From the NCBI RefSeq assembly GCF_023614235.1, contig NZ_CP094264.1, forward strand, positions 558,001-622,000: a DNA stretch of 64,000 nucleotides. Reading direction: 5' to 3'. The position numbers and the translations under genes are program-made. This document shows, piece by piece, positions 1 to 64,000 of this stretch; the stretch's first letter is position 1; each line of letters starts with the position of its first letter. The DNA comes from Streptomyces sp. MRC013. Lineage in GTDB: Bacteria; Actinomycetota; Actinomycetes; Streptomycetales; Streptomycetaceae. Under the pieces are notes generated by a model. That model saw only the letters and a list, made by a program, of their open reading frames with translations. It ran no database searches and was not told where the DNA came from.

Positions 1-575
1 GGGCGCTGCGCGACGTGTTCGGCGAGTTCCGCGCGCCGACCGGCGTCTCGTCCGCCCCCGTGGCGGTGCCGGCCGAGGAGGGGACCCCGCTCGCGGCCGT
101 CCGGGAGAAGACCGCCCGGACGGCCGCCGAGCTGGGCGCGGGACGGCTGCGGCTGCTGGTCGGCAAGCCGGGCCTGGACGGGCACTCCAACGGCGCCGAG
201 CAGATCGCCGTACGGGCCAGGGACGCCGGCTTCGAGGTGGTCTACCAGGGCATCCGGCTGACGCCCGGGCAGATCGTGGACGCCGCGCTCGCCGAGGACG
301 TGCACTGCGTGGGGCTGTCCGTCCTGTCGGGCTCGCACGCCGAGCTGGTACCGGACGTGCTGGAGCGGCTGCGCGGCGCCGGCGCCGCCGACGTCCCGGT
401 CGTCGTCGGCGGGATCATCCCCCCCGCCGACGCCGCCGGGCTGCGGCGCGCGGGGGTGGCCGCCGTCTTCACCCCGAAGGACTTCGGGATCACCCGGATC
501 ATCGGTCGTATCGTCGACGAGATCCGCAAAGCCAACAAGCTCGCCCCCCTCGAAAGCACGGAGGTCCCCGCATGA
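1..575 (+). CDS. meaA: Ethylmalonyl-CoA mutase (MeaA-type), C-terminal part, 5' end outside window
   Basis: The frame is already open at base 3 and reads ALRDVFGEFRAPTGV, so the start lies upstream of the window. What remains is mostly the C-terminal B12-binding domain of the methylmalonyl-CoA mutase family: the cobalamin motif D-G-H-x-x-G (bases about 178-195), then the SVLSG and VVVGG segments. The MeaA-like linker sequence and the neighbours (malyl-CoA lyase family, MaoC hydratase, acyl-CoA dehydrogenase) point to ethylmalonyl-CoA mutase rather than methylmalonyl-CoA mutase. The enzyme would convert ethylmalonyl-CoA to methylsuccinyl-CoA in acetyl-CoA assimilation, which also supplies polyketide extender units in Streptomyces. 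The exact substrate is inferred from context. Confidence 0.88.
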   Translation, partial: ALRDVFGEFRAPTGVSSAPVAVPAEEGTPLAAVREKTARTAAELGAGRLRLLVGKPGLDGHSNGAEQIAVRARDAGFEVVYQGIRLTPGQIVDAALAEDVHCVGLSVLSGSHAELVPDVLERLRGAGAADVPVVVGGIIPPADAAGLRRAGVAAVFTPKDFGITRIIGRIVDEIRKANKLAPLESTEVPA

Positions 576-646
576 CCCAGACCACGCCGGCCCACCCGTC
601 CCCCGCCCCCGGGGGGAGCGGATCCGCCCCCTCCCCCCTTCCGTGA
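572..646 (+). other. 24-codon reading frame bridging meaA and the lyase gene
   Basis: ATG 572 overlaps the mutase stop (ATGA) and the frame ends at TGA 644-646, overlapping the lyase GTG at 643. The peptide is Pro/Ser/Ala-rich with no recognisable domain. It may be only a chance frame, a coupling device, or the sign of an indel that separates an N-terminal extension from the lyase. A ribosome binding site directly in front of GTG 643 is poor, which keeps coupling possible. Confidence 0.25.
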
Positions 647-1596
647 ACCGGCTGCGCCCCCGCCGCTCCTGCCTGGCGGTGCCGGGCTCGAACCCGCGTT
701 TCCTGGAGAAGGCCCAGGGCCTGGCCGCCGACCAGGTGTTCCTGGACCTGGAGGACGCCTGCGCGCCGCTCGCCAAGCCGGAGGCGCGGCACACGATCGT
801 GAAGTTCCTCAACGAGGGCGACTGGACCGGCAAGACCCGCGTGGTGCGGGTCAACGACTGGACGACCCACTGGACGTACCGGGACGTCGTCACGGTCGTC
901 GAGGGCGCCGGCCAGAACCTCGACTGCGTCATGCTGCCGAAGGTGCAGGACGCCTCGCAGATCGTCGCCCTGGACCTGCTGCTGACGCAGATCGAGAGGA
1001 CGATGGGCTTCGAGGTCGGCCGCATCGGCATCGAGGCGCAGATCGAGAACGCCCGCGGCCTGAACAACGTCGACGAGATCGCGCAGGCGTCGCCGCGCAT
1101 CGAGACGATCGTCTTCGGCCCGGCCGACTTCATGGCGTCGATCAACATGAAGTCGCTGGTGGTCGGCGAGCAGCCGCCCGGCTACCCGGCGGACGCCTAC
1201 CACTACATCCTGATGAAGATCCTGATGGCAGCCCGCGCCAACGGCCTCCAGGCGATCGACGGCCCCTACCTCCAGATCAGGAACGTGGACGGCTTCCGCG
1301 CGGTCGCCGGCCGCGCCGCCGCGCTGGGCTTCGACGGCAAGTGGGTGCTCCACCCCGGCCAGGTCGAGGCGGCCAACGAGGTGTTCTCCCCGTCGCAGGA
1401 GGACTACGACCACGCCGAGCTGATCCTGGACGCGTACGAGTACCACACGTCCGAGGCGGGCGGCAGGAAGGGCTCCGCGATGCTCGGCGACGAGATGATC
1501 GACGAGGCCAGCCGCAAGATGGCCCTGGTCGTCGCGGGCAAGGGCCGGGCCGCCGGGATGCGGCGCACCGGCACGTTCGAGATCCCGGGGGCGTGA
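643..1596 (+). CDS. HpcH/HpaI aldolase family, malyl-CoA/beta-methylmalyl-CoA lyase or malyl-CoA thioesterase
   Basis: This 317-residue protein begins with LRPRRSCLAVPGSNPRFLEKA, the usual start of the CitE-like lyase family, and keeps the acidic metal/substrate region IEAQIENARGL and the FGPADF motif. In ethylmalonyl-CoA operons this family cleaves beta-methylmalyl-CoA to glyoxylate and propionyl-CoA, or hydrolyses malyl-CoA. The two activities cannot be told apart here. The chosen start is GTG 643, because family homology begins immediately after it. That GTG overlaps the stop of a 24-codon reading frame opening at 572, which overlaps the mutase stop, so translational coupling is possible. 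The stop overlaps a candidate GTG of the next gene. Confidence 0.85.
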   Translation: MNRLRPRRSCLAVPGSNPRFLEKAQGLAADQVFLDLEDACAPLAKPEARHTIVKFLNEGDWTGKTRVVRVNDWTTHWTYRDVVTVVEGAGQNLDCVMLPKVQDASQIVALDLLLTQIERTMGFEVGRIGIEAQIENARGLNNVDEIAQASPRIETIVFGPADFMASINMKSLVVGEQPPGYPADAYHYILMKILMAARANGLQAIDGPYLQIRNVDGFRAVAGRAAALGFDGKWVLHPGQVEAANEVFSPSQEDYDHAELILDAYEYHTSEAGGRKGSAMLGDEMIDEASRKMALVVAGKGRAAGMRRTGTFEIPGA

Positions 1597-1601
1597 GGCG
1601 G

Positions 1602-2166
1602 ATGCAGTTCGGACGCACCTACGAGGAGTTCGAGGTCGGGGCGGTCTACAAGCACTGGCCCGGGAAGACGGTCACCGAGTACGACGACCACCTCTTCTGC
1701 CTCCTCACGATGAACCACCACCCGCTCCACCTGGACGCGCACTACGCGCAGGGGACGACCGACTTCGGGAGGAACGTCGTCGTCGGGAACTACGTGTACT
1801 CGCTGCTGCTGGGCATGTCGGTGCCGGACGTCTCCGGCAAGGCCATCGCCAACCTGGAGATCGAGTCGCTGCGGCACGTGGCGCCGACCTTCCACGGCGA
1901 CACGGTCTACGGCGAGACGACGGTCCTGGGCAAGCGGCCGTCGAGGTCGAAGGACGACCGCGGGATCGTCCACGTCGAGACCAGGGGGGTACAAGCAGGA
2001 CGGCACGCTCGTGTGCGTCTTCCGCCGCAAGGTGATGGTCCCCACCGCGACGTACGTCGAGGAGCGCGGCGGCGAGCAGCCCGGCCGTCCGCCCGTCTCC
2101 CACCCCCGACCGGCGCCCCCGCGGGCCGGCACCCTTCATTCGGAACCGAAGGCGCAGGAGGAGTAG
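1602..2166 (+). pseudogene. MaoC-family hydratase (mesaconyl-CoA hydratase-like), frameshifted
   Basis: From ATG 1602 the protein reads as a MaoC/hot-dog hydratase (MQFGRTYEEFEVGAVYKHW at the N-terminus, then the NHHPLHLDAHYA and FGRNVVVGNY segments). It continues normally to VHVETRG near base 1983. A run of six G at 1984-1989 then shifts the frame. With five G the protein continues YKQDGTLVCVFRRKV and ends at TAG 2164-2166, just before the next gene. As written, the upstream frame instead runs on into the acyl-CoA dehydrogenase, giving a false fusion. In this operon the enzyme would hydrate mesaconyl-CoA to beta-methylmalyl-CoA. The lesion looks like a homopolymer miscall. Confidence 0.8.
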
Positions 2167-2168
2167 CC

Positions 2169-3374
2169 ATGGCCCGACTGGCGCAGACGCACGGCCTCAC
2201 CGACGTCCAGCAGGAGATCGTCTCCACCGTCCGGGACTTCGTCGACAAGGAGATCATCCCGGTCGCGACCGCGCTGGAGCACCGGGACGAGTACCCCCAG
2301 GAGATCGTCGACGGGCTCAGGGAGCTGGGCCTGTTCGGCCTGATGATCCCCGAGGAGTACGGGGGCCTGGGCGAGTCGCTCCTGACCTACGCGCTGTGCG
2401 TGGAGGAGATCGCCCGCGGCTGGATGTCCGTGTCGGGCATCGTCAACACCCACTTCATCGTCGCGTACATGATCAAGCAGCACGGCACGCGGGAGCAGAA
2501 GGACGCGTTCCTGCCGCGGATGGCGACCGGCGAGGTGCGCGGCGCGTTCTCGATGTCGGAGCCGGGCCTCGGCTCGGACGTGTCGGCCATCACGTCGAGG
2601 GCGGTGCGGGACGGCGACGGCTACGTCCTGGACGGCCAGAAGATGTGGCTGACCAACGGCGGCACGTCCACCCTGGTGGCCGTACTGGTCCGGAGTGACG
2701 AAGGACACCCCGGGGGAACGGCCCCGCACAGGTCGATGACGACGTTCCTGGTGGAGAAGGAACCGGGCTTCGGCGAGGTCCGGCCGGGCCTCACCATCCC
2801 CGGCAAGATCGACAAGATGGGTTACAAGGGGGTCGACACCACCGAGCTGGTCATGGAGGGGCTGCGCGTTCCGGCCGACCGCGTCCTGGGCGGGACCACC
2901 GGCCGGGGCTTCTACCAGATGATGGACGGCGTGGAGGTCGGCCGGGTGAACGTGGCGGCCCGCGGCTGCGGTGTCGCCCAGCGCGCCTTCGAGCTGGGCG
3001 TGGAGTACGCCCAGCAGCGCCGCACCTTCGGCAAGCCGATCGCCCAGCATCAGGCGATTCAGTTCAAATTGGCTGAAATGGCTACCAAAGTAGAGGCTGC
3101 TCATGCCATGATGGTCAACGCGGCTCGCAAAAAGGACTCAGGGGAGCGAAACGACCTCGAAGCAGGCATGGCCAAGTACCTGGCCTCCGAGTACTGCAAG
3201 GAGGTCGTGGAGGACGCCTTCCGCATCCACGGGGGCTACGGGTTCTCCAAGGAGTACGAGATCGAGCGCCTCTACCGGGAGGCACCGATGCTGCTCATCG
3301 GTGAAGGCACCGCCGAGATCCAGAAAATGATCATCGGCAGGCGCCTGCTCGAGGAGTACCGGGTCCAGAGCTGA
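2169..3374 (+). CDS. Acyl-CoA dehydrogenase, probable methylsuccinyl-CoA dehydrogenase
   Basis: A 401-residue acyl-CoA dehydrogenase, complete in length, starting at ATG 2169 behind a strong GGAGGAG site. It has the FAD/acyl-CoA signatures: FSMSEPGLGSDVSAI in the middle, KMWLTNGG, the C-terminal RTFGKPIAQHQAIQF region and IHGGYGFSKEYEIERLYREA with the GEGTAEIQ ending. Position in the ethylmalonyl-CoA operon suggests oxidation of methylsuccinyl-CoA to mesaconyl-CoA, with electrons passed to an electron transfer flavoprotein. Specificity is inferred from neighbours only. A hairpin 20 bases downstream probably ends the operon. Confidence 0.86.
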   Translation: MARLAQTHGLTDVQQEIVSTVRDFVDKEIIPVATALEHRDEYPQEIVDGLRELGLFGLMIPEEYGGLGESLLTYALCVEEIARGWMSVSGIVNTHFIVAYMIKQHGTREQKDAFLPRMATGEVRGAFSMSEPGLGSDVSAITSRAVRDGDGYVLDGQKMWLTNGGTSTLVAVLVRSDEGHPGGTAPHRSMTTFLVEKEPGFGEVRPGLTIPGKIDKMGYKGVDTTELVMEGLRVPADRVLGGTTGRGFYQMMDGVEVGRVNVAARGCGVAQRAFELGVEYAQQRRTFGKPIAQHQAIQFKLAEMATKVEAAHAMMVNAARKKDSGERNDLEAGMAKYLASEYCKEVVEDAFRIHGGYGFSKEYEIERLYREAPMLLIGEGTAEIQKMIIGRRLLEEYRVQS

Positions 3375-3393
3375 TTGCGGGTTTTGGGGCGAT

Positions 3394-3437
3394 ACGACCG
3401 CGAAGAAGATCACATCCGGTCATCTTCTTCCGGTCGT
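3394..3437 (+). terminator. Long hairpin after the ethylmalonyl-CoA operon
   Basis: The arms ACGACCG-C-GAAGAAGAT (3394-3410) and ATCTTCTTC-CGGTCGT (3422-3437) pair over 16 bases with a single bulged C, around an 11-base loop. It lies 20 bases past the dehydrogenase stop and 107 bases before psd. There is no clear T-tract, as is usual for Streptomyces terminators. Confidence 0.65.
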
Positions 3438-3544
3438 CGACTCCGCTTCTGGCTTGCCCAGTTGCGGCCCGCAACCGATAGCATCGCCGAAGAGCCGCCG
3501 TCCCCCGTTCCCGAGCGCGGCATCACCCGCTACGAAGGTCATCC

Positions 3545-4201
3545 ATGCCCCACAGCCAAACCTCTGCACCTCGCGTCAGCCTCACCGGCGTACGCCTCGC
3601 GCGCGGAGCATCGCCGTGGCTTCTGCCGACCGTCGCCACCGCAGCAGCAAGCCTCGTCCGCGCGCGCCGCTCCCGGCGTGCCGCGGCGATCGCCGTCCCG
3701 ACCACCGCGCTCGCGGCCGGCATGCTGTGGTTCTTCCGCGACCCCGAGCGCGAGATCGCGCAGGGCAGGGTCATTTCGCCCGCCGACGGGGTGGTGCAGA
3801 GCATCATGCCGTGGAAGGACGGGCGCACCCGCGTCGCCATCTTCATGAGCCCGCTGAACGTCCACGTCAACCGCGCCCCGCTGGCGGGCACGGTGACGTC
3901 CGTGGAGCACATCCCGGGCGGTTTCGTGCCGGCGTTCAACAAGGAGAGCGAGAACAACGAGCGCGTCGTCTGGCACTTCGACACGGAGCTCGGCGACATC
4001 GAGATGGTGCAGATCGCCGGCGCCGTGGCCCGGCGCATCGTGCCGTACCTGCCGCAGGGCGCCAAGGTCGAGCAGGGTGACCGGATCGGTCTGATCCGCT
4101 TCGGCTCGCGGGTCGACGTCTACCTCCCGGAAGGTGTGGACGTCGCCGTCGAGGTCGGCCAGACCACGACCGCGGGGGTGACTCGCATTGACCGTGATTG
4201 A
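3545..4201 (+). CDS. psd: Phosphatidylserine decarboxylase proenzyme
   Basis: This 218-residue protein of the short Psd class decarboxylates phosphatidylserine to phosphatidylethanolamine at the membrane. It has an N-terminal Arg-rich stretch and a hydrophobic segment (about residues 45-62), the WFFRDPER motif, SPADGVV and FMSPLNVHVNRAP. Near the C-terminus is RFGSR, whose Ser is expected to become the pyruvoyl cofactor after self-cleavage at Gly-Ser. The gene overlaps the following phosphatidylserine synthase, so the two steps are co-translated. Confidence 0.93.
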   Translation: MPHSQTSAPRVSLTGVRLARGASPWLLPTVATAAASLVRARRSRRAAAIAVPTTALAAGMLWFFRDPEREIAQGRVISPADGVVQSIMPWKDGRTRVAIFMSPLNVHVNRAPLAGTVTSVEHIPGGFVPAFNKESENNERVVWHFDTELGDIEMVQIAGAVARRIVPYLPQGAKVEQGDRIGLIRFGSRVDVYLPEGVDVAVEVGQTTTAGVTRIDRD

Positions 4202-5054
4202 GCCCGAGCGGCCGGCCGACTGGGTCGCCGACGGCCAGACGGACGCCGAGGAGCAGGAGGAGATGCCCCTGTCGCTGCGCCTGTCGATAGCCGACACGCT
4301 CACGCTGGGCAACGCCACCTGCGGTTTCATGGCGGTGTACTTCACCACCACCGGCATCCTCATCCCGCACCTCATGGGCAGCGAAGAGACCGGCATGGCC
4401 CGGCACTCCGCGGCGACGGCCGTGATACTGATGCTGTGCGCGGCGATCTTCGACCTGTTCGACGGCCTCGTGGCGCGCAAGCTCCGCTCGTCGCCGATGG
4501 GCGCCGAGCTGGACAACCTGTCGGACCTGATCAGCTTCGGCCTGGCCCCGGCGTACTTCGTCCTGGTGTACGGGATGGTCGCGGACGACGCGCACCAGCG
4601 GGTGTCCGCGGTCGCGGCGATCGTGGTGCTGCTCGCCGTCGTGATGCGGCTGGCGAGGTTCTCGGTCGTGACGATGAAGGACGGCATGTTCCAGGGCATG
4701 CCGAGCCCGTTCGGCGCGCTGACCGTCGTGTCGATCGTGCTGCTGGAGCTGCCGTTCGTCCCGACGCTGCTGGCGATCGTCGGGACGGCGTGGCTGATGG
4801 TGAGCCGGGTCGAGTACCCCAAGCCGCGGGGCGTCCTCGCGGTGGCGATGCTGAGCTGGATCGTGGGCGCGATGGCCATGCTGGCGGCGTGGGCGTTCGA
4901 CGCCCCGGGCGGCCAGCTGCTGCTCCAGACGGGTTGCGCGCTGCAGGTCGTGCTGGGCGCGGTGATCCCGCTCTTCGCGACCGCGCGGCGGGTGAACACC
5001 TTCCGCGACCACCGGCGCGAGAGCCGGGAGGCGCGTGCGGCGCAGCTGCCGTAG
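4188..5054 (+). CDS. pssA: CDP-diacylglycerol-serine O-phosphatidyltransferase
   Basis: A 288-residue membrane protein that makes phosphatidylserine from CDP-diacylglycerol and serine, the substrate of the preceding decarboxylase. It carries the complete CDP-alcohol phosphatidyltransferase motif DG-x2-AR-x8-G-x3-D-x3-D (DGLVARKLRSSPMGAELDNL...D) followed by several membrane helices. The start is TTG 4188 or GTG 4194; both overlap the end of psd by 8-14 bases. I list TTG because related Streptomyces proteins begin with TVIEPE. The C-terminus is basic. Confidence 0.92.
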   Translation: MTVIEPERPADWVADGQTDAEEQEEMPLSLRLSIADTLTLGNATCGFMAVYFTTTGILIPHLMGSEETGMARHSAATAVILMLCAAIFDLFDGLVARKLRSSPMGAELDNLSDLISFGLAPAYFVLVYGMVADDAHQRVSAVAAIVVLLAVVMRLARFSVVTMKDGMFQGMPSPFGALTVVSIVLLELPFVPTLLAIVGTAWLMVSRVEYPKPRGVLAVAMLSWIVGAMAMLAAWAFDAPGGQLLLQTGCALQVVLGAVIPLFATARRVNTFRDHRRESREARAAQLP

Positions 5055-5069
5055 GCGGACGGACGGGCC

Positions 5070-5102
5070 GAGGGGCCGGGTGCGACGCGCACCCGGCCCC
5101 TC
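5070..5102. terminator. Perfect 15-bp hairpin between pssA and the convergent glycerate kinase gene
   Basis: GAGGGGCCGGGTGCG (5070-5084) and CGCACCCGGCCCCTC (5088-5102) are perfectly complementary around a 3-base loop. The two flanking genes converge here, so it may serve both strands. Confidence 0.75.
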
Positions 5103-5172
5103 GCCGTACGCCCGCGACCGTACGGCCCCGGCGGGCGGGCCCGCCGTCGGCGGCGGGGCGGCCGGGCGGGCG

Positions 5173-6327
5173 TCAGCCCAGGAGGTCGCGTGCGATGCCC
5201 GCCGCGACCCGCTCCAGGAGGGGACCCGCCTCGGCGACGCACGCGGCCGGGTCCGGCTCCAGGTCGGTGAGGGGGTAGGCGCGGCGGATGCCCACCCGCC
5301 CCAGGGCCTCCGGGGACAGCGCCAGGCGGCCGCAGACCGCGACGGTCCCGACCCCGGCCGCGCGCGCCGCCGCGGCGACCCCCGCCGGGGCCTTGCCGCG
5401 CAGGGTCTGCTCGTCGAGGGAGCCCTCCCCGGTGATCACGAGGGTGGCCCGGTCCAGGGCGCCGGTGAAGCCCAGGAGGTCCAGCATCACCTCGATGCCG
5501 GGGCGGAAGACCGCTCCGAGGCCGACCAGGGCGCCGTAGCCGACGCCGCCCGCGCCGCCCGCGCCCGGCGCGGCGGCCGCCTCGGCGGCGCGCGGGCCCA
5601 TGGCGCCCGCCAGCACCTCGACGTACCGCACGAGCGCCGCGTCCAGGACCTCCACGTCCTCCCCCGTCGCGCCCTTCTGCGGCCCGAAGACCGCCGGGGC
5701 GCCCTCCGGGCCGGTCAGCGGGTTGTCGACGTCACCGGCGAGCACCAGCTCCGCGTCGGCGAAGCGCGGATCCAGCCGCGACAGGTCGGCGGCGGCCAGG
5801 TCGCGCAGGCCGCCGCCGCCCGGTCCGACGGGCCGGCCGTCCGCGTCCTGGAAGCGCGCGCCGAGCGCGGCGAGCATGCCGGCGCCGCCGTCGGTCGTGG
5901 CGCTGCCGCCGACACCCAGGACGAGGGTGCGGGCCCCGGCGTCGAGCGCGGCGCGCAGCAGCTCCCCCGAGCCGTACGAGGTGGCCGTGAGGGGGGCGAG
6001 GACGCCCGCGGGCAGCCGCCGCAGACCGGACGCCTCCGCCATCTCCACGACCGCCGTACCGCCGCGCAGGGCGAACGCCGCCGCCACGGGCGCCCCGAGC
6101 GGGCCGGTCACGCGGACCTCGCGGCGTTCGAACCCGGCCGCCACCGCGGCCTCGACCGTGCCGTCGCCGCCGTCCGCGACGGGCAGCGCCTCCACCCGGA
6201 GGTCCGGGACGACGCTCCGTAGCCCCGCCGTCACCCGCTCCGCGACCTGCCCGGCCGTGAGGGAGCCCTTGAACTTGTCGGCCGCCACGAGCACGTGGGC
6301 GGCTCCCGCGACCGCTCCGTCCGCCAT
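5173..6327 (-). CDS. Glycerate 2-kinase (GarK/GlxK family)
   Basis: The 384-residue protein matches the GlxK-type glycerate kinase family: VLVAADKFKGSLTA at the N-terminus, ALPVADGGDGT, LVLGVGGSATTDGGAGML, FGPQKGAT and the C-terminal VITGEGSLDEQTLRGKAP. It phosphorylates D-glycerate to 2-phosphoglycerate, linking glyoxylate or sugar-acid catabolism to glycolysis. This may connect to the glyoxylate released by the ethylmalonyl-CoA pathway nearby. The start at 6327 follows a GAGGGG site; an in-frame ATG seven codons upstream is an alternative. It is divergent from the BCCT transporter. Confidence 0.9.
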   Translation of the reverse strand: MADGAVAGAAHVLVAADKFKGSLTAGQVAERVTAGLRSVVPDLRVEALPVADGGDGTVEAAVAAGFERREVRVTGPLGAPVAAAFALRGGTAVVEMAEASGLRRLPAGVLAPLTATSYGSGELLRAALDAGARTLVLGVGGSATTDGGAGMLAALGARFQDADGRPVGPGGGGLRDLAAADLSRLDPRFADAELVLAGDVDNPLTGPEGAPAVFGPQKGATGEDVEVLDAALVRYVEVLAGAMGPRAAEAAAAPGAGGAGGVGYGALVGLGAVFRPGIEVMLDLLGFTGALDRATLVITGEGSLDEQTLRGKAPAGVAAAARAAGVGTVAVCGRLALSPEALGRVGIRRAYPLTDLEPDPAACVAEAGPLLERVAAGIARDLLG

Positions 6328-6439
6328 CCCCGCACCCCTCGCCGTCATCCGGGCGGCCGCGCCGGGGCTGCCCCGTCCGGAGCCCCCGACGGCGCGCCGC
6401 CCCTCCGTGTGCCGCCGTTCCTCACCATAGTGGGGCGCC

Positions 6440-8143
6440 ATGAGCACGGACCCGCCGCCGCCCGCCCCTCCCCCCGAGCACCCCTCCGGGCCCTCGCCGG
6501 ACCGCGCCGTCGTGGCGGTCGGCTTCACCACCGTCCTCGTCCTGGTGCTGTGGGCCTGGCTGGGTGGGGGGTCCTTCGCCGGCGCGTCGTCCGCGGGCCT
6601 GGCCTGGGTCCTGGGCAACTTCGGCTGGCTGTTCGTGGTGGCCGCCGACGTCTTCCTGGTCCTGTGCCTGGTGATCGCGGTCGGCCGGTTCGGCCGGATC
6701 CGGCTGGGCGCGGACGACTCCCGGCCGGAGTTCGGCGACCTCGCGTGGATCGCGATGATGTTCAGCGCCGGCATGGGCATCGGGCTGATGTTCTACGGGG
6801 TCGGGGAGCCGCTCGCCCACTACCTGTCCCCGCCGCCGGCGACCGGGGTGCGCGCCGAGTCGGCCGAGGCGGCCCGCGCGGCGATGGAGTACTCGTTCTT
6901 CCACTGGACGCTCACCCCGTGGGCGATCTACGGCGTCGTCGGGCTCGCCCTGGCCTACGCGGGTTTCCGCAAGGGGCGCGGGAACCGGCTGAGCGCGGCG
7001 TTCGTGCCGCTGCTCGGCGCCCGGCGGGCGGAGTCCTGGCCGGGCCGGCTGATCGACCTGCTCGCGGTGTTCGCGACGGTGTTCGGCACGGCGACCAGTC
7101 TGGGCCTGGGCGCGCTGCAGGTGGCCGAGGGCCTGGAGCTGACGACCGGGGTGGCGGCGGGCCGCACGACGCAGCTGGTGGTGATCGCGGTGCTGTCGGC
7201 GGCGTTCGTGGCGTCGGCCTTCTCCGGGCTGCATCGGGGTGTCAAGTGGCTGTCGACGCTGAACATCACGCTCGCGGCGGCGCTGGCGGTGTTCGTCTTC
7301 CTCATCGGGCCGACCGTGTACGTCCTCGACTCGATCCCGGCGTCGATCGGCGGCTACCTGCAGGATCTGCTGCCGATGGCGACCCGCACGGGCGCGTTCT
7401 CCGACCGCGCGTGGCTGGGGACGTGGACGATCTTCTACTGGGCGTGGTGGCTGTCGTGGGCCCCGTTCGTGGGGACGTTCATCGCCCGGATCTCGCGCGG
7501 CCGGACGGTCCGCGAGTTCCTGACCGGGGTGCTGCTGGTGCCGAGCGGCGCGACGGTCTTCTGGTTCTGCGTGATGGGCGGTTCGGCGCTGCGCCTGCAG
7601 TCGACCGGAGCCGCGGACCTGGCGGGCGCCGCGCGGGAGGGGGCGGAGGCCTCGCTGTTCGCGATGCTGGACGCGCTGCCGGCCGGGACGGTCACGTCGT
7701 TCGCGGCGATGGTGCTGGTGATGACGTACTTCGTGACGAGCGCGGACTCGGCGTCGCTGGTGATGGGCTCGCTGACCAGCCGGGGCGCGCTGCACCCGCC
7801 GACGTGGCTGGTGGTGGGCTGGGGCGTGCTGATGGCGGTGGTCGCGGCGGTGCTGCTGGTGGTCGGCGGCCTCGGTTCCCTGCAGACGGCGACGATCCTG
7901 GTGGCGCTGCCGTTCGTGGCCGTGATGCTCTGCCTGTGCTGGGCGCTGCTGAAGGAGCTGCGGGCGGACCCGGGCGCCGGCCCGGCGCGCAACCCCGCGC
8001 CGCACGGGCTGCGCGACGTCGTGCGGGCGATGGCCGGCGACACGGTGACGGAGCGGGCGCCGGCGCGCCACCACCGGCTGCGGCGCGCGGCGCGGGCGCG
8101 CAGCGGGACGGGAGACGGTGCGGGTCCCGGCGGCACGGAGTGA
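6440..8143 (+). CDS. BCCT-family glycine betaine/choline/carnitine transporter
   Basis: A 567-residue transporter with about 12 membrane helices and a Pro-rich N-terminal tail. It has the BCCT signature around the Trp-rich segment FYWAWWLSWAPFVGTFIAR and the conserved MFSAGMGIGLMFYGVGEP. Such proteins take up quaternary ammonium compatible solutes with sodium or protons under osmotic stress. A basic cytoplasmic C-terminal tail of about 60 residues could act as an osmosensor, as in BetP, but this is only an analogy. The gene is divergent from glycerate kinase and followed directly by a palindromic terminator. Confidence 0.92.
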   Translation: MSTDPPPPAPPPEHPSGPSPDRAVVAVGFTTVLVLVLWAWLGGGSFAGASSAGLAWVLGNFGWLFVVAADVFLVLCLVIAVGRFGRIRLGADDSRPEFGDLAWIAMMFSAGMGIGLMFYGVGEPLAHYLSPPPATGVRAESAEAARAAMEYSFFHWTLTPWAIYGVVGLALAYAGFRKGRGNRLSAAFVPLLGARRAESWPGRLIDLLAVFATVFGTATSLGLGALQVAEGLELTTGVAAGRTTQLVVIAVLSAAFVASAFSGLHRGVKWLSTLNITLAAALAVFVFLIGPTVYVLDSIPASIGGYLQDLLPMATRTGAFSDRAWLGTWTIFYWAWWLSWAPFVGTFIARISRGRTVREFLTGVLLVPSGATVFWFCVMGGSALRLQSTGAADLAGAAREGAEASLFAMLDALPAGTVTSFAAMVLVMTYFVTSADSASLVMGSLTSRGALHPPTWLVVGWGVLMAVVAAVLLVVGGLGSLQTATILVALPFVAVMLCLCWALLKELRADPGAGPARNPAPHGLRDVVRAMAGDTVTERAPARHHRLRRAARARSGTGDGAGPGGTE

Positions 8144-8146
8144 CGG

Positions 8147-8174
8147 CCGGGGTCCGGGGCGCCCCGGACCCCGG
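8147..8174. terminator. Perfect palindrome after the BCCT gene
   Basis: CCGGGGTCCGGGGC is followed at once by its exact complement (8147-8174), a 28-base perfect palindrome just past the stop codon. It can fold only with a few unpaired loop bases, as typical GC-rich terminators do. Confidence 0.7.
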
Positions 8175-8280
8175 TGAGGCGGGAGGCTCCGGGCCGGCCG
8201 TCCGGGGACGCTCACGGCCCGGCGGTCGGCCGCCGGGCCGGGGTGCGCGGGTCCGGCGGAACGGCGCCGGTGCTCCGGCC

Positions 8281-8676
8281 CTACGAGGGGAAGCCGGCAC
8301 CCTGCCTGGCGTACACCCTCATCGCCTCGCCCAGGAAGTCGACCATCCGGGGGTGGTAGGAGTTGTGGAACTCCCTCATGGGGCCGTTCTCCGCGTAGAA
8401 GAGCGCCATGCCGGCGTACGCCTCCCTGCTGGGGGTGTAGAAGCGGCAGGCTATCTCGAAGTGCCTGTGGACGAGTTCCTGGATGTGCCGGTCCTCCGGC
8501 AGCGAGCCGTCCAGGTGGGTCGCGAGCTCCTTGTAGAGGACGTCCCAGTCCCGGTGGACCCGGTCCCGGTCCACGTGTCCCCAGTCGTCGGTCTCGGAGA
8601 GGCTCCGGGCTTGCTCCCTGGCCAGTGCCTGCCGACACTCGTCCGCGTACTGCTCGTCCATGGCACCGGACCTCAT
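8281..8676 (-). CDS. Stand-alone TipAS-domain protein
   Basis: A 131-residue soluble helical protein resembling the TipAS antibiotic-recognition domain: DWDVLYKELATHLDG, then HRHFEIACRFYTPSREAYAGMALFY, then a C-terminal PRMVDFLGEAMRVYAR helix. TipAS domains in TipA/SkgA regulators bind thiopeptides and multidrug ligands, but this protein lacks the MerR DNA-binding half. The start at 8676 is set by a GAAGGAGA site six bases upstream; the open frame extends further upstream but that part looks non-coding. It might sequester drugs or be an orphan sensor; function is not proven. Confidence 0.75.
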   Translation of the reverse strand: MRSGAMDEQYADECRQALAREQARSLSETDDWGHVDRDRVHRDWDVLYKELATHLDGSLPEDRHIQELVHRHFEIACRFYTPSREAYAGMALFYAENGPMREFHNSYHPRMVDFLGEAMRVYARQGAGFPS

Positions 8677-8766
8677 GTCTCTCCTTCGCCGCCTGTGCCG
8701 GGGGTCCCCGAGGGCGGCCGCCCCGCCGGCAGTGATCCACTGCCGGTCCAGGCGGAACAGTGGCAC

Positions 8767-9253
8767 GCCCTCCCGGGCCCGGCAAACCCTTTACGGACCC
8801 CGCCGTCGCCTCCCGCGGGGCCGGGCGCCCCCGGGCCGGCCGGCACGTGTGTCGTCCGCCCGCCGCGACGGCCGCGGCCAACGCCGTCCGCGGCCGTCGC
8901 GGCGGCGCCTCCGTACGCGCGCGGGGCGCGGGCTGGCGTACAGGCCGCCGGTGCCGGACTGGCGGGCGCCTCCGTACGCGCGCGGGGCGCGGGGGCGGGA
9001 GCGTACGCGCGGGGAGGGGGCCGCGACCCGTGCGGTGGGCCGGGCGCCGCCCCCGCCACGGACGCGGGGCGGGGGCGGATCCGTCGGACGGCCGGCCCGG
9101 CGAGGGCCGGCGAGGGCCGGCGGGGGACGCCGTGCCGTCGGTCCGCGGGTCGGGGGCGCCCCCGAAGCGGCGGGACGGGGGTGCGGCGGCCGCGGTCGGC
9201 GGCGCGCCCGGCGGGCGGCGCCACCGCGATCCGCACCGCTTCGGGGCGGGCGG
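8767..9253. other. Non-coding, extremely GC-rich stretch with repeats
   Basis: No convincing gene is seen. The stretch contains a 29-base direct repeat (GGCGCCTCCGTACGCGCGCG...) starting at 8904 and again at 8965, plus a shorter related unit (GCGTACGCGCGGGG) at 9001. Open frames here have skewed composition and look like chance frames. Confidence 0.5.
8904..8993. repeat. 29-bp direct repeat, two copies 61 bp apart
   Basis: Copies at 8904-8932 and 8965-8993 share the same 29 bases. The intervening 32 bases differ. No terminal inverted repeats or gene are attached, so a mobile element is not supported. Confidence 0.6.
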
Positions 9254-9451
9254 TCAGCCCTGTTCCCGCTGCCCGGGCTCGGGGCGGCGCGGGTCGCCCT
9301 CGCGGGGCGCCACCCGCGCCTCGGTGCGGTGCCCCCGCTCGATGTAGTCGCGGACGACGAGTTCGACGGCGTCCCGCGGGTCGCCGACACCCGCCAGCAC
9401 CATGACTTCCACGACGAGTTCGGCGTCGAGGGCGATGTTCACCTTGGCCAT
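9254..9451 (-). CDS. VapB-type (ribbon-helix-helix-like) small protein, no toxin partner seen
   Basis: This 65-residue protein starts MAKVNIALDAELVVEVM, typical of the type II VapB antitoxin family (short beta strand then helices), and continues DAVELVVRDYIERG. The C-terminal 20 residues are charged and Pro-rich. VapB proteins normally pair with a PIN-domain VapC ribonuclease encoded just downstream. Here the downstream sequence toward 8767 shows no PIN domain, so it is an orphan or has another role. Confidence 0.7.
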   Translation of the reverse strand: MAKVNIALDAELVVEVMVLAGVGDPRDAVELVVRDYIERGHRTEARVAPREGDPRRPEPGQREQG

Positions 9452-9771
9452 GGGCGGACCCTACAGCGTCGAAAGCGTGCCCGTTCGGCGGTCGCGGGAA
9501 TCCCCGTGCGCTCGGTGTGCGGCGGCGGTTCCCGACGGCGCCGGCACCCCCGGCGGACCGGGGTCCCGGCGGCCCCCGGGTCCCGGCGGCCCGCGGCCGG
9601 CGGAAGCCGCGGGTGGCGGCGGGTGGCGGCGGGTGCCGGAAGGGCCCCCGAACCCCTGCGGACCTCCGTCGAAGGCGGCCCCGTCCGGGCCGGGCCCGCT
9701 CCGAAGCCCCGGGGCGGCCGTCGGATCGGCGCGCCTCCCCGTCCGCGCGGGCGGGCGTCCAGGGGGCGGGG
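9452..9771. other. Non-coding GC-rich spacer with short tandem repeats
   Basis: Contains low-complexity runs such as repeated GGGTGGCGGC near 9612-9635 and GGTCCCGGCGGCC near 9560-9595. No gene, terminator with a T-tract or promoter could be recognised. Confidence 0.4.
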
Positions 9772-11409
9772 TCAGGTCGGTCGGCACTCCCCCGAGTTCT
9801 CCGTCTCGGAGCACAGGGCGTGGCCGTGCTCGCGCAGGACGTCGCGGCCGCTCTGCTGGGTGAGGTAGTTCAGGAAGGACGCCGCCACGGAGCCGGCCGG
9901 CACCTCGCCGTAGGTGTAGGCGAACTCGGTCTGCCAGTAGGGGTAGCCGGCTTCCTCCACGCCTTCCGCCGTCGGTTCCCTGCCGTCGATCCTCAGCTTG
10001 ACGAGCCGTCCGGCGTCCCGGTGGCCGCCGGCCTTCGTGGCCTCGCTGTAGCCGATGGCCCCGGGCCTCGAAGCGACCTCGTCCAGCACGAGGGACGTCT
10101 CGTCGACCTCGCAGTTGCCGTACCGGTCCGGCTTCAGCGACGCGCAGTCGGTCACGGTGAACTGGGGCGGCTGCCTGCCGTCCAGGAGCTTGGAGACGAG
10201 AGTGTTGCGGGTGCCCGAGCGGGGCTCGCGGTTGATCAGGTGGACGGGTTCGTCGCTGCCGCCGACCTGGGACCAGTTCTTCACCCGGCCGGCGAAGATC
10301 TCGCGTACCTGGGTCAGGCTCAGGTTCTCCACGCCCGCCTTCCTGTTGACGACGAGGGTGAACACGGAGAGGGCGACGGGTCTGGGGATCAGCCGGGGGT
10401 GGCCGTCGGGGGCGAGGCCGTCGGTGAAGGCGATGTGGTCGCCGAGGCCCTCGCCGACCCCGATCCCGGCGTCCTCGCCGGCCCGCTCCAGGGCGGTGAC
10501 CCCCTTGCCGCTCCCCTTGAAGGGGCCGTCGAGGACGGACACGCCCGCTCCTTCGCAGCGCTTGAGGTAGTCCTCGGCGGCGGCCCGCGCGGCGCTCTCG
10601 AAGGCCGTGGAACCGTGGAGGTGGAGGGTGCCCCCGACACAGTCCATCGGAGGCCGCCGCTCGTCGGGCAGGAGGAGCGTGAAGCACGCCTGGACGCCGA
10701 CGCCCGCGATCAGGATCCAGATGAGCCACCAGGCGGGCCGGGAGGCGAAGACGTGGCTCTCGGTCCTGGTCGCCTTCAGCCGGAAGAACCTCAGCACCGT
10801 GTCGTACCAGTGGCCCTGCCCGCCGACGCCGCTGACGATCGGCTCCGGGAACTCGCCGGTGCCGTTGTCGTCGGGCCAGCGTTCCAGCACGATGAGCACC
10901 TTGTACTCGGCGCCCCGGGAGAGGGTCACCTTCGGCAGCCGGACGATGCCCGTGCGGTCCGCTTCGCTGTTGCTGCGGCGGAAGCCGGGCTTGGCGACGG
11001 TGCGGACGGTGTTGTCGTCCTCCTCCACCTCCTCGAAGAAGAAGTCGGGCACCTCCTGTTCGCTCGGATCGGTGAGGACCACGGCCGCGACCCGGCGGTC
11101 GCGGAAGGTGACCTTGATGCCGTAGGGGTCGGCGGGGTCGGCCAGGTAGTCCTCGGAGAGGATCCTGGCCGACCCGGCGTTCTCGATGCGCAGCAGGACG
11201 AACGAGGGGTCCTTGAGCCGGTGGCCGTCGTGCTCCATGTCCCCCAGCACGTCGGCGTACGGCTTGCCGGCCGCGTCGGCGGCCAGGGTGTCCATCTGCA
11301 CCCGGTAGCCGAGCCGCTTGCGGCCGACGACGGCGAACTCCCACAGGAACGCCGCCACGGGAACCACGAGACTCAGGATCGCGATCCACTGCTCCACCTG
11401 TTCGCTCAT
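9772..11409 (-). CDS. Membrane-anchored PstS-like substrate-binding protein with N-terminal extra domain
   Basis: The 545-residue protein has a first membrane helix near residues 8-28, then a roughly 190-residue beta-rich domain with no family I recognise. A second helix follows (WWLIWILIAGVGVQACFTLLL), then a PstS-like phosphate/oxyanion-binding domain: LHLHGSTAFESAARAAAEDYL, SVFTLVVNR, LSLTQVREIFAGRVKNWSQVGG and REPRSGTRNT. No ABC permease or ATPase genes are next to it, so it is unlikely to be an ordinary transporter part. It could be a phosphate or ligand sensor at the membrane. The start ATG 11409 gives a well-formed N-terminal helix. Confidence 0.75.
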   Translation of the reverse strand: MSEQVEQWIAILSLVVPVAAFLWEFAVVGRKRLGYRVQMDTLAADAAGKPYADVLGDMEHDGHRLKDPSFVLLRIENAGSARILSEDYLADPADPYGIKVTFRDRRVAAVVLTDPSEQEVPDFFFEEVEEDDNTVRTVAKPGFRRSNSEADRTGIVRLPKVTLSRGAEYKVLIVLERWPDDNGTGEFPEPIVSGVGGQGHWYDTVLRFFRLKATRTESHVFASRPAWWLIWILIAGVGVQACFTLLLPDERRPPMDCVGGTLHLHGSTAFESAARAAAEDYLKRCEGAGVSVLDGPFKGSGKGVTALERAGEDAGIGVGEGLGDHIAFTDGLAPDGHPRLIPRPVALSVFTLVVNRKAGVENLSLTQVREIFAGRVKNWSQVGGSDEPVHLINREPRSGTRNTLVSKLLDGRQPPQFTVTDCASLKPDRYGNCEVDETSLVLDEVASRPGAIGYSEATKAGGHRDAGRLVKLRIDGREPTAEGVEEAGYPYWQTEFAYTYGEVPAGSVAASFLNYLTQQSGRDVLREHGHALCSETENSGECRPT

Positions 11410-11863
11410 CACAGGACCCCCGAACTCTTCTGACCGCCAGGGCGGTTGGCAGGAGGCCCAGAGTGACGAGCGGGTGCGGGGGCTGCCACCGGTGTCGGAG
11501 CTCTCCGAACGATGTTCACCCGGGGGCCATCTGCGAAATCTCCCGTTCACCGGCCCGGCCCCCGGTCGGGACCCGGCTCCCGCCCCCGTCCGCCCCCTCC
11601 GCCCGTTCCCCGACCGCGGTCCGTCGAGGTGGCGCCGGGTCCCGCGGGAGCCGGGAGGCCGGTTGCCCGCCGTGGGGGCGCCGAGGGGGCCCGAGCCGTG
11701 TGGCGGGCGTCCGGGCCGGTCGCGCGCCGGTTCGCGTGGGGATTCCGTGCACGCCGGTCCGCGGGTCGCCGGTGGAACGGCGCGGCTCGCGGGCCGCGCG
11801 GCCGGGTCGGTCGTCCGGCCGCGCACGGGGCCGGCCGACCGGCCGGGGCCGCGTGACGGGCCG
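11410..11863. other. Non-coding spacer
   Basis: A GC-rich stretch between the PstS-like gene and ogt, both read leftward. I see no coding sequence with homology or normal composition and no clear RNA. It must hold the promoter of the PstS-like gene, but no element stands out. Confidence 0.35.
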
Positions 11864-12370
11864 TCAGCCGACCGGGAAGAGGGCCTCCGGGGCCGGGGCG
11901 CCGCTCTCGAAGGCGAGCAGGCGGCGCTTGCGGTCCAGGCCGCCGCCGTACCCCGTGAGGCCGCCGTCCGCCCCGACCACGCGGTGGCAGGGGACGATGA
12001 TCCCGATCGGGTTGCGCCCGTTGGCGAGGCCGACCGCGCGGGAGGCGGTGGGCTGCCCGAGGGCGGCGGCAAGCTCGCCGTAGGTGCGGGTCTCGCCGTA
12101 CGGGATGGCCCTCAGCAGCTCCCACACGCGCCGCTGGAACGGGGTGCCGTCCAGGCGCAGCGGCAGGTCGAACCGGGTCAGTTCGCGTGCGTGGTAGGCG
12201 TCGAGTTGGCGGACGGCCTCGCGGAAGGGGCGCGGGTCGGGTTCGCCGAAGGTCTCCCGGGGCGGCCGGTGGCGCTGGCCGGCCATGTACAGCCCGCTGA
12301 GGACGCCGTCGGTGGCGACGAGGGTGAGCGGGCCGTAGGGGCTGTCGACGGTCGTGTGCTGCCGGTTCAT
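11864..12370 (-). CDS. ogt: Methylated-DNA-protein cysteine methyltransferase
   Basis: A 168-residue Ogt/MGMT protein that transfers alkyl groups from O6-alkylguanine to its own Cys. It has FQRRVWELLRAIPYGETRTYGE (helix-turn-helix and Arg finger region) and the active-site motif PCHRV, followed by LTGYGGGLDRKRRLL. Start ATG 12370. It lies directly behind the Ada/AlkA gene on the same strand, 17 bases from that gene's expected stop, so the two form an alkylation-repair operon. Confidence 0.93.
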   Translation of the reverse strand: MNRQHTTVDSPYGPLTLVATDGVLSGLYMAGQRHRPPRETFGEPDPRPFREAVRQLDAYHARELTRFDLPLRLDGTPFQRRVWELLRAIPYGETRTYGELAAALGQPTASRAVGLANGRNPIGIIVPCHRVVGADGGLTGYGGGLDRKRRLLAFESGAPAPEALFPVG

Positions 12371-12387
12371 GGCGGGCTTCCTCGGAC

Positions 12388-13854
12388 TTAGGCGGGGAGG
12401 TGGTTGACGGGGTGGCTGTCGGTGGCCCACAGGTACTGGACGGCGTAGGCGCGCCAGGGGCGCCAGGCGGCGGCGCGGGCCGTGAGGGCGGCGGGGGGTC
12501 GCGGGCAGGCCGAGCCCGGCGGCGGCGCGGCGGACGCCGAGGTCGGTGGGGAGGAACGCGTCGGGGTCGCCGAGCGCGCGCATGGCGATGATCTCGGCGG
12601 TCCAGGGCCCCAAGCCGGGCAGCGCGATCAGGGTGGCGCGGGCGGCGTCCCAGTCGCTGCCGGGACCCAGCTTGAGGGAGCCCTCCGCGAGGGCCCCCAC
12701 GAGGGTGGTGAGCGTGGCGCGGCGGCTGCGCGGCAGGGCGAGGGCGTCCGGATCGAGCGCGGCGAGCGCCTCGGGTGCGGGGAACAGGTGGGTGAGGCCG
12801 CCTCCGGGGTCCTCGACGGGGGTGCCGTACGCGGCGGTCAGGCGCCCGGCGTGGGTGCGGGCGGCGGCCGTGGAGACCTGCTGGCCGAGGACGGCGCGGA
12901 CGGCGAACTCGGCGGCGTCGACCGTGCGCGGCACCCGGCGGCCGGGCGCCCGGTCGACGTGCGGGGCGAGCAGCGGGTCGGCGCGCAGCTGCTCGTCGAC
13001 GGCTACGGGGTCGGCGTCGAGGTCGAGGAGCCAGCGGCAGCGGCTGATGGCGTGGGCCAGGTCGCGCGGGTCGGTGAGGTGGAGGCGGCAGGCGATGTGG
13101 GCGGCGGCCGGGGCGAGGGCGGCGACGCCGTGCCCGTACGGCAGGGAGAGGGTGCGCCGGTAGGTGCCGTCGCGCCACTCCTCGACGCCGGGGACGGCGG
13201 TCGCGGCGAGGTGGCCGAAGAGGTTGGAGGGGTTCAGCGGTGTGCGGTACGGCAGCCGCAGCGCGATCACGCCGGGAGTGGGCGCCGGGGTGCCGGCGGC
13301 GCGGGCGCGCAGCTCGGTCGGGGCGAGGGCGAACACCTCCCGGACGGTGTCGTTGAAGGCGCGTACGGAGGAGAAACCGGCGGCGAACGCCACGTCGGCC
13401 ATGGGCAGTGCGGTGGTCTCGATGAGGACCCGGGCCGTCTGGGCGCGCTGGGCGCGGGCGAGGGCGAGGGGCCCGGCGCCGAGTTCGGCCAGGAGCTGCC
13501 GTTCGATCTGGCGGGTCGAGTAGCCGAGCCGCGCGGCGAGTCCGGGCACGCCCTCGCGGTCGACGACGCCGTCGCGGATGAGGCGCATGGCGCGGGCGAC
13601 GACGTCGGCGCGGACGTCCCACTCGGGGGAGCCGGGGCTCGTGTCGGGGCGGCACCGCTTGCAGGCCCGGAAGCCGGCCTGCTGGCAGGCGGCGGCGCTC
13701 GGGTAGAAGACCATGTTCTGCGGCTTGGGCGGCACGACCGGGCAGCTGGGGCGGCAGTAGATGCGGGTGGTCAGGACGGCGGTGAAGAACCATCCGTCGA
13801 AGCGGGCGTCCTTCGACCGGACGGCCCGCACGCAGCGCTCGGTGTCGGTGTGCA
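12388..13854 (-). pseudogene. Ada-type regulator fused to AlkA DNA glycosylase, frameshift near 3' end
   Basis: The protein begins HTDTERCVRAVRSKDARFDGW and has three parts. First is an Ada zinc domain that repairs methylphosphotriesters (Cys ligands in YCRPSCP and CKRC). Second is an AraC helix-turn-helix region (LAARLGYSTRQIERQL, ALPMADVAFAAGFSSVRAFN). Third is an AlkA 3-methyladenine glycosylase domain with the helix-hairpin-helix LIALPGLGPWTAEIIAMRALG. Near residue 455 a six-base C run on the coding strand (12493-12498) shifts the frame. Removing one base restores ...WRPWRAYAVQYLW and a stop at 12388-12390. As written, the frame runs on into ogt. It probably senses and repairs alkylation damage and activates this operon. 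Confidence 0.82.
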
Positions 13855-14014
13855 CGCCCCCAGCATGGTCGAGGCGGGCCGGCCGGCGCTGGCGGGAATC
13901 CGACATGGGCCTCGCCCGGCCTGGGGGCGGGTCCTCCGGATCGGTGCGCACGATCGCGGTCGCCCCGCGACGGTGGCCTCGGGCGGCCACCGTCGCGGAG
14001 CGGGCGCGCGGGGG

Positions 14015-14584
14015 TCAGGCGGTGGCCTCGGCGGGGGCGGCGGCGGCCTCGGCGACCCGGGCGAGGACGGCGGGCAGGCCGGCGGCGACCTCCGCGTCCT
14101 CGGAGGGGTGGGTGTCGGCGAAGCGGGTCACGGAGCCCGGCAGGGCGAACTCGACGTCCTCCAGCACGCGGGCGCCGGCCACGCCCAGGGCCTTGCGGGC
14201 CTCGGTCTGCGCCCACGCGCCGCCGTACCGGCCGAAGGCGGTGCCGACGACGGCGGCCGGCTTCGCCCGGAGGGCCCCGGCGCCGTAGGGGCGGGACAGC
14301 CAGTCGATCGCGTTCTTGAGCACGGCGGGCATGGTGCCGTTGTACTCCGGGGTGAACAGCAGCAGGGCGTCGGCCTCCGCGGCGGCGGCCCGCAGCCGGG
14401 CGGCGGCCTCGGGAGCGCTCCCCTCGGTGTCGACGTCCTCGTTGTAGAAGGGCACGTCGGCAAGGCCCTCGTACAGCTCCACGGTGACGCCCTCGGGGGC
14501 GAGGGAGACGGCGGTCTCGGCGAGCCGGCGGTTGTGGGAGCCCGCGCGGAGGCTGCCGACGAGTGCGAGGATGCGGACGGGCAT
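14015..14584 (-). CDS. NADPH-dependent FMN reductase (azoreductase/chromate-reductase-like)
   Basis: A 189-residue flavodoxin-fold protein with the FMN-phosphate loop GSLRAGSHNRRLAE, LLFTPEYNGTMPAVLKNAIDWLSRP and GTAFGRYGGA. Family members reduce FMN, quinones, chromate or azo dyes with NADPH. Start ATG 14584 follows AGGAG. It is divergent from a TetR regulator, and the space between holds two similar operator-like palindromes, so the regulator probably controls this gene. Confidence 0.88.
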   Translation of the reverse strand: MPVRILALVGSLRAGSHNRRLAETAVSLAPEGVTVELYEGLADVPFYNEDVDTEGSAPEAAARLRAAAAEADALLLFTPEYNGTMPAVLKNAIDWLSRPYGAGALRAKPAAVVGTAFGRYGGAWAQTEARKALGVAGARVLEDVEFALPGSVTRFADTHPSEDAEVAAGLPAVLARVAEAAAAPAEATA

Positions 14585-14625
14585 GGTGGCTCCTGGAAGG
14601 GGAGGCGAAGGGAAGGACAGATAAG

Positions 14626-14673
14626 CGGACCGGAGTCCGGTTACGGTTGTACCAGCGAAACGGACCGTGGTCC
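14626..14673. promoter_or_regulatory. Two GGAC-N4-GTCC operator-like palindromes between divergent genes
   Basis: CGGAC-CGGA-GTCCG (14626-14639) and CGGAC-CGTG-GTCC (14661-14673) share the pattern CGGACCG..GTCC and are centred 35 bases apart. They sit between the FMN reductase start (14584) and the TetR start (14705). This is the expected arrangement for a TetR protein repressing its own gene and its divergent partner. Confidence 0.6.
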
Positions 14674-14704
14674 ATTTTCATTCCGGTCGCGTTAGGCTGC
14701 CTCC

Positions 14705-15340
14705 ATGACCCCTCCGCCCCCGCACGGACGCACGGAGCTGTCCCTCACCCCCGCCGGGGCGCCGCCGCGGCTGCGCGCGGACGCGGCCCGCAACCGCGCC
14801 CGGCTCCTGGAGGCCGCCGCCCGGCTGGCCGCCGAGCAGGGCGCCGCCAACCTGACCATGGAGGCCGTCGCCTGTGCCGCGCAGGTCGGCAAGGGCACCG
14901 TGTTCCGCCGGTTCGGCGACCGCTCGGGGCTGCTGCTGGCCCTGCTGGACCACCGGGAGCAGCAGTTCCAGGCGGCGTTCATGTCCGGCCCGGCGCCGCT
15001 CGGGCCGGGTGCCCCGGCCGACGAGCGGCTGCACGCCTTCGGCCCGGCCGTCCTGCGCCACGAGGGCGCGCACCGGGACCTGTACCTGGCCGCCCACCGG
15101 CCCGACCCGGTGCGCCGGTACACCGTGCCGGCCCGTCTCGTACGGCTCGCGCACCTGACGGCGCTGCTGCGCGAGGCGGGTACGGACGCCGACGCCGAGC
15201 TGTCCGCGCACACCCTGCTGGGGTACCTCGACACGGGCCTGGTCCACCACCTGGTGTCCGGGCGCGGCCTGCCGCCGGGCCGGGTGGAGGCGGGCTGGCA
15301 CGACCTGGTGTCGCGGACGCTGGCGCGCCGGGACCCCTGA
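14705..15340 (+). CDS. TetR-family transcriptional regulator
   Basis: A 211-residue regulator. The helix-turn-helix covers about residues 25-72 (RNRARLLEAAARLAAEQ, then NLTMEAVACAAQVGKGTVFRRFGDRSGL), and the C-terminal half is the ligand-binding helical domain. It most likely represses the divergent FMN reductase and itself through the palindromes at 14626-14673. The inducer is unknown; quinones or electrophiles would suit the target gene. Confidence 0.9.
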   Translation: MTPPPPHGRTELSLTPAGAPPRLRADAARNRARLLEAAARLAAEQGAANLTMEAVACAAQVGKGTVFRRFGDRSGLLLALLDHREQQFQAAFMSGPAPLGPGAPADERLHAFGPAVLRHEGAHRDLYLAAHRPDPVRRYTVPARLVRLAHLTALLREAGTDADAELSAHTLLGYLDTGLVHHLVSGRGLPPGRVEAGWHDLVSRTLARRDP

Positions 15341-15631
15341 CCCCGACCGCCCCCGCCCGCCGGCGCGGCGCTCGCCGGTGCCCGGTGCCCCCTCCGGGCC
15401 GCGGGCGGCGGGACCGGGCCCGTCCGGGGCGAGCCGCCGGCGGATCCGCACCGTCCCCGTGGCGCTCCTCCCCGGGGGCGCCGGCGAGCGGGCGGACCCC
15501 GGCGCGCGTACCGGCGGGGCGGGGTCCGCCTCCCGGGGATGCGGCGCGCGCGGACCGGGAGGACGATGGCGGTGCGGGGCACCGCGTGCGACGGAGCGGT
15601 GCCTCCCACCCCTTCCCCCGGGGGGACGACG

Positions 15632-15856
15632 ATGTTCCAGCTGCTGCACAACCTCAGCTCGACCGATCTGGCGGCCCGGCAGTTCCCGGTCTTCGCGGTG
15701 TCCTTCGTCCTGGCGAGCCTGTTCTACAGGTTCGGCAGCTTCGCCCTGGAGGCGGTGGCGTTCCTGGCGACGTGGTTCGTCCTGGACGCGGTCGTCGAGG
15801 GCGCGCGGCGGGCGCGCGAACGGCGGTGGGGGGTCCACCCGCAGCAGGGCGGGTAG
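15632..15856 (+). CDS. Small hydrophobic protein
   Basis: A 74-residue protein starting at ATG 15632 behind a GGGGGACGA site. It has two hydrophobic stretches (VFAVSFVLASLFYRFG and AVAFLATWFVLDAVVEG) and a basic tail (RRARERRWG). It looks like a small two-helix membrane protein. I do not recognise a family. The next gene starts 12 bases after it and may be co-transcribed. Confidence 0.55.
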   Translation: MFQLLHNLSSTDLAARQFPVFAVSFVLASLFYRFGSFALEAVAFLATWFVLDAVVEGARRARERRWGVHPQQGG

Positions 15857-15868
15857 AGCGGACCTGCG

Positions 15869-16606
15869 ATGGTCGCGGGCATTCCGCGCGGTGTGGTCGA
15901 CGCGGACGGCCGGCGGGCGGTCGTCCACGACCGGCACGGCACGCTGATCGCGCTCGACGTGGGCACCGGCGCGGTGCTGTGGCGCCGCGGCCGCCGGCTG
16001 CGGCCGTGCGCCGTGACGGACCGGGCGGTCGTCGCCGTACGGCTCGGCGGGCCGCCCCCGCGGGACGGGCCGGGCCCGGCGGGCCCGGTCGCGGTGGTGG
16101 TCCTCGACGTCGGGGAGGGCACCGAGCGGTGGAGCTCCGCGCCCCTGGACCTGCCGTCCTGGGCCCGCCCCTCGCTCGACGACACACCCGCCTTCACGCT
16201 GACCGCCGAGCTGCCCGGCGGCGGGCACGTCGTGCTGCGCTGGGCCGCGCGCACTGTGTACGACGGGGGCGCGCCGCCCGGTCCGGGCACCCCCGCGGAC
16301 CTGGTCCGGGAGGCGCGCGGGGCGGTGCGCGTGCGCCCGGCCGGCCCGGCGCCGAAGGTGCTGCCCGAACCGCCCGGCCCCCCGGCCCCGGCCGGCCGGG
16401 AGGCCCCGGAGGGCACCGGGCCGCTCGCCCCGGACGTCCTGGAGGCGCGGCGGGTGGGGGCGCGGCGGATCGAGCTGGCCGTGCGGCGGGGACCGGAGGC
16501 CGACGCGCTGGTGCTGCGGGCGGTGGACCCGGGGGCGGGCGCACCCGCCTGGGAGGTGGTGCTGGACGAGGGTCCGCGCGGGGTCCCGCCGATGCCCCGC
16601 CCGTGA
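15869..16606 (+). CDS. Hypothetical protein with PQQ/WD-like propeller strands
   Basis: A 245-residue protein. The first 100 residues contain phrases typical of a beta-propeller blade (ALDVGTGAVLWRRG, VVVLDVGEGTERWSS). The rest is Pro/Gly/Ala-rich with low complexity. It resembles a fragment of a PQQ-binding-like repeat protein, but too short for a complete propeller. No signal peptide is evident. It may be truncated or a poorly conserved orphan. Confidence 0.45.
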   Translation: MVAGIPRGVVDADGRRAVVHDRHGTLIALDVGTGAVLWRRGRRLRPCAVTDRAVVAVRLGGPPPRDGPGPAGPVAVVVLDVGEGTERWSSAPLDLPSWARPSLDDTPAFTLTAELPGGGHVVLRWAARTVYDGGAPPGPGTPADLVREARGAVRVRPAGPAPKVLPEPPGPPAPAGREAPEGTGPLAPDVLEARRVGARRIELAVRRGPEADALVLRAVDPGAGAPAWEVVLDEGPRGVPPMPRP

Positions 16607-16680
16607 CCCCGGGCCTCCGGCCGCGGCCGGAGGCCGTGACCCGCAGTCGACCATCCGGCCCGCGAGGAGGGCGGATCGCC

Positions 16681-19134
16681 ATGATCATCCCGGACGAAGA
16701 ACTGGCCCGCGCCAAGCACATCAGCGTCGAGCAGGTGGTGCTGCTGCGGGAGAGCCGCGGCACCACCAACGAGACGCTCGCGGAGATGCCGGAGGGCGCC
16801 GTACGGCAGGCGCTGGTCCACCTCGACCACCCCGACCTGCCCACCGAACGCGGTCTCTTCCGCCTCGAGCAGGAGCGGGACGACGACGGCGAGGTGCCCG
16901 AGCAGGCGCTGGAGACGGCCCTCGGGCAGCTGTGGACGGCCGTCCGCTCCAGTCCGCCCGCCCCGACGACGGCCGGCGTGCCCACCCTCCGGGAGGGGAT
17001 CGGGGCCCGGTCGGGGCCGGCACCGACCGCCGGGACGGCGACGACCGCCTGGGAGTGGCTCGGCCCCGGCAACATCGGCGGCCGCACCCGCGGCCTCGTG
17101 ATCGACCCGGACGAACCGCGCAGGATGTGGGCGGCGAGCGCCGGCGGCGGGGTGTGGCACACCGCGGACGGCGGAGGGCGGTGGGCGCCCGTCGACGACT
17201 TCCTCGGCAACCTCGCCTGCGCCTGCATCGTCATGGACCCGGCCGACCCGGCCCGGATGTACGTCGGCACGGGCGAGGGGTTCTCCAACGGAGACGCGCT
17301 GCGCGGCGCCGGCGTCTTCACCACCGCCGACACCGTGACGTGGGCACCGCTGCCGGCCACGCAGACGCCGGACTTCCACTACGTGAGCCGGATCGCGGTG
17401 TCGTCGACCGGCGAGGTGCTCCTGGCGGCGACCGACAGCGGCCTCCACCGCTGCGACGACCCCGCGCGGGCCACCTGGCGGCAGGTGCTGCGGGTGCCGG
17501 TGGCGGACGTCAGGTACGACCCGGGCGACGACCGCCGGGCCGTCGCGGGGGCGATGCGGGACGGCGAGGCCTGGTACACGCGGGACGGCGGCCTGAGCTG
17601 GCTGCCCGCCGAGCGCGGCCCCTGGACGGGGCGCGTCGAGCTGGCCTACGCGGCCCGCACGGCGGAGGTGGTGTACGCGTCGGTGCAGGCGGTGGACGGC
17701 GAGATCTGGCGGTCGTCCGACGGCGGTGCCTCGTACCTGCGGCGGCGGACGCTCGGCCCGGACGGCCGGAAGGCGCCGTACCTCGGCACGCAGGGCTGGT
17801 ACGACAACGCCGTCTGGGCCGGCGACCCGACCGACGAGGACCTGCTGGTCGTCGGCGGCGTCAACCTGTGGCGCAGCACCGACGGGGGCGACCGGCTCAG
17901 GGAGATCAGCACCTGGTGGGACGACCGGTCGGTGCACGCGGACCACCACGCGATCACCGCGCACCCCGGTTACGACGGGAGGGGCAACCGGACGGTGTTC
18001 TTCGGCAACGACGGCGGCGTGTTCGAGGCGGCGGACCTGGCGGCCGTGGGCACCGAGCCCGGACCCCCGTACGTGGCGGGCTGGACCGAGCTGGTCAACA
18101 ACTACGGCGCCACGCAGTTCTACGGGGGTGCGGGGAACGCCTCCACCGGCACGATCATCGGCGGCGCGCAGGACAACGGCACCCTCGCCGTCGATCCGGC
18201 CGCGGGCAGCGAGACCTGGCGGAAGATCTTCGGCGGCGACGGCGGCTGGTGCGCCGCCGACCCGAGCGACCCGGACGTCTTCTACGGCGAGTACGTGCAC
18301 CTGGGCATCCACCGCTGCACGGACGGCGCGACGACGGACGGGGTGTCGGCGGGCGAGCCGTGGTACGAGAGGTACATCAACGGCCAGGTGCTGGACCCGG
18401 TGGCCAACGCGTGGCAGTGGAAGCCCGTCCCCTATCGCATCCCGGACGCCATGACCGGCGACGCGCTGTTCATCGCCCCGTTCGTGCTCGACCCGAACGA
18501 GCCCCGGCGGATCCTCGCCGGCGGCATGTCCCTCTGGCGCACGGACGACGCCGGAGAGCCCAACACCCTGTCCTCGGGCCCCGGCTGGCGGTCGGTCAAA
18601 CCGCCGGCGGGACGTCCGGTCAGCGCGATCGCGGTGGCGCCCGGCCACCCGGAGGTCGTCTGGGTGGGCCACGCGGACGGCCAGGTGTTCCGCACGGGCG
18701 ACGGCACGGATCCCGTTCCGTCCTGGGACCGCGTCGGCGTGACCGGGCCCCGCCCGCTCGAACCGGCCCGGTACTGCACCTGCCTGACGGCCCACCCGGA
18801 CGACCCGGACACCGTGTACGCCACGTTCGGCGGGTACGTCCGCGGCAACGTCTGGGCGACCGGGGACGGCGGCGGCGAGTGGGTGAACCTGGGCTCCGCG
18901 CTGCCCGCCGCCCCCGTACGGGCCCTCGCCGTGCACCCGCGGCACCCCGCGTACCTCTACTGCGGGACGGAGGTCGGGCTGTTCGCCAGCGAGGACGCGG
19001 GGCTGTCGTGGTCGCCGACGAACGAGGGCCCGACGAACTGCTCGGTCGACGACCTGTTCTGGATGGGCGGGACGCTGGTGTGCGTGACGCACGGCCGCGG
19101 CATGTTCCGCATCGACCTGTCCGACGCCGGATGA
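16681..19134 (+). CDS. Large Asp-box (BNR) beta-propeller protein, sialidase/VPS10-like fold
   Basis: The 817-residue protein contains many Asp-box type repeats with the S/T-x-D-G-G-x-x-W theme (TADGGGRWAP, TRDGGLSWLP, STDGGDRLRE, TGDGGGEWVN, SEDAGLSWSP), separated by blade strands such as RRMWAASAGGGVW and EVVWVGHADGQVF. This indicates one or two beta-propellers. There is no signal peptide or catalytic sialidase Arg triad that I can identify. The N-terminal 100 residues are a separate helical, charged region. It may be a binding or scaffold protein rather than a glycosidase. Confidence 0.7.
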   Translation: MIIPDEELARAKHISVEQVVLLRESRGTTNETLAEMPEGAVRQALVHLDHPDLPTERGLFRLEQERDDDGEVPEQALETALGQLWTAVRSSPPAPTTAGVPTLREGIGARSGPAPTAGTATTAWEWLGPGNIGGRTRGLVIDPDEPRRMWAASAGGGVWHTADGGGRWAPVDDFLGNLACACIVMDPADPARMYVGTGEGFSNGDALRGAGVFTTADTVTWAPLPATQTPDFHYVSRIAVSSTGEVLLAATDSGLHRCDDPARATWRQVLRVPVADVRYDPGDDRRAVAGAMRDGEAWYTRDGGLSWLPAERGPWTGRVELAYAARTAEVVYASVQAVDGEIWRSSDGGASYLRRRTLGPDGRKAPYLGTQGWYDNAVWAGDPTDEDLLVVGGVNLWRSTDGGDRLREISTWWDDRSVHADHHAITAHPGYDGRGNRTVFFGNDGGVFEAADLAAVGTEPGPPYVAGWTELVNNYGATQFYGGAGNASTGTIIGGAQDNGTLAVDPAAGSETWRKIFGGDGGWCAADPSDPDVFYGEYVHLGIHRCTDGATTDGVSAGEPWYERYINGQVLDPVANAWQWKPVPYRIPDAMTGDALFIAPFVLDPNEPRRILAGGMSLWRTDDAGEPNTLSSGPGWRSVKPPAGRPVSAIAVAPGHPEVVWVGHADGQVFRTGDGTDPVPSWDRVGVTGPRPLEPARYCTCLTAHPDDPDTVYATFGGYVRGNVWATGDGGGEWVNLGSALPAAPVRALAVHPRHPAYLYCGTEVGLFASEDAGLSWSPTNEGPTNCSVDDLFWMGGTLVCVTHGRGMFRIDLSDAG

Positions 19135-19318
19135 GCCGCCGGGCGGCTCCCGGCGGCCGGGCCGGGAGCCGCCGGTGCGGTCCGGCGGCCGTCCGCCGCG
19201 CCGCGCCCCGTCCGCCCGGGGCGCCCGCCCCCCGCCCGCGCGCCGGGCGGGCGCCCCGTGCACCCGCCGGGGTCGGTCCCGGCACGGGCCGGTCCCGCCC
19301 GGTCCCGCCGGTGCGTCC

Positions 19319-20740
19319 TCAGCGCGGCCCGCGGCGCAGGTGCCGCCAGACCGCCTTCGCGGCGTTGTGCCCGCACATGCCGTGGACACCGGGGCCGGGC
19401 GGGGTGGCGGAGGAGCAGAGGAACACCGCCGGGTGCGGGGTGTGGTGGGGGCGGAGGGTGAGGCGGGGCCGCAGGAGGAGCTGGAGGCCGGCGGCGGCGC
19501 CGCAGGCGATGTCGCCGCCGACGTAGTTGGCGTTGTGGGCGGCCATGTGGGGCGGGCCGGCGGTGGCGCGGGCGAGGACGAGGTCGCGGAAGCCTGGCGC
19601 GAACCGTTCGAGCTGCCGCTCGATCGCGTCGGTGAGGTCGCCCTCCCAGCCGTTGGGGACGTGGCCGTACACCCAGAAGACGTGCTTGCCGGCCGGGGCG
19701 CGGCCCGGGTCGACGAGGCTGGGCTGGGCGGTGATCAGGAACGGCGTGCCGGGCGCCGTGCCTCCGGACGCCTGGCGCAGGGCGGTGCCGATGTCCCGGC
19801 TGAGCGGGCCGACCTGCACGGTGCCGGCGCGGCGGGGCTCCTCGGCGGTCCAGGGGACGGGGCCGTCCAGCGCGTAGTCGATCTTGAAGACGGAGGCGCC
19901 GTACCGGTAGCCGTCGTAGAGGCCGCCGAGGCCGGCGATCCGGGCGAGGGCGGTGGGCGAGGTGTCGAAGACGTACGCGCGGGCCGGCGGCAGGTCGTCC
20001 AGTCGCTTGACCTCGTAGTCCGTGTGGACGGCGCCGCCGAGTTCCCGCAGGTACGCGGCGAGGGCGTCCGAGAGGGCCTGGGAGCCGCCGCGCGGCAGGG
20101 GCCAGCCGTTGGCGTGCGCGGCGAGCGCGAAGACGAGGCCGACGGCGCCGGTCGCGAGGCCGTCGAGCGGGGCGATGACATGGGCGACGAGGCCGGCGAA
20201 GAGGGCGCGGGCGCGGTCGTCGCGGAAACGGCGCATCAGCCAGGTGGACGGGGGCAGGCCGTCGAGGCCGAAGCGGGCGAGGGTGAGGGGGTCGCGGGGC
20301 AGCGCGGTCAGCGGCAGCGACATGAAGTCCCGGGAGAGCGTGTCCCACCTGCCGACGTACGGGGCGACGAGACGGCGGTACGCGCCGGCGTCGCGCGGTC
20401 CGAGCGAGGCGGCCGTCTCGGCCACGGACCGGGACAGTACGGCGGCCGTGCCGTCGTCGAAGGGATGCGCCATGGGCAGCGGCGCGTGGAGCCACTCGAG
20501 GCCGTGGCGGCCGAGCGGCATGGCGCGGAAGGCGGGCGACCCGGCGCCCAGCGGATGCACGGCCGAGCACGGGTCGTGGCGGAAGCCCGGGAGGGTCAGC
20601 TCCTGCGTGCGGGCCCCGCCGCCGACCGTGCCCTTCGCCTCGAACACGGCGGTCGAGAAGCCGCGGCGGGCCAGCTCGACGGCGGCGGTCAGCCCGTTGG
20701 GGCCCGCCCCCACGACGACGGCATCGAGCATCGACGGCAC
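19319..20740 (-). CDS. Phytoene-desaturase-like FAD-dependent oxidoreductase
   Basis: A 473-residue flavoprotein with the Rossmann FAD motif [20 protein letters not shown] at the N-terminus, a GGGART segment, and a C-terminal FAD-closing region ([20 protein letters not shown]). It belongs to the CrtI/retinol-dehydrogenase superfamily, which oxidises or isomerises hydrophobic polyenes. No carotenoid genes flank it, so the substrate is unknown. The GTG at 20740 is preceded by GAAGGAG at suitable spacing, which decides the start over ATG 20731. Confidence 0.85.
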
Positions 20741-20824
20741 CTTCGGACTCCTTCGTCAGCCGGCGGCCAGGAGAGCCCAGGATAGGGCCCTCCGCCCGGC
20801 CGTCCGGCGGCGGACGGGCGGGGG

Positions 20825-20849
20825 CGGCCGTCCGGGCGGCGGACGGCCG
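20825..20849. terminator. 10-bp stem hairpin downstream of the inositol-phosphatase-family gene
   Basis: CGGCCGTCCG (20825-20834) pairs with CGGACGGCCG (20840-20849) around GGCGG, 11 bases past the stop of the leftward gene ending at 20861. Confidence 0.6.
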
Positions 20850-20860
20850 GGCCCGGTGCG

Positions 20861-21691
20861 TCACTGCGGGCGGAGGAGGGACGCGACGCGCGCGGCCGTC
20901 GCCGCGTCCCGTGCCGCCGTGAACGGCAGGGCGTTGCCCCCGGTGACGCGGAACGGCGCGCCGTCGATCGTGCGGTGCGCGCCGCCCGCCTCCGTGACCA
21001 GCAGGAGCCCCGCCGCGTGGTCCCAGGCGTACTCCCAGGTGAAGGCGACGGCGTCGGAGTCGCCGCGTGCCACCGCCAGGTACTCCAGCCCCGCCGAGCC
21101 GCACGGCCGGGGGGCGACGCCCTCTGCGGCGAGCCCCTCGATGGCGCGCTTCTGCGCGGACGTGGTGTGGTCGGGGTGGGACGTGGCGACGCGGAGCGCC
21201 GCGCCGGGCTCGGGCGTGCCGGCCCGCAGGGCCGAACCGTTCAGCCGGGCGCCCCGGCCCCGCACGGCGACGGCCGTCTCGCCGAGCGCCGGCGCGTGCG
21301 TCCAGGACGCCAGCAGCTCCCCGTGGCGGGCGAGGGCGACGAGGGTGCAGAAGCCGGGCTCGCCGCGGACGAACTGGCGTGTGCCGTCGACCGGGTCGAC
21401 GATCCACACGGGCGCGTCGCCGCGCACCGCGTCGTACACGCCCGGATCGGCGTGGACCCCTTCCTCCCCCACCACGACGGAGCCGGGCAGCAGTGCGATC
21501 AGGGACCGCGCCAGGTGCTTCTCGGCCTCGCGATCGGCGACGGTGACCAGGTCGTGCGGGCCGGACTTCTCGCCGACCTCGTGCGCGGCCAGCTTCCGCC
21601 AGCGGGGCATGACCTCGTCGGCGGTGGCCGCGCGGATCGCGTCCTCGACGGCGGACAGGAAGCCGGTGTCGTCCAGAAGGTCATCGATCAT
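20861..21691 (-). CDS. Inositol-monophosphatase family phosphatase (possible histidinol-phosphatase)
   Basis: A 276-residue member of the metal-dependent IMPase family. It has the metal-binding motifs GEEG near residue 75, WIVDPVDGTRQFVRG, and the C-terminal YAWDHAAGLLLVTEAGG. Substrates in the family include inositol phosphate, histidinol phosphate and 3'-phosphoadenosine phosphate. The sequence does not decide between them. It is monocistronic between terminator hairpins. Confidence 0.87.
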   Translation of the reverse strand: MIDDLLDDTGFLSAVEDAIRAATADEVMPRWRKLAAHEVGEKSGPHDLVTVADREAEKHLARSLIALLPGSVVVGEEGVHADPGVYDAVRGDAPVWIVDPVDGTRQFVRGEPGFCTLVALARHGELLASWTHAPALGETAVAVRGRGARLNGSALRAGTPEPGAALRVATSHPDHTTSAQKRAIEGLAAEGVAPRPCGSAGLEYLAVARGDSDAVAFTWEYAWDHAAGLLLVTEAGGAHRTIDGAPFRVTGGNALPFTAARDAATAARVASLLRPQ

Positions 21692-21806
21692 GTGTCCATC
21701 ACACCACGCCCCGCTGACACACGGGGTTCACGGGTGGTGACGTCCGATGGCGCGGGCGGCTCCCGCCGCAACCCGCCGTTCCCCCGGGGTTCACGGCCCC
21801 GGGGAA

Positions 21807-21856
21807 ACGGCCTGCGGCCTTCCGCGCCGGGGCGGGCGCGGAAGGCCGCAGGCCGT
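21807..21856. terminator. 22-bp perfect stem hairpin
   Basis: ACGGCCTGCGGCCTTCCGCGCC (21807-21828) is exactly complementary to 21835-21856 around a six-base loop. It lies between the start region of the phosphatase gene and the 3' end of rocD, so it most likely backs up rocD termination. Confidence 0.75.
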
Positions 21857-21866
21857 GGGACGAGGG

Positions 21867-21905
21867 GCGGTCGTGGGGCGGGCCGCCGGCCCGCCCCACG
21901 ACCGC
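21867..21905 (-). terminator. 18-bp stem hairpin just past rocD
   Basis: GCGGTCGTGGGGCGGGCC (21867-21884) pairs perfectly with 21888-21905 around a 3-base loop, six bases past the rocD stop. With the hairpin at 21807-21856 it forms a tandem terminator. Confidence 0.8.
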
Positions 21906-21911
21906 GCGGGC

Positions 21912-23159
21912 TCAGCCCAGGACCTTCCGCAGAGCCGCGAGCGCGGACTCCAGCTCCTCCTCCGTGATGGTCAGCGGCGGCGCCAGCCGGATCGTGGAGC
22001 CGTGGGTGTCCTTGACCAGGACGCCCTCGGCCATGAGGCGCTCGCTGATCTGCCGCCCCGTGCCGATCGCGGGGTCGATGTCGACGCCCGCCCAGAGCCC
22101 GCGGGCCCGGTAGGCCGTGACGCCCGAGCCGGTGAGCGCGGCCAGACCCCGGCCCAGCACCTGGCCCAGCTCGGTGGCGCGCCGCTGGAACTCGCCGGTG
22201 GCCAGCAGGTCCACGACCGCCGAGCCGACCGCCGCGGAGAGCGGGTTGCCGCCGAACGTCGAGCCGTGCTCACCGGGCCGCAGCACGGAGAGCACGTCGC
22301 GGCGGGCGACCACCGCGGAGACCGGGACGATGCCGCCGCCCAGGGCCTTGCCCAGGAGCAGCATGTCCGGCACGACCGCCTCGTGCTCGACGGCCAGGGT
22401 TCGGCCGGTGCGCCCCAGGCCCGACTGGATCTCGTCGGCGATGAAGAGGCACCCCGCGCGCCGGGTCAGCTCGCGGACACCGGTGAGGTAGCCCTCGTCG
22501 GGGATGATGACGCCCGCCTCGCCCTGGATGGGCTCGATCAGCACGGCCGCCGTCGTCTCGTCCACGGCCGCCTCCAGCGCGGCGAGGTCGTTGTAGGGGA
22601 CGACGCGGAAGCCGGGGGTGAAGGGACCGAAGCCGGTGCGGGCCGACTCGTCCGTCGAGAAGCTCACGATGGTCGTCGTGCGGCCGTGGAAGTTGCCGTC
22701 GGCGACGACGATCGTCGCCCGGTCCGGCGCGACGCCCTTGACCTCGTACGCCCACTTGCGCGCCACCTTGACGGCGCTCTCCACGGCCTCGGCGCCGGTG
22801 TTCATCGGCAGCACCATGTCGAGGCCGGTCAGCGCGGCCACGCGCTCGGCGAAGCCGGCCAGCCGGTCGTTGTGGAAGGCGCGCGAGGTGAGCGTGAGCT
22901 CGTCGAGCTGGCGGTGGGCCGCCTCGACGAGGGCGGGGTGGCGGTGCCCGAAGTTGAGGGCCGAGTAGCCGGCCAGCATGTCGAGGTAGCGGCGGCCCTC
23001 GACGTCCTCGACCCAGGTGCCCTCCGCGCGGGCGACGACCACGGGCAGGGGGTGGTAGTTGTGCGCGAGCACCGGGGCCTCGGCGCGGATCAGCTCCGCC
23101 GACGAACGCGTCTCGGAGGCGGACACCGGGGCGGCGGCGGTGGTGGCGGAAGCGGTCAT
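21912..23159 (-). CDS. rocD: Ornithine-oxo-acid transaminase
   Basis: A 415-residue class III PLP aminotransferase converting ornithine to glutamate semialdehyde. Diagnostic stretches are GYSALNFGHRHP, MNTGAEAVESAVKVARKWAY, the NFHGRTT segment, LIEPIQGEAGV, the PLP-contact Asp in LFIADEIQSGLGRTG and the Schiff-base Lys in LLLGKALGGG. The first about 20 residues are an Ala/Thr-rich tail. The start codon overlaps the stop of the upstream DDAH-like gene (TGATG), so the pair is translationally coupled in arginine-type catabolism. Confidence 0.94.
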   Translation of the reverse strand: MTASATTAAAPVSASETRSSAELIRAEAPVLAHNYHPLPVVVARAEGTWVEDVEGRRYLDMLAGYSALNFGHRHPALVEAAHRQLDELTLTSRAFHNDRLAGFAERVAALTGLDMVLPMNTGAEAVESAVKVARKWAYEVKGVAPDRATIVVADGNFHGRTTTIVSFSTDESARTGFGPFTPGFRVVPYNDLAALEAAVDETTAAVLIEPIQGEAGVIIPDEGYLTGVRELTRRAGCLFIADEIQSGLGRTGRTLAVEHEAVVPDMLLLGKALGGGIVPVSAVVARRDVLSVLRPGEHGSTFGGNPLSAAVGSAVVDLLATGEFQRRATELGQVLGRGLAALTGSGVTAYRARGLWAGVDIDPAIGTGRQISERLMAEGVLVKDTHGSTIRLAPPLTITEEELESALAALRKVLG

Positions 23160-24013
23160 CAGCGGATCTCCTGTGTGCAGCACTTGATGCCCCCGCCGGA
23201 CTTGCGGAACTCCGAGAGGTCGACGGGGACGGGGGCGTAACCGCGATCGGCGAGCTGGTCGATCAGGCCGTGTGCCCGGGGGTCGATGAAGACGTGGTGG
23301 CCGTCGGAGACGGAGTTGAGGCCGAAGGTCAGGGCGTCCTCCTCGCTGGCGATCACCGCCTGCGGGAAGAGCCTCCGGAGGACCTCGCGGCTGCCGGGGG
23401 AGAACGCGCCCGGGTAGTACGCGACGTTCCCGGCGCCCGTCGCGTCGTCCTCGCCGCCCGTCTCGCGGAGGAGGAACAGCGCGGTGTCCAGGTGGTAGAA
23501 GCGGGGGTCCACCAGCTGGAGGCCGATCACCGGCCTGCCGAAGAACTCCTGCGCCTCGTGGTGGGCGGCCCGCTGCGTACGGAACCCGGTGCCCGCCAGC
23601 ACGTACCGGCCGGTCGGCACGAGGTCGCCCTCGCCCTCGCAGACCGCCGAGGCCTGGTGGACGTCGTACCCGGCCTCCTTGAACCAGGCCGCGTACAGCT
23701 CGGCCTCCGGCTGCCGCTCGGGCGCGTGGAAGGAGGAGCCGAAGACCCGGCCGTCCACGACGAGGGCCGCGTTCGCCGCGAACACCATGTCGGGCAGGCC
23801 CTCCGCCGGGGCCACCGTCTCGACCGTGTGGCCATGGTCGCGGTAGACCTCGACCAGGTGGTGCCACTGGTCGCGGGCGAGCGAGAGGTCGACCCGGTCC
23901 TCGGGGTTCATCCACGGGTTGATGGCGTAACGCACGTCGAAGTAGCGGGGCTCGCACATCACGTAGCGCCGGGGGCGCCAGTCACGGCCGAGCGAGGCAG
24001 GTCTCACGGGCAC
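23159..24013 (-). CDS. Dimethylarginine dimethylaminohydrolase / amidinotransferase family protein
   Basis: A 284-residue pentein-fold protein with LPDMVFAANAALVVDGRVFGS, GEGDLVPTGRYVLAGTGFRT, the catalytic-type His in RFYHLDTALFLL and a C-terminal Cys in GGGIKCCTQEIR. These fit DDAH or a related arginine-hydrolysing enzyme, which would feed citrulline or ornithine to the coupled RocD. GTG 24013 is chosen because GGAGGAA lies just upstream. It follows an Lrp regulator on the same strand. Confidence 0.87.
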   Translation of the reverse strand: MPVRPASLGRDWRPRRYVMCEPRYFDVRYAINPWMNPEDRVDLSLARDQWHHLVEVYRDHGHTVETVAPAEGLPDMVFAANAALVVDGRVFGSSFHAPERQPEAELYAAWFKEAGYDVHQASAVCEGEGDLVPTGRYVLAGTGFRTQRAAHHEAQEFFGRPVIGLQLVDPRFYHLDTALFLLRETGGEDDATGAGNVAYYPGAFSPGSREVLRRLFPQAVIASEEDALTFGLNSVSDGHHVFIDPRAHGLIDQLADRGYAPVPVDLSEFRKSGGGIKCCTQEIR

Positions 24014-24134
24014 AGAGGATTCCTCCGCCTTCTGCGATGACGACTGGGGTGCTCCCACCGTAGGAAACGGCCCGTTCACACAACAAGAACGAAGGGCTGC
24101 GCCCATACGCAGGAACGCTGCGTGGAACGGCGGG

Positions 24135-24662
24135 TCAGAGCAGGTTTCCTGCGCCGTTCGCCGCCGCGCCGGGGAGGGCTCCCGGGGCGGACTCGCTGGC
24201 CCCGGCCTCCGGGCTGTCGGGCAGCAGGTGGGACAGGACCATGTAGCTGATCGTCTTGCGGATGAAGGGCTCGCTGCGGATCCGCTCCAGCACCTCCTCG
24301 AAGTGCTCCACGTCGGTGGCCCTGACGTGCAGCAGCGCGTCGGCGGCGCCGGTCACCGTCATGGCCGCCGCGATCTCCGGGTACTTGCGCGCGACCTCCG
24401 CGAGGCGCCGGGGCGGGGCCGCGTTGTCGCAGTACACCTCGATGTACGCCTCCGTGCGCCAGCCCAGCGCGGACGGCCGGACGGTGGCCCTGAAGCCCGT
24501 GATCACGTCGGCCCTGCGCAGCCGGTCCACCCGGCGCTTGACCGCGGTGGCCGACAGGCCGACCTCCGCGCCGATCTCGGAGAAACTCGCCCGGGCGTTC
24601 GCCATCAGGGTCGCGACGATCTTCCGGTCGATCTCGTCGAACGGTGTGGACTTGGCTGTCAT
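24135..24662 (-). CDS. Lrp/AsnC-family regulator of the arginine/ornithine genes
   Basis: A 175-residue regulator with an N-terminal helix-turn-helix (FDEIDRKIVATLMANARASF, EVGLSATAVKRRVDRL) and a C-terminal RAM/ACT-like domain (TEAYIEVYCDN, AADALLHVRATDVEHF). Start ATG 24662 fits the family; a longer in-frame start adds a low-complexity tail. It lies 121 bases upstream of the DDAH-like and rocD genes on the same strand and probably controls them in response to an amino acid. Confidence 0.88.
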   Translation of the reverse strand: MTAKSTPFDEIDRKIVATLMANARASFSEIGAEVGLSATAVKRRVDRLRRADVITGFRATVRPSALGWRTEAYIEVYCDNAAPPRRLAEVARKYPEIAAAMTVTGAADALLHVRATDVEHFEEVLERIRSEPFIRKTISYMVLSHLLPDSPEAGASESAPGALPGAAANGAGNLL

Positions 24663-25011
24663 GGCAGGCGATCTTTCCTCGTGCCGCCCCGGGGCGGCGG
24701 TGGTTCCGCCCCCCATCTTGCCGGAGCGCTCCGGTGCCGCGCGGGGGCGTCCGTCGCCGCGGCCGCGCGTCCACGCGCCCGCCGGAGGGCGGTTTCCCCG
24801 CCGTACGCGTCGGCCGCCGGGCCGGGCGGGCGCGGCGCGCGGCCGGGGCGTTCATCCGCGTGGAGCGGGGCGCAGGGGGAGACGCGGGCCGCGCCGCGGG
24901 GCGGGATCACCGCCGTCTCCCACCCGACCCGTTCGCGTTTCGCACCCGGGTGGTCCACGGCGCCCGCCCTCCGGCGGGGCGTCGCGCCCCTCCGGCCCGG
25001 GGCCGCACCGC
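24663..25011. other. Non-coding spacer
   Basis: GC-rich sequence upstream of the Lrp gene with no supported gene. Open frames here have unnatural composition. It should contain the Lrp promoter; nothing specific is visible. Confidence 0.35.
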
Positions 25012-25075
25012 CGCGCGGTCCGCTCCCCGGCGGGGCGGGAGCCGCCTCCCGGACCGCTGGGGAGCGGACCGCGCG
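25012..25075 (-). terminator. 17-bp stem hairpin after the gamma-glutamyltransferase gene
   Basis: CGCGCGGTCCGCTCCCC (25012-25028) pairs exactly with GGGGAGCGGACCGCGCG (25059-25075), which abuts the stop codon at 25076-25078. The 30-base loop is itself GC-rich. Confidence 0.65.
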
Positions 25076-26897
25076 TCAGTGCGCCGGACGGACGACCATC
25101 GCGGACCCACCGCCCCGGCGAACCGTTTCGGCCGCGGCCAGCCAGCGTCCGTCCGGGAGGCGCTGGATCCCGGTGGCGGCGCCGATCTCCGGCGTCCGGC
25201 GGAAGGCGTGGCCCAGGGCGGTGAGGTGGGCGCGCAGCGGGCTGTCGTACAGGCCGGGTTCGAGGTCGGTGACGGGACGGTTGCGCTGGCTGGCGCGCGG
25301 CGCGGCGATCGCGTCGACCAACGGCAGACCCCGGTCGACGACGCCGGTGAGGGTCTGCAGGACGGTGGTGACGATGGTCGAGCCGCCGGGCGAGCCGAGC
25401 GCGAGGACGGGGCGGGCGTCGCGGTCCAGGACGATGGTCGGGGACATCGAGGAGCGCGGGCGCTTGCCGGGGCCGGGCAGGTTCGGGTCGTGGACCGCCG
25501 GGTCGGCCGGGGCGAAGGAGAAGTCGGTCAGCTCGTTGTTGAGGAGGAAGCCGCGGCCCGGCACGGTGATGCCGCTGCCGCCGGTCTGCTCGATGGTGAG
25601 GGTGTAGGCGACGACGTTGCCCCAGCGGTCGGAGACCGTCAGATGGGTGGTGTCCTCGCCCTCGTACGTCGTCGGCACCGCCTTCCCGGTCGTGGCGCAC
25701 GGTTCGGGGTTACGCGGGTCCCCGGGGGCGAGCGGGCTGGTCAGGGCCTTGTCGTCGCTGATGAGGCAGGCCCGCGCGTCCGCGAACCGCTGCGACAGCA
25801 GCCCCCGCACCGGCACGTCCTCGAAGGCCGGGTCGCCCACCCACCTCCCGCGGTCGGCGAAGGCGACGCGGCTGGCCTCGACGAACCGGTGCAGGTACCC
25901 CTCGTGGGAGGCGCGCGACAGGTCCGTTCCCTCCAGGATGTTGAGCGCCTCGCCGACGGTGGTGCCGCCCGACGAGGACGGTGCCATGCCGTACACGTCG
26001 AGGCCCCGGTAGGAGACCCTGGTGGGGCGCCGGAAGATCGGCTCGTACTCCGCGAGGTCCCGCACCGTCAGGTCGCCGGGCCGCACGGTGCGATCGGCGC
26101 CGGGCCGCACGGGCGGGGTGCGGACGGTGCGGACGATGTCGCGGGCCAGGTCGCCCCGGTAGAGCGCCCCGGCGCCCCGGCGGGCCAGCTTCTCGTACGT
26201 GCGGGCGAGGTCGGGGTTCTTCATGACCGAGCCGACGACCGGCAGTTCGCCGCCCGGCAGGAACAGCTCGGCGCTGGCCGGGAAGTCCCGGAACCGGTCC
26301 TCGTTCTCACGGGTCTGCTCGCGGAACGTCTCGTCGACGACGAAGCCGTCCCTGGCCAGCCGCACGGCCGGCTCCAGCAGCTCCTTCAGCGGTTTGGTAC
26401 CCCAGGCGTCGAGCGCGGATTCCCAGGTCGCGGGGGTGCCGGGGGTACCGACGCCGAGGCCGCCGGTCATGCCCTCCTCGAAGGGGATGGGTCTGCCGTC
26501 CTCCAGGAAGAGGGGAGGCGTCCGCCGAACGGGGCGCGGTCTCGCGGCCGTCGACGGTGTGGACGGTGCGGGTGCGGGCGTCGTAGTGGACGAGGTAGCC
26601 TCCCCCGCCGATGCCCGCCGAGTACGGCTCCGTGACGCCGAGGGCGGCGGCGGTGGCGACGGCCGCGTCGACGGCGTTGCCGCCCGCGCGCAGCACCTCG
26701 ATCCCGGCCGCGGACGCGTCGGGGTCGACGCTGGAGACGGCCCCGCCGTACCCGACGGCGACGGGTTGCTTCGCGGGCGCCGGGGCGGTGGGCGCGGTCG
26801 CGGAGGGCGCGGGGCCGGGTGGCGCGGCCGCGCCGACCGCGAGGACCGTCGCGGCGGCGACGGCGAGGGAGACGTTCCGTACGGTGGGGCGACGCAT
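25076..26897 (-). pseudogene. ggt: Gamma-glutamyltransferase precursor, frameshifted
   Basis: A secreted enzyme that would hydrolyse or transfer the gamma-glutamyl group of glutathione. From ATG 26897 (GGAGGT upstream) there is a signal peptide ([21 protein letters not shown]), then [32 protein letters not shown] and [17 protein letters not shown] run on the coding strand (26513-26516) shifts the frame. With three C the protein continues [23 protein letters not shown] and runs to 25076. The catalytic Thr of autocatalytic processing is in GEDTTHLTVSD, and GSPGGSTI is near the C-terminus. All key parts are present, so the indel may be an artefact. Confidence 0.85.
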
Positions 26898-27235
26898 GCG
26901 GGTACCTCCGGTCAACGGACTTCCGCGCAGCGTAACTTCAGACCGCACGGCGCGTCAGGACCGCCGCGCGCCCGCGGCTCCCGCGAGCCGGCGGGCACCG
27001 GGAGGCGGGGGCCGGGGGCGCGTCGGAGGCGGGGGCCGGCGTCCGGAGCGGTGCGTCAGACGTCCGGGTCCCGCCCGGTCGCGGCCCCGCGGACGCGTCC
27101 GCCCCGGAGCCGGGGGACCTACCCGGGGGTCTCCCCGCCGGCCGCCTCTCCGCGCTGCACGCGGGCGGGTGCCGCACCGGCGCGGCGGCCGGCGCGTCCG
27201 TGCGGACCGTTCCGCCGGGACCGCGCGGACCCATT

Positions 27236-27290
27236 GTTACCGTCACGTAACCCACCCGACCGTTACCTGAGGTAATCCCCAGGGGTTACC
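27236..27290. promoter_or_regulatory. Cluster of GTTAC(C) repeats upstream of the CocE-type hydrolase
   Basis: In 55 bases there are an inverted repeat GTTAC-CGTCAC-GTAAC (27236-27251), a near-perfect GTTACC-TGA-GGTAAT (27262-27276) and another GGTTACC (27284-27290). They lie in the only AT-rich patch of a 440-base spacer and end 47 bases before the start codon at 27337. They look like an operator for an unidentified regulator. Confidence 0.5.
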
Positions 27291-27336
27291 GTCGGGTCAC
27301 TTCCAGCCCCGCGCCCACGCGAACGAGGAGCGACCC

Positions 27337-28942
27337 ATGGGACACGCGCGCACAGCCATGCGCACCGCGGCCGTCGGCACCGCCGCCGCCGTCCTGGCCA
27401 CGGGGGCGGCCTTCGGGTTCGCCCCCGCCGCCGCGGCCGGCACCGCCCCCGTGACCGCCGTCGCGGCCGGGGCCGCCGAGACGTCCGGCGTCCGGTTCGT
27501 CGACATCGCCGGGGACGGCGGCACCGTCCTCAAGGCCAACGTCGTCACCCCCTCCGACGCCACCGGCACCCGCCGCTACCCGGTCCTCGTGCTCCCCACC
27601 AGCTGGGGCATGCCGCAGGTCGAGTACCTGGCCCAGGCCCGCAGGCTCGCGGACGCCGGGTACGTCGTCGTCAGCTACAACTCGCGCGGTTTCTGGCAGT
27701 CCGGCGGCCACATCGAGGTCGCCGGCCCGCGCGACGTCGCCGACGCCTCCGCGGTCGTCGACTGGGCCCTCGCCCACACCCCCGCCGACCCCGACCGCAT
27801 CGGCATGGCCGGCGTCTCGTACGGCGCCGGGATCACCCTCCTCGCCGCCGCGCACGACGAGCGGATCAAGGCCGTCGTGGCACTCAGCGGCTGGGCCGAC
27901 CTGGTCGGCTCCATCTACAGCGGCCGCACGCAGCACCTCCAGGCCGCCGCCATGCTCGGCGGTTCCGCATACCTCACCGGCCGCCCCGGCCCCGAACTCC
28001 AGCGCATCCTCGCGGGCTTCCTCTCCTCGGACCTGGACGGCGAGCGGGAGATGATCGCGTGGGGCCGCGAGCGCTCCCCCCGCCACGTACGTCGACCGCA
28101 TCAACGCCAACGGCGCCGCCGTCATGCTCGGCAACGCCTGGGGCGACACGCTCTTCCCGCCCAACCAGTACGCCTCCTTCTACGAGCGGCTCACCGGCCC
28201 CAAGCGCCTGGAGTTCCGCCCCGGGGACCACGCCACCGCCGAGGGCACCGGCCTGCTGGGGCTGCCCAACGACACCTGGACCAGCGCCCACCGCTGGTTC
28301 GACCACCACCTCAGGGGCGTCGACAACGGCGTCGACCGCGAACGGCCCGTCCAGCTCAGGTCCCGCACCTCCGGCGGCTACGAGGGGTACGCCGACTGGG
28401 CGTCGGTCGGCGCGCGCGAGGAGCGCCTCCCCCTCGGCGACCGGCGGATCGGCACCGGCGTGGACTCGGGCGCCAACGGCGGCACCCTCATGCTGTCCAG
28501 CACCCTCGACCAGTTCCTCCGGATCCCGCCGACCGTCTCGGTGCCGCTACTCCCCCGCTCGTACGCCGCCGTCTGGCAGTCGGAGCGGTACCCGACGGCG
28601 CGGCGCGTGCGCGGCACGGCGCGGCTGCACACCACCGTCACCGGCACGGCGAGCAGCGGCACCCTGGTGGCGTACCTGTACGACGTGGGGCCCCTGGGCG
28701 TCGGCAGGCTGGTGAGCAACGCGCCCCACACCTTCCACGGGAAGACGCCGGGCGAGCCGTTCACGGTGGACCTGGAGCTGTTCTCGACGGCGTACGACGT
28801 GCCGGCGGGACACCGGCTCGCCCTGGTCGTCGACACCGCCGACCCCCTGTACATGGAACACAACCCGGCCGGCGCGCGGCTGACCTTCTCCTCGCCGCCG
28901 TCCGACCCCTCGTACCTGTCGGTGCCGCTGCGCGCGGAGTGA
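27337..28942 (+). pseudogene. Secreted CocE/NonD-type alpha/beta hydrolase (X-Pro dipeptidyl-peptidase family), frameshifted
   Basis: ATG 27337 after GAGGAG opens a signal peptide, then an alpha/beta-hydrolase domain (VLVLPTSWGMPQVEYL, VVVSYNSRGFWQSGG) with nucleophile GVSYGAG. At a six-base C run (28076-28081) the frame shifts. With five C it continues ATYVDRINANGAAVMLGNAWGD and then the C-terminal jelly-roll domain of CocE/XPDAP enzymes (LVAYLYDVGPLG, GHRLALVVDTADPLY) to 28942. Expected activity is exo-peptidase or ester hydrolase outside the cell. Catalytic residues seem present, so the indel may be a sequencing error. Confidence 0.78.
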
Positions 28943-29102
28943 TCTTCGGCCGCCGCCGGACCGTACTGGAGACCTCCCTCTCCCTCGCGGGTACCGGGGC
29001 CAGCGCAAACTATCCAGCCCGGAAGGGGGCTCCACACCCCGACACGGAAATCGGGCATTAACGGTATTTCATGATGAGACGGGGCAAATGCTAGAGGGGT
29101 GG

Positions 29103-29546
29103 TCAGCGTCCCTCGGCCGCCTCCCCGTAGGTCTGCGACAGCTGGGGCGAGCCGGAGATCGCCCAGTCGAGGCCCGCGCCGACGACGTCGAGCTCCCGCC
29201 CGGAGGCCAGGCGGACCACGGCACGGCCACCGGGCAGGACGTCCCACACGGCGCCCGGCACGGTGCGCACGATCACCGTGCCGAGGTACAGGCCCGCGTC
29301 GTTGCCCAGCCACGGCAGCTCCTCGGGATCCTCGCGCCAGCGCGGCGGCATCTGGTCGAGGGCCTCCAGGGAGCGCGGGGTGTCGTCGAGCGGCACTCCC
29401 GCCTCCTCGGCCCGGGAACGCAGCAGGGCGCACTCGGAGAGCAGGCCGGCGACGCCCTCCGGGTCTCTCTCCAGGGCGGACGCGAGGGCCGTGCTCCGCC
29501 CGCCGGTACGCCGCCTGCGCCAGGAGTCCAGAAAAGGGATGTCCAT
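29103..29546 (-). CDS. Conserved Streptomyces protein of unknown function (DUF6278-like)
   Basis: A 147-residue soluble protein: MDIPFLDSWRRRR start, then DPEGVAGLLSECALLR, MPPRWREDPEELPWLGNDAGLYLGTVIVR and VRLASGRELDVVGAGLDW. It matches by memory a family found beside exonuclease III in Streptomyces, which is also its position here. No catalytic motif is visible. The name is tentative. Confidence 0.7.
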   Translation of the reverse strand: MDIPFLDSWRRRRTGGRSTALASALERDPEGVAGLLSECALLRSRAEEAGVPLDDTPRSLEALDQMPPRWREDPEELPWLGNDAGLYLGTVIVRTVPGAVWDVLPGGRAVVRLASGRELDVVGAGLDWAISGSPQLSQTYGEAAEGR

Positions 29547-29619
29547 ACGGCCCAGCGTGTCACCCCGCGGGCGCCGCGCACTACGGGGCGCGCGCGGGGC
29601 CGGTGCGGACGGCGCCGGG

Positions 29620-30399
29620 TCACACGTCGAGGTCGACGACGACGGGGGCGTGGTCGGACGCCCCCTTGCCCTTGCGCTCCTCGCGGTCGACGTAGCCGTC
29701 CCGGACGGCGTCGGCGAACGGCCTGTTGCCGTACACCAGGTCGATGCGCATGCCGCGGTTCTTCGGGAAGCCCAACTGTCGGTAGTCCCAGTAGGTGAAG
29801 GGGCGGTCGTACTTGAGGGCGCGCGGCACGACGTCGCTCAGGCCCGTCCCGCGCAGGGCCTCCAGCGCGGCCCGCTCGGGCTCCGTGACGTGCGTGGAGC
29901 CCTCGAAGAGGGAGCGGTCCCACACGTCGTCGTCGGTGGGCGCGACGTTGAAGTCGCCGAGCACCGCGAAGGGGCGCGGACCCGCCGCGTCCTCGGCGAC
30001 GGCGGCCCGGAGGGCCTCCAGCCAGCGCAGCTTGTACACGTAGTGGTCGTGGGCGACCTCGCGGCCGTTGGGCACGTACACGGACCAGAGGCGGACGGGG
30101 CCGCAGGTCGCGGAGACCGCCCGCGGCTCCTGCACGCCCTCGTACCCGGGCCCCCCGGGCAGACCGCGCACCACGTCGTCCAGGCCGACCCGGGAGACCA
30201 GGGCGACGCCGTTCCACCGGCCCGTGGCGTTCACCGCCGACTCGTACCCCAGCTCGCGCAGCTCGGCCGCGGGGAACTGCTCGGCGCCGCACTTGGTCTC
30301 CTGGACGCACAGCACGTCCGTGCCGCTGCTCTCCAGCCAGGCCAACAAGCGGGGCAGCCGGGCGGTGATCGAGTTGACGTTCCAGGTCGCGATGCGCAT
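29620..30399 (-). CDS. xthA: Exodeoxyribonuclease III
   Basis: A 259-residue endonuclease/exonuclease/phosphatase-fold enzyme for base excision repair (AP endonuclease, 3'-5' exonuclease). It starts MRIATWNVNSITARLPRLL, has VLCVQETK with the metal-binding Glu, WNGVALVSR, VLGDFNVAPTDDDVWD, YWDYRQLGFPKNRGMRIDLVY and the C-terminal catalytic SDHAPV. Start ATG 30399. Sequence upstream in the same frame is a hydrolase remnant, not part of this protein. Confidence 0.95.
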   Translation of the reverse strand: MRIATWNVNSITARLPRLLAWLESSGTDVLCVQETKCGAEQFPAAELRELGYESAVNATGRWNGVALVSRVGLDDVVRGLPGGPGYEGVQEPRAVSATCGPVRLWSVYVPNGREVAHDHYVYKLRWLEALRAAVAEDAAGPRPFAVLGDFNVAPTDDDVWDRSLFEGSTHVTEPERAALEALRGTGLSDVVPRALKYDRPFTYWDYRQLGFPKNRGMRIDLVYGNRPFADAVRDGYVDREERKGKGASDHAPVVVDLDV

Positions 30400-30439
30400 G
30401 CCGGACAGCCTAACGGCGGGGTCCGACGGCGGGCGCTCA

Positions 30440-30760
30440 CGCCTCCGTGCGCGGCACCGCGGACGACGGCGCGCCGGGCCTCGGCGGGGCCTCGGCGGGG
30501 CCGCGACGCGGTCGTCGGAGCCGACGAGGACGAGGGTGGGGACGCCGACGCGGCCGAGGTCGGCGCGGACGTCGAAGGCGGCGATGTGGCGGCCGGGGTC
30601 GGTGGTGCGGGCCATCCGGCCGGCCCAGCCGACGATCCCGGGCCTGGCGGCGGCGAAGACGGAGGTGAACCACTGCCCGGGGACGAGGCGGGCCGTCGGT
30701 TCGAGGCCGCGGGCGCGGACACCGCGCCGCCGGTACTCGTCGGCGGTGCCGGGGCGGGGC
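30440..30760 (-). pseudogene. Alpha/beta-hydrolase remnant
   Basis: The leftward frame contains WFTSVFAAARPGIVGWAGRMA and FDVRADLGRVGVPTLVLVG followed by SDDRVA, which is the typical segment around the acid residue of alpha/beta hydrolases (3-oxoadipate enol-lactonase-like). The nucleophile half is missing upstream and the His end dissolves into Arg-rich noise. It is a two-sided fragment. Confidence 0.5.
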
Positions 30761-30970
30761 GGGGCGACGGCCGGGGCGTCGGACACCGGATCCCACGGGT
30801 GGCGTGGCCCGGTCCGCGACGGTCGGCCCCGAACACGACCGCCCCGGGCATCGCCGGTCGCGGTGGCCGGCCCCACCGTCGATCAACCGGGCAGCCGGAT
30901 GGCCGGGAGAACGCCCTGTCGGCGACCGTGGGACCGTCCCGGGCAAGTCGTCTACGGGGAAGGCGGAATC

Positions 30971-31911
30971 GTGCGCATCGTCACGACCACCGCCGCCGCG
31001 CTGGCCCTCGTCGGCCAAGCCGCGACGGCCGCCACCGCCCACCGACCGACCACCGACGGAATCTGGCGCATGGACGGCTACGGCACGGTCCTGTCCATCC
31101 GGAAGGGAACCTTCCAGGAGTACCAGACCACCGCCGTCAGCTGTCTCAAGGGCGATTCCCCGCAGCGGACCGGTCCCGGCGCCTACACCACGCCCGATGG
31201 CACTGTCCTCACCGTGCGCGCCCAAGGGGGCGGCGACCGCGGGGCCCTGCGGGTGGACGGCTCCGTCGGCGCCCGGAACCTGCGCCGGATCCCGGAGTTG
31301 CCCGACGCCTGCACGCGTCCGGCCCCTGAGGGCCCGCTCGCCGCCTTTGACGTCTTCTGGCAGTCCTTCGAGGAGAACTACCCCTTCTTTTCCGCCAAGG
31401 GCGTCGACTGGCACACCGTGCGCGACCGGTACCGCCCCCGGGTACACACGGGAACGACGAGGGACGAGCTCTACGCCGCCTTCAGCGAGATGGTCAAGCC
31501 GCTCCACGACGCCCACGTCGCCGTCCAGGACGGCAAACGCGTCTTCGCGCAGATTCGCCCCGGCACCGTCCGGCCCAGCGGGGAGTTGGACGCCGAGGTC
31601 AAGACGTTCGTCGTGGCGCACGACCTCGAGGACGCCCGCGACCTCCAGGACTTCGCCAACGGGCGGATCACCTACGCCGACCTCCCCGGCGGGCAGGGCC
31701 ATCTGCGGATCTCCGGCTTCGGCGGGTACGCGGGCGGCGGCGCCCCTTTCGCCGCCCAGCTGGCCGAGCTCGACAGGGCGCTGGACACGGTCTTCGGCCA
31801 GGAGCGCACCCGGCGCCTGAAGGGCCTGATCATCGACCTGCGGGTCAATGGCGGCGGCTCCGACGCCTTGGGGATCCGCATCGCCGAGCGCCTCACCGCC
31901 CGCCGGCACCC
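30971..31911 (+). pseudogene. Secreted S41-family peptidase, C-terminal half missing
   Basis: GTG 30971 opens a signal peptide (RIVTTTAAALALVGQAATA), a lipocalin-like or beta domain, then the tricorn/CtpA-like region (AFDVFWQSFEENYPFFSAKGVDW, DELYAAFSEMVKPLHDAHV). The start of the protease core follows (GHLRISGFGGYAGGG, RLKGLIIDLRVNGGGSDALG). After ERLTARRH (about 31905) homology stops. The segment with the catalytic Ser normally 50-70 residues further on is absent. The downstream sequence shows no matching piece in other frames, so this is a true truncation rather than a simple frameshift. Confidence 0.75.
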
Positions 31912-32107
31912 GGCCGCTCGGTGCGGAGGCTTCGGACCGTGCCCGCTCCGTGTCCGGCGTACGAGTCGTGCCCGGCTCGCACGGCGGCCCGCCGCCGGGG
32001 CCGCCCCGGCCGCCGGCGGTCGGGCCGCCGCCGCGTACCGCCGTGTCCCCGGCGGCGCGCGTCCCGTGCCCGCCCGGGTGGGCGGCTCACCGGGGCGGCC
32101 CCGGCGT

Positions 32108-33141
32108 TCAGGAGCCGGGGTTCCCCAGGTCCGCCGCGAGCGAGCCGACGGCCGCGGGGTTGCGGGGGCTCTCGACGAGTTCGGCGTAGTCGAGAACGAC
32201 GATCCGGTCGTTTCTCACGGCGGAGACGTTCGCGAGCGGCTTGTAGGACGTGAGGAACTCGCGCTTCTGCTCCGCGGTGGTGTCGCCGTAGTCGTTGATC
32301 ACGATGACCTCGGGGTCGCGGGCGACGACCGTCTCCCAGCCCACGGTGGTCCAGCTGTCCTTGAGGTCCTTCATGATGTGGTCGCCGCCGGCCTTGGTGA
32401 TGATGTCGTGGGGCCCGGCGAAGGCGCCGGACGTGAACGGCTTGTCCTGTCCGCTGTCGTAGAGGAACACCCGCGGCCGGTCGGCGCCCTTCGGGGCCTT
32501 CGCCTGTGCTTCGGCCACCTGCCCGCGGAACGAGGCGATGAGGGTCTCGGCCCTGTCCTCGACGTCGAACACCTTCCCCAGGTTCCGCAGGTCCGTGTAG
32601 AGCGCGTCGAGCGGCGGCATCACCCCGCGGGCCTTGCCCCGCCCGTTGCGGCACGACTCGCTGAGGAGGTACGAGTCGACGCCCACGCGCCGCAGCGCGG
32701 CGGGCGTGAAGCCCTCGCCCTCGTCGAAGCCGTAGTTCCAGCCCGCGAAGACCAGATCGGCGCGGGCGTTCAGGACCAGTTCCTTGTTGATCCGCTCCTT
32801 CGAGAGCCACTCGGCCTTCCGGTAGCCGTCCCTCCACGGCACCTTCGCGAGGTCGCCCCTGTCGTCGGGCATGACGTACCCCGCCATGTGGTCCTCGAGG
32901 CCCAGGGCGAACATGATCTCGGTGATCCCCACGTCGTTGGTGACCACACGGCGCGGAGCCCTCCGGAACGTCTTCCTCTCACCGCAGTTCTCGATCGTGA
33001 CCGGGTAGTGGCCGTCGGAGGCCCGGGCGCCGCCCCCTCCGCCTCCCCCGGGGAGACGTCCGCCCCGCATCCGGTGGCGGTGAGGGCGAGGGCCAGGACG
33101 AGGGCGAGGGCGAGGGCGGCGGGGCGGGCGCGGTTCGGCAT
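32108..33141 (-). pseudogene. Iron-siderophore ABC transporter substrate-binding lipoprotein, frameshifted
   Basis: A FepB/FhuD-type binding protein. From ATG 33141 there is a lipoprotein signal (ALALALVLALALTATGCG with lipobox Cys), then a frame break at 33020-33027. Adding one G restores ASDGHYPVTIENCGERKTF, followed by RRVVTNDVGITEIMFALGLEDHMAGY, ADLVFAGWNYGFDEGEGFT and RIVVLDYAELVESPRNP at the end. It would deliver a ferric siderophore to the permease and ATPase encoded directly upstream. The frame break is small and the protein otherwise complete. Confidence 0.82.
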
Positions 33142-33177
33142 GGGGTGGCGACTCCTTCGGGAGCGGACGGGGGAGGA

Positions 33178-33951
33178 CTACCGGGCGGGAAGACGGTCGA
33201 AGAGCAGCCGCACCGCGCCCGTCTCCGGGTGGGGGACGCGGTGTGCCCGCACGCCGAAGACGTCGGCCAGCAGGGCGGGCGTGAGAACGTCGTGGGGGGC
33301 ACCGGAGGCGACGATCCGCCCGCCGTCGACGACGTGGACGAGGTCGCAGTGGAGTGCGGCGAGGTTGAGGTCGTGCAGCGCGGTGAGCACGGTCAGCCCG
33401 CTGGCCCGGACCAGCGCCAGGACCTCCAGCTGCTGGGCGATGTCCAGGTGGTTGGTGGGCTCGTCCAGCACCAGGACCCGCGGTTGCTGGCTGAGGGCGC
33501 GGGCGATCAGCACCCGTTGCTTCTCACCGCCGGAGAGCGTGAGGAAGCCGCGGTCGGCCAGGTGGCCGGCGCCGACCTCTTCCAGTGCGGCGGCGCACAC
33601 GCGCCGGTCCTCGTCGGTCTCCCGGGCCACCGCCCCCTGGTGCGACAGCCTGCCCATGGCCACGACCTCGGCCACCGTGAAGTCGAACTCCGCGACCGCC
33701 TCCTGCGGAAGGGCCGCGAGCCGACGCGCGCTTTCGCGCGTGCTCATGGCCAGCAGGTCGTCACCGTCGAGGCGTACCGCACCGGCCGTGGGGCGCAGGG
33801 CCCGGTAGACGCACCGCAGCACGGTGGACTTGCCGCTGCCGTTGGGCCCGACGAGCCCCACGACCTGGCCGCTGCCCGCCCGCAGCGAGACGTCCTCCAC
33901 CACCCGCGCACCGGAGATCTCCACGGTGACCATGTCGACGTCGACCCGCAT
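33178..33951 (-). CDS. Iron-siderophore ABC transporter ATPase
   Basis: A 257-residue FecE/FepC-type ATPase with Walker A GPNGSGKST, Q-loop AALPQEAVAEF, signature LSGGEKQR, Walker B VLVLDEPTNHLD and switch His in LTALHDLNLAA. It powers uptake with the adjacent permease and binding protein. ATG 33951 overlaps the permease stop (TGATG), showing translational coupling. An in-frame GTG one codon earlier is possible. Confidence 0.94.
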   Translation of the reverse strand: MRVDVDMVTVEISGARVVEDVSLRAGSGQVVGLVGPNGSGKSTVLRCVYRALRPTAGAVRLDGDDLLAMSTRESARRLAALPQEAVAEFDFTVAEVVAMGRLSHQGAVARETDEDRRVCAAALEEVGAGHLADRGFLTLSGGEKQRVLIARALSQQPRVLVLDEPTNHLDIAQQLEVLALVRASGLTVLTALHDLNLAALHCDLVHVVDGGRIVASGAPHDVLTPALLADVFGVRAHRVPHPETGAVRLLFDRLPAR

Positions 33952-35134
33952 CACACGCCTCCGAAGGTGTAGGTACGGCGGCGCATGAGCAGGACGAAGC
34001 AGGGCACGCCGACCGCGGCCGTCAGCACGCCCAGAGGCAGTTCGGCGGGGGCGAGCACCACCCGTGACAGGATGTCGACCCAGATCAGCAGCACGGCGCC
34101 GGCCAGGGGGCGACGGCCAGCAGCCGGCGGTGGTCCGCCCCGACGAGCATCCGGGCGGCGTGCGGGACCATCAGGCCCACGAAGCCGATCGCCCCGCTGA
34201 CCGCGACCACGGCGCCGGTGACGACGGAGGCCGTGAGGAAGAGCTCCCTGCGCAGCCGCTCGGGGTCCGCCCCCAGCGCGGCGGCGGTCTCGTCGCCCAT
34301 CGCCAGGGCGTTCAGGCGCCGGGCCGACCAGCCGAGGTGGGCGAGGCCGCCGAGCACCGCGACCGCGGCGATCGGCACGGAGGACCAGTTCGCCCCGCCC
34401 AGGCTGCCGAGCAGCCACATCATCGCGGACCGGGCCGCTTCACCGTGCTCGGCGGCGAACACCATGAACGTGGTCGCGGCCGAGAAGCCGTAGTACATCG
34501 CGGTACCGGTCAGCACGAGCCGGAGCGGAGTCAGACCCCGCGGGGTCCGGGCTATCGCGTACACCAGCGCCATGGCGGCGAGGGCGGAGAGGAAGGCCGC
34601 CGTGGACAGCGCCCAGACGCCGAGTGCGCCGAAGGCTCCGAAGATGAGCACGGCGTTGGCGCCGACGGCGGCGCCGGAGGAGATGCCGAGGACGAACGGG
34701 TCCGCCAGCGCGTTGCGGACCATGGCCTGGACGGCGATGCCGATGGATGCCAGACCGGCACCGACGACCGCCGCGAGCACGGCGCGCGGGAAGCGCAGCT
34801 CCCACACGATGGTGTAGGAGGGGAGTTGGTCCGGAGCGATGGACCCGCCGGTCAGTCCCGCCCAGAGGTGGTGCAGCGCCTCGGTCCACGAGAGCCCCGA
34901 CGCCCCGATGCCCGCCCCGCAGGCCAGGGAGACGGGGAGCGCGACGCACAGGCCGGCCACGAGCAGGGGCAGCGGGACGCGCCGGGGTGGTGGGGGGCCC
35001 GCCGCGCGCGGTGCGGTGCGGCGGGGCGGGTATGCGGTCGCGGAGCGTGGCCACAGGCGGATCGCTTTCGCCTCGGGCCGTGCGCCTGCGTGATCGAAGG
35101 AGCGGGCCCGGGCGCCGGGCGCCGCGCGCAGCAC
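33951..35134 (-). pseudogene. Iron-siderophore ABC permease (FecCD family), frameshifted
   Basis: A FecCD permease with about nine to ten membrane helices: PLPLLVAGLCVALPVSLACGAG, RFPRAVLAAVVGAGLASIGIAVQA, DPFVLGISSGAAVGAN, MMWLLGSLGGANW and GLMVPHAARMLVGADHR. A five-base run at 34106-34110 lacks one base; restoring it joins LLAVAPLAGAVLLIWVDILSRV to FVLLMRRRTYTFGGV and the stop at 33951. The true start is uncertain because the first 50 residues are low-complexity. The lesion is of the homopolymer type seen elsewhere in the window. Confidence 0.82.
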
Positions 35135-35342
35135 CTCTCGCAGTCCACGGCGATTGACAGGAGCTTCACCACCGCGGGTAATCGGGCTCGCGGGATCCCG
35201 TGCGGGACCCCGCCTACCGTTGCGGGTCAGCGCCGGACTTCGACCGGACTTCCCCCACGAGGCGCTTGCAGCTTAGCGTGTGCCGCCGCGCTCCTTCCTC
35301 CCGAGCGGGGCGCGGGTTCGCGCCGCCGCGGCGGGGCCGTCC

Positions 35343-36065
35343 TCAGCGGGCGTCGGCCGTTCGCAGGGTGAGGATGCGCACGGTGCGCTCACCGGTGTGC
35401 GCGTCGCGCCCGTGCCAGCAGCGGTAGTTGTCGAGTACGAGGATGTCGCCCTCGGCGAGCCCGAAGCGCGGCAGGGCCGGTTCGAGGGCGTGCACGGACT
35501 CCTCGAAACGGGCCAGCATGGCGCGTACCCGGTCGGCGTCCGGGTCACGGTGCAGGGGGGCGGCCCCGTCGGTGCGGCGGGCGATACGGCGGCCGGTGCG
35601 GGTGTACTCGACGTGCCGGGCGACACGCGGGGCGGCGGGAAGTCCGCGCAGCCCGGCCCACTCGCCGTACAGGTCGACGTCGGTGCCGGTGAGGAAGTCC
35701 AGGAGGGCGGGGTCGGTCGACGCCAGGCCGTCGACGAAGCCGTACGCGTCGGCCGCGAAGGAGTCGCCTCCCGAGGGGGCGGGCCGGACGCACTGGATCA
35801 GGACGTGGTCCTCGTCGGGGTGGCGCCGCCTGCCGGGTACGCCGCCGACGTCGACGACGAGGTCGAGGCCGTCGGCGTGCAGGTGGACGGGGGCACCCTC
35901 CCGCGAGGTGCGCACGCGGTGCGGGTACAGCTCGCGCAGGCGGCTGCCGAGGGTGCGGGCCGCGGCGGCCGCGAGGGCGTCGGCGGTGTTCTCGTAGCCG
36001 GTGAGGACGACGGCTCCGTCCCGGGACAGGAGGGCGCGGGCCTCCCGTTCCCGTTCGCAGGGCAC
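35343..36065 (-). CDS. Fe(II)/2-oxoglutarate oxygenase of the TauD/clavaminate-synthase type
   Basis: A 240-residue protein with the fold signatures of this family: HLHADGLDLVVDVGG supplying a likely H-x-D iron pair, GDSFAADAYGFVDGL, and near the C-terminus ILVLDNYRCWHGRDAHTGE with the distal His and a following Arg (RTVRILTL) for 2-oxoglutarate. It would hydroxylate or desaturate an amino-acid-like substrate. It lies downstream of nothing obvious but next to a siderophore transporter. GTG 36065 is the working start; the frame may be truncated by an indel upstream, as an ATG at about 36134 lies in another frame. Confidence 0.72.
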   Translation of the reverse strand: MPCEREREARALLSRDGAVVLTGYENTADALAAAAARTLGSRLRELYPHRVRTSREGAPVHLHADGLDLVVDVGGVPGRRRHPDEDHVLIQCVRPAPSGGDSFAADAYGFVDGLASTDPALLDFLTGTDVDLYGEWAGLRGLPAAPRVARHVEYTRTGRRIARRTDGAAPLHRDPDADRVRAMLARFEESVHALEPALPRFGLAEGDILVLDNYRCWHGRDAHTGERTVRILTLRTADAR

Positions 36066-36371
36066 CCGGTCGGGTACGACGCCCGGGGGGACGGGGGAGG
36101 CTGGACGGCTGGGCGGTGGGATTGGAGGAGTACATGGCCCGAGCTTGCCGCATCAGGCGGCGTTCCGGGGTTTCCTCCCGGTTCGGGGCGGTGTTTCGGG
36201 TTCACGGGGAGGGGCGGGTGCCGGTCGCGGGGACGGCGGCCGGTGCGGTGGAGAGCGGGTCGGTGCCGGACCGCCGCGCGGCCCCGGGTCGCGGGCGCGT
36301 CCCGGACCGGAAGGCGCGGCCTGGCGCCGGAGGTCCGCCCGCCCCGAGGTCAGGGGGGAGCCGCCCCGAGG

Positions 36372-36974
36372 TCAGAGGCTCGCCGTGGAGACGACGTACA
36401 CGCGGGGAGCCTCGGGGTCGGTCAGGTCGACGGTGATGTCCCGGGTCGGCCGGGGCCGGTCCCGGCGGTGGGTGGTGCCGGACCAGCGGCGGTCGGGCGG
36501 GAACGTCCAGCCGACGACACCGGCGTCGCGGCGGTCGACGGTGACGCGGCCGGCTTCGAGCTCGGCGCGGCCGGTGCCGCTGTCGCGGAGGAACGCGTCG
36601 AGCCCTGGGCCGGTGGTGGTGAACTGGACGTACAGCCGGCTCGACTTCCAGTTGCTGGTCTCGAAGTAGGCCACGTCCCGGGACTGGGCCGGGATCGGCA
36701 CCTCGAAGATCCGGCGCTTCATCTTGGACGGCCAGCTGTCCCGGAGGCCGCTGGCGGAGGACTCGGCCGCCTTGTCGCGACCGCTGGAGCGGCTCTGCTC
36801 GGCGGAGACCGCCAGGTAGCCGGCGGGGATGCCGATGAGCAGGATGATGACGAGGGCGGTGAACCAGCGGCGGCGGACCGTCTGGGCACGGGTCTCGCCC
36901 GCCGGGCCGGGAGCGGTCCGGGCCGGGGCGGGCGCGGTCGGGGCGGTGCCGTTGCGGTTCTCGATGGGGTTCAT
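36372..36974 (-). CDS. Conserved membrane-anchored protein after the ROK kinase
   Basis: A 200-residue protein with a cytoplasmic Pro/Ala-rich N-terminus, one membrane helix (WFTALVIILLIGIPAGYLAV) and an extracytoplasmic domain (FEVPIPAQSRDVAYFETSNW, RLYVQFTTTGPGLDAFL). I do not recognise a function. Its ATG overlaps the stop of the upstream ROK kinase (ATGA), so the two are coupled. Confidence 0.72.
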   Translation of the reverse strand: MNPIENRNGTAPTAPAPARTAPGPAGETRAQTVRRRWFTALVIILLIGIPAGYLAVSAEQSRSSGRDKAAESSASGLRDSWPSKMKRRIFEVPIPAQSRDVAYFETSNWKSSRLYVQFTTTGPGLDAFLRDSGTGRAELEAGRVTVDRRDAGVVGWTFPPDRRWSGTTHRRDRPRPTRDITVDLTDPEAPRVYVVSTASL

Positions 36975-38143
36975 GCTCCTGGTTCCTCGGTGGTGTTCCC
37001 GGGGCCGCGGGCGCCGCCGGCGCGGAGGGCCCGCGCGTACCTCTCGTACCGCTCGTAGCGCTCGACGCGGCGCCGGTTGGCGCGGCGGAAGCGGCGGGCG
37101 ACCAGCCGGGCGAGGTCGGCGGCCCCGACCATGCCCGCCTCGGGACCCAGCTCCGCCTTGACGATGCGGGCCTCGGGGCGGTAGCCGCGGCCGGTGAGGT
37201 GGCGGCGGAAGGCGTCCCTGGCAGGGTCGATGAGCAGGTCGTCGGCGGCGCTGACCCCGCCGCCGACGACGAAGCAGGACGGGTCGAGGGCGGCGGCGAG
37301 GGAGGCGAGGCCGATGCCGAGCCACTGGCCGACGTCCTGGAGCAGCTCGACGCACATGGCGTCGCCCTCGCGGGCCAGCTCGGTGACGAGGGGGCCGGTG
37401 ATGTCGGGGATGTCACCCCGGACGCGTTCGATGAGGGCGTGGGCGACCGGCGAGTCGGCGGCGGCGAGCTCGCGGGCCTCGCGGACCAGGGCGTTGCCGG
37501 AGCTGTACTGCTCCCAGCAGCCGCGGTTGCCGCACGGGCAGCGGTGGCCGCCGGGGACGACCCGCATGTGGCCGAACTCGCCGGCGACGCCGTACTCGCC
37601 GCGCTTGAGACGGCCGTCCTCCAGGACGCCGCCGCCGATTCCGGTGCCGAGGGTGATCATGACGAGGTGGTTCTCGCCGCGGCCGGCGCCGAAGCGCCAC
37701 TCGGCCCAGGCGGCGGCGTTGGCGTCGTTGTCGATCACCACGGGGACGGGGAGCCGGGCCTGGAGGGAGTCGCGCAGGGGTTCGTTGCGCCAAGCCAGGT
37801 GCGGGGCGAAGAGGATTCGGCTGCGGTCGGCGTCGACCCAGCCGGCGGCGCCGATGCCGACGGCGTGGACGTCGTGCCGGTCGGACAGGTCCAGGACGAG
37901 TTCGACGATGGTGTCCTCGACGACCCCGGGGCTCTTGGACTTGTCGGGCGTCTCGACGCGGATCTTCTCCAGGACGGAGCCGTCCGCGTCGACGACCCCC
38001 GCCAGCACCTTCGTGCCGCCGATGTCGATGCCGACCGTGGGGACCCGGGGAGCGGCCGGGTGGGAGCGCCGCCCGCGGCTGCCGACGGCGCGCGGGAGGG
38101 GGCCGCGTTCCGCGGCGCGACGGGTGTCGCGGTGCGTGCTCAC
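36971..38143 (-). CDS. ROK-family sugar kinase (glucokinase-like)
   Basis: A 390-residue ROK kinase without a DNA-binding domain. It has the ATP motif VGIDIGGTKVLAGVVD, the catalytic Asp in VVIDNDANAAAW, TLGTGIGGGVL, and the zinc site GHRCPCGNRGCWEQYSSG. The first 50 residues are basic and the C-terminus carries an unusual YERYERYA repeat. It probably phosphorylates glucose or a related sugar. The start is GTG 38143, preceded by GGGACGACAGGA. Confidence 0.9.
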   Translation of the reverse strand: MSTHRDTRRAAERGPLPRAVGSRGRRSHPAAPRVPTVGIDIGGTKVLAGVVDADGSVLEKIRVETPDKSKSPGVVEDTIVELVLDLSDRHDVHAVGIGAAGWVDADRSRILFAPHLAWRNEPLRDSLQARLPVPVVIDNDANAAAWAEWRFGAGRGENHLVMITLGTGIGGGVLEDGRLKRGEYGVAGEFGHMRVVPGGHRCPCGNRGCWEQYSSGNALVREARELAAADSPVAHALIERVRGDIPDITGPLVTELAREGDAMCVELLQDVGQWLGIGLASLAAALDPSCFVVGGGVSAADDLLIDPARDAFRRHLTGRGYRPEARIVKAELGPEAGMVGAADLARLVARRFRRANRRRVERYERYERYARALRAGGARGPGNTTEEPGA

Positions 38144-39190
38144 GGGTCCTGTCGTCCCTGCCTGTCGGTGGGCCGGGCGCGCTGCGGTCCGGCGGCGGGC
38201 GGCGCCCGCCACCGTCGATTCTGCCAGGAGCGGGCGCCCGGCCGGTTCACGTCGGGGCGGCGGTGTCCCCGGTGCGGCCGCCGGCCGCGACTCCGCGCCC
38301 GGACGGGACGAAGCGGCGGTCGACGGGACCGGCGCGGCGGGCGCGGGGCGAGTCTCGGGTGATGGGAGCACGCCGGGACCGGTGCCGAGGCCGGGTGCGG
38401 CCGGACGGCGCGGGGTGGCGGAGGCGGAGGCGGAGGCGGGGTGGCGGAGGGAGGCGGCCCGGGCAGCGCGGACGGAGGCGACGCTGCCAGGGCGGACGAG
38501 GGCGGCGCGGGACCGGGCGGACGGGAACCGTACCGTATTGACGGAGTGCCCTCGTTCTGCAGGTGCCGTATGCCTGTTTCCGGCGGGATGAACGGGGGTC
38601 ACTGAGGCGGTGAGTCCGGGAGCCGCGCGGGCCCATCCGTGGAAGAAACGGACCACGGCACAGGTCCGTGATCGGCGGCGAAAGTGAGAGTCACCTGTGG
38701 GGCGACGTCAGTGGGCCCCGGGTCGTGTCCCGGAGCGTCTGCGGTGATGAAGGCGTGCGGGGAGATGGCTTGACCGCCCCGGGCCTTGCTGACCCGTGTC
38801 CCCGGCATGCGCGAAGTGGAAGGGCCCGGTCCGCGTGTCAGGACGGGTTTCCGGGTTCGGTTCGTACGGGGCACTCCGATCAGAAGGTCCGCGGCTCCTC
38901 TCACCATGCTGCTCAACGGCGCCGAGCACTCCGTTGACCCGGTTGCACGAGCGGGGGACTGGGTCGAGCCGATCAGGGGAGGGGCCCGTGGAGTCCAGCG
39001 TGTTCCGGATCGTTCAGGGCCGGGACGCTGCTTGTGGCAAGTACGGGCTCTGCGCGGTTCGTATCCCGGTTCCGGGCGGAGAGCCACGGCCAGCAAGGTG
39101 ATCGATGGGTGACTGGGAGAGTCAGTGGCGTGAGGATTCCCTGCGCCGCCCGGACCGATCCGGCGGACCGGGGGCGTAGAGAGGTAGAGG
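38144..39190. other. Long non-coding stretch at the start of the decayed zone
   Basis: About 1 kb with no convincing gene. GC content is more even than in the flanking genes and short open frames run in all six phases. A short phrase, GCGTGTCAGGACGGGTT near 38839, recurs near 40632 in the decayed zone, hinting at shared mobile-element debris. No tRNA that could serve as an integration site was found. Confidence 0.45.
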
Positions 39191-39194
39191 GATT

Positions 39195-39815
39195 TCGATC
39201 ACGCGTACCACGAGTAGAACGAGAGTGCTGACGGCGGCCTGCGCCATGGCTGCCGCCGTCGCGGTCCTGACCACTTTCGCGAACGCGGCGGCAGTCTGAC
39301 CCGGTCGCGACGCGATCGGTCCCGGTACCGGCTTACAGGTGTACTCCAACGATGAGCACGTTCGCGTCTTCGGGGCGGAACGCGCCCTCGCCGAAGGGGT
39401 GCCGCTGCCCGGGCAGACCCAGGAGGACGGCGGTCGCGTCTCCCTCGCCGGACCCGTCCCTACCGTGGCGTCGCGTCAACTACTCCTCCCTCGGCCGGGG
39501 CCGCAACGGCACCCCCGCCCGAGAGGGCACCAACGACTTCGGCGCCCGGCACGCCGCCAACAAGCACAACATGCGCAGCAGGAAGGCCTCACCGCCCCCT
39601 ACAGCGGCCGTGCCGGCCGGGGAAGCGGAAACCCTTGGGAGTACGACGGAGTCATCACCGGCGGAGGAAGCGTCCGCGCGACCATCACCAGCGTTGCCGA
39701 ACGCGGTGAGCGCGGGCCGGGAGGCGTCCGGACACCCGGTGGACGCCCCATCGGGACCATCACCGTCTTCTGCCGCGGGCAGACGCTGTGCCCTGGCCGG
39801 GTGAACCGGATCTGA
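39195..39815 (+). pseudogene. Decayed secreted-protein gene
   Basis: One frame reads a typical signal peptide (TRTTSRTRVLTAACAMAAA, VAVLTTFANAAAV), then an in-frame TGA at 39297. It continues in the same frame with VYSNDEHVRVFGAERALAEG. A second frame carries SSLGRGRNGTPAREGTNDFG, and the original frame resumes with GGGSVRATITSVAERG and PIGTITVFCRGQTLCPGRVN before stopping at 39815. A nonsense codon plus frame changes mark a pseudogene of a small secreted protein of unknown role. Confidence 0.5.
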
Positions 39816-39859
39816 CCGGACGCAGTGCCGGCGGACACTGGAGGAGGGAGCCTTGCGTC

Positions 39860-40564
39860 ATGGAAAATCTCTCCTCCCGCGTTCTGCTGGCGCTGCGCCG
39901 GTTCATCGGGGTCCCGCTGTCGGGAACGGCTTGGTACGTCTACGGCGCACATCCCCTCGGGGACCCTGTCTTCAGGGTCCGGCTGAACGGCCCCGGCCAT
40001 CCGGCCGAGCCCGTCGGCTCCCTCCTGGTCGACCTTCCGTTACCGGCGAGTACCGCGGAGGATCGCGGCTGGTGGTGGTACGTCGGAGCCCTGCGCCGTA
40101 TCACCCGCCTCCTCTCCGGAACCGAAAGTCCGCTCGCGTACGGCGATGACGGCGTGGCGGTGGTGGACGCCGCCGCCGTCCTGGGGAAGGAGGGTTTCCC
40201 GGACGAGCCGGAGGTCACGCTGGAGGACGGAGCGGACTACGTCGTCGGCGATCTGTGCGGCGACGCGCTGTGGCACGGGACCCCCGCGTCCGCCGCGCCA
40301 GGCCTGTACCGCATGGTGGGCTTCGACCTGCGTACCTCCGACACTCTGCGCGTCTACCTGTCCCACCAGAACCGGGTGATCGGTGTCGACCTCGCCGTAC
40401 GGGATGGGGGGACCGGACGGCCGCGCATCGTGGGCTGGTGGGCCTCCGCCAAACTCACGGCCCTTCTCCGCCCCGATGATCCCGCTTCCCCCGCCGTCCA
40501 CAAGGTCCCCGGCACCGGGGACCCCGTCCGCGAGGCGGTCTACGACCTCACTCGCTGGGCCTGA
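39860..40564 (+). CDS. Hypothetical protein
   Basis: A 234-residue soluble protein starting at ATG 39860 behind GGAGGGAG. It is Trp-rich in the middle (GWWWYVGALRRI) with alternating acidic and hydrophobic strands and ends REAVYDLTRWA. Composition and codon use look real. I do not recognise the family. Its place next to a decayed secreted-protein gene could suit an orphan immunity-type protein, but this is a guess. Confidence 0.6.
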   Translation: MENLSSRVLLALRRFIGVPLSGTAWYVYGAHPLGDPVFRVRLNGPGHPAEPVGSLLVDLPLPASTAEDRGWWWYVGALRRITRLLSGTESPLAYGDDGVAVVDAAAVLGKEGFPDEPEVTLEDGADYVVGDLCGDALWHGTPASAAPGLYRMVGFDLRTSDTLRVYLSHQNRVIGVDLAVRDGGTGRPRIVGWWASAKLTALLRPDDPASPAVHKVPGTGDPVREAVYDLTRWA

Positions 40565-40635
40565 CCCGCCCCATCGCCCCGGTGACTTGGTCACCTGTCA
40601 CTGCCGACCTCCGTGGCTGCAGTCCGGACCGCGTG

Positions 40636-40820
40636 TCAGGACGGGTTCACGCGTTCGACCTCGGTGGCCCGGTAGCGGTAGGACTCTGCGCCGGTCCGGA
40701 AGAAGGTGACGCGGTCGGCGACGGCCGCGCGGAGCCTGGGATCGGCGGGGGATCTCGTCCCGCTCGGCGAACGGCGGGTTCGTGGCGGCCACGGTGGCCC
40801 TCGGTGGCCCAGGACGGGGA
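40636..40820 (-). pseudogene. Possible IstB-like (IS21) C-terminal remnant
   Basis: The leftward frame ends RAAVADRVTFFRTGAESYRYR, which resembles the end of IstB helper ATPases (DR-T-x...TGTDSYRL). Nothing else of IS21 is recognisable. Weak evidence. Confidence 0.25.
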
Positions 40821-41603
40821 TCAGGTTTGCCTGCGACAGGCGATGTGGTCGAACCGGCCCCGCTTCGCGTATGCGGTCCACCGTGTGGCGTTGCTGGTGC
40901 TCGTGCCGGTGAGGTCGGCGAGGACGGATGCCTGCGGGTCGGAGGCCAGGGCGGGACGGGCGCTGTTGCGGCCGGCGAGGCCTTCGGAGCCGTGGCGCCG
41001 GAGCAGCGGGCCAAGGTGTCCGGACCGGGCGGGTCGTGCGGGTTCCCGACCGGGGAAGAGCCGTGGCGTTGTGCTGGCTGTCTGGTTGACGGTCCAGCGC
41101 TCCGCGCTTACTTCCCGCTGCCCAAGCAACAGCTGACCACCTCTGGGCGGCAGGCGCGGGCTGTGTCCGTCGGCGCTGGGTTCCACGGCGCCGCCGCTGA
41201 CGATCACGTCGTGGACGGTGGGTCCGAGAAACCGCGTGCAGGGAAATCCGAGGAGCAGTACCAGGACCCCGGCGGTGCGGACGATGCCGGGGAGGGCCTC
41301 TGCCGGGAGGCGGCAGCGCAGTTGTTGAACCCGCTCTTCCTCCTCGGTGAACGCCTTGGGTAGGCGACGCGTGGGGACGGCACGTCCGGATCTGAGGCGG
41401 GGCCGCGGCGTCCGGCCCAGGTGATGAAGGGTCCGACGTCCCTCCCTGCGACGCTGTCTTCGTCGAACCACCGGTCGAGGTCGGGCTGAGTGAGCGGATC
41501 GAGGCCGGTTCCCCGGTCATCGAGCCACGTCAGCGGTTCGGGCACTCACCTCAGCGTTGACCTCGTTCTGTTCTGCGTGGAGATCCGAGTGGATCTGCGG
41601 CGG
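40821..41603 (-). pseudogene. C-terminal half of a tyrosine-recombinase-like gene, frameshifted
   Basis: Reading leftward from the IS701 edge the pieces line up, across two or three frames, with the integrase-like proteins common in Streptomyces. They are SDLHAEQNEVNAEV, then LTWLDDRGTGLDPLTQPDL with DRWF, then LPGIVRTAGVLVLLLGFPCTR, then PLLRRHGSEGLAGRNSARPA and PQASVLADLTGTSTSNATRW. The catalytic end is degraded. The matching N-terminal half lies at 60805-61122 on the same strand, so the gene was split by the island. Confidence 0.6.
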
Positions 41604-42660
41604 TTGGCATCCAGTGCGGTTTCGTGATCTGTCTGGCCAGTTGGCCAGTTGACCGTGGTCGGTAGCGGCCGCGGCGGGCTGTCGCTTGGTGTTGTCGCCA
41701 CCGGGTGGGCCAGTGCAGGAGCCTGGCCGCTGTCACGGCTTGTGGGAGGAGGGTGACGGCGGGCAGGTGGCGGATCTCGGGGACGGTCAACGTGATCGGG
41801 TCGCTGTCGCGAGTGGGGTGGTGGGGATCGATGGGCCGGTCGAGGGCCGCGTCGACTGCGAGGGCGGTCGGGAGGGCCGGGGCGAGCGTGGCGAGGGTGA
41901 CGTGGCGGTGCCAGGAGGTCCAGTTGCGGACCTGGTGGGATCGAGTCCGACCTGGCCCTTGGGCGGCCCGGAGGCACTCCTCAACGCTCCAGCGGACGTC
42001 GGCGACCCGGACGAGCCCCGCCAGGGCGACCGCGGCAGGCGGCCAGCACAGGTGGAAGGCCAGTTCACCAGTGGTGTGGTTGCGGCGGATCAGCAGGTGG
42101 CGGTGGCTGCCGGTGCCGATGGGGATCCAGGCCCAGTCGCAGTAGCACGGGCCTTTCGCCCCGGCTCCGGCACTCTGCCGCTGCCAGGCGCTGGTGGGCA
42201 GGCGTTCGGCGACGGTGTCCGCCCGGACGAGGGCGCGGACGTGGTTGATCCGCACCCGGGCACAGTAGGCGACGGCCAGCACGTAACCGGTGCCGCGTGC
42301 CTCCAGGGCGGCACGGAGCCGCGGGTCCTGTCCGCGGGCTTCGCCGCCGGGCACCCACGGTGCCGCTACCCCGGCCTCCAGCGCGGCGGCGATCATCTCC
42401 CGGGCCAGGCGGGGTTCGGTCTGGAACTGCACCCCCTCGGGTGTCCCGGCGGCGTGGCGGCGCCCTGGATCAGAGCACCGGGGTTGTTCGGGCAGGTGGA
42501 GCCGGCGGTCGGTCAAGACCCGTCCCCGGCCGGTGACGTAGGCGGGTCGACCCCACCGAACCGGCCCGCCATCCGGGCCACGACCTGGTCGAACATCTCC
42601 CGCCAGCGGGCAGGGTCCCCGCTGCGGCCACCGCACGATCGTCATGAGTCCACGCAACCC
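41604..42660 (-). mobile_element. Defective IS701-family element with internally deleted transposase
   Basis: The transposase body is intact from VTGRGRVLTDRRLHLPEQP through REMIAAALEAGVAAPWVPGG, GYVLAVAYCARVR, WAWIPIGTGSHRHLLIRRN and VADVRWSVEECLRA to RRGRYRP at the C-terminus. The N-terminus survives in another frame (WREMFDQVVARMAGRFGGVD, near 42545-42610), but about 100-150 residues between them, including the first catalytic Asp, are gone. Its 3' terminal 85-100 bases recur at the far side of the phosphonate cluster (60655-60745). It cannot transpose on its own. Confidence 0.75.
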
Positions 42661-42818
42661 TGGACGATCACGCGGTGGCCGTCCCAGTTCTCACGCGGGT
42701 CCGGCCCAAGATCGCGAAGCCGCGCTGGAGCATCAGACGCCTGGTCACAGCGTTGGACCTAGCGGCGGGCCGCTGGACCGTGTCTCTCCGATCAGTTAGC
42801 TCGTTGCTCTGGTCATGC

Positions 42819-43365
42819 TCAGCAGGAGGCATCCGACTGACGGCGAGTGGGCCGTGCTGGGGCCACTGTTGCCGGTGAGTGACGACCGGTGCGGCCGGTG
42901 GCGGGACCACCGCCAGGTGATCGACGGGATCACTCATCGGCTCAGCGCCGGCGCGAGCCACCTGAACGCTTCGACCCCTGGAAGGGGGTCCATAAGCGGC
43001 ACGCGCCGTGGTCGGCGGACGGCGCCTGGGAGGTGCGCCAGCACGTCCAAGCCCAGGTCGATGCGGAGGGCGGCGTCGACTGGGAGGTGAATGTCGACTC
43101 GGCCTCGGTGCGGGCCCACCAGCGTGCCGCCGGAGCACCCAAGAGCCCACCGTCCGCCCCGCTGGCTCTTCGAAAGAGGCACCACGGAGATCAGTTCGCC
43201 TTCGCGCGCGCATCGCTCTGCGGCTCCTGCTGGAGGAGGCGGTGCTGCAGGCGGGGGCCTCGGCCGCTCCCGGGGCGGACCGACCACGAGGATCCATGTT
43301 GCTGCGGAGGGTCGCTGCCGCCCGTCGTCCCTGCTGATCGCGCCCGGGCAGCGGGTGGACTGAGG
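42819..43365 (+). mobile_element. IS5-family transposase pseudogene
   Basis: The rightward frames give, in order, the usual IS5-type protein of Streptomyces: HPTDGEWAVLGPLLPVSDDR and CGRWRDHRQVIDGITHRL, then (other frame) FDPWKGVHKRHAPWSADGAW, VDWEVNVDSASVRAHQRAAG, then (third frame) GLGRSRGGPTTRIHVAAEGR, CRPSSLLIAPGQRVD. Several frameshifts occur and the C-terminal third is missing. Confidence 0.7.
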
Positions 43366-43990
43366 TTGGGCATGACATGTCCTGAAGTCGATTGCGGGCC
43401 GGCGGCGATCGGACTTAAGGTCGACACCGTCCATTGACCCCTCCTCCCAAATGCGTGAACTCGGCCGGTGTAACGGTCAATTGACAGCTCACAGGTATCA
43501 ACATACCGTTCTCGTAACACATTCTCGGTACGTGATCGGTAAGACGTCGTTGCTCGGATACCAGTTGCCTTTCGTGTGTTCGGCGCCCCACACCATGCCG
43601 GATCGACGTCAGCCTCTGGTTGTCAGGAAAAGATTTCCATGCCCGGAGTGTTAGCTCAATGCATGATTCGTTCGCGGGTCGACGGGGGAAGCGTCGAACC
43701 TACACCTCGTGGCGGGAGACCTCGTTCGCCGGCGATGGTCTCTCTATTCCCTGAGCACGGACGGTCGCGGCGTCCGATGGCGTCTTGCGCAGAACGGGCG
43801 AGGCGCTCCGCCGGTCTGCGATCCCACGGCTCGGGCGGACTTTCCGACTGCGCCCGGTATCGGTACCGGGCCGCCGTTCACCTCGGGTACCCAGCGGGTA
43901 TTCCGGTCCGTCACCGTGTGCGGTGAACGGTCCGCCTCACACCCCCGAATCCCCGTTATGTTTTTCGCGGTCCTGCAAGAGGGCCGCTGG
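43366..43990. other. Spacer without recognisable gene
   Basis: Lower GC than the chromosome average with no supported reading frame. A tRNA-like phrase (GTTAGCTCAATGCA near 43650) is present but no cloverleaf can be built. It may be the flank into which IS110 inserted. Confidence 0.4.
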
Positions 43991-44105
43991 CCTCCGGGCC
44001 CGGCATGACTGTGTCCCCCTGTCGAACGAATGACCTGGGGGGTGGTGTCACCGGGTCCGGGAGGTGTTCGTCGGAGACGCTGATCAGAGGTCCGGCCACC
44101 GTCCG

Positions 44106-44124
44106 GTCCGGCGCAACGCCGGAC
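44106..44124 (+). ncRNA. Hairpin within a candidate bridge-RNA region of IS110
   Basis: GTCCGGCG-CAA-CGCCGGAC forms a perfect 8-bp stem 91 bases upstream of the transposase ATG. IS110-family elements with an N-terminal RuvC-like domain are known to express a bridge RNA from the 5' non-coding end. The whole of about 44000-44214 is therefore a candidate; only this stem is obvious by eye. Confidence 0.35.
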
Positions 44125-44214
44125 AGTTCACGGGCGGCAGGTCTGCATAACGTGGATGCGCGAGCACGACACCCGAGCCGAGGCCGGCACCGCCAACACC
44201 TGCGAGAGGGCACG

Positions 44215-45432
44215 ATGTTCGAGATCGAAGGCGTGGGCGTGTTCCTGGGCCTGGACGTCGGCAAGACCGCCCACCACGGGCACGGACTCACCCCGGCCGG
44301 GAAGAAGGTCTTCGACAAGCCCCTGCCCAACAGCGAACCGAAGCTACGGGCCGTGTTCGACAAACTCACCGCGAAGTTCGGCACCGTCCTGGTGATCGTT
44401 GACCAGCCCGCTTCCATCGGAGCCCTGCCCCTGACCGTCGCCCGCGACGCGGGCTGCCAAGTCGCCTACCTGCCCGGACTCGCGATGCGCCGGATCGCCG
44501 ACCTCTACCCGGGCGAGGCGAAGACCGACGCCAAGGACGCCGCGGTGATCGCGGACGCGGCCCGCACCATGCCGCACACCCTGCGCTCGCTGGAGCTGAC
44601 CGACGAGATCACCGCCGAACTCACCGTGCTCGTAGGCTTCGACCAGGACCTCGCGGCCGAGGCCACCCGCACCTCCAACCGCATACGCGGCCTGCTCACC
44701 CAGTTCCACCCATCGCTGGAGCGGGTCCTGGGCCCCCGCCTCGACCACCAGGCCGTCACCTGGCTCCTGGAGCGCTACGGCTCCCCGTCCGCCCTGCGCA
44801 AAGCCGGCCGCCGCAGACTCGTCGAGCTGATCCGCCCGAAAGCCCCCCGCATGGCCACCCGGCTGATCGACGACGTCTTCGACGCACTCGACGAACAGAC
44901 CGTCGTCGTCCCCGGCACCGGCACCCTCGACATCGTCATCCCCTCCCTGGCCGCCTCGCTCGCCGCCGTCCACACCCAGCGCCGGACCATGGAAGCCCAG
45001 ATCAACACCCTGCTGGAGGCTCACCCTCTTTCCCCGGTCCTGACGTCGATGCCCGGCGTCGGCGTCAGGACCGCCGCCGTCCTGCTGGTCACCGTCGGCG
45101 ACGGCACCAGCTTCCCCACCGCCGCCCACCTCGCCTCCTACGCCGGCCTCGCCCCCACCACGAAGCAGTCGGGCACCTCCATCCACGGTGAACACGCACC
45201 CCGAGGCGGAAACCGGCAGCTCAAACGGGCGATGTTCCTGTCCGCCTTCGCCTGCATGAACGCCGACCCCGCCTCCCGCACCTACTACGACCGCCAGCGA
45301 GCACGCGGCAAAACCCACACCCAGGCCCTCCTCCGCCTCGCCCGGCAACGCATCAGCGTCCTGTTCGCCATGCTCCGCGACGGCACCTTCTACGAACCCC
45401 GGACACCAAAGGCCGTCGAACTCGCCGCATAA
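44215..45432 (+). CDS. IS110-family DEDD transposase
   Basis: A 405-residue recombinase. The N-terminal RuvC-like domain starts VGVFLGLDVGKTAHHG (Asp14) and holds the conserved KTDAKDAAVIAD. A coiled region follows, then the C-terminal Transposase_20 domain with LTSMPGVGVRTAAVLLVTVG, SYAGLAPTTKQSGTS and GGNRQLKRAMFLSAF containing the reactive-Ser region. All parts are intact. ATG 44215 follows GAGAGGG. The enzyme would move the element through a circular intermediate guided by a bridge RNA. Confidence 0.9.
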   Translation: MFEIEGVGVFLGLDVGKTAHHGHGLTPAGKKVFDKPLPNSEPKLRAVFDKLTAKFGTVLVIVDQPASIGALPLTVARDAGCQVAYLPGLAMRRIADLYPGEAKTDAKDAAVIADAARTMPHTLRSLELTDEITAELTVLVGFDQDLAAEATRTSNRIRGLLTQFHPSLERVLGPRLDHQAVTWLLERYGSPSALRKAGRRRLVELIRPKAPRMATRLIDDVFDALDEQTVVVPGTGTLDIVIPSLAASLAAVHTQRRTMEAQINTLLEAHPLSPVLTSMPGVGVRTAAVLLVTVGDGTSFPTAAHLASYAGLAPTTKQSGTSIHGEHAPRGGNRQLKRAMFLSAFACMNADPASRTYYDRQRARGKTHTQALLRLARQRISVLFAMLRDGTFYEPRTPKAVELAA

Positions 45433-45572
45433 CCCCAGCAACACCGAACCACCCCAAACCGAACCCAGGCGCCTTGACGAAAGACATAGAGGCACCCCCC
45501 GGAACCCGGGCCTTTCACCATTCCTCCCGGCCGCTCGGCCCGGTTCGGTCTCCTCTTCCGTTGCCCTTGTCT

Positions 45573-45621
45573 CGTCACCCTGCACCGATGTGACGGAACA
45601 CCCTGCACCCGGAGCAGGTGT
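45573..45621 (+). promoter_or_regulatory. Two inverted repeats in the leader of the aspartate kinase gene
   Basis: CGTCAC-N11-GTGACG (45573-45595) is perfect; ACACCCTGC...GCAGGTGT (45598-45621) is near perfect. They lie between the IS110 right end and the cluster's first gene, 120-170 bases before its start. They could be an operator or RNA structure controlling the cluster. A short frame at 45636 (MPQEALRGVLRVTPE) follows them. Confidence 0.4.
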
Positions 45622-45741
45622 GCGTTGTTGTCCGCATGCCCCAGGAAGCCCTCCGCGGTGTTCTCCGTGTGACTCCCGAGTGAAATTCTGCTGCCCCTGC
45701 CTTCGTGCGTTCGGTCCGGCGACAGATGGACGAACGACAAG

Positions 45742-47016
45742 ATGCCGAATGGAGCAAAGCAAGTGCTGCTCGTCCAGAAGTACGGTGGGTCCTCCCTCCA
45801 GGATGCCGACCGCATAAGAAAGGTCGCCGAGCGAATACTGAAGACGCAGAGAAGTGGGCACGATGTCGTCGTGGTCTGCTCGGCCATGGGCGACACCAGT
45901 GATGACCTGATCGATCTGGCGGAGAAGGTGAGCAGCAAACCGCCGGCCCGCGAGATGGACATGCTGCTCTCCTCCGGAGAACGCGTCTCCAACGCGCTGA
46001 TGGCCATGGCCATCCATGAACTGGGAGGCACCGCTCACTCCCTTTCCGGGACGCAGGCCGGGGTGTTCACCGATGCCGCCCACGGTCGGGCCCGGATCGT
46101 CGACGTGGTACCCGACCGGGTCCGCCGGGTGCTGGATCAGGGGGCGATCGCCCTGGTCGCGGGGTTCCAGGGGATCAGCAGGGACACCCATGACACGACG
46201 ACCCTGGGGCGTGGCGGTTCGGATGTGACGGCGGTCGCGCTGGCCGCGGCGCTCAAAGCCGACACCTGCGAGATCTACACGGACGTCGACGGCGTGTTCT
46301 CCGCCGACCCTCGCATCGTCGACAGTGCGAGACTCCTGAAGACCATCAGCTACGCGGAGATGCTGGAAATGTCAGCCACCGGAGCGAAGGTACTCATGTC
46401 ACGCTGCGTGGAGTACGCCCGCCGACATGATGTGGACATCTGCGTTCGCTCCTCCTTTACAGACCATCCAGGAACGCTCGTTTCAAATTCGGTGGAGGAA
46501 GCTGCAGTGGAAGGTTCTTGCGTCTCCGGCGTGACCCACACCCGGTCGATTTGCAAGATTACTCTGGAGGATGTCCCGGCCGATCCTTCTGCGGTGGCGC
46601 AGATATTCGAGTTAATGGCCGCCGCCGGTATATCCCTCGACATGTTGCAGAACATCGGCGCCTCGCCGCGGTCCACGTTGGCGTTCACCGTCCCGGGAGA
46701 AGACGGCCGGCGGACCCTGGAACTCCTGGAGGAGCACCGCGCCCACATCGGTTACGGCCCGGTGCGGTGCGACGGCGGGGTCGGCCAGGTCTCGCTGGTC
46801 GGAGCGGGTATCCGCAGTGAGCCCGGTGTGGTGGCGACGCTGTGCCGGACGCTGGCCGGAATCGGTATCGGCGTGGACCTGATGTCGGTCTCGGAGATCA
46901 GGGTTTCGGCGCTCTGCCCCACCGACCAACTCGACGAGGCGGTGCGGACGTTGCACCGGAGCTTCGGTCTCGACAGCTCCGTTCCGGCGGTCGTCTACGC
47001 GGGGACGGGGCGCTGA
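45742..47016 (+). CDS. Cluster-borne aspartate kinase
   Basis: A 424-residue monofunctional aspartokinase (aspartate to aspartyl phosphate, entry of the threonine/methionine/lysine pathway). It has VQKYGGSSLQDAD at the start, VVCSAMGDTSDDLIDL, the AGFQGISRDTHDTTTLGRGG core and YTDVDGVFSADPRIV, then two ACT domains. In the first ACT domain the usual IDMVVQN-type ligand loop reads LDMLQNIGAS, so feedback inhibition may be weakened; this is inference. Start may be ATG 45742 or GTG 45763, the latter with GGAG at good spacing. It is the first gene of the phosphonate island and probably a paralogue of the housekeeping enzyme. Confidence 0.92.
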   Translation: MPNGAKQVLLVQKYGGSSLQDADRIRKVAERILKTQRSGHDVVVVCSAMGDTSDDLIDLAEKVSSKPPAREMDMLLSSGERVSNALMAMAIHELGGTAHSLSGTQAGVFTDAAHGRARIVDVVPDRVRRVLDQGAIALVAGFQGISRDTHDTTTLGRGGSDVTAVALAAALKADTCEIYTDVDGVFSADPRIVDSARLLKTISYAEMLEMSATGAKVLMSRCVEYARRHDVDICVRSSFTDHPGTLVSNSVEEAAVEGSCVSGVTHTRSICKITLEDVPADPSAVAQIFELMAAAGISLDMLQNIGASPRSTLAFTVPGEDGRRTLELLEEHRAHIGYGPVRCDGGVGQVSLVGAGIRSEPGVVATLCRTLAGIGIGVDLMSVSEIRVSALCPTDQLDEAVRTLHRSFGLDSSVPAVVYAGTGR

Positions 47017-47018
47017 CC

Positions 47019-48356
47019 ATGACACCTGGTGGCACGGGATCCGACACGCTCACCCGCCCCTCGCCCGTTCCGTTACGGCAGGACGACGGCACCGGTACCG
47101 GCATCGGCATCGGCATCGGTGAGGGGACGGCCCTCTACGTCGGTGCGGTGCTCGGAGGCGGGCTGCTGGCCCTCCCGGCCCTCGCGGCACGCGTCGCCGG
47201 GCCCGCCTCGCTGATCGCCTGGGCGGTGATCGTGCTGCTCTGCGTTCCGGTGGCCAGTGCCTTCACGGCGCTGGGAACGCGATATCCGGACGGGGGCGGC
47301 ATCGCCACCTTCGTCACCAAGGCCTTCGGCAGGCGGGCGGCGACACCGGTCGGCTGGAGCTTCTACTTCACGGTGCCCGTGGCGAACTGCTGCGCCTCCT
47401 ACATCGGTGGCGAGTACGTCGCCGGTGCGCTCGGCGGCGGCCGTGCCACGGCCATGGTGTCGGCGGCCGTGATCCTCGTCGTGGCCTACGTCGGCAACTG
47501 GTTCGGGCTGCGCATGTCCGGGCGGATGCAGTTGGCGATGGTCGGGCTGCTGATGCTGGTCCTGCTGACCGCGGTCTTCACCGCACTGCCGCAGACCCGC
47601 GCCGAGAACCTGGAACCGTTCGCCCCGCACGGCTGGCTTGCGGTGGGCGGGGCGATCACCCTGCTCTTCTACTCCTTCGCGGGGTGGGAGGCCGTCACCC
47701 ACCTGTCCGGCGAGTTCTCCGACCCCCGGCGTCAGCTGCCCAGGATCACGGCGCTTTCGGTCGGCGTCGTCGCGGTGGTGTACCTCGGTCTCGCCTTCGC
47801 CTGCGTCGGCGTGCTGGGCCCCGCCATGAACGGTTCGGCGGTGCCGCTGACGATGCTCATGCAGCGCGGCATCGGAGACGCGACGCAGGCCGTCACCGTG
47901 ACCGTCGCGATCCTCCTCTCCTTCGGCACGGTGAACGCCTTCGCCGCCAGCGGAGCCCGGCTCGGCGCCGCGCTGGGACGGGACGGAGGTCTGCCCAAGT
48001 GGTTCGCCAAGGGCGGCGCGGCCGGCGAGGTGCCCCGGCGCAGCCTCGCCGTACTCGCCGCGATCGCCACCCTGGTCATGCTGGTGCTCTCGGTCGCTCC
48101 GGTGGGCGTCGACTCGCTGATGTCGGCGGCGTCCGTCCTGTTCGTCACGGTGTACGTGGCCGGTCTAGCCGCGGCGGTGCGGTTGCTGCGACGGATGAGC
48201 GCGGCCTGGTGCGGCGCCGTGATCGGGTTGATCGCGCTGGTCGGTTCGCTCACCTTCTTCCGCTACTTCCTCCTCCTCCCGGTGCTGTTGGTCGCCCTCG
48301 CCGAGATGTTCCGACTGATTCAACGGAGTCGTGCAGTCGAAAGGACAACGCCATGA
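47019..48356 (+). CDS. APC-superfamily amino-acid transporter (YjeH-like)
   Basis: A 445-residue membrane protein with about 12 helices. It starts after a tail rich in GTGTGIGIGIGEG, then GTALYVGAVLGGGLLALPAL, a conserved APC first helix, VAYVGNWFGLRMSGRMQLAM and FYSFAGWEAVTHLSGEF. The closest functional relatives I can name export neutral amino acids (YjeH). It begins 2 bases after the aspartate kinase stop and overlaps homoserine dehydrogenase. It may export or import an amino-acid precursor or the phosphono amino acid. Confidence 0.85.
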   Translation: MTPGGTGSDTLTRPSPVPLRQDDGTGTGIGIGIGEGTALYVGAVLGGGLLALPALAARVAGPASLIAWAVIVLLCVPVASAFTALGTRYPDGGGIATFVTKAFGRRAATPVGWSFYFTVPVANCCASYIGGEYVAGALGGGRATAMVSAAVILVVAYVGNWFGLRMSGRMQLAMVGLLMLVLLTAVFTALPQTRAENLEPFAPHGWLAVGGAITLLFYSFAGWEAVTHLSGEFSDPRRQLPRITALSVGVVAVVYLGLAFACVGVLGPAMNGSAVPLTMLMQRGIGDATQAVTVTVAILLSFGTVNAFAASGARLGAALGRDGGLPKWFAKGGAAGEVPRRSLAVLAAIATLVMLVLSVAPVGVDSLMSAASVLFVTVYVAGLAAAVRLLRRMSAAWCGAVIGLIALVGSLTFFRYFLLLPVLLVALAEMFRLIQRSRAVERTTP

Positions 48357-49690
48357 ACACCCGGCCTCTGAAAGTAGCCGTACTCGGTTGCGGAGTAGTC
48401 GGCACGAAGGTCGTACGGCTGCTGCACGACAGGCGTTCCGCGCTGGCCGACCGCATGGGCGCGCCCGTCGAGATCGCCGGCGTCGCGGTGCGCGACCTCC
48501 AGCGGCCCAGGGACCTCGGCATCGATCCGGCGCTCCTCACCAACGACCCTCTGGAGCTGGTCAAACGCGATGGCATCGATATCGTCGTCGAACTGCTCGG
48601 GGGCATCGAGCCGGCCCGCTCGCTGATGGTGACGGCGATGGAGCGCGGCGCCTCGGTGGTGAGTGCTAACAAGGCAGTGGTGGCCGAGCACGGGCCCGTC
48701 CTCCACGAGATCGCCGCGCGCCACGGCGTCGACCTGCTCTACGAGGCGTCGGTGGCCGCGGCGATACCCCTGCTGCGTCCGCTGCGCGACTCGCTCGGCG
48801 GTGACGACGTCACCCGTGTCGTCGGCATCGTCAACGGAACCACCAACTACGTCCTGGACCGCATGACGGAGACCGGGAGCGGCCTGGACGCGGCGCTGCG
48901 CGAGGCCATCGAGCGGGGGTACGCCGAGGCCGACCCCACCGCCGACGTGGAGGGAACCGACGCTGCGGCCAAAGCCGTGATCCTGGGCTCGCTCGCGTTC
49001 CACTCCTGGATGTCCCCGACGGACGTGTACCGCGAGGGCATCACCGGGGTGACGGCGGAGGACGTGGCCGACGCCCGGGCCTGCGACTGCGTCGTCAAGT
49101 TGGTCGCCGTGCTGGAGCGGACGGCCGCGCAGGACGAGTTCCTGGTCCGGGTCCAGCCCATGATGGTGCCTCGTACCCACCCGCTCGCCGAGGTGAAGGG
49201 CGCGGACAACGCCGTGCTCATCGAGGCCGCCAGCGCGGGCCGGCTGCTGTTCCGCGGCGCCGGCGCCGGGGGAGCGCCCACCGCCGGCGCGATCGTCGGT
49301 GACGTGGTGACGGCGGCGCGGCGGAGGTTGCTCGGGCAGCACGAGCCCGCCGTCCGCACCACCGTCGCGGACCGTGCCCGTGCCGCGGGAGGGCTGCGCG
49401 GCCGCTACCACCTCCGGGTGCGGGTCGACGGTTCCGCCACGTCACTCGACGACATCGTCTCCGCGCTGCGCCGCAACGAGGTGCGGGTCGGCTCCGTGCG
49501 GCGGCGTCGAACGGCGGGGCCGGACACCTGGGTTCTGGTCACCGAGCCCTGCCGGGAGGCGGACCTGCTCTCCGCCGTGGATTCCCTCAGCGCCCTGCCG
49601 TCGGTGGGCGACGTACCGCGGTTTCTGCGGATCCTCGATTCCGACGGTCAGGAGGTGGTCGATGGCCAGGGCTCCACGGCCGATCGCTGA
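48353..49690 (+). CDS. Cluster-borne homoserine dehydrogenase
   Basis: A 445-residue NAD(P)-dependent enzyme reducing aspartate semialdehyde to homoserine. It has the Rossmann motif VAVLGCGVVGTKVV, SANKAVVAEHGP, YEASVAAAIPLLRPL, VNGTTNYVLDRM and the catalytic-region phrase YAEADPTADVEGTDAAAKAV, plus a C-terminal ACT domain (RYHLRVRVDG). ATG 48353 overlaps the permease stop (ATGA). With the aspartate kinase it covers two of the three steps from aspartate to homoserine; no semialdehyde dehydrogenase or threonine synthase is in the window. An altered role on a phosphonate substrate cannot be excluded. Confidence 0.92.
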   Translation: MNTRPLKVAVLGCGVVGTKVVRLLHDRRSALADRMGAPVEIAGVAVRDLQRPRDLGIDPALLTNDPLELVKRDGIDIVVELLGGIEPARSLMVTAMERGASVVSANKAVVAEHGPVLHEIAARHGVDLLYEASVAAAIPLLRPLRDSLGGDDVTRVVGIVNGTTNYVLDRMTETGSGLDAALREAIERGYAEADPTADVEGTDAAAKAVILGSLAFHSWMSPTDVYREGITGVTAEDVADARACDCVVKLVAVLERTAAQDEFLVRVQPMMVPRTHPLAEVKGADNAVLIEAASAGRLLFRGAGAGGAPTAGAIVGDVVTAARRRLLGQHEPAVRTTVADRARAAGGLRGRYHLRVRVDGSATSLDDIVSALRRNEVRVGSVRRRRTAGPDTWVLVTEPCREADLLSAVDSLSALPSVGDVPRFLRILDSDGQEVVDGQGSTADR

Positions 49691-49716
49691 AGTACCGGGA
49701 CCCCTACGGGAGAATC

Positions 49717-50199
49717 ATGACCATTTCGGGAAATTCCGCGCGACCGTTGGCGGAGAGCGCGGTGGTGGACCCTTTCGCTCTCTACCGCATCGTTGAAGCG
49801 CACACTCCGGACGCCGCCGCCATACGGAGTGCCGCGCTGAACGGCGCACTCAAACTGTTCTCTCCGGTGGTGGCGATCGCGGTGGCCGGAAGCATGCGTT
49901 CGTGCTGGGACGACGAATGCCGGCAACGCCATGCGTTTCTGGGAAGCAAACTGTCCGCGTTCTGCGAACGGGCCGGCCTGGAGATCGGGGCGGCGGACCC
50001 GGAGGCGGCCGTCACGGCCGGGCGCCTGTACGCGGCGTCCACCACCATGCGCATCGAGGGACCGGAGGTCCTGGCGGCCTGTCACGCCGCCCAGGTGGCC
50101 TCGGAACGCGACATCGAACTGCTGACCGTGAGCCGTGCGGCCTACTGCTACCGGGCCATCCACTCGGCCGGAATCCAGGTGGCCATGCGCACACTCTGA
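49717..50199 (+). CDS. Unknown 160-residue protein in the phosphonate cluster
   Basis: A helical, Cys-containing protein (VVDPFALYRIVEAHTPDA, FSPVVAIAVAGSMRSCWDDE, HAFLGSKLSAFCERAGLEIG, VLAACHAAQVASERDIELL) that I cannot place in a family. It starts 26 bases after homoserine dehydrogenase and ends before the 240-base spacer preceding the decarboxylase genes, so it is the last gene of the first block. It has no signal peptide and no membrane segment. Could be an accessory or immunity factor; no function is assigned. Confidence 0.75.
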   Translation: MTISGNSARPLAESAVVDPFALYRIVEAHTPDAAAIRSAALNGALKLFSPVVAIAVAGSMRSCWDDECRQRHAFLGSKLSAFCERAGLEIGAADPEAAVTAGRLYAASTTMRIEGPEVLAACHAAQVASERDIELLTVSRAAYCYRAIHSAGIQVAMRTL

Positions 50200-50253
50200 C
50201 CGTCGTAGGCGGTTTCAACAAGTGCCCCGGCCGCGAAGGCGGCGTCCACGAAA

Positions 50254-50280
50254 GGGCAATCCCGCATCGCTGGATTGCCC
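50254..50280 (+). promoter_or_regulatory. Perfect 9-bp inverted repeat between the two halves of the phosphonate cluster
   Basis: GGGCAATCC (50254-50262) and GGATTGCCC (50272-50280) flank a 9-base spacer, 55 bases after the stop of the 160-residue gene. The following 150 bases are unusually AT-rich for this genome. It could end the first block as a weak terminator or be an operator for a promoter driving the biosynthetic block that starts at 50440. Confidence 0.5.
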
Positions 50281-50439
50281 CTGTGGTATGCCTGGAATTA
50301 CTCGGCGCGCTTTCCTGACTGCTTACCCCAAGATCCTCTTGTGGTCGCTTCATGTTCAGGACATGATTATCGAGCTCAAGGGATCAGAAATCCCTGCGCC
50401 GTTTTCGTCAAAAGCGCGTACCAGACGGGGGTTTCATCT

Positions 50440-50946
50440 GTGAGTTCCACCACGCGAAGCAACGCCTCCGAGGTCGTGATGCGATCGTTCTTTGACCACG
50501 GGTTCATGAGTTTCACGGGTGTCCCGTGCTCGTTGCTCAAGGGGCTTTTCCGGATACTCGAGGATCCTCAGTGCCCCGCCCGTTACCTGCCGGCGCCGAG
50601 AGAGGACAGCGCGGTCGGCGTCGCCTCGGGGCTGACACTGGCCGGCAGCACGACCGTCGTCCTCATGCAGAACTCCGGCCTGGGCTATTCGCTCAACGTC
50701 CTCACCTCGTTCACGCTCGTCTACGACGTCCACCTGCCGCTGGTGGTGAGCTGGCGGGGGCACGACGGCAACGACGCGGTCGAACACGCCGTCATCGGGC
50801 GCGAGTTGACCCGACTGCTCGATGTGTTCCACCTGCCGTGGACGGTCCTCGACCCCGACGCGCCGCAGCAGTCCGTCGACGCCTTCCTCAAGCAGTACGA
50901 CGGCGGCCGGCGCACCGCGGCCCTCATCGTCAAGGAAGGCGTGTGA
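50440..50946 (+). CDS. Phosphonopyruvate decarboxylase, alpha (PYR-domain) subunit
   Basis: A 168-residue TPP-enzyme N-terminal domain: ASEVVMRSFFDHGFMSFTGV, LLKGLFRILEDP, then PAPREDSAVGVASGLTLAG with the cofactor-activating Glu (about residue 55) and LMQNSGLGYSLNVLTSFTLVYD. The phrase with NSG-x-G-x-x-N-x-L-T is typical of phosphonopyruvate and sulfopyruvate decarboxylases. It works with the next gene, which holds the TPP diphosphate-binding half, as a two-chain enzyme turning phosphonopyruvate into phosphonoacetaldehyde. GTG 50440 is the start supported by homology. Confidence 0.9.
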   Translation: MSSTTRSNASEVVMRSFFDHGFMSFTGVPCSLLKGLFRILEDPQCPARYLPAPREDSAVGVASGLTLAGSTTVVLMQNSGLGYSLNVLTSFTLVYDVHLPLVVSWRGHDGNDAVEHAVIGRELTRLLDVFHLPWTVLDPDAPQQSVDAFLKQYDGGRRTAALIVKEGV

Positions 50947-50948
50947 CC

Positions 50949-51506
50949 ATGCTCGACATCCGCGACGCGATCCAAGCCGTCCGGGCCCGTGAACCGTCCG
51001 CGCGGTACGTCACGACCTGCGGCTACATCACCCGGGACGTCTACAACATCGACGACCGGGAGAACAACTTCTACCTCGTCGGCTCCATGGGGATGGCCGC
51101 ACCGATCGGCCTCGGCGTGGCCCTGGCGGACGCCGGCCGACGGGTGGTGGTGCTCGACGGGGACGGCTCCTTCGCCATGAACCTCGGCTGCCTCCCGATG
51201 ATCGCCGAACACCGGCCGGACCTGGTGCACTTCGTCCTGGACAACGGGGCCCACGAGAGCACCGGCGGACAGCGGACGGCGGCGCTCGGCGACCCGGTGT
51301 CGTTGGCCCTCGCCGCCGGATACGCCGCCGCGTACTCGGTGGGCAGCCGCGAGGAACTGGAGGCCCTCGACCTCACCGGCACCCCCGCACTGGTGCACGT
51401 CCGGTGCCGTCCCCGCACGCACGCGGCGGGACGCCGGGTGGCCCTGACCCCGCAGGAGCTCGTCTCCCGCTTCCGAGCGCATCTCGGCGTCCCGGCGCAC
51501 GCCTGA
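50949..51506 (+). CDS. Phosphonopyruvate decarboxylase, beta (TPP-binding) subunit
   Basis: A 185-residue C-terminal TPP-enzyme half: NNFYLVGSMGMAAPIGLGVA, the TPP/Mg motif LDGDGSFAMNLGCLPMIAEH (GDG at residues 71-73) and VLDNGAHESTGGQRTA, the last nearly identical in type to known phosphonopyruvate decarboxylases. It starts 2 bases after the alpha subunit. Decarboxylation makes the unfavourable PEP mutase reaction effectively irreversible, as is usual in phosphonate pathways. Confidence 0.92.
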   Translation: MLDIRDAIQAVRAREPSARYVTTCGYITRDVYNIDDRENNFYLVGSMGMAAPIGLGVALADAGRRVVVLDGDGSFAMNLGCLPMIAEHRPDLVHFVLDNGAHESTGGQRTAALGDPVSLALAAGYAAAYSVGSREELEALDLTGTPALVHVRCRPRTHAAGRRVALTPQELVSRFRAHLGVPAHA

Positions 51507-51517
51507 AGGAGGATCGC

Positions 51518-52525
51518 GTGAAACCCGTACTACTCGACTGCACCCTGCGTGACGGGGGCAACCAGAACGACTGGCAGTTCACCCCGACCGACGTGCGGAC
51601 CATCGTCAGCAGGCTCGACGCGGCGCGCGTCGACGTCATCGAGGTGGGGTACCGCGGCGGCTCGGGAAGCCGAAGCAGCTCGACCGCCGGGCCCACCGCG
51701 CACTGCACCCCCGAGTTCCTCGCGATACTGCCCTCCACCCGCCACGCCGAGTTGGCGGTCATGGTCGTCCCCACGGTCTGCCCCGTCGACGCCATGGACG
51801 ACCTGCCCGACAGCCCGATCTCCATGGTCCGGATAGCCGCGTACCCCTGGAACATCGACGGCGTGCCCGAGTACGTCCGGGCGGCACGCGCCCTGGGACT
51901 GCGGACCACCGTCAACCTCATGGCCGTGAGCTATGCCGACCTTCCGCGACTGGCCGACATCGCGGCGACGGTGCGCACGGAGCTCCCCGACGTGATGTAC
52001 GTGGCCGACTCCTTCGGTTCGCTCACGCCGGACAGCGTGCGCGAACGCATCGAGCTCCTCGCCGACCGGCTGGACCGCCCGATCGGCATCCACGCGCACA
52101 ACAACCTCGGACTGGCCGCCGCCAACGCGCTGGCCGCCATGGAGGCCGGTGCGACCTGGCTGGACGCGTCGCTGTGCGCCATGGCCCGCGGGGCCGGCAA
52201 CCTCGCCACGGAGCAGGCCGCCGCCTTCCTGACGGCGTGGCCGGCCTACGAGACGCACACCGACCTGCCCGCGATCTGCGAGGCCTCCGAGTATGTGGCC
52301 GAACGGGTGCTGCCCCGCCCGATGACCGTGCGCCGCGCCGAGATCGCGGCCGGCGTCAACGACCACCACTACTACTACCAGGGCCGCCTGGAGAAGGCCG
52401 CGGCCCGCCACGGCCTGGACCCGTGGGAGGTCGGCCGTCGGATCGGCGCCGTCCGCCCGCACAAGGTGCTCGACGATGTGATCGAGAGCGTGTGCCACGA
52501 GATGAGTGGAGGACTCCCCGCATGA
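51518..52525 (+). CDS. DRE-TIM aldolase, candidate phosphonoacetaldehyde:oxaloacetate aldolase (RhiG-like)
   Basis: A 335-residue HMGL-like protein with the metal motif LLDCTLRDGGNQNDW (residues 5-19), YVADSFGSLTP and GIHAHNNLGLAAANAL (His192, His194). It is of the 4-hydroxy-2-oxovalerate aldolase type rather than the homocitrate synthase type. The rhizocticin enzyme RhiG, described as an aldolase homologue, joins phosphonoacetaldehyde and oxaloacetate on the way to APPA. Position between the decarboxylase and PEP mutase genes makes the same reaction likely here. GTG 51518 follows AAGGAGGA. The stop overlaps PEP mutase (ATGA). Confidence 0.85.
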   Translation: MKPVLLDCTLRDGGNQNDWQFTPTDVRTIVSRLDAARVDVIEVGYRGGSGSRSSSTAGPTAHCTPEFLAILPSTRHAELAVMVVPTVCPVDAMDDLPDSPISMVRIAAYPWNIDGVPEYVRAARALGLRTTVNLMAVSYADLPRLADIAATVRTELPDVMYVADSFGSLTPDSVRERIELLADRLDRPIGIHAHNNLGLAAANALAAMEAGATWLDASLCAMARGAGNLATEQAAAFLTAWPAYETHTDLPAICEASEYVAERVLPRPMTVRRAEIAAGVNDHHYYYQGRLEKAAARHGLDPWEVGRRIGAVRPHKVLDDVIESVCHEMSGGLPA

Positions 52526-53439
52526 CCACCAGTCAACCGTCCGCACGGTCCAGTGCGGCGCAGGCGCTGCGCGCCGCCCTCGAGTCCCCCGGCCTGGCCC
52601 GGGCCATGGGAGCCCACAACCCGCTGAGCGCACGCCTCGCCGAGGAAGTCGGGTTCGACGTCATCTGGTCCAGCGGCTTGGAGATATCCGCCGCGGCCGG
52701 CGTGCCCGACGCCAACATCCTCGCGATGCCCGAGTGCCTGGAAGCGGCGGCCGGCCTGGCGAACGCCGTCGACCTGCCGGTGCTCGCGGACTGCGACTCC
52801 GGATTCGGCAACGTCAACAACGTCGTCCACATGGTGCGCGCCTACGAGTCCCGCGGGCTCGCCGGGGTCTGCATCGAGGACAAGCGGTTCCCCAAGCTCA
52901 ACAGCTTCGTGGAGGGGGACCAGGAACTCGCCCCGCTCGGCGACTTCGCCGGCAAGGTCAGGGCTGCCACGGAGACCCGGGAGAACCTCGTCGTCGTCGC
53001 ACGCCTGGAAGCGTTGATCTCCGGCAAGGGGATGGCCGAGGCGCTGCGCCGAGCCGAGGTCTACGAACGCGCCGGTGCCGACGCCCTGTTGATCCACTCG
53101 AAGCTCTCAGAGCCGGACGAGGTCTTCGCCTTCCGCGAGGCGTACACCGGTGACCTCCCGGTGGTCGTCGTCCCGACCACCTATCACCACGTCACGGTCG
53201 GCGAGCTGGAGGAGCGCGGCTTCGCCATGGCCATCTACGCCAACCACGCCCTGCGCAGTTCCCTGCGTGCCATGCGGGAGACACTGGGCAGGATCATGCG
53301 GGACGGGACCACCCGCCATGTGGAGGAGAGTCTGGCCTCGCTGAAGGAGATCTTCGACCTCCAGCGGGTGCCGCAGATGCTGGAGCAGCAGGCCCGGTAC
53401 GAAGAGCTGGGCCGCGACCTGGCGGAGGCCGGACGATGA
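52522..53439 (+). CDS. pepM: Phosphoenolpyruvate phosphomutase
   Basis: A 305-residue isocitrate-lyase-superfamily enzyme that forms the C-P bond (PEP to phosphonopyruvate). The diagnostic motif EDK-x5-NS is present as EDKRFPKLNS (residues 119-128), together with DVIWSSGLEISAAAG and ADCDSGFGN with metal-binding Asp residues. This motif separates true mutases from phosphonopyruvate hydrolases and lyases. It is the marker gene of the cluster. It overlaps genes on both sides by 4 bases. Confidence 0.97.
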   Translation: MTTSQPSARSSAAQALRAALESPGLARAMGAHNPLSARLAEEVGFDVIWSSGLEISAAAGVPDANILAMPECLEAAAGLANAVDLPVLADCDSGFGNVNNVVHMVRAYESRGLAGVCIEDKRFPKLNSFVEGDQELAPLGDFAGKVRAATETRENLVVVARLEALISGKGMAEALRRAEVYERAGADALLIHSKLSEPDEVFAFREAYTGDLPVVVVPTTYHHVTVGELEERGFAMAIYANHALRSSLRAMRETLGRIMRDGTTRHVEESLASLKEIFDLQRVPQMLEQQARYEELGRDLAEAGR

Positions 53440-54551
53440 CCGTGACGACGGGTACCGTCGTGCAGAGCCTGGCCTTCGCCGGCACCCGCCTGGACCTGGA
53501 GCTGGAGCCCGGCGCCGACATCAGCGGGGCGCTGGACTTCCTCGGGACGCACCTGGTCGCCGAACCGCCCGGCGACGGCACACACCGGAGCCCCGTCCTC
53601 GCCACCGTGCGCATCGCGGCGGCGGAGTCGGACCGCCATGCGCCCCCGGCCGGCACGCCGTGGGAGGACGTCTACGTCCGCAAGAGCGCCAGCGAGTTCT
53701 TCACCATCCCCGCGCGGCGCGCCGAGGCCCACGGGTGCGAGTACCTGGAGTGCACCAGGACCGGTACCCGCTTCGCCTTCGACCGCACCGCGCGGACCAT
53801 CGACGCGGTGATCGGGCCGGACGGCACCATGGACCTCGTCGAACTGATCCGCGACCTCGTGCTCAAGGACCAGGAGAACTCCGGGGCGGCCGTGCTGCAC
53901 GCGACGGCCGCGTATCGCGACGGCTCCGCCGTCCTGATCACCGGGGCGAAGGGCGCGGGCAAGAGCACGCTCCTGCTGGAGCTGGTAGAGAAGTTCGGCT
54001 ACCAGATCATGAGCGGCGACAAGACCGTCCTGCACGAGCAGGCGGACGGCTCGGTGCTCGCCACCGGCTGGCCGGACTACCCGCACCTCGGGTACGGCAC
54101 CATCGCCAAGTACCCCGGTCTGCGGGAGATCGCCGGGATCGCCGACGGCTACGCACCCGACGCCGGCCACGCGTTCTCGCCGGTGGGCAAGTTCGCGGTG
54201 GACCCGGCCCGGTTCCGGGAGCGCTTCCCCAGCGCGCCCCGCGGGGTGCGGGTGCCCGTCTCCGCGATCATCCACCCGTCCATCGGGCCCGGTGACCGCA
54301 CGGTCCTGGAAGCCTGCCCGCCCGTGACGGAGGCGCTCGCGGCCGCACTCGACGCCAACGTGGAGTCGGCGTTCGACGGCGCGAACGCCGGGTGGCACCA
54401 CTATCTGACGGATGCCCGCGCCGCCCAGGCGGACCGGCGGAGCCGGATCACGGCCGCCCTGGCGAGGGTCCCGGCATGGCAGCTGACCGGCCCCGGCGAC
54501 CTGACGGCGGACAACGTCCCGCTGCCCGTGGCGGAGGCGAGTGCCACATGA
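53436..54551 (+). CDS. HPr-kinase-like P-loop kinase
   Basis: A 371-residue protein whose C-terminal half carries a Walker A motif GAKGAGKST (residues 170-178) followed by LLELVEKFGYQIMSGDK, the arrangement of HPr kinase/phosphorylase and related kinases. The N-terminal 160 residues are a separate domain. Streptomyces has no classical HPr kinase regulation, while HprK homologues in other natural-product clusters modify small products (for example lasso peptide Ser phosphorylation). Here it may phosphorylate a hydroxyl on the phosphonate intermediate. It is coupled by ATGA overlaps to PEP mutase and the YjbQ gene. Confidence 0.8.
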   Translation: MTVTTGTVVQSLAFAGTRLDLELEPGADISGALDFLGTHLVAEPPGDGTHRSPVLATVRIAAAESDRHAPPAGTPWEDVYVRKSASEFFTIPARRAEAHGCEYLECTRTGTRFAFDRTARTIDAVIGPDGTMDLVELIRDLVLKDQENSGAAVLHATAAYRDGSAVLITGAKGAGKSTLLLELVEKFGYQIMSGDKTVLHEQADGSVLATGWPDYPHLGYGTIAKYPGLREIAGIADGYAPDAGHAFSPVGKFAVDPARFRERFPSAPRGVRVPVSAIIHPSIGPGDRTVLEACPPVTEALAAALDANVESAFDGANAGWHHYLTDARAAQADRRSRITAALARVPAWQLTGPGDLTADNVPLPVAEASAT

Positions 54552-54976
54552 TCGAGCTGACGATCACCAGCACCGGTCTCAACTCCCACTACGACCTCAC
54601 GGACGAGCTGACCGAGCGGTTGCGCGAGCACGGCGCGGGCGACGGGCTGGCCGGGGTCTTCGCCCATGGCAGCACGGTCGGGCTGACCATCATGCGGTAC
54701 GAACCAGGGGCCGTGCAGGACCTGCTGCGGGCCCTGGAGCGGCTGGCACCGGACGACGGCAACCGCTACCTGCACGAGTTGACCACCGGCGACCCCAACG
54801 GCTTCTCGCACCTGAAGTCGTCCTTGCTCGGCACGAGTGTGCTGGTGCCCTTCCTCGACGGCGGACTGGGCATGTCGCCCTCGCACCGTGTGGTACTCGT
54901 CGACTTCGACCTGAAGCCGGCCACCCGAAGAGTCCTGATCGACCCGCCCCGCGCGGCCAAGGAGGAAAACCGGTGA
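54548..54976 (+). CDS. YjbQ/UPF0047-family protein
   Basis: A 142-residue protein matching the YjbQ fold along its full length: FAHGSTVGLTIMRYEPGAVQ (His40), YLHELTTGDPNGFSHLKSSL with His76, Asn84 and His88, GTSVLVPFLDGGLGMSPSH and RRVLI. Housekeeping members are linked to thiamine phosphate synthase activity, but their real role is unclear. Its placement between a kinase and an aminotransferase in one coupled operon suggests a catalytic step, perhaps displacement or elimination of phosphate. That assignment is inference. Confidence 0.82.
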   Translation: MIELTITSTGLNSHYDLTDELTERLREHGAGDGLAGVFAHGSTVGLTIMRYEPGAVQDLLRALERLAPDDGNRYLHELTTGDPNGFSHLKSSLLGTSVLVPFLDGGLGMSPSHRVVLVDFDLKPATRRVLIDPPRAAKEENR

Positions 54977-56115
54977 AACTGCGTCTGGCCACCCCGGGGC
55001 CGACCGAGGTACCCCAGCGGCTCCTGCTGGCCGGGGCCCGGGAGATCGTTCATCACCGTTCGTCGGAGATGGAAGAGCTGATCCACGAGGTGAACGAGGG
55101 GCTGCCGCCGCTCTTCGGCACGACCCGCCCCGTCTACACCATCGCCGCGTCCGGCACCGGCGCCATGGAGGCGGCCGTCGCCAACTGCTTCTCCGCCGAG
55201 AACGAGGTTCTGGTCGTCTCGAACGGCTACTTCGGCGAACGCTTCCAGGCCATCTGCCGCAACTACGGACTCACCGTGCACGTGGTGGAGAGCGACTGGG
55301 GCACCAGCGCCGACCCGCAGCGGGTGGCCGAGGCGTACGCCCAGCACCCCGGGATCCGGGGCGTCTTCGTCGTCTACAGCGAGACGTCGACCGGCGCCCT
55401 GAACGACGTCGAAGCCATCGGGCGGATGTTCCGCGACACCGATGTGGTCGTCGTGGTGGATGCCGTCAGCGGACTGCTGGTGCACCCGCTGGAGATGGAC
55501 GAGTGGGGCCTGGACGTCGTGCTCGCGGCCTCGCACAAGGGGTTCATGCTCCCGCCGGGCCTCGCCTTCGTCGCCCTGTCGGACAAGGCGTGGACGGCCG
55601 TGGGGAGTTCCTCCGGCCCGACCTACTACTGGTCGTTCGAGCGGCTGCGCCACTTCTACCCCATGTCCTCCTCGTCTCCTGCGGTCTCCCTGCTGCTCGG
55701 CCTGCACGAGTCGTTGAGGATGCTCGGCGAGGAAGGACTGCCCGCCTTCCGGACGCGGCACGCCACCCTGGGCAAGGCGGCCGAACGAGCCCTGCTGGAA
55801 CTGGGCTTCACCACGTTCATCCGGCCCCCGCACCGCCGCAGCCACGTCATCACCTCGGCCCTGGCACCCGAGGGCGTCGACACCACCCGGCTGCTGAAGA
55901 CCCTGTCCACGCAGTACGGGCTGACCATGACCGGGGGGCAGGCCCACCTCAAGGGCAAGCTGATCCGGGTGGGACACGTGGGCGCGGCGGACGCCCTCGA
56001 CCTGTGCGCGGTGGTCGGGGCCCTGGAGATGTCCCTGCTCGCCCTCGGGCACCGCTTCACTCCGGGCACCGGCGTCGGTGAAGTCGTCCGTACCTTCCAC
56101 GAAGAGGTGAAGTGA
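54973..56115 (+). CDS. Class V PLP aminotransferase
   Basis: A 380-residue enzyme of the alanine-glyoxylate/serine-glyoxylate/2-aminoethylphosphonate transaminase group. It has LATPGPTEVPQRLLLAGARE, SGTGAMEAAVANCFS, the PLP-pyridine Asp in VVDAVSGLLVHPLEMDEWGL (Asp163) and the Schiff-base Lys189 in AASHKGFMLPPGLAF. It could aminate the 2-oxo-phosphonate made by the aldolase, or phosphonoacetaldehyde directly. GTG 54973 follows AAGGAGG and overlaps the YjbQ stop. Confidence 0.9.
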   Translation: MKLRLATPGPTEVPQRLLLAGAREIVHHRSSEMEELIHEVNEGLPPLFGTTRPVYTIAASGTGAMEAAVANCFSAENEVLVVSNGYFGERFQAICRNYGLTVHVVESDWGTSADPQRVAEAYAQHPGIRGVFVVYSETSTGALNDVEAIGRMFRDTDVVVVVDAVSGLLVHPLEMDEWGLDVVLAASHKGFMLPPGLAFVALSDKAWTAVGSSSGPTYYWSFERLRHFYPMSSSSPAVSLLLGLHESLRMLGEEGLPAFRTRHATLGKAAERALLELGFTTFIRPPHRRSHVITSALAPEGVDTTRLLKTLSTQYGLTMTGGQAHLKGKLIRVGHVGAADALDLCAVVGALEMSLLALGHRFTPGTGVGEVVRTFHEEVK

Positions 56116-56405
56116 TGCTCGTCCTGTTCCAGCGGGAGACCTGCCCCGACTGCAAGCCCGTACGGGAACTGCTGACCCGGCTCCAGATCTCGTACATCAA
56201 CGTCAACGTCCCCAAGCCGCGCGACGAACGGCATGAGCTGATCCGGGTGACCGGCAGCAAGTTCATCCCCGCCCTGGTCGACGGGGCGACCGTGATCCCG
56301 GGCAGGCTGCGGGAGAACAGCGAGATCATCGCCTATCTCACGGAGCGGTTCGGCGAGCCGCGCGCGGACGGGTCCGGGGAGCCACAGCCGGAGTCCGCGG
56401 CATGA
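56112..56405 (+). CDS. Glutaredoxin-like protein
   Basis: A 97-residue thioredoxin-fold protein with a CPDC active site near the N-terminus (VLFQRETCPDCKPVRELLTR) and the later GSKFIPALVDGATVIPG cis-Pro region. It ends with an acidic tail. Starts GTG 56112 and ATG 56115 are adjacent; both overlap the aminotransferase stop. A redox role in the phosphonate pathway is not obvious; it may protect a thiol enzyme or carry a substrate-specific reduction. Confidence 0.85.
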   Translation: MMLVLFQRETCPDCKPVRELLTRLQISYINVNVPKPRDERHELIRVTGSKFIPALVDGATVIPGRLRENSEIIAYLTERFGEPRADGSGEPQPESAA

Positions 56406-57625
56406 GCGACGGCTCCGGACCGGTCGTCGCGATCGTCGCGGGTACCCCGCAACTGGTGGACGCGGCACGGGCGCTGGACGTGCGGACGGTCTTCGTGCAC
56501 GCCGCGGACGAGCCGCGGCCGCGGTCCGCGGACGCGGCCGATCACGCGGTCGCCGCGGACCTCGCGGACGACGCTGCGGTCCTCGCGGCGCTGGCCCCGT
56601 TCCACGAGCGGTACCGGCTGGTCCGCGTGCTGTCCCTGACCGAGCGCGGGCTGCTGCCCGCCGCCGCGGCGGCGGAAGCGCTCGGCGTGGCCGGGAACTC
56701 CCTGCACACCGTCCGCCTGCTCCAGGACAAGCGGCGGATGCGGGAGCTGCTCGCCGCCCGAGGACTCAGCCCGGTCCGGAGCCGTTCCCTCCTCTCCCCC
56801 GCCGACCTCGCCGGCTTCTGCCGGGAGGTCGGCGGGCCGGTGATCCTCAAACCGGCCGGCGGTTCGTCCAGCAAGGCCGTGGTCCGGGTTGCGGAACCGC
56901 GGGACGCGGAAGCCGCCTGGCGGTGGTTCGGCACGGCCGGCGGCACCGACCCCGTCGCGGAGGAGTTCCTCGGCGGGCCGGAGATCAGCGTGGAGGGGTT
57001 CACCCACCGAGGGCGGCACACCGTCGTGGCGATCACCGACAAGCAGGTGCTGCCCTCGTTCGTGGAGGCCGGGCACACCATGCCCAGTGCACTTCCCCCG
57101 GCGGTGCTGGAGGAGGCCGCGGCGCTGACGCTGGCGTTCCTGGACGCCGTCGGCCTGCGCGAGGGACCCTCCCACACAGAGCTGAAGATCACCGAGCGCG
57201 GTCCTCGGATCATCGAGTCCCACAACCGCATCGGCGGGGACAAGATCCGCGAACTAGTGCGCCGGGCCCACGGCGTCGACCTGGTCGGTCTCACGGTGGG
57301 GTGCCCGCTCGGGCTGCTCCCCGCGCCACCGGGACGGCCGGCCGCCCTCGGCGGCGCCGCCATCCGATTCCTGACCCCGCCGCCCGGAACGGTCCGGCGG
57401 ATCCGCACACCCGACACCGGCGCGGGACCGGACGTGATCAGGCTCGAGGTCGGCGTCGGCGAGGTGATCGGCCCGGTGCTCCGTTCCGAGGACCGCGCCG
57501 GGTACGTGCTGACCGGCGGCACCGACGCGGCGGACGCCGCCCGGCGCTGCGAGCGCCTCGCGGAACAGGTGCTGATCGAGGTGGATCCGGCCGGACGGCC
57601 GGCGGACCGGCCGGCCGGAGGCTGA
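56402..57625 (+). CDS. ATP-grasp amino-acid ligase 1
   Basis: A 407-residue ATP-grasp enzyme: LQDKRRMRELLAARGLSPVR, VGGPVILKPAGGSSSKAVV (ATP-binding Lys and Gly-rich loop), EEFLGGPEISVEGFTHRG and the Mg-binding TELKITERGPRIIESHNRIG with GGDKI. It resembles L-amino-acid ligases that make dipeptides from free amino acids with ADP formation. It could join the phosphono amino acid to a proteinogenic residue. ATG 56402 overlaps the glutaredoxin stop. Confidence 0.9.
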   Translation: MSDGSGPVVAIVAGTPQLVDAARALDVRTVFVHAADEPRPRSADAADHAVAADLADDAAVLAALAPFHERYRLVRVLSLTERGLLPAAAAAEALGVAGNSLHTVRLLQDKRRMRELLAARGLSPVRSRSLLSPADLAGFCREVGGPVILKPAGGSSSKAVVRVAEPRDAEAAWRWFGTAGGTDPVAEEFLGGPEISVEGFTHRGRHTVVAITDKQVLPSFVEAGHTMPSALPPAVLEEAAALTLAFLDAVGLREGPSHTELKITERGPRIIESHNRIGGDKIRELVRRAHGVDLVGLTVGCPLGLLPAPPGRPAALGGAAIRFLTPPPGTVRRIRTPDTGAGPDVIRLEVGVGEVIGPVLRSEDRAGYVLTGGTDAADAARRCERLAEQVLIEVDPAGRPADRPAGG

Positions 57626-57628
57626 GCG

Positions 57629-58282
57629 ATGCGCTACGCCGTCGTCACCGACATCCACGGCAACACCACCGGTCTGCGCGCGGTCCTGGCACGGGTGCGG
57701 GACCAGCACGTGCACCAGGTCGTCTGCCTGGGCGACGTCTTCGAGTGCCACGTCGGCAAACGGGACGTCGCGGGCCACACGTTCTCGCGCGTCGACGAGG
57801 TCTTCGACCAGGACCCCGAGCTGGTCGCCCTGCTGGACGGCGCACGGGTCGTACGGGGCAACCAGGAAGAGCGCATCAGCACGCTCGTCCCCGGTCCGGC
57901 CCGCCCCGCATGGGCACGTCCGGTGCTCGACGCGCCGCTGTCGTTCCACACGGACTTCGCCACGTACTGTCACGGTCACGCGCTGCCATCCTGGCAGGAG
58001 CCCGAACCGGGCCTATGGTGCCCCCTGGAGGCCGGGTTCACCGGGCGGGCCCTCTTCCACGGCCACCATCACCGCAGCGCCGTGCACCGGCTGCCGGCCA
58101 CCGGGCGGGCCTGGGCCGACGTGGTGAGCATCCCGCTCCGCCTCGGCGAGGCCGTGCACCTCGCCCCGGACGGCCGGTACCTCGTCAACGTCGGTCCGGT
58201 CCGCGGGCCGGTCCCGACCTGGGCCGTCGTCGACGAGGTGGAGGCGACCGTCACCTACTACCGAATCGAGGCGCCCGGATGA
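57629..58282 (+). CDS. Calcineurin-like metallophosphoesterase
   Basis: A 217-residue protein with all motif blocks of the family: AVVTDIHGN (Asp8, His10), VVCLGDVFE (Asp36), VVRGNQEERI, a CHGH phrase and FHGHHHRSA. It belongs to the small MPE group that includes YfcE/diadenosine-type phosphatases. It starts 3 bases after ligase 1 and overlaps ligase 2, so it is an integral part of the pathway. It may remove a phosphate ester at the end of biosynthesis (possibly a protective group put on by the HprK-like kinase). Confidence 0.88.
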   Translation: MRYAVVTDIHGNTTGLRAVLARVRDQHVHQVVCLGDVFECHVGKRDVAGHTFSRVDEVFDQDPELVALLDGARVVRGNQEERISTLVPGPARPAWARPVLDAPLSFHTDFATYCHGHALPSWQEPEPGLWCPLEAGFTGRALFHGHHHRSAVHRLPATGRAWADVVSIPLRLGEAVHLAPDGRYLVNVGPVRGPVPTWAVVDEVEATVTYYRIEAPG

Positions 58283-59427
58283 CCCGCCAGGTCCTGCTGC
58301 TCAACTCCGACAAGCCCGAGGTCGTACGCGCCTTGGCGGACCGCGCCGACCTGCGGGTCCGGGTACTCACCCGCAAGGCGTACGCCGGGCTCTACACCGG
58401 CTGGGAGACCGCCTTCGTCGACAGCTTCGAAGACCTCTCGCAGGTCGAGCGCGCCGCGTACGAACTCGTCAGCGGCGGCCCGGTCGACCACGTCATCGCC
58501 GCCACCGAGAAGAGCGTCCTGCCGGCCGGGCTCATCCGGTCCCTGCTGGGTCTGCCCGGGCCGACCTTCGACCAGTCCCTGTGGGCGGCCCACAAGCGCG
58601 CCATGAAGGCGAGACTGCGGTCCGCCGGTCTGCCGGTGGCGGACTTCGCGCAGGCCGCGACCGTCGACGACATCCCGCGGGCCGCACGGCGGATCGGCTG
58701 GCCGGTGATGGTCAAGCCGGTGTTCGGCTCCGGTTCCCGGTGCACCTACCGCCTCGACTCCCAGGAGGAGTTCGACGCCCGGCGGCTGTCGGGCGGCTTC
58801 GAGGCCCTCGCGGCGCGCCGCGTCCCCGTCCAGGTCGAGCGCCTCGTGCGATTCCGCGACGAGTACCACTGCGACGGTGTCGTACGCGGTGGCCGGGTCC
58901 GGCTGGCGGCGGTCTCCCGCTACTTCACCCCGCCGCTGCACACCCCGCACGAGTACAGCAGCGGCTACCTCATTGCCCAGGACGACCCGTTCGCCAAAGA
59001 CGTGCTCGCCCTGCACGACCGGGTGGCCGAGGCGCTCGAACTGTCCGACGGCGTGACGCACCTCGAGGTCTTCGAGACCGCCGAGGGACCGTTGATCGGA
59101 GAAGTCGCGATCAGGCCGGGGGGCCTGGGCGTCTCGCGTATGTGGTGGCACGCCTTCGGCATCGACCTGTGGGAGGAGTTCGTCCGGGCCTCCCTCGACG
59201 AGCCGTCGGAGCTCGTCCCCCGCCCCCAGGAGCGGACCGTCGGCCGCACGCAGCTGCCGGCTCGGGACGGCCTGCCGGAACAGGCCCTCGCCCTGCCCGG
59301 GGTCGTCGAAGCCCTGCCCCCGGAACAGAGCGGAACCGGCAACGTCGAAGTGCACTACGCCGTCGACGGGCCCGAGGCGGCCCGCCGGCTCAACGACCGG
59401 CTGCACGCGCTCGGGGGGCCGCGGTGA
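58279..59427 (+). CDS. ATP-grasp ligase 2
   Basis: A 382-residue ATP-grasp protein: VLLLNSDKPEVVRALADRA, AAHKRAMKARLRSAGLPVAD, IGWPVMVKPVFGSGSRCTYR, VQVERLVRFRDEYHCDGVV and HLEVFETAEGPLIGEVAIRP with GGLG. It is only distantly like ligase 1, so it likely uses a different acceptor. Together they could build a tripeptide or act on two intermediates. ATG 58279 overlaps the phosphoesterase stop; the stop overlaps the exporter GTG. Confidence 0.88.
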   Translation: MTRQVLLLNSDKPEVVRALADRADLRVRVLTRKAYAGLYTGWETAFVDSFEDLSQVERAAYELVSGGPVDHVIAATEKSVLPAGLIRSLLGLPGPTFDQSLWAAHKRAMKARLRSAGLPVADFAQAATVDDIPRAARRIGWPVMVKPVFGSGSRCTYRLDSQEEFDARRLSGGFEALAARRVPVQVERLVRFRDEYHCDGVVRGGRVRLAAVSRYFTPPLHTPHEYSSGYLIAQDDPFAKDVLALHDRVAEALELSDGVTHLEVFETAEGPLIGEVAIRPGGLGVSRMWWHAFGIDLWEEFVRASLDEPSELVPRPQERTVGRTQLPARDGLPEQALALPGVVEALPPEQSGTGNVEVHYAVDGPEAARRLNDRLHALGGPR

Positions 59428-60650
59428 GGGGCTCGCTGGTCCACAGACTGCTGCCCGCCCCGGGAGCACCGCGCCTGCTCGCCGCCTCGTGGCTGATCAA
59501 GACGCTGGGCAGCGGTCTGTACCTGCCGACCAGCGTGCTGTTCTTCACTCGTGTCGCGGGCCTCTCCGCCGGCCGGGTCGCTCTCGGCCTCACCCTCGCC
59601 GGGCTGATATCCCTCGCCGGAGCGGTACCGCTCGGCGGCCTGGCGGACCGCTACGGCCCGCGCCGCACCTACGGCGTCCTGCTCATCGTGCAGTTCGCGA
59701 CCATGGCCATGCTCGCGCTGGTCCGCTCCTTCCCCTTGTTCCTGGCGCTGATCGTTGTCTTCACGCTGGCCGAACAGGGCAGCAGCGCGGCCCGCGGAGC
59801 GCTGATCGCCGTGGTCGGCGAGGGGGCCGAGCGGGTGCGGCTGCGGGCGTACCTCCGGGTCGTGACGAACGTGGGGGTGGCCATCGGCGCGGGACTGGCG
59901 GCCATCGCCATCGACCTGGGGACCACCCTCGCCTTCACGGTTCTGCTGCTGGGCACGGCGCTGACGTTCCCGGCCGCCGCGATCCCCTTGCGCGGACTGG
60001 CCGCGGACGCCGTCGTGGCCGGCGGGAAGGCGGTTCCGCGGTCGTCGCGCCGGCAGGTGTTCCGCGATTCCCGGTACGTCTGGGTCACGGCGATCTGCGG
60101 TGTGCTCAGCCTGCAGTCGCAGGTCCTCTCCTTCGCCGTGCCGCTCTGGGTCGTCAACCACACGGCTGCTCCCCCGCTGACCGTCTCCGTCATCGTCGTG
60201 CTCAACGCGGCCATGGTCGTCCTCCTGCAGATCCGCGCGAGCCGCGGGGCGGACGACGATGCGCGCGCGGCACGCCTGTGCCGGCGCGCCGGGCTGAGCC
60301 TGCTGGCCGCGTGCGTGGTGGTGGTCTTCACGCGTGCGGCGGCGCCCTGGCTCGCCGTGCTGCTGCTCATCGTCTTCGCGGTGCTGCTGACGGCCGGTGA
60401 ACTCTGGACCTCGGCCGGGTCGTTCGGCCTGAGCTTCACCCTCGCGCCGGACGGCGCGCACGGCCAGTACCAGGGCTTCTTCTCCCTCGGCCGTGGAGTG
60501 GCGACGGCCGTCGCCCCGTGGCTGCTGTCCACGCTGTGCCTGTCGGACGACGGCGGGCGCGGCTGGCTGGCCCTGGGCGCGCTGTTCGCCCTCGTCGGCG
60601 CACTCATGCCGGTCGCCGTCCGCCGCTCTCCCCTGCGCGTCGCCGCCTAG
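59424..60650 (+). CDS. MFS transporter, probable product exporter
   Basis: A 408-residue major facilitator protein with about 12 helices: LLAASWLIKTLGSGLYLPTS, the loop 2-3 motif PLGGLADRYGPRRTYG, and a C-terminal half with GFFSLGRGVATAVAPWL. Start GTG 59424 overlaps ligase 2. The stop TAG at 60648-60650 coincides with the first bases of the IS701 remnant (TAGTACTCCGG), so the extreme C-terminus may have been set by that insertion. Drug/peptide export is the likely role. Confidence 0.88.
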   Translation: MRGSLVHRLLPAPGAPRLLAASWLIKTLGSGLYLPTSVLFFTRVAGLSAGRVALGLTLAGLISLAGAVPLGGLADRYGPRRTYGVLLIVQFATMAMLALVRSFPLFLALIVVFTLAEQGSSAARGALIAVVGEGAERVRLRAYLRVVTNVGVAIGAGLAAIAIDLGTTLAFTVLLLGTALTFPAAAIPLRGLAADAVVAGGKAVPRSSRRQVFRDSRYVWVTAICGVLSLQSQVLSFAVPLWVVNHTAAPPLTVSVIVVLNAAMVVLLQIRASRGADDDARAARLCRRAGLSLLAACVVVVFTRAAAPWLAVLLLIVFAVLLTAGELWTSAGSFGLSFTLAPDGAHGQYQGFFSLGRGVATAVAPWLLSTLCLSDDGGRGWLALGALFALVGALMPVAVRRSPLRVAA

Positions 60651-60745
60651 TACTCCGGTCTGGTTCCGTGATCCGTCTGGTGAGTTGGTCAGTCGACCCT
60701 GGTCGGTAGTGGCTGCGGCGGGCTGTCGCTTGGTGTCGTCGCCGC
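60648..60745 (-). mobile_element. IS701-family 3'-end remnant
   Basis: The sequence from TAGTACTCCGGTCTGG to CGGCGGGCTGTCGCTTGGTG matches the 3' end of the element at about 41604-41702 (over 75 percent by eye) in the same orientation. Read leftward it encodes the transposase tail (RHQATARRSHYRP). Its other side is cut off, so only about 100 bases remain. Confidence 0.75.
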
Positions 60746-60804
60746 AATCCGCACCGAGCCGGAAGGTCCTCACCTGGTTCAAGATCCCTCAGCCGGGACT
60801 TGGC

Positions 60805-61122
60805 TCACCGTCCACGACCTCCCCGGACAGAACACCTAGCGCGGCGGACGCGATGCAGGAGGTCCCGGTGGGCGAGGGGAGTGACGATCCGACGATGGTG
60901 GTCGGGTGCCTGCGCTAGCAGCTCCTCCGCCGTTCGAGGAAGGGCTTCGAGGTGCTTGTCGCGCGGAGACAGGACTTCGGCTGCGACGAGCAGGGCGCGG
61001 ACGTATCGGGTGGCCGGCGCGCCGGCCAGCTCGTCGAACTGCTGGTGGGTCGGCTTCGCGCCAGCGCGCGTGGGCTCGTTCGGTAGATCGTGAACCCCGT
61101 CGCGGGACAGCCGGTAGGTCAC
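60805..61122 (-). pseudogene. N-terminal half of the split tyrosine-recombinase-like gene
   Basis: The frame reads KPTHQQFDELAGAPATRYVR and LLVAAEVLSPRDKHLEALPR, then LLAQAPDHHRRIVTPLAHRD and LLHRVRRA. This matches the middle N-terminal part of integrase-like proteins of Streptomyces (sequence of the type LRSVLVATGALPPRDEHLARLE). Homology breaks near 60840, where the matching C-terminal half resumes at about 41603. Further N-terminal traces extend to about 61290 in another frame. Confidence 0.55.
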
Positions 61123-61290
61123 GCTGTGCGGCCGCCCGGCGCCGACCGGGGCCAGGTACGCGGCCCCAGGAGGGAGGGCAGAGCCTGCGCGTCACCGCCG
61201 GGTCGCTCGGCCGGTTGGGCCTCGGGGAGACACCGTGAGCACAACTGGACGCGGTAGGTGCCACCGCTGCTGGAACCGCACCCCTCACAG

Positions 61291-61730
61291 GCGCAGGTGG
61301 GGTCCGATCCGACGCGGGGACCGCAACCGAGCGGGGGTGATCCAGGCGCGGCCGGGGAACGGGCTCCGGTTCAAGGCTCGGGCTGCCTGCTCAGCGGAGG
61401 GGCTCCCCGGGGCCGACGTGACGTGGGTGAGGACGGCTTCTCGGGCTGTCCCGGCCTTGGGCTGCACGTCCACGTCAGGTCCGGTCGGCGGATCGTGGTG
61501 CGTCGGGCCGCCGGCGGGGGTCCATCGGCATCGGCGAGTCGGAGCCGGCCTCTCCACCGCCTGCCGCAACTCGCCGTGACGGTGCGGACCGTATGTGGCA
61601 CGGGGTGCAGTACGGCAGCCCGGCGACACGGGTGGAGGCGGCGCGGACAGCGCGGGCGGGCCCGGGCGGGCGCGGCGCGGGCGACGGGCCCGTGCGGGCG
61701 GCCCGGACCGGCCCGCGCCGCCCACACCGG
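61291..61730. other. Spacer at the right edge of the decayed zone
   Basis: No supported gene. Leftward frames give scattered phrases but no family match. It may contain more recombinase N-terminal debris next to the end of the protein kinase gene. Confidence 0.35.
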
Positions 61731-63566
61731 TCAGCTCGTCCGCTCCACGTCCATCGCGCCGCGCCACACCCTCACGTCGAGGGTGATGTAGTCGCTGGGG
61801 TCGGATTCGGGCGAGAAGCCGACGACGGTCAGCAGGGCCACGTCCCCGGCGCCGTTCTGCAGGCACATGCGGGATCCCTTGGACATCTGCGAGTCGTCGA
61901 CGGAGGTGGTGAAGCGCGTCTCGTCGAGGCAGGTGTCCAGCGAGCCGGCCTGTCCGCTGCGCAGGAGCACCAGGCGGCCGCTGCTCGGCGTGGAGACGCC
62001 GGACATGCCGTAGAAGACGTCTCCGCCGTCCTCCTTCGGCTTCACCGGGTCGTCCGCGAGGGACAGCTCGTACCCCTCCGTGAGGTCGATGCCCTTGAAG
62101 TCGACCGGCTCCGGCGGGGTGGCGGGGGCACCGTCCGGGGACGGGGTGCCGCCGGCGCCCGCGTCGGCGCCCGTACCGGCGTCCTCGCCGGCCCGGTCGC
62201 CCTCCTCCCTGCCGGTGGTGTCCGCGGAGGCGGGCGGGGTGTCGGGCGTGCCGGAGGCGGCGCCCTGCGCCTGGCCGGTGGGGTCGGTCCTCCCGTTCAG
62301 GAGGGCGTACGCGGTGGCGCCGCCCGCGACGGCGAAGGCGACGACCGCGGCGGTGGCGATCAGCGCGGCCCGGGACCTGCGCTTCGGCGCGGGCGCCGGT
62401 GCCGGGGCGGGCGCGCCGGGGCCGTACGGCGCGGCGCCGACGGTCGGGTGGGCGTACGGGTGCGGCGGGGGCGTGGGGGCGTGGCCGGGGCCCGCGACGG
62501 GCGGGGGGCCGAAGCCCTGCGGCGGCGCGGACGGCGCGGCGTGGGCGGTGGCGGAGTGCGTGGGGGCGGGGGTCGCGGGACCGGTGGCCGGGGCGCCGGA
62601 CCCGGCGGGCGGCGCGGCCGGCGGGGGCGGCGTCGTGGCGGCGGCCGGGGCCGGGGCGGCGGTGCGGGTGGTGATGTCGGCGGCGACGGCGCCGGGCAGC
62701 CATTCCTCGGGACGGCGCAACGCGGTCTGGTCGCTGGCCCGGTGGCACATCGTCAGCACCTCGGCGACGGACGGACGGACGGCCGGGTCCTTCGCCAGGC
62801 AGCGGGTGACCAGCTCGCGCAGCCGGTCGGGGAGCCCGTCCAGCGAGGGCTCCTCGTGCACGATGCGGTAGAGCACCCCGTGCGAGGTGCCCTCGCCGAA
62901 CGCGGGGCTGCCCAGCGCGGCGTACGCGGCGACCTGCCCGAGCGCGAACACGTCGGTCGCGGGCGTCACCGTGCTTCCGGCGGCCTGCTCCGGCGCCATG
63001 AAGGCAGGCGTGCCGACGGTGACGCCGCTGCTGGTGAGCGACGTGGCGTCGGCGGCGCGGGCGATGCCGAAGTCGATGACGCGCGGCCCGTCGGCGGCGA
63101 GGAGGACGTTGCCGGGCTTCAGGTCGCGGTGGACGATGCCCGCGCCGTGGATGACCTGGAGGGCCTCGGCGACGCCGGCGACCAGCAGCAGCACCGTGTC
63201 GACGGGCATCGGGCCGTGCTTCTGGACGGCGTCGGCGAGGGAGGGGCCGGGGACGTACGCGGTGGCGAGCCACGGCTCGCGGGCGTCGGTGTCGGCGTCG
63301 ATGACCGGCGCGGTGTAGAGGCCCTGGACGCGCTGCGCGGCCTGGACCTCCCGGGCGAAGCGGCGCCGGAACTCGGCGTCCTGTGCGAAGTCGGGCCGGA
63401 TCACCTTGATGGCGACGGGGCGGCCGCCCGGCGTGTACGACAGGTAGACCTTGCCCATGCCGCCGGCGCCGAGACGCGCCGCGAGCCGGTACCCCGCGAC
63501 GGAACGCGGATCGTCCCCCTCCAGCGGCTGGAAGACGGTTCCCCCATGGTGCTGACCACCACTCAT
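61731..63566 (-). CDS. Membrane Ser/Thr protein kinase (PknB/Hanks type)
   Basis: A 611-residue eukaryotic-like kinase. The kinase domain (about residues 20-275) has LGAGGMGKVYLSYTPGG, the Lys in PVAIKVIRPD, IVHRDLKPGNVLL, VIDFGIARA and GTPAFMAPEQ. A long Pro/Ala-rich linker follows, then a membrane helix (RAALIATAAVVAFAVAGGAT) and an extracellular beta-rich domain (CLDETRFTTSVDDS, RMCLQNGAGDVALLTVVGFS). There are no PASTA repeats. Start ATG 63566 has GGAG 10 bases upstream. Probably senses an external ligand or cell-wall state. Confidence 0.93.
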   Translation of the reverse strand: MSGGQHHGGTVFQPLEGDDPRSVAGYRLAARLGAGGMGKVYLSYTPGGRPVAIKVIRPDFAQDAEFRRRFAREVQAAQRVQGLYTAPVIDADTDAREPWLATAYVPGPSLADAVQKHGPMPVDTVLLLVAGVAEALQVIHGAGIVHRDLKPGNVLLAADGPRVIDFGIARAADATSLTSSGVTVGTPAFMAPEQAAGSTVTPATDVFALGQVAAYAALGSPAFGEGTSHGVLYRIVHEEPSLDGLPDRLRELVTRCLAKDPAVRPSVAEVLTMCHRASDQTALRRPEEWLPGAVAADITTRTAAPAPAAATTPPPPAAPPAGSGAPATGPATPAPTHSATAHAAPSAPPQGFGPPPVAGPGHAPTPPPHPYAHPTVGAAPYGPGAPAPAPAPAPKRRSRAALIATAAVVAFAVAGGATAYALLNGRTDPTGQAQGAASGTPDTPPASADTTGREEGDRAGEDAGTGADAGAGGTPSPDGAPATPPEPVDFKGIDLTEGYELSLADDPVKPKEDGGDVFYGMSGVSTPSSGRLVLLRSGQAGSLDTCLDETRFTTSVDDSQMSKGSRMCLQNGAGDVALLTVVGFSPESDPSDYITLDVRVWRGAMDVERTS

Positions 63567-63698
63567 CGATCCATGTCTCCTGAAAAGGCCCCACCGCGCG
63601 CGGTGTGTTGCGTGAACGGCACTGCGGTGCCGGACCCGCACCCTATCCAAGCGGGACGCCGGGGCTCCACGCGCGAGCGGACGCGGTATGCACTCCTC

Positions 63699-64000
63699 GT
63701 GGACGGTACGAGAGCGGGCGAGACCGCAGCGGCCCCTTCCCCTCCGGCGCCGGTCGCCGGCCTGCTGCTCGCGGCGGGCGGCGGCAGGCGGCTCGGGGGC
63801 GGCCGAAGGCCCTGTTGGAGTACGGCGGGCGGCCGTTGGCGGAGCACGCGGTGACCGCGCTGCGGGCGGCCGGGTGCGGGCCGGTGCACGTGGTGCTGGG
63901 CGCCGCGGCCCGGGCCGTGCGGGAGGGGGCGGACCTCACGGGGTGCGTGCTGGTGGAGAACCCGGAGTGGGAGCGGGGCATGGCCTCGTCGCTGCGGGCG
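63699..64000 (+). pseudogene. MobA-like nucleotidyltransferase, frameshifted and cut by window end
   Basis: GTG 63699 leads into VAGLLLAAGGGRRLGG, the nucleotide-binding start of MobA-like NTP transferases (molybdopterin cytidylyl/guanylyl transferase-like). A five-G run at 63795-63799 is one base short; restoring it gives RPKALLEYGGRPLAEHAVTA, then VHVVLGAAARAV and ENPEWERGMASSLRA up to the window edge. The catalytic domain is otherwise normal. Confidence 0.75.

Follow-up and report, generated by a model that had tools for sequence, protein, structure and literature searches.

Here, we describe a phosphonate biosynthetic cluster in a 64,000-nucleotide stretch of the Streptomyces sp. MRC013 genome (the window), in which 16 genes, all on one strand (+), occupy positions 45742-60650. 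All genes named in the initial annotation of this DNA were found as open frames, and two core genes that it had left unnamed were added, one for an HprK/PEPCK-like protein (53436-54551) and one for a YjbQ/UPF0047 protein (54548-54976). Start codons are chosen ones, with an alternative start for ppdA at 50479. The features are as follows:

45742..47016 (+), lysC-type aspartokinase, second copy, first ACT domain decayed (NF005153, 597.6 bits)
47019..48356 (+), APC-family amino acid permease (AA_permease_2, 124.6 bits)
48353..49690 (+), homoserine dehydrogenase (hom), second copy, ACT domain unrecognisable (Homoserine_dh, 202.9 bits)
49717..50199 (+), 160-aa protein with a PIN-like predicted fold (AF2 model, Foldseek)
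50440..50946 (+), ppdA, phosphonopyruvate decarboxylase alpha (N half of TIGR03297, 110 bits)
50943..51506 (+), ppdB, phosphonopyruvate decarboxylase beta (C half of TIGR03297, 146.1 bits)
51518..52525 (+), DRE-TIM aldolase in the RhiG position (HMGL-like, 121.1 bits)
52522..53439 (+), pepM, PEP phosphomutase (PEP_mutase, 186 bits; PDB 5unc, 318.6 bits)
53436..54551 (+), putative HprK/PEPCK-like P-loop protein
54548..54976 (+), YjbQ/UPF0047 protein (UPF0047, 82.7 bits; 52% identity to the Bacillus counterpart)
54973..56115 (+), class V aminotransferase (Aminotran_5, 95.7 bits; 58% to the Bacillus counterpart)
56112..56405 (+), glutaredoxin-like protein with a CPDC motif, start at 56112 or 56115 (Glutaredoxin, 41.2 bits)
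56402..57625 (+), ATP-grasp ligase 1, L-amino acid ligase type (LAL_C2, 52.2 bits)
57629..58282 (+), metallophosphoesterase (Metallophos_2, 33.1 bits; 34% to the Bacillus counterpart)
58279..59427 (+), ATP-grasp ligase 2, RizA-like (PDB 4wd3, 240.7 bits, E 2.3e-70)
59424..60650 (+), MFS transporter, probable exporter (MFS_1, 72.6 bits)

Between 50440 and 60650, 12 genes are joined by 11 junctions, each of -4 to +11 bases, so that the tight packing reported initially for ten genes is real and was understated. Pfam and NCBIfam models confirm LysC, the APC permease, Hom, the HMGL-like aldolase, the class V aminotransferase, the glutaredoxin, both ATP-grasp ligases, the metallophosphoesterase and the MFS transporter. 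PpdA and PpdB match the two halves of TIGR03297, as expected of the split phosphonopyruvate decarboxylase that had been proposed, and the EDK-x5-NS motif ascribed to PepM is present as EDKRFPKLNS. The nearest NCBIfam model to the permease is PRK11021 (Met/branched-chain transporter), at 189.5 of 284 bits, and the best PDB match of ATP-grasp ligase 1 is BL00235 (3vot, 82.3 bits). YjbQ scores 61.4 bits against TIGR00149, under the cut-off of 67.75, and the HprK/PEPCK-like protein falls far under the cut-offs of the HprK-related equivalog models. The 160-aa protein has no family match in Pfam or NCBIfam; its AF2 model (pLDDT 85.0) has PIN/VapC4 (5h4h, E 3.8e-4, TM about 0.57) among its best Foldseek rows.

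Eight core genes, in the order ppdA-ppdB-aldolase-pepM-hprK-yjbQ-aminotransferase-grx, are complete and collinear in 23 of 24 aldolase-bearing loci besides the MRC013 cluster, and 15 actinobacterial and 8 Firmicute loci were used for comparison. Since this order recurs so widely and few members of the genus have the aldolase (3/392 Streptomyces genomes at E<=1e-60, MRC013 among them), the gene set reflects more than chance. The HprK/PEPCK-like protein, YjbQ and glutaredoxin travel with the core in 23/23 loci and the phosphoesterase in 22/23, and a counterpart of the MFS transporter is found in 13/15 actinobacterial loci. Loci L027 and L022 represented the rhi (rhizocticin) cluster known from the Bacillus subtilis group. 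The APPA-type phosphonopeptide reading put forward in the initial annotation is upheld by ten counterparts in L027 (Bacillus tequilensis), where the ligase at the end of the locus matches RizA (PDB 4WD3) almost perfectly (411 residues, 871.5 bits).

The window aldolase shares 44% identity, and the signature RDGGNxN, with the aldolase of this RizA-bearing locus. Phylogeny of the aldolase had been named as a check, and in a tree of 24 rows it groups with RhiG-position rather than hydroxy-oxovalerate-type aldolases (83/92), although long branches keep this from being decisive; an earlier tree of 36 rows was likewise long-branched, and its root was misplaced. PepM scores 305.5 bits against TIGR02320, slightly below the cut-off of 319.55, which is passed in only 3/246 Streptomyces genomes. 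The companion check on PepM gave a grouping with rhi-type PepMs (94/86), in a tree drawn without the PepM of any known head-group pathway. A strict clade of synteny-bearing PepMs was rejected (p-AU 0.001), with the PepM of L094, a genome without the aldolase, nesting inside.

PepM, Ppd and a PhnW-like aminotransferase are the usual 2-aminoethylphosphonate set, and the presence of all three (the last as a class V enzyme) would fit a pathway to phosphonolipid or polysaccharide head groups. Such a product is highly improbable here and was ruled out chiefly on gene content: the aldolase, two ligases and a transporter share one operon, the 16 genes include no nucleotidyltransferase or lipid gene, and PepM sides with the rhi-type set. 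The gene set, the gene order and the kinship to the rhizocticin-type block are plain from the sequence comparisons. The best explanation, to which we assign a probability of about 85%, is that the MRC013 genes form an APPA-type phosphonopeptide cluster of the rhizocticin/plumbemycin type, with the candidate pathway and the lysC-hom role set out below. Peptides of this type act against other microbes by shutting down their threonine synthesis.

In the proposed pathway, PepM would form phosphonopyruvate, which PpdAB would decarboxylate to phosphonoacetaldehyde, and the aldolase would extend this by a C3 unit (from oxaloacetate or pyruvate), forming 4-hydroxy-2-oxo-5-phosphonopentanoate. Transamination by the class V enzyme would then yield the amino acid, and the HprK/PEPCK-like protein may phosphorylate the 4-hydroxyl, with elimination producing the double bond. 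YjbQ perhaps takes part in the elimination, and the glutaredoxin and phosphoesterase may help; the two ATP-grasp ligases would attach residues, and the MFS transporter would export the product. All steps after the aldol reaction are inferred, the roles of the HprK-like protein, YjbQ, glutaredoxin and phosphoesterase being predictions, and actinobacterial products may carry modifications, so the core could instead make a different C5 phosphonate amino acid such as the 4-hydroxy compound. We consider this unlikely, given that the rhizocticin-type locus shares all eight core genes in the same order. For the APPA reading, the 23 loci with this gene order, spread over Actinomycetota and Firmicutes, indicate which genes are minimally required to make APPA, and the late steps are directly testable because the HprK-like protein, YjbQ, the glutaredoxin and the phosphoesterase accompany the core.

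The cluster LysC is 55% identical to the housekeeping LysC of the same genome and differs from it in its first ACT domain (ACT 19.9 vs 51.5 bits; ACT_9 66.9 vs 122.8 bits), while its second ACT is still recognised. No ACT match was obtained at E<=1 for the cluster Homs (window and S. natalensis L005 whole, S. lilacinus L006 for its C part), whereas the housekeeping Hom scores 37.8 bits; runs of N limit all comparisons of the S. lilacinus Hom to the C part. The loop Gly of the first LysC ACT and the GVL of Hom mark what we take to be the ACT ligand loop. This Gly is kept by 24/24 control LysC proteins and by 0/3 cluster ones, and the GVL loop by 24/24 and 40/40 housekeeping control Homs (two sets with 23 in common) and by none of five cluster-type Homs (window, L005, L006 C part, L126 and L149). 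The 17 extra Streptomyces Homs in the set of 40 were the most window-like among the matches listed, not a random draw. In regressions against catalytic-domain identity (n=23), which extrapolate beneath the control range, ACT identity falls under expectation for Hom (t -4.4 to -5.8) and for the first LysC ACT (t -3.0 to -4.7), and the second LysC ACT shows no clear decay (t -1.2 to -1.4); two partial genes (L063 and L088) are outside the regressions and inside the counts of 24. Only the window and S. natalensis clearly show a Ser-to-Gly change, presumably near the lysine/threonine site; as its alignment is ambiguous in S. lilacinus and G182 retains Ser, the loop Gly is the preferred marker. The LysC and Hom pair is thus predicted from sequence to be feedback-blind, less surely for LysC because its second ACT is recognised and not clearly decayed, and the cassette offers candidate naturally feedback-blind enzymes.

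The cluster-type Homs form one clade (100/100) drawn from APPA clusters, a site beside a PKS and a third locus. The pair also occurs in two Streptomyces genomes that lack the APPA aldolase: in L149 a PKS, lysC, hom and an MFS gene lie on one strand, and L126 has a fragment resembling glutamine synthetase and an ATP-grasp-like gene unrecognised by Pfam. Because of these two loci the pair is not APPA-specific, and its candidacy as an APPA-specific immunity pair is weakened. Since only 2/15 other actinobacterial APPA loci contain lysC-hom, APPA making does not need it. No paper among the literature matches listed, which mostly exclude subscription journals, describes an aspartokinase and a homoserine dehydrogenase encoded together in a phosphonate cluster.

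In the MRC013 cluster, the pair would be a recruited, predicted feedback-blind entry to the homoserine branch, probably used to raise homoserine and O-phosphohomoserine, either to supply a building block of the aspartate family or to protect the host threonine synthase against APPA. The first use, precursor supply, in which homoserine, threonine or methionine becomes a peptide residue or aspartate-family flux is raised, has close to an even chance. The same Hom clade occurs without APPA beside the PKS and in L126, and two ligases leave room for a homoserine-family residue; against this, 13/15 other actinobacterial APPA loci dispense with the pair. Other APPA peptides carry Val, Ala, Asp or Asn. 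Rhizocticin A carries arginine, which is likewise unfavourable to this use.

The second use, self-protection by substrate flooding, in which a larger pool of O-phosphohomoserine would compete with APPA for threonine synthase and cystathionine gamma-synthase, is possible but less probable. Both enzymes take homoserine-derived substrates; APPA is reported to act on threonine synthase, and a crystal structure of cystathionine gamma-synthase with the (E) form has been described. Within the fetched stretches, a threonine synthase gene is present in 6/8 Firmicute loci and 0/15 actinobacterial loci, and a query with the L027 enzyme found none in the window (E<=1e-8), an absence confounded with phylogeny among the actinobacterial loci. 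The MRC013 genome has three ThrC-like matches to Bacillus ThrC, at 1358674 (adjoining the housekeeping hom), 3026083 (a type found in 61/61 Streptomyces) and 1592391 (weaker, E 4.6e-24); the first two agree with flooding. It is opposed by the occurrence of the Hom clade in loci without APPA, and by the lack of both genes from the fetched stretches of 13/15 actinobacterial loci and, among the Firmicutes, of L024 and L026. A broader and slightly more doubtful proposal is that Streptomyces secondary-metabolite clusters recruit a single-origin, ACT-decayed LysC-Hom cassette, which in the APPA cluster would replace a resistant target with flux-based self-immunity. If this were true, the producer would outlast its inhibitor by flooding with the natural substrate, which makes self-protection against a threonine-synthase inhibitor a testable idea.

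Ten MRC013 genes (ppdA, ppdB, aldolase, pepM, hprK-like, yjbQ, aminotransferase, grx, phosphoesterase and the RizA-like ligase) share 34-58% identity with L027 and the same order, save for the extra actinobacterial ligase. That extra ligase lies inside the block, between grx and the phosphoesterase, the window has no matches to the threonine synthase, LysR and MFS of L027 (E<=1e-8), and, unlike L027, MRC013 has lysC, APC, hom and the PIN-fold gene upstream. The phosphonoalamide set pnaABCD likewise combines PepM with two ATP-grasp ligases, in a peptide pathway of convergent design; this minimal set has neither Ppd nor aldolase, and an AAT-superfamily enzyme transaminates phosphonopyruvate directly (PMC11867202). 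Streptomyces aureus NRRL B-1941 (L013) has the 12-gene block from ppdA to mfs (60-89% identity per gene), with other genes in place of lysC-apc-hom upstream. A 2025 paper names S. aureus, strain not given, as a phosacetamycin producer, and a 2026 review states that APPA is the compound released from plumbemycin, phosacetamycin and rhizocticin alike. The MRC013 cluster was compared with the Streptomyces clusters for plumbemycin and phosacetamycin, which are actinobacterial APPA peptides, through L013. All 16 genes in the same arrangement, with lysC, apc, hom and the 160-aa gene among them, recur in Streptomyces natalensis ATCC 27448 (L005) and in S. lilacinus (L006), the latter with N runs within the locus. 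The initial view that the set matches no named cluster is correct for lysC, APC, hom and the 160-aa gene, but the glutaredoxin and phosphoesterase belong to the known block. The core block is already known in kind, and the upstream lysC, APC permease, hom and PIN-fold protein are new.

The window (G000:C1:558001-622000) lies on a single contig of 5,331,980 bases and carries a real APPA-type phosphonate cluster. The cluster belongs to a known kind, and its upstream lysC-hom cassette is a variant feature that looks new. All reading frames of the cluster are open, the 11 gene junctions from ppdA onward all measure -4 to +11 bases, and the 160-aa gene stops 240 bases short of the ppdA start that was chosen. 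Two transposase frames at the cluster edge are signs of mobility.

41551-42657: DDE_5 transposase-like frame, farther upstream than the IS110 element
44005-45432: IS110-family transposase, ending 309 bases upstream of lysC
45742-60650, plus strand: 16 genes, in order lysC, APC permease, hom, 160-aa protein, ppdA, ppdB, aldolase, pepM, HprK-like, yjbQ, class V aminotransferase, glutaredoxin (grx), ATP-grasp 1, metallophosphoesterase, ATP-grasp 2 and MFS
49717-50199, plus strand: the 160-aa protein, family-less, with a predicted PIN/VapC-like fold

Scanning the aldolase alignment against one genome per species yielded 24 loci, and in 23 of these (15 Actinomycetota, 8 Firmicutes) the eight genes from ppdA to grx are complete, on a single strand and in the same order, the sole exception being L028, a MAG. 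Ligase 1, the phosphoesterase and ligase 2 come after this core in all 15 actinobacterial loci, 13 of which have an MFS counterpart; the phosphoesterase is also present in 7/8 Firmicute loci (the fetched stretch of the exception, L021, stops ~1.3 kb past grx). Together with the open frames and kinship to locus L027 of Bacillus tequilensis, this ordered core supports the initial annotation of an intact phosphonate cluster, candidate APPA-type. The aldolase is rare in the genus (3/392 genomes, MRC013 counted; E<=1e-60), and among 61 genomes, the window's own and relatives, it was found in the window's genome only (E<=1e-40).

In a PepM tree of 42 rows that holds no PepM from a known head-group pathway, the window PepM pairs with that of S. 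natalensis (95/90) within a group of 26 (94/86) made up of every synteny-bearing PepM of the set plus that of locus L094; a forced strict clade of synteny-bearing PepMs without L094 was rejected (p-AU 0.001). The L094 PepM, nested within the APPA group, is 64.7% identical to that of the window, and its genome (G109) is not among the aldolase-positive ones (392 scanned, E<=1e-60). The aldolase tree splits 17 cluster rows from 7 others (83/92); it has long branches and is not decisive. RDGGNxN is common to the window and Bacillus aldolases, and 4-hydroxy-2-oxovalerate aldolase P0095 has RDGSHA at the same place. One listed protein, P0078, has both aldolase (PF00682) and threonine-synthase-type PALP (PF00291) domains and is possibly a natural fusion; in Rathayibacter toxicus, relatives of the aldolase (P0044) and of the HprK-like protein (P0184) are both listed, on contigs identical in length.

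Some loci carry further genes around the block. An extra ATP-grasp ligase (32-33% to ligase 1) lies 3' of it in Glycomyces and Nocardiopsis loci, possibly giving longer peptides, and a single gene family lies upstream of six Streptomyces loci (L007, L008, L013, L014, L015, L025). Its member in L013 (S. aureus) is SHMT-like, reaching 162.8 bits against a cut-off of 650 for the fluorothreonine transaldolase model, and is accompanied by tRNA-editing and EamA genes; L007 has a class II aldolase-like gene. A phosphono-threonine-like side product from such loci is conceivable.

L012 17869-19158, L016 17966-19273, L017 13313-14356: extra ATP-grasp ligase
L013 6668-8110, 4243-4860, 3187-4158 and L007 4117-6576, all minus strand: SHMT-like family and accompanying upstream genes
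L013 19498-20778, minus strand: aspartokinase-like gene just 3' of the block, lacking any ACT hit at E<=1

The genome has housekeeping copies of lysC and hom at 2451394 and 1359860, so the window genes, 55% and 54% identical to them, respectively, are second copies. By Pfam, the Hom ACT domain scores 37.8 bits in the housekeeping copy and has no match at E<=1 in the window Hom, the S. natalensis Hom or the C-part of the S. lilacinus Hom. The housekeeping LysC scores 51.5 bits with ACT and 122.8 with ACT_9, against 15.6-21.0 and 62.0-71.9 in cluster copies, where the second ACT domain can still be recognised. Housekeeping genes from 24 further genomes of Actinomycetota (1 of the same genus, the others from 23 other genera) served as controls. 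The LysC first-ACT loop Gly and the Hom GVL loop, which we take to be in the binding sites of the feedback amino acids, are each present in 24/24 controls vs 0/3 cluster copies; GVL is also present in 40/40 of a second set (23 earlier control Homs and the 17 Streptomyces Homs most window-like among the matches listed). Regression of ACT on catalytic identity (n=23, extrapolated, rounded values) placed Hom ACT (t -5.8, -4.4, -5.4) and LysC ACT1 (t -3.0, -3.3, -4.7) below expectation, with LysC ACT2 at only -1.2 to -1.4. Since ACT identity is lower than catalytic identity predicts, and kinase and dehydrogenase motifs seem intact by alignment, decay falls on the regulatory parts.

Among the 15 actinobacterial loci, only L005 (S. 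natalensis) and L006 (S. lilacinus) share the lysC-apc-hom-160aa arrangement. Relatives of the 160-aa gene occur in 5/392 Streptomyces genomes, MRC013 counted (E<=1e-10), adjoining lysC-hom in G106 and not in three other Streptomyces. In a separate listing, S. anatolicus, NPDC021093 and S. spectabilis each have an aldolase and a 160-aa relative, the two on contigs of matching length. Two cassette-bearing loci are in genomes (G106, G182) not among the aldolase-positive ones (392 scanned, E<=1e-60).

L126 (G106:C1:1802000-1821000), 1967-9444: frameshifted lysC, hom, a gene that looks ATP-grasp-like by eye but matches nothing in Pfam, and a relative of the 160-aa gene; a glutamine-synthetase-like piece and a GATase lie nearby, and APPA genes are absent from the locus
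L149 (G182:C1:6022001-6041000), 7020-18982, one strand: type I PKS-like gene (by eye), lysC (72% to window), hom (67%) and MFS, consecutively; ACT loops lost

On catalytic-domain columns, the Homs of the window, L005, L126 and L149 fall on one side of a branch (100/100) from 41 housekeeping rows; spanning APPA and non-APPA loci, this tree of Hom alone suggests that the cassette Hom has a single origin and moved into different clusters.

Plain precursor supply is somewhat the better account of the cassette, the same pair adjoining a PKS in L149. Somewhat behind it, a predicted feedback-blind LysC-Hom pair would provide more substrate to compete with APPA at threonine synthase and cystathionine gamma-synthase. 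Published work describes APPA as a homoserine-phosphate analogue targeting threonine synthase (PMC13302981) and (E)-APPA crystallised with cystathionine gamma-synthase (PMC8241756). Protection of this kind is also favoured by the distribution of threonine synthase genes within the fetched stretches (6/8 Firmicute vs 0/15 actinobacterial loci) and the lack of one in the window; a ThrC-like gene elsewhere in the genome (3026083) is nothing unusual for the genus (61/61). Against it, the pair beside the PKS is in a genome not among the aldolase-positive ones. Known relatives explain most of the genes that initially matched no named cluster, leaving the cassette as the part that still does not and that deserves follow-up.

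Bacillus subtilis NBRC 3134 is a rhizocticin producer, and the genes of the rhizocticin cluster bear the rhi names. The end ligase of L027 hits PDB 4WD3 (871.5 bits over 411 residues), which a review table gives as RizA from that strain (PMC6920838). L027 and L022 (Bacillus sp. SKDU12) differ from the window in having LysR, threonine synthase, ATP-grasp ligase and MFS genes 5' of the core, and the window proteins are 43% (ppdA), 52% (ppdB), 44% (aldolase), 54% (pepM), 36% (hprK), 52% (yjbQ), 58% (aminotransferase), 53% (grx), 34% (phosphoesterase) and 37% (ligase 2) identical to those of L027.
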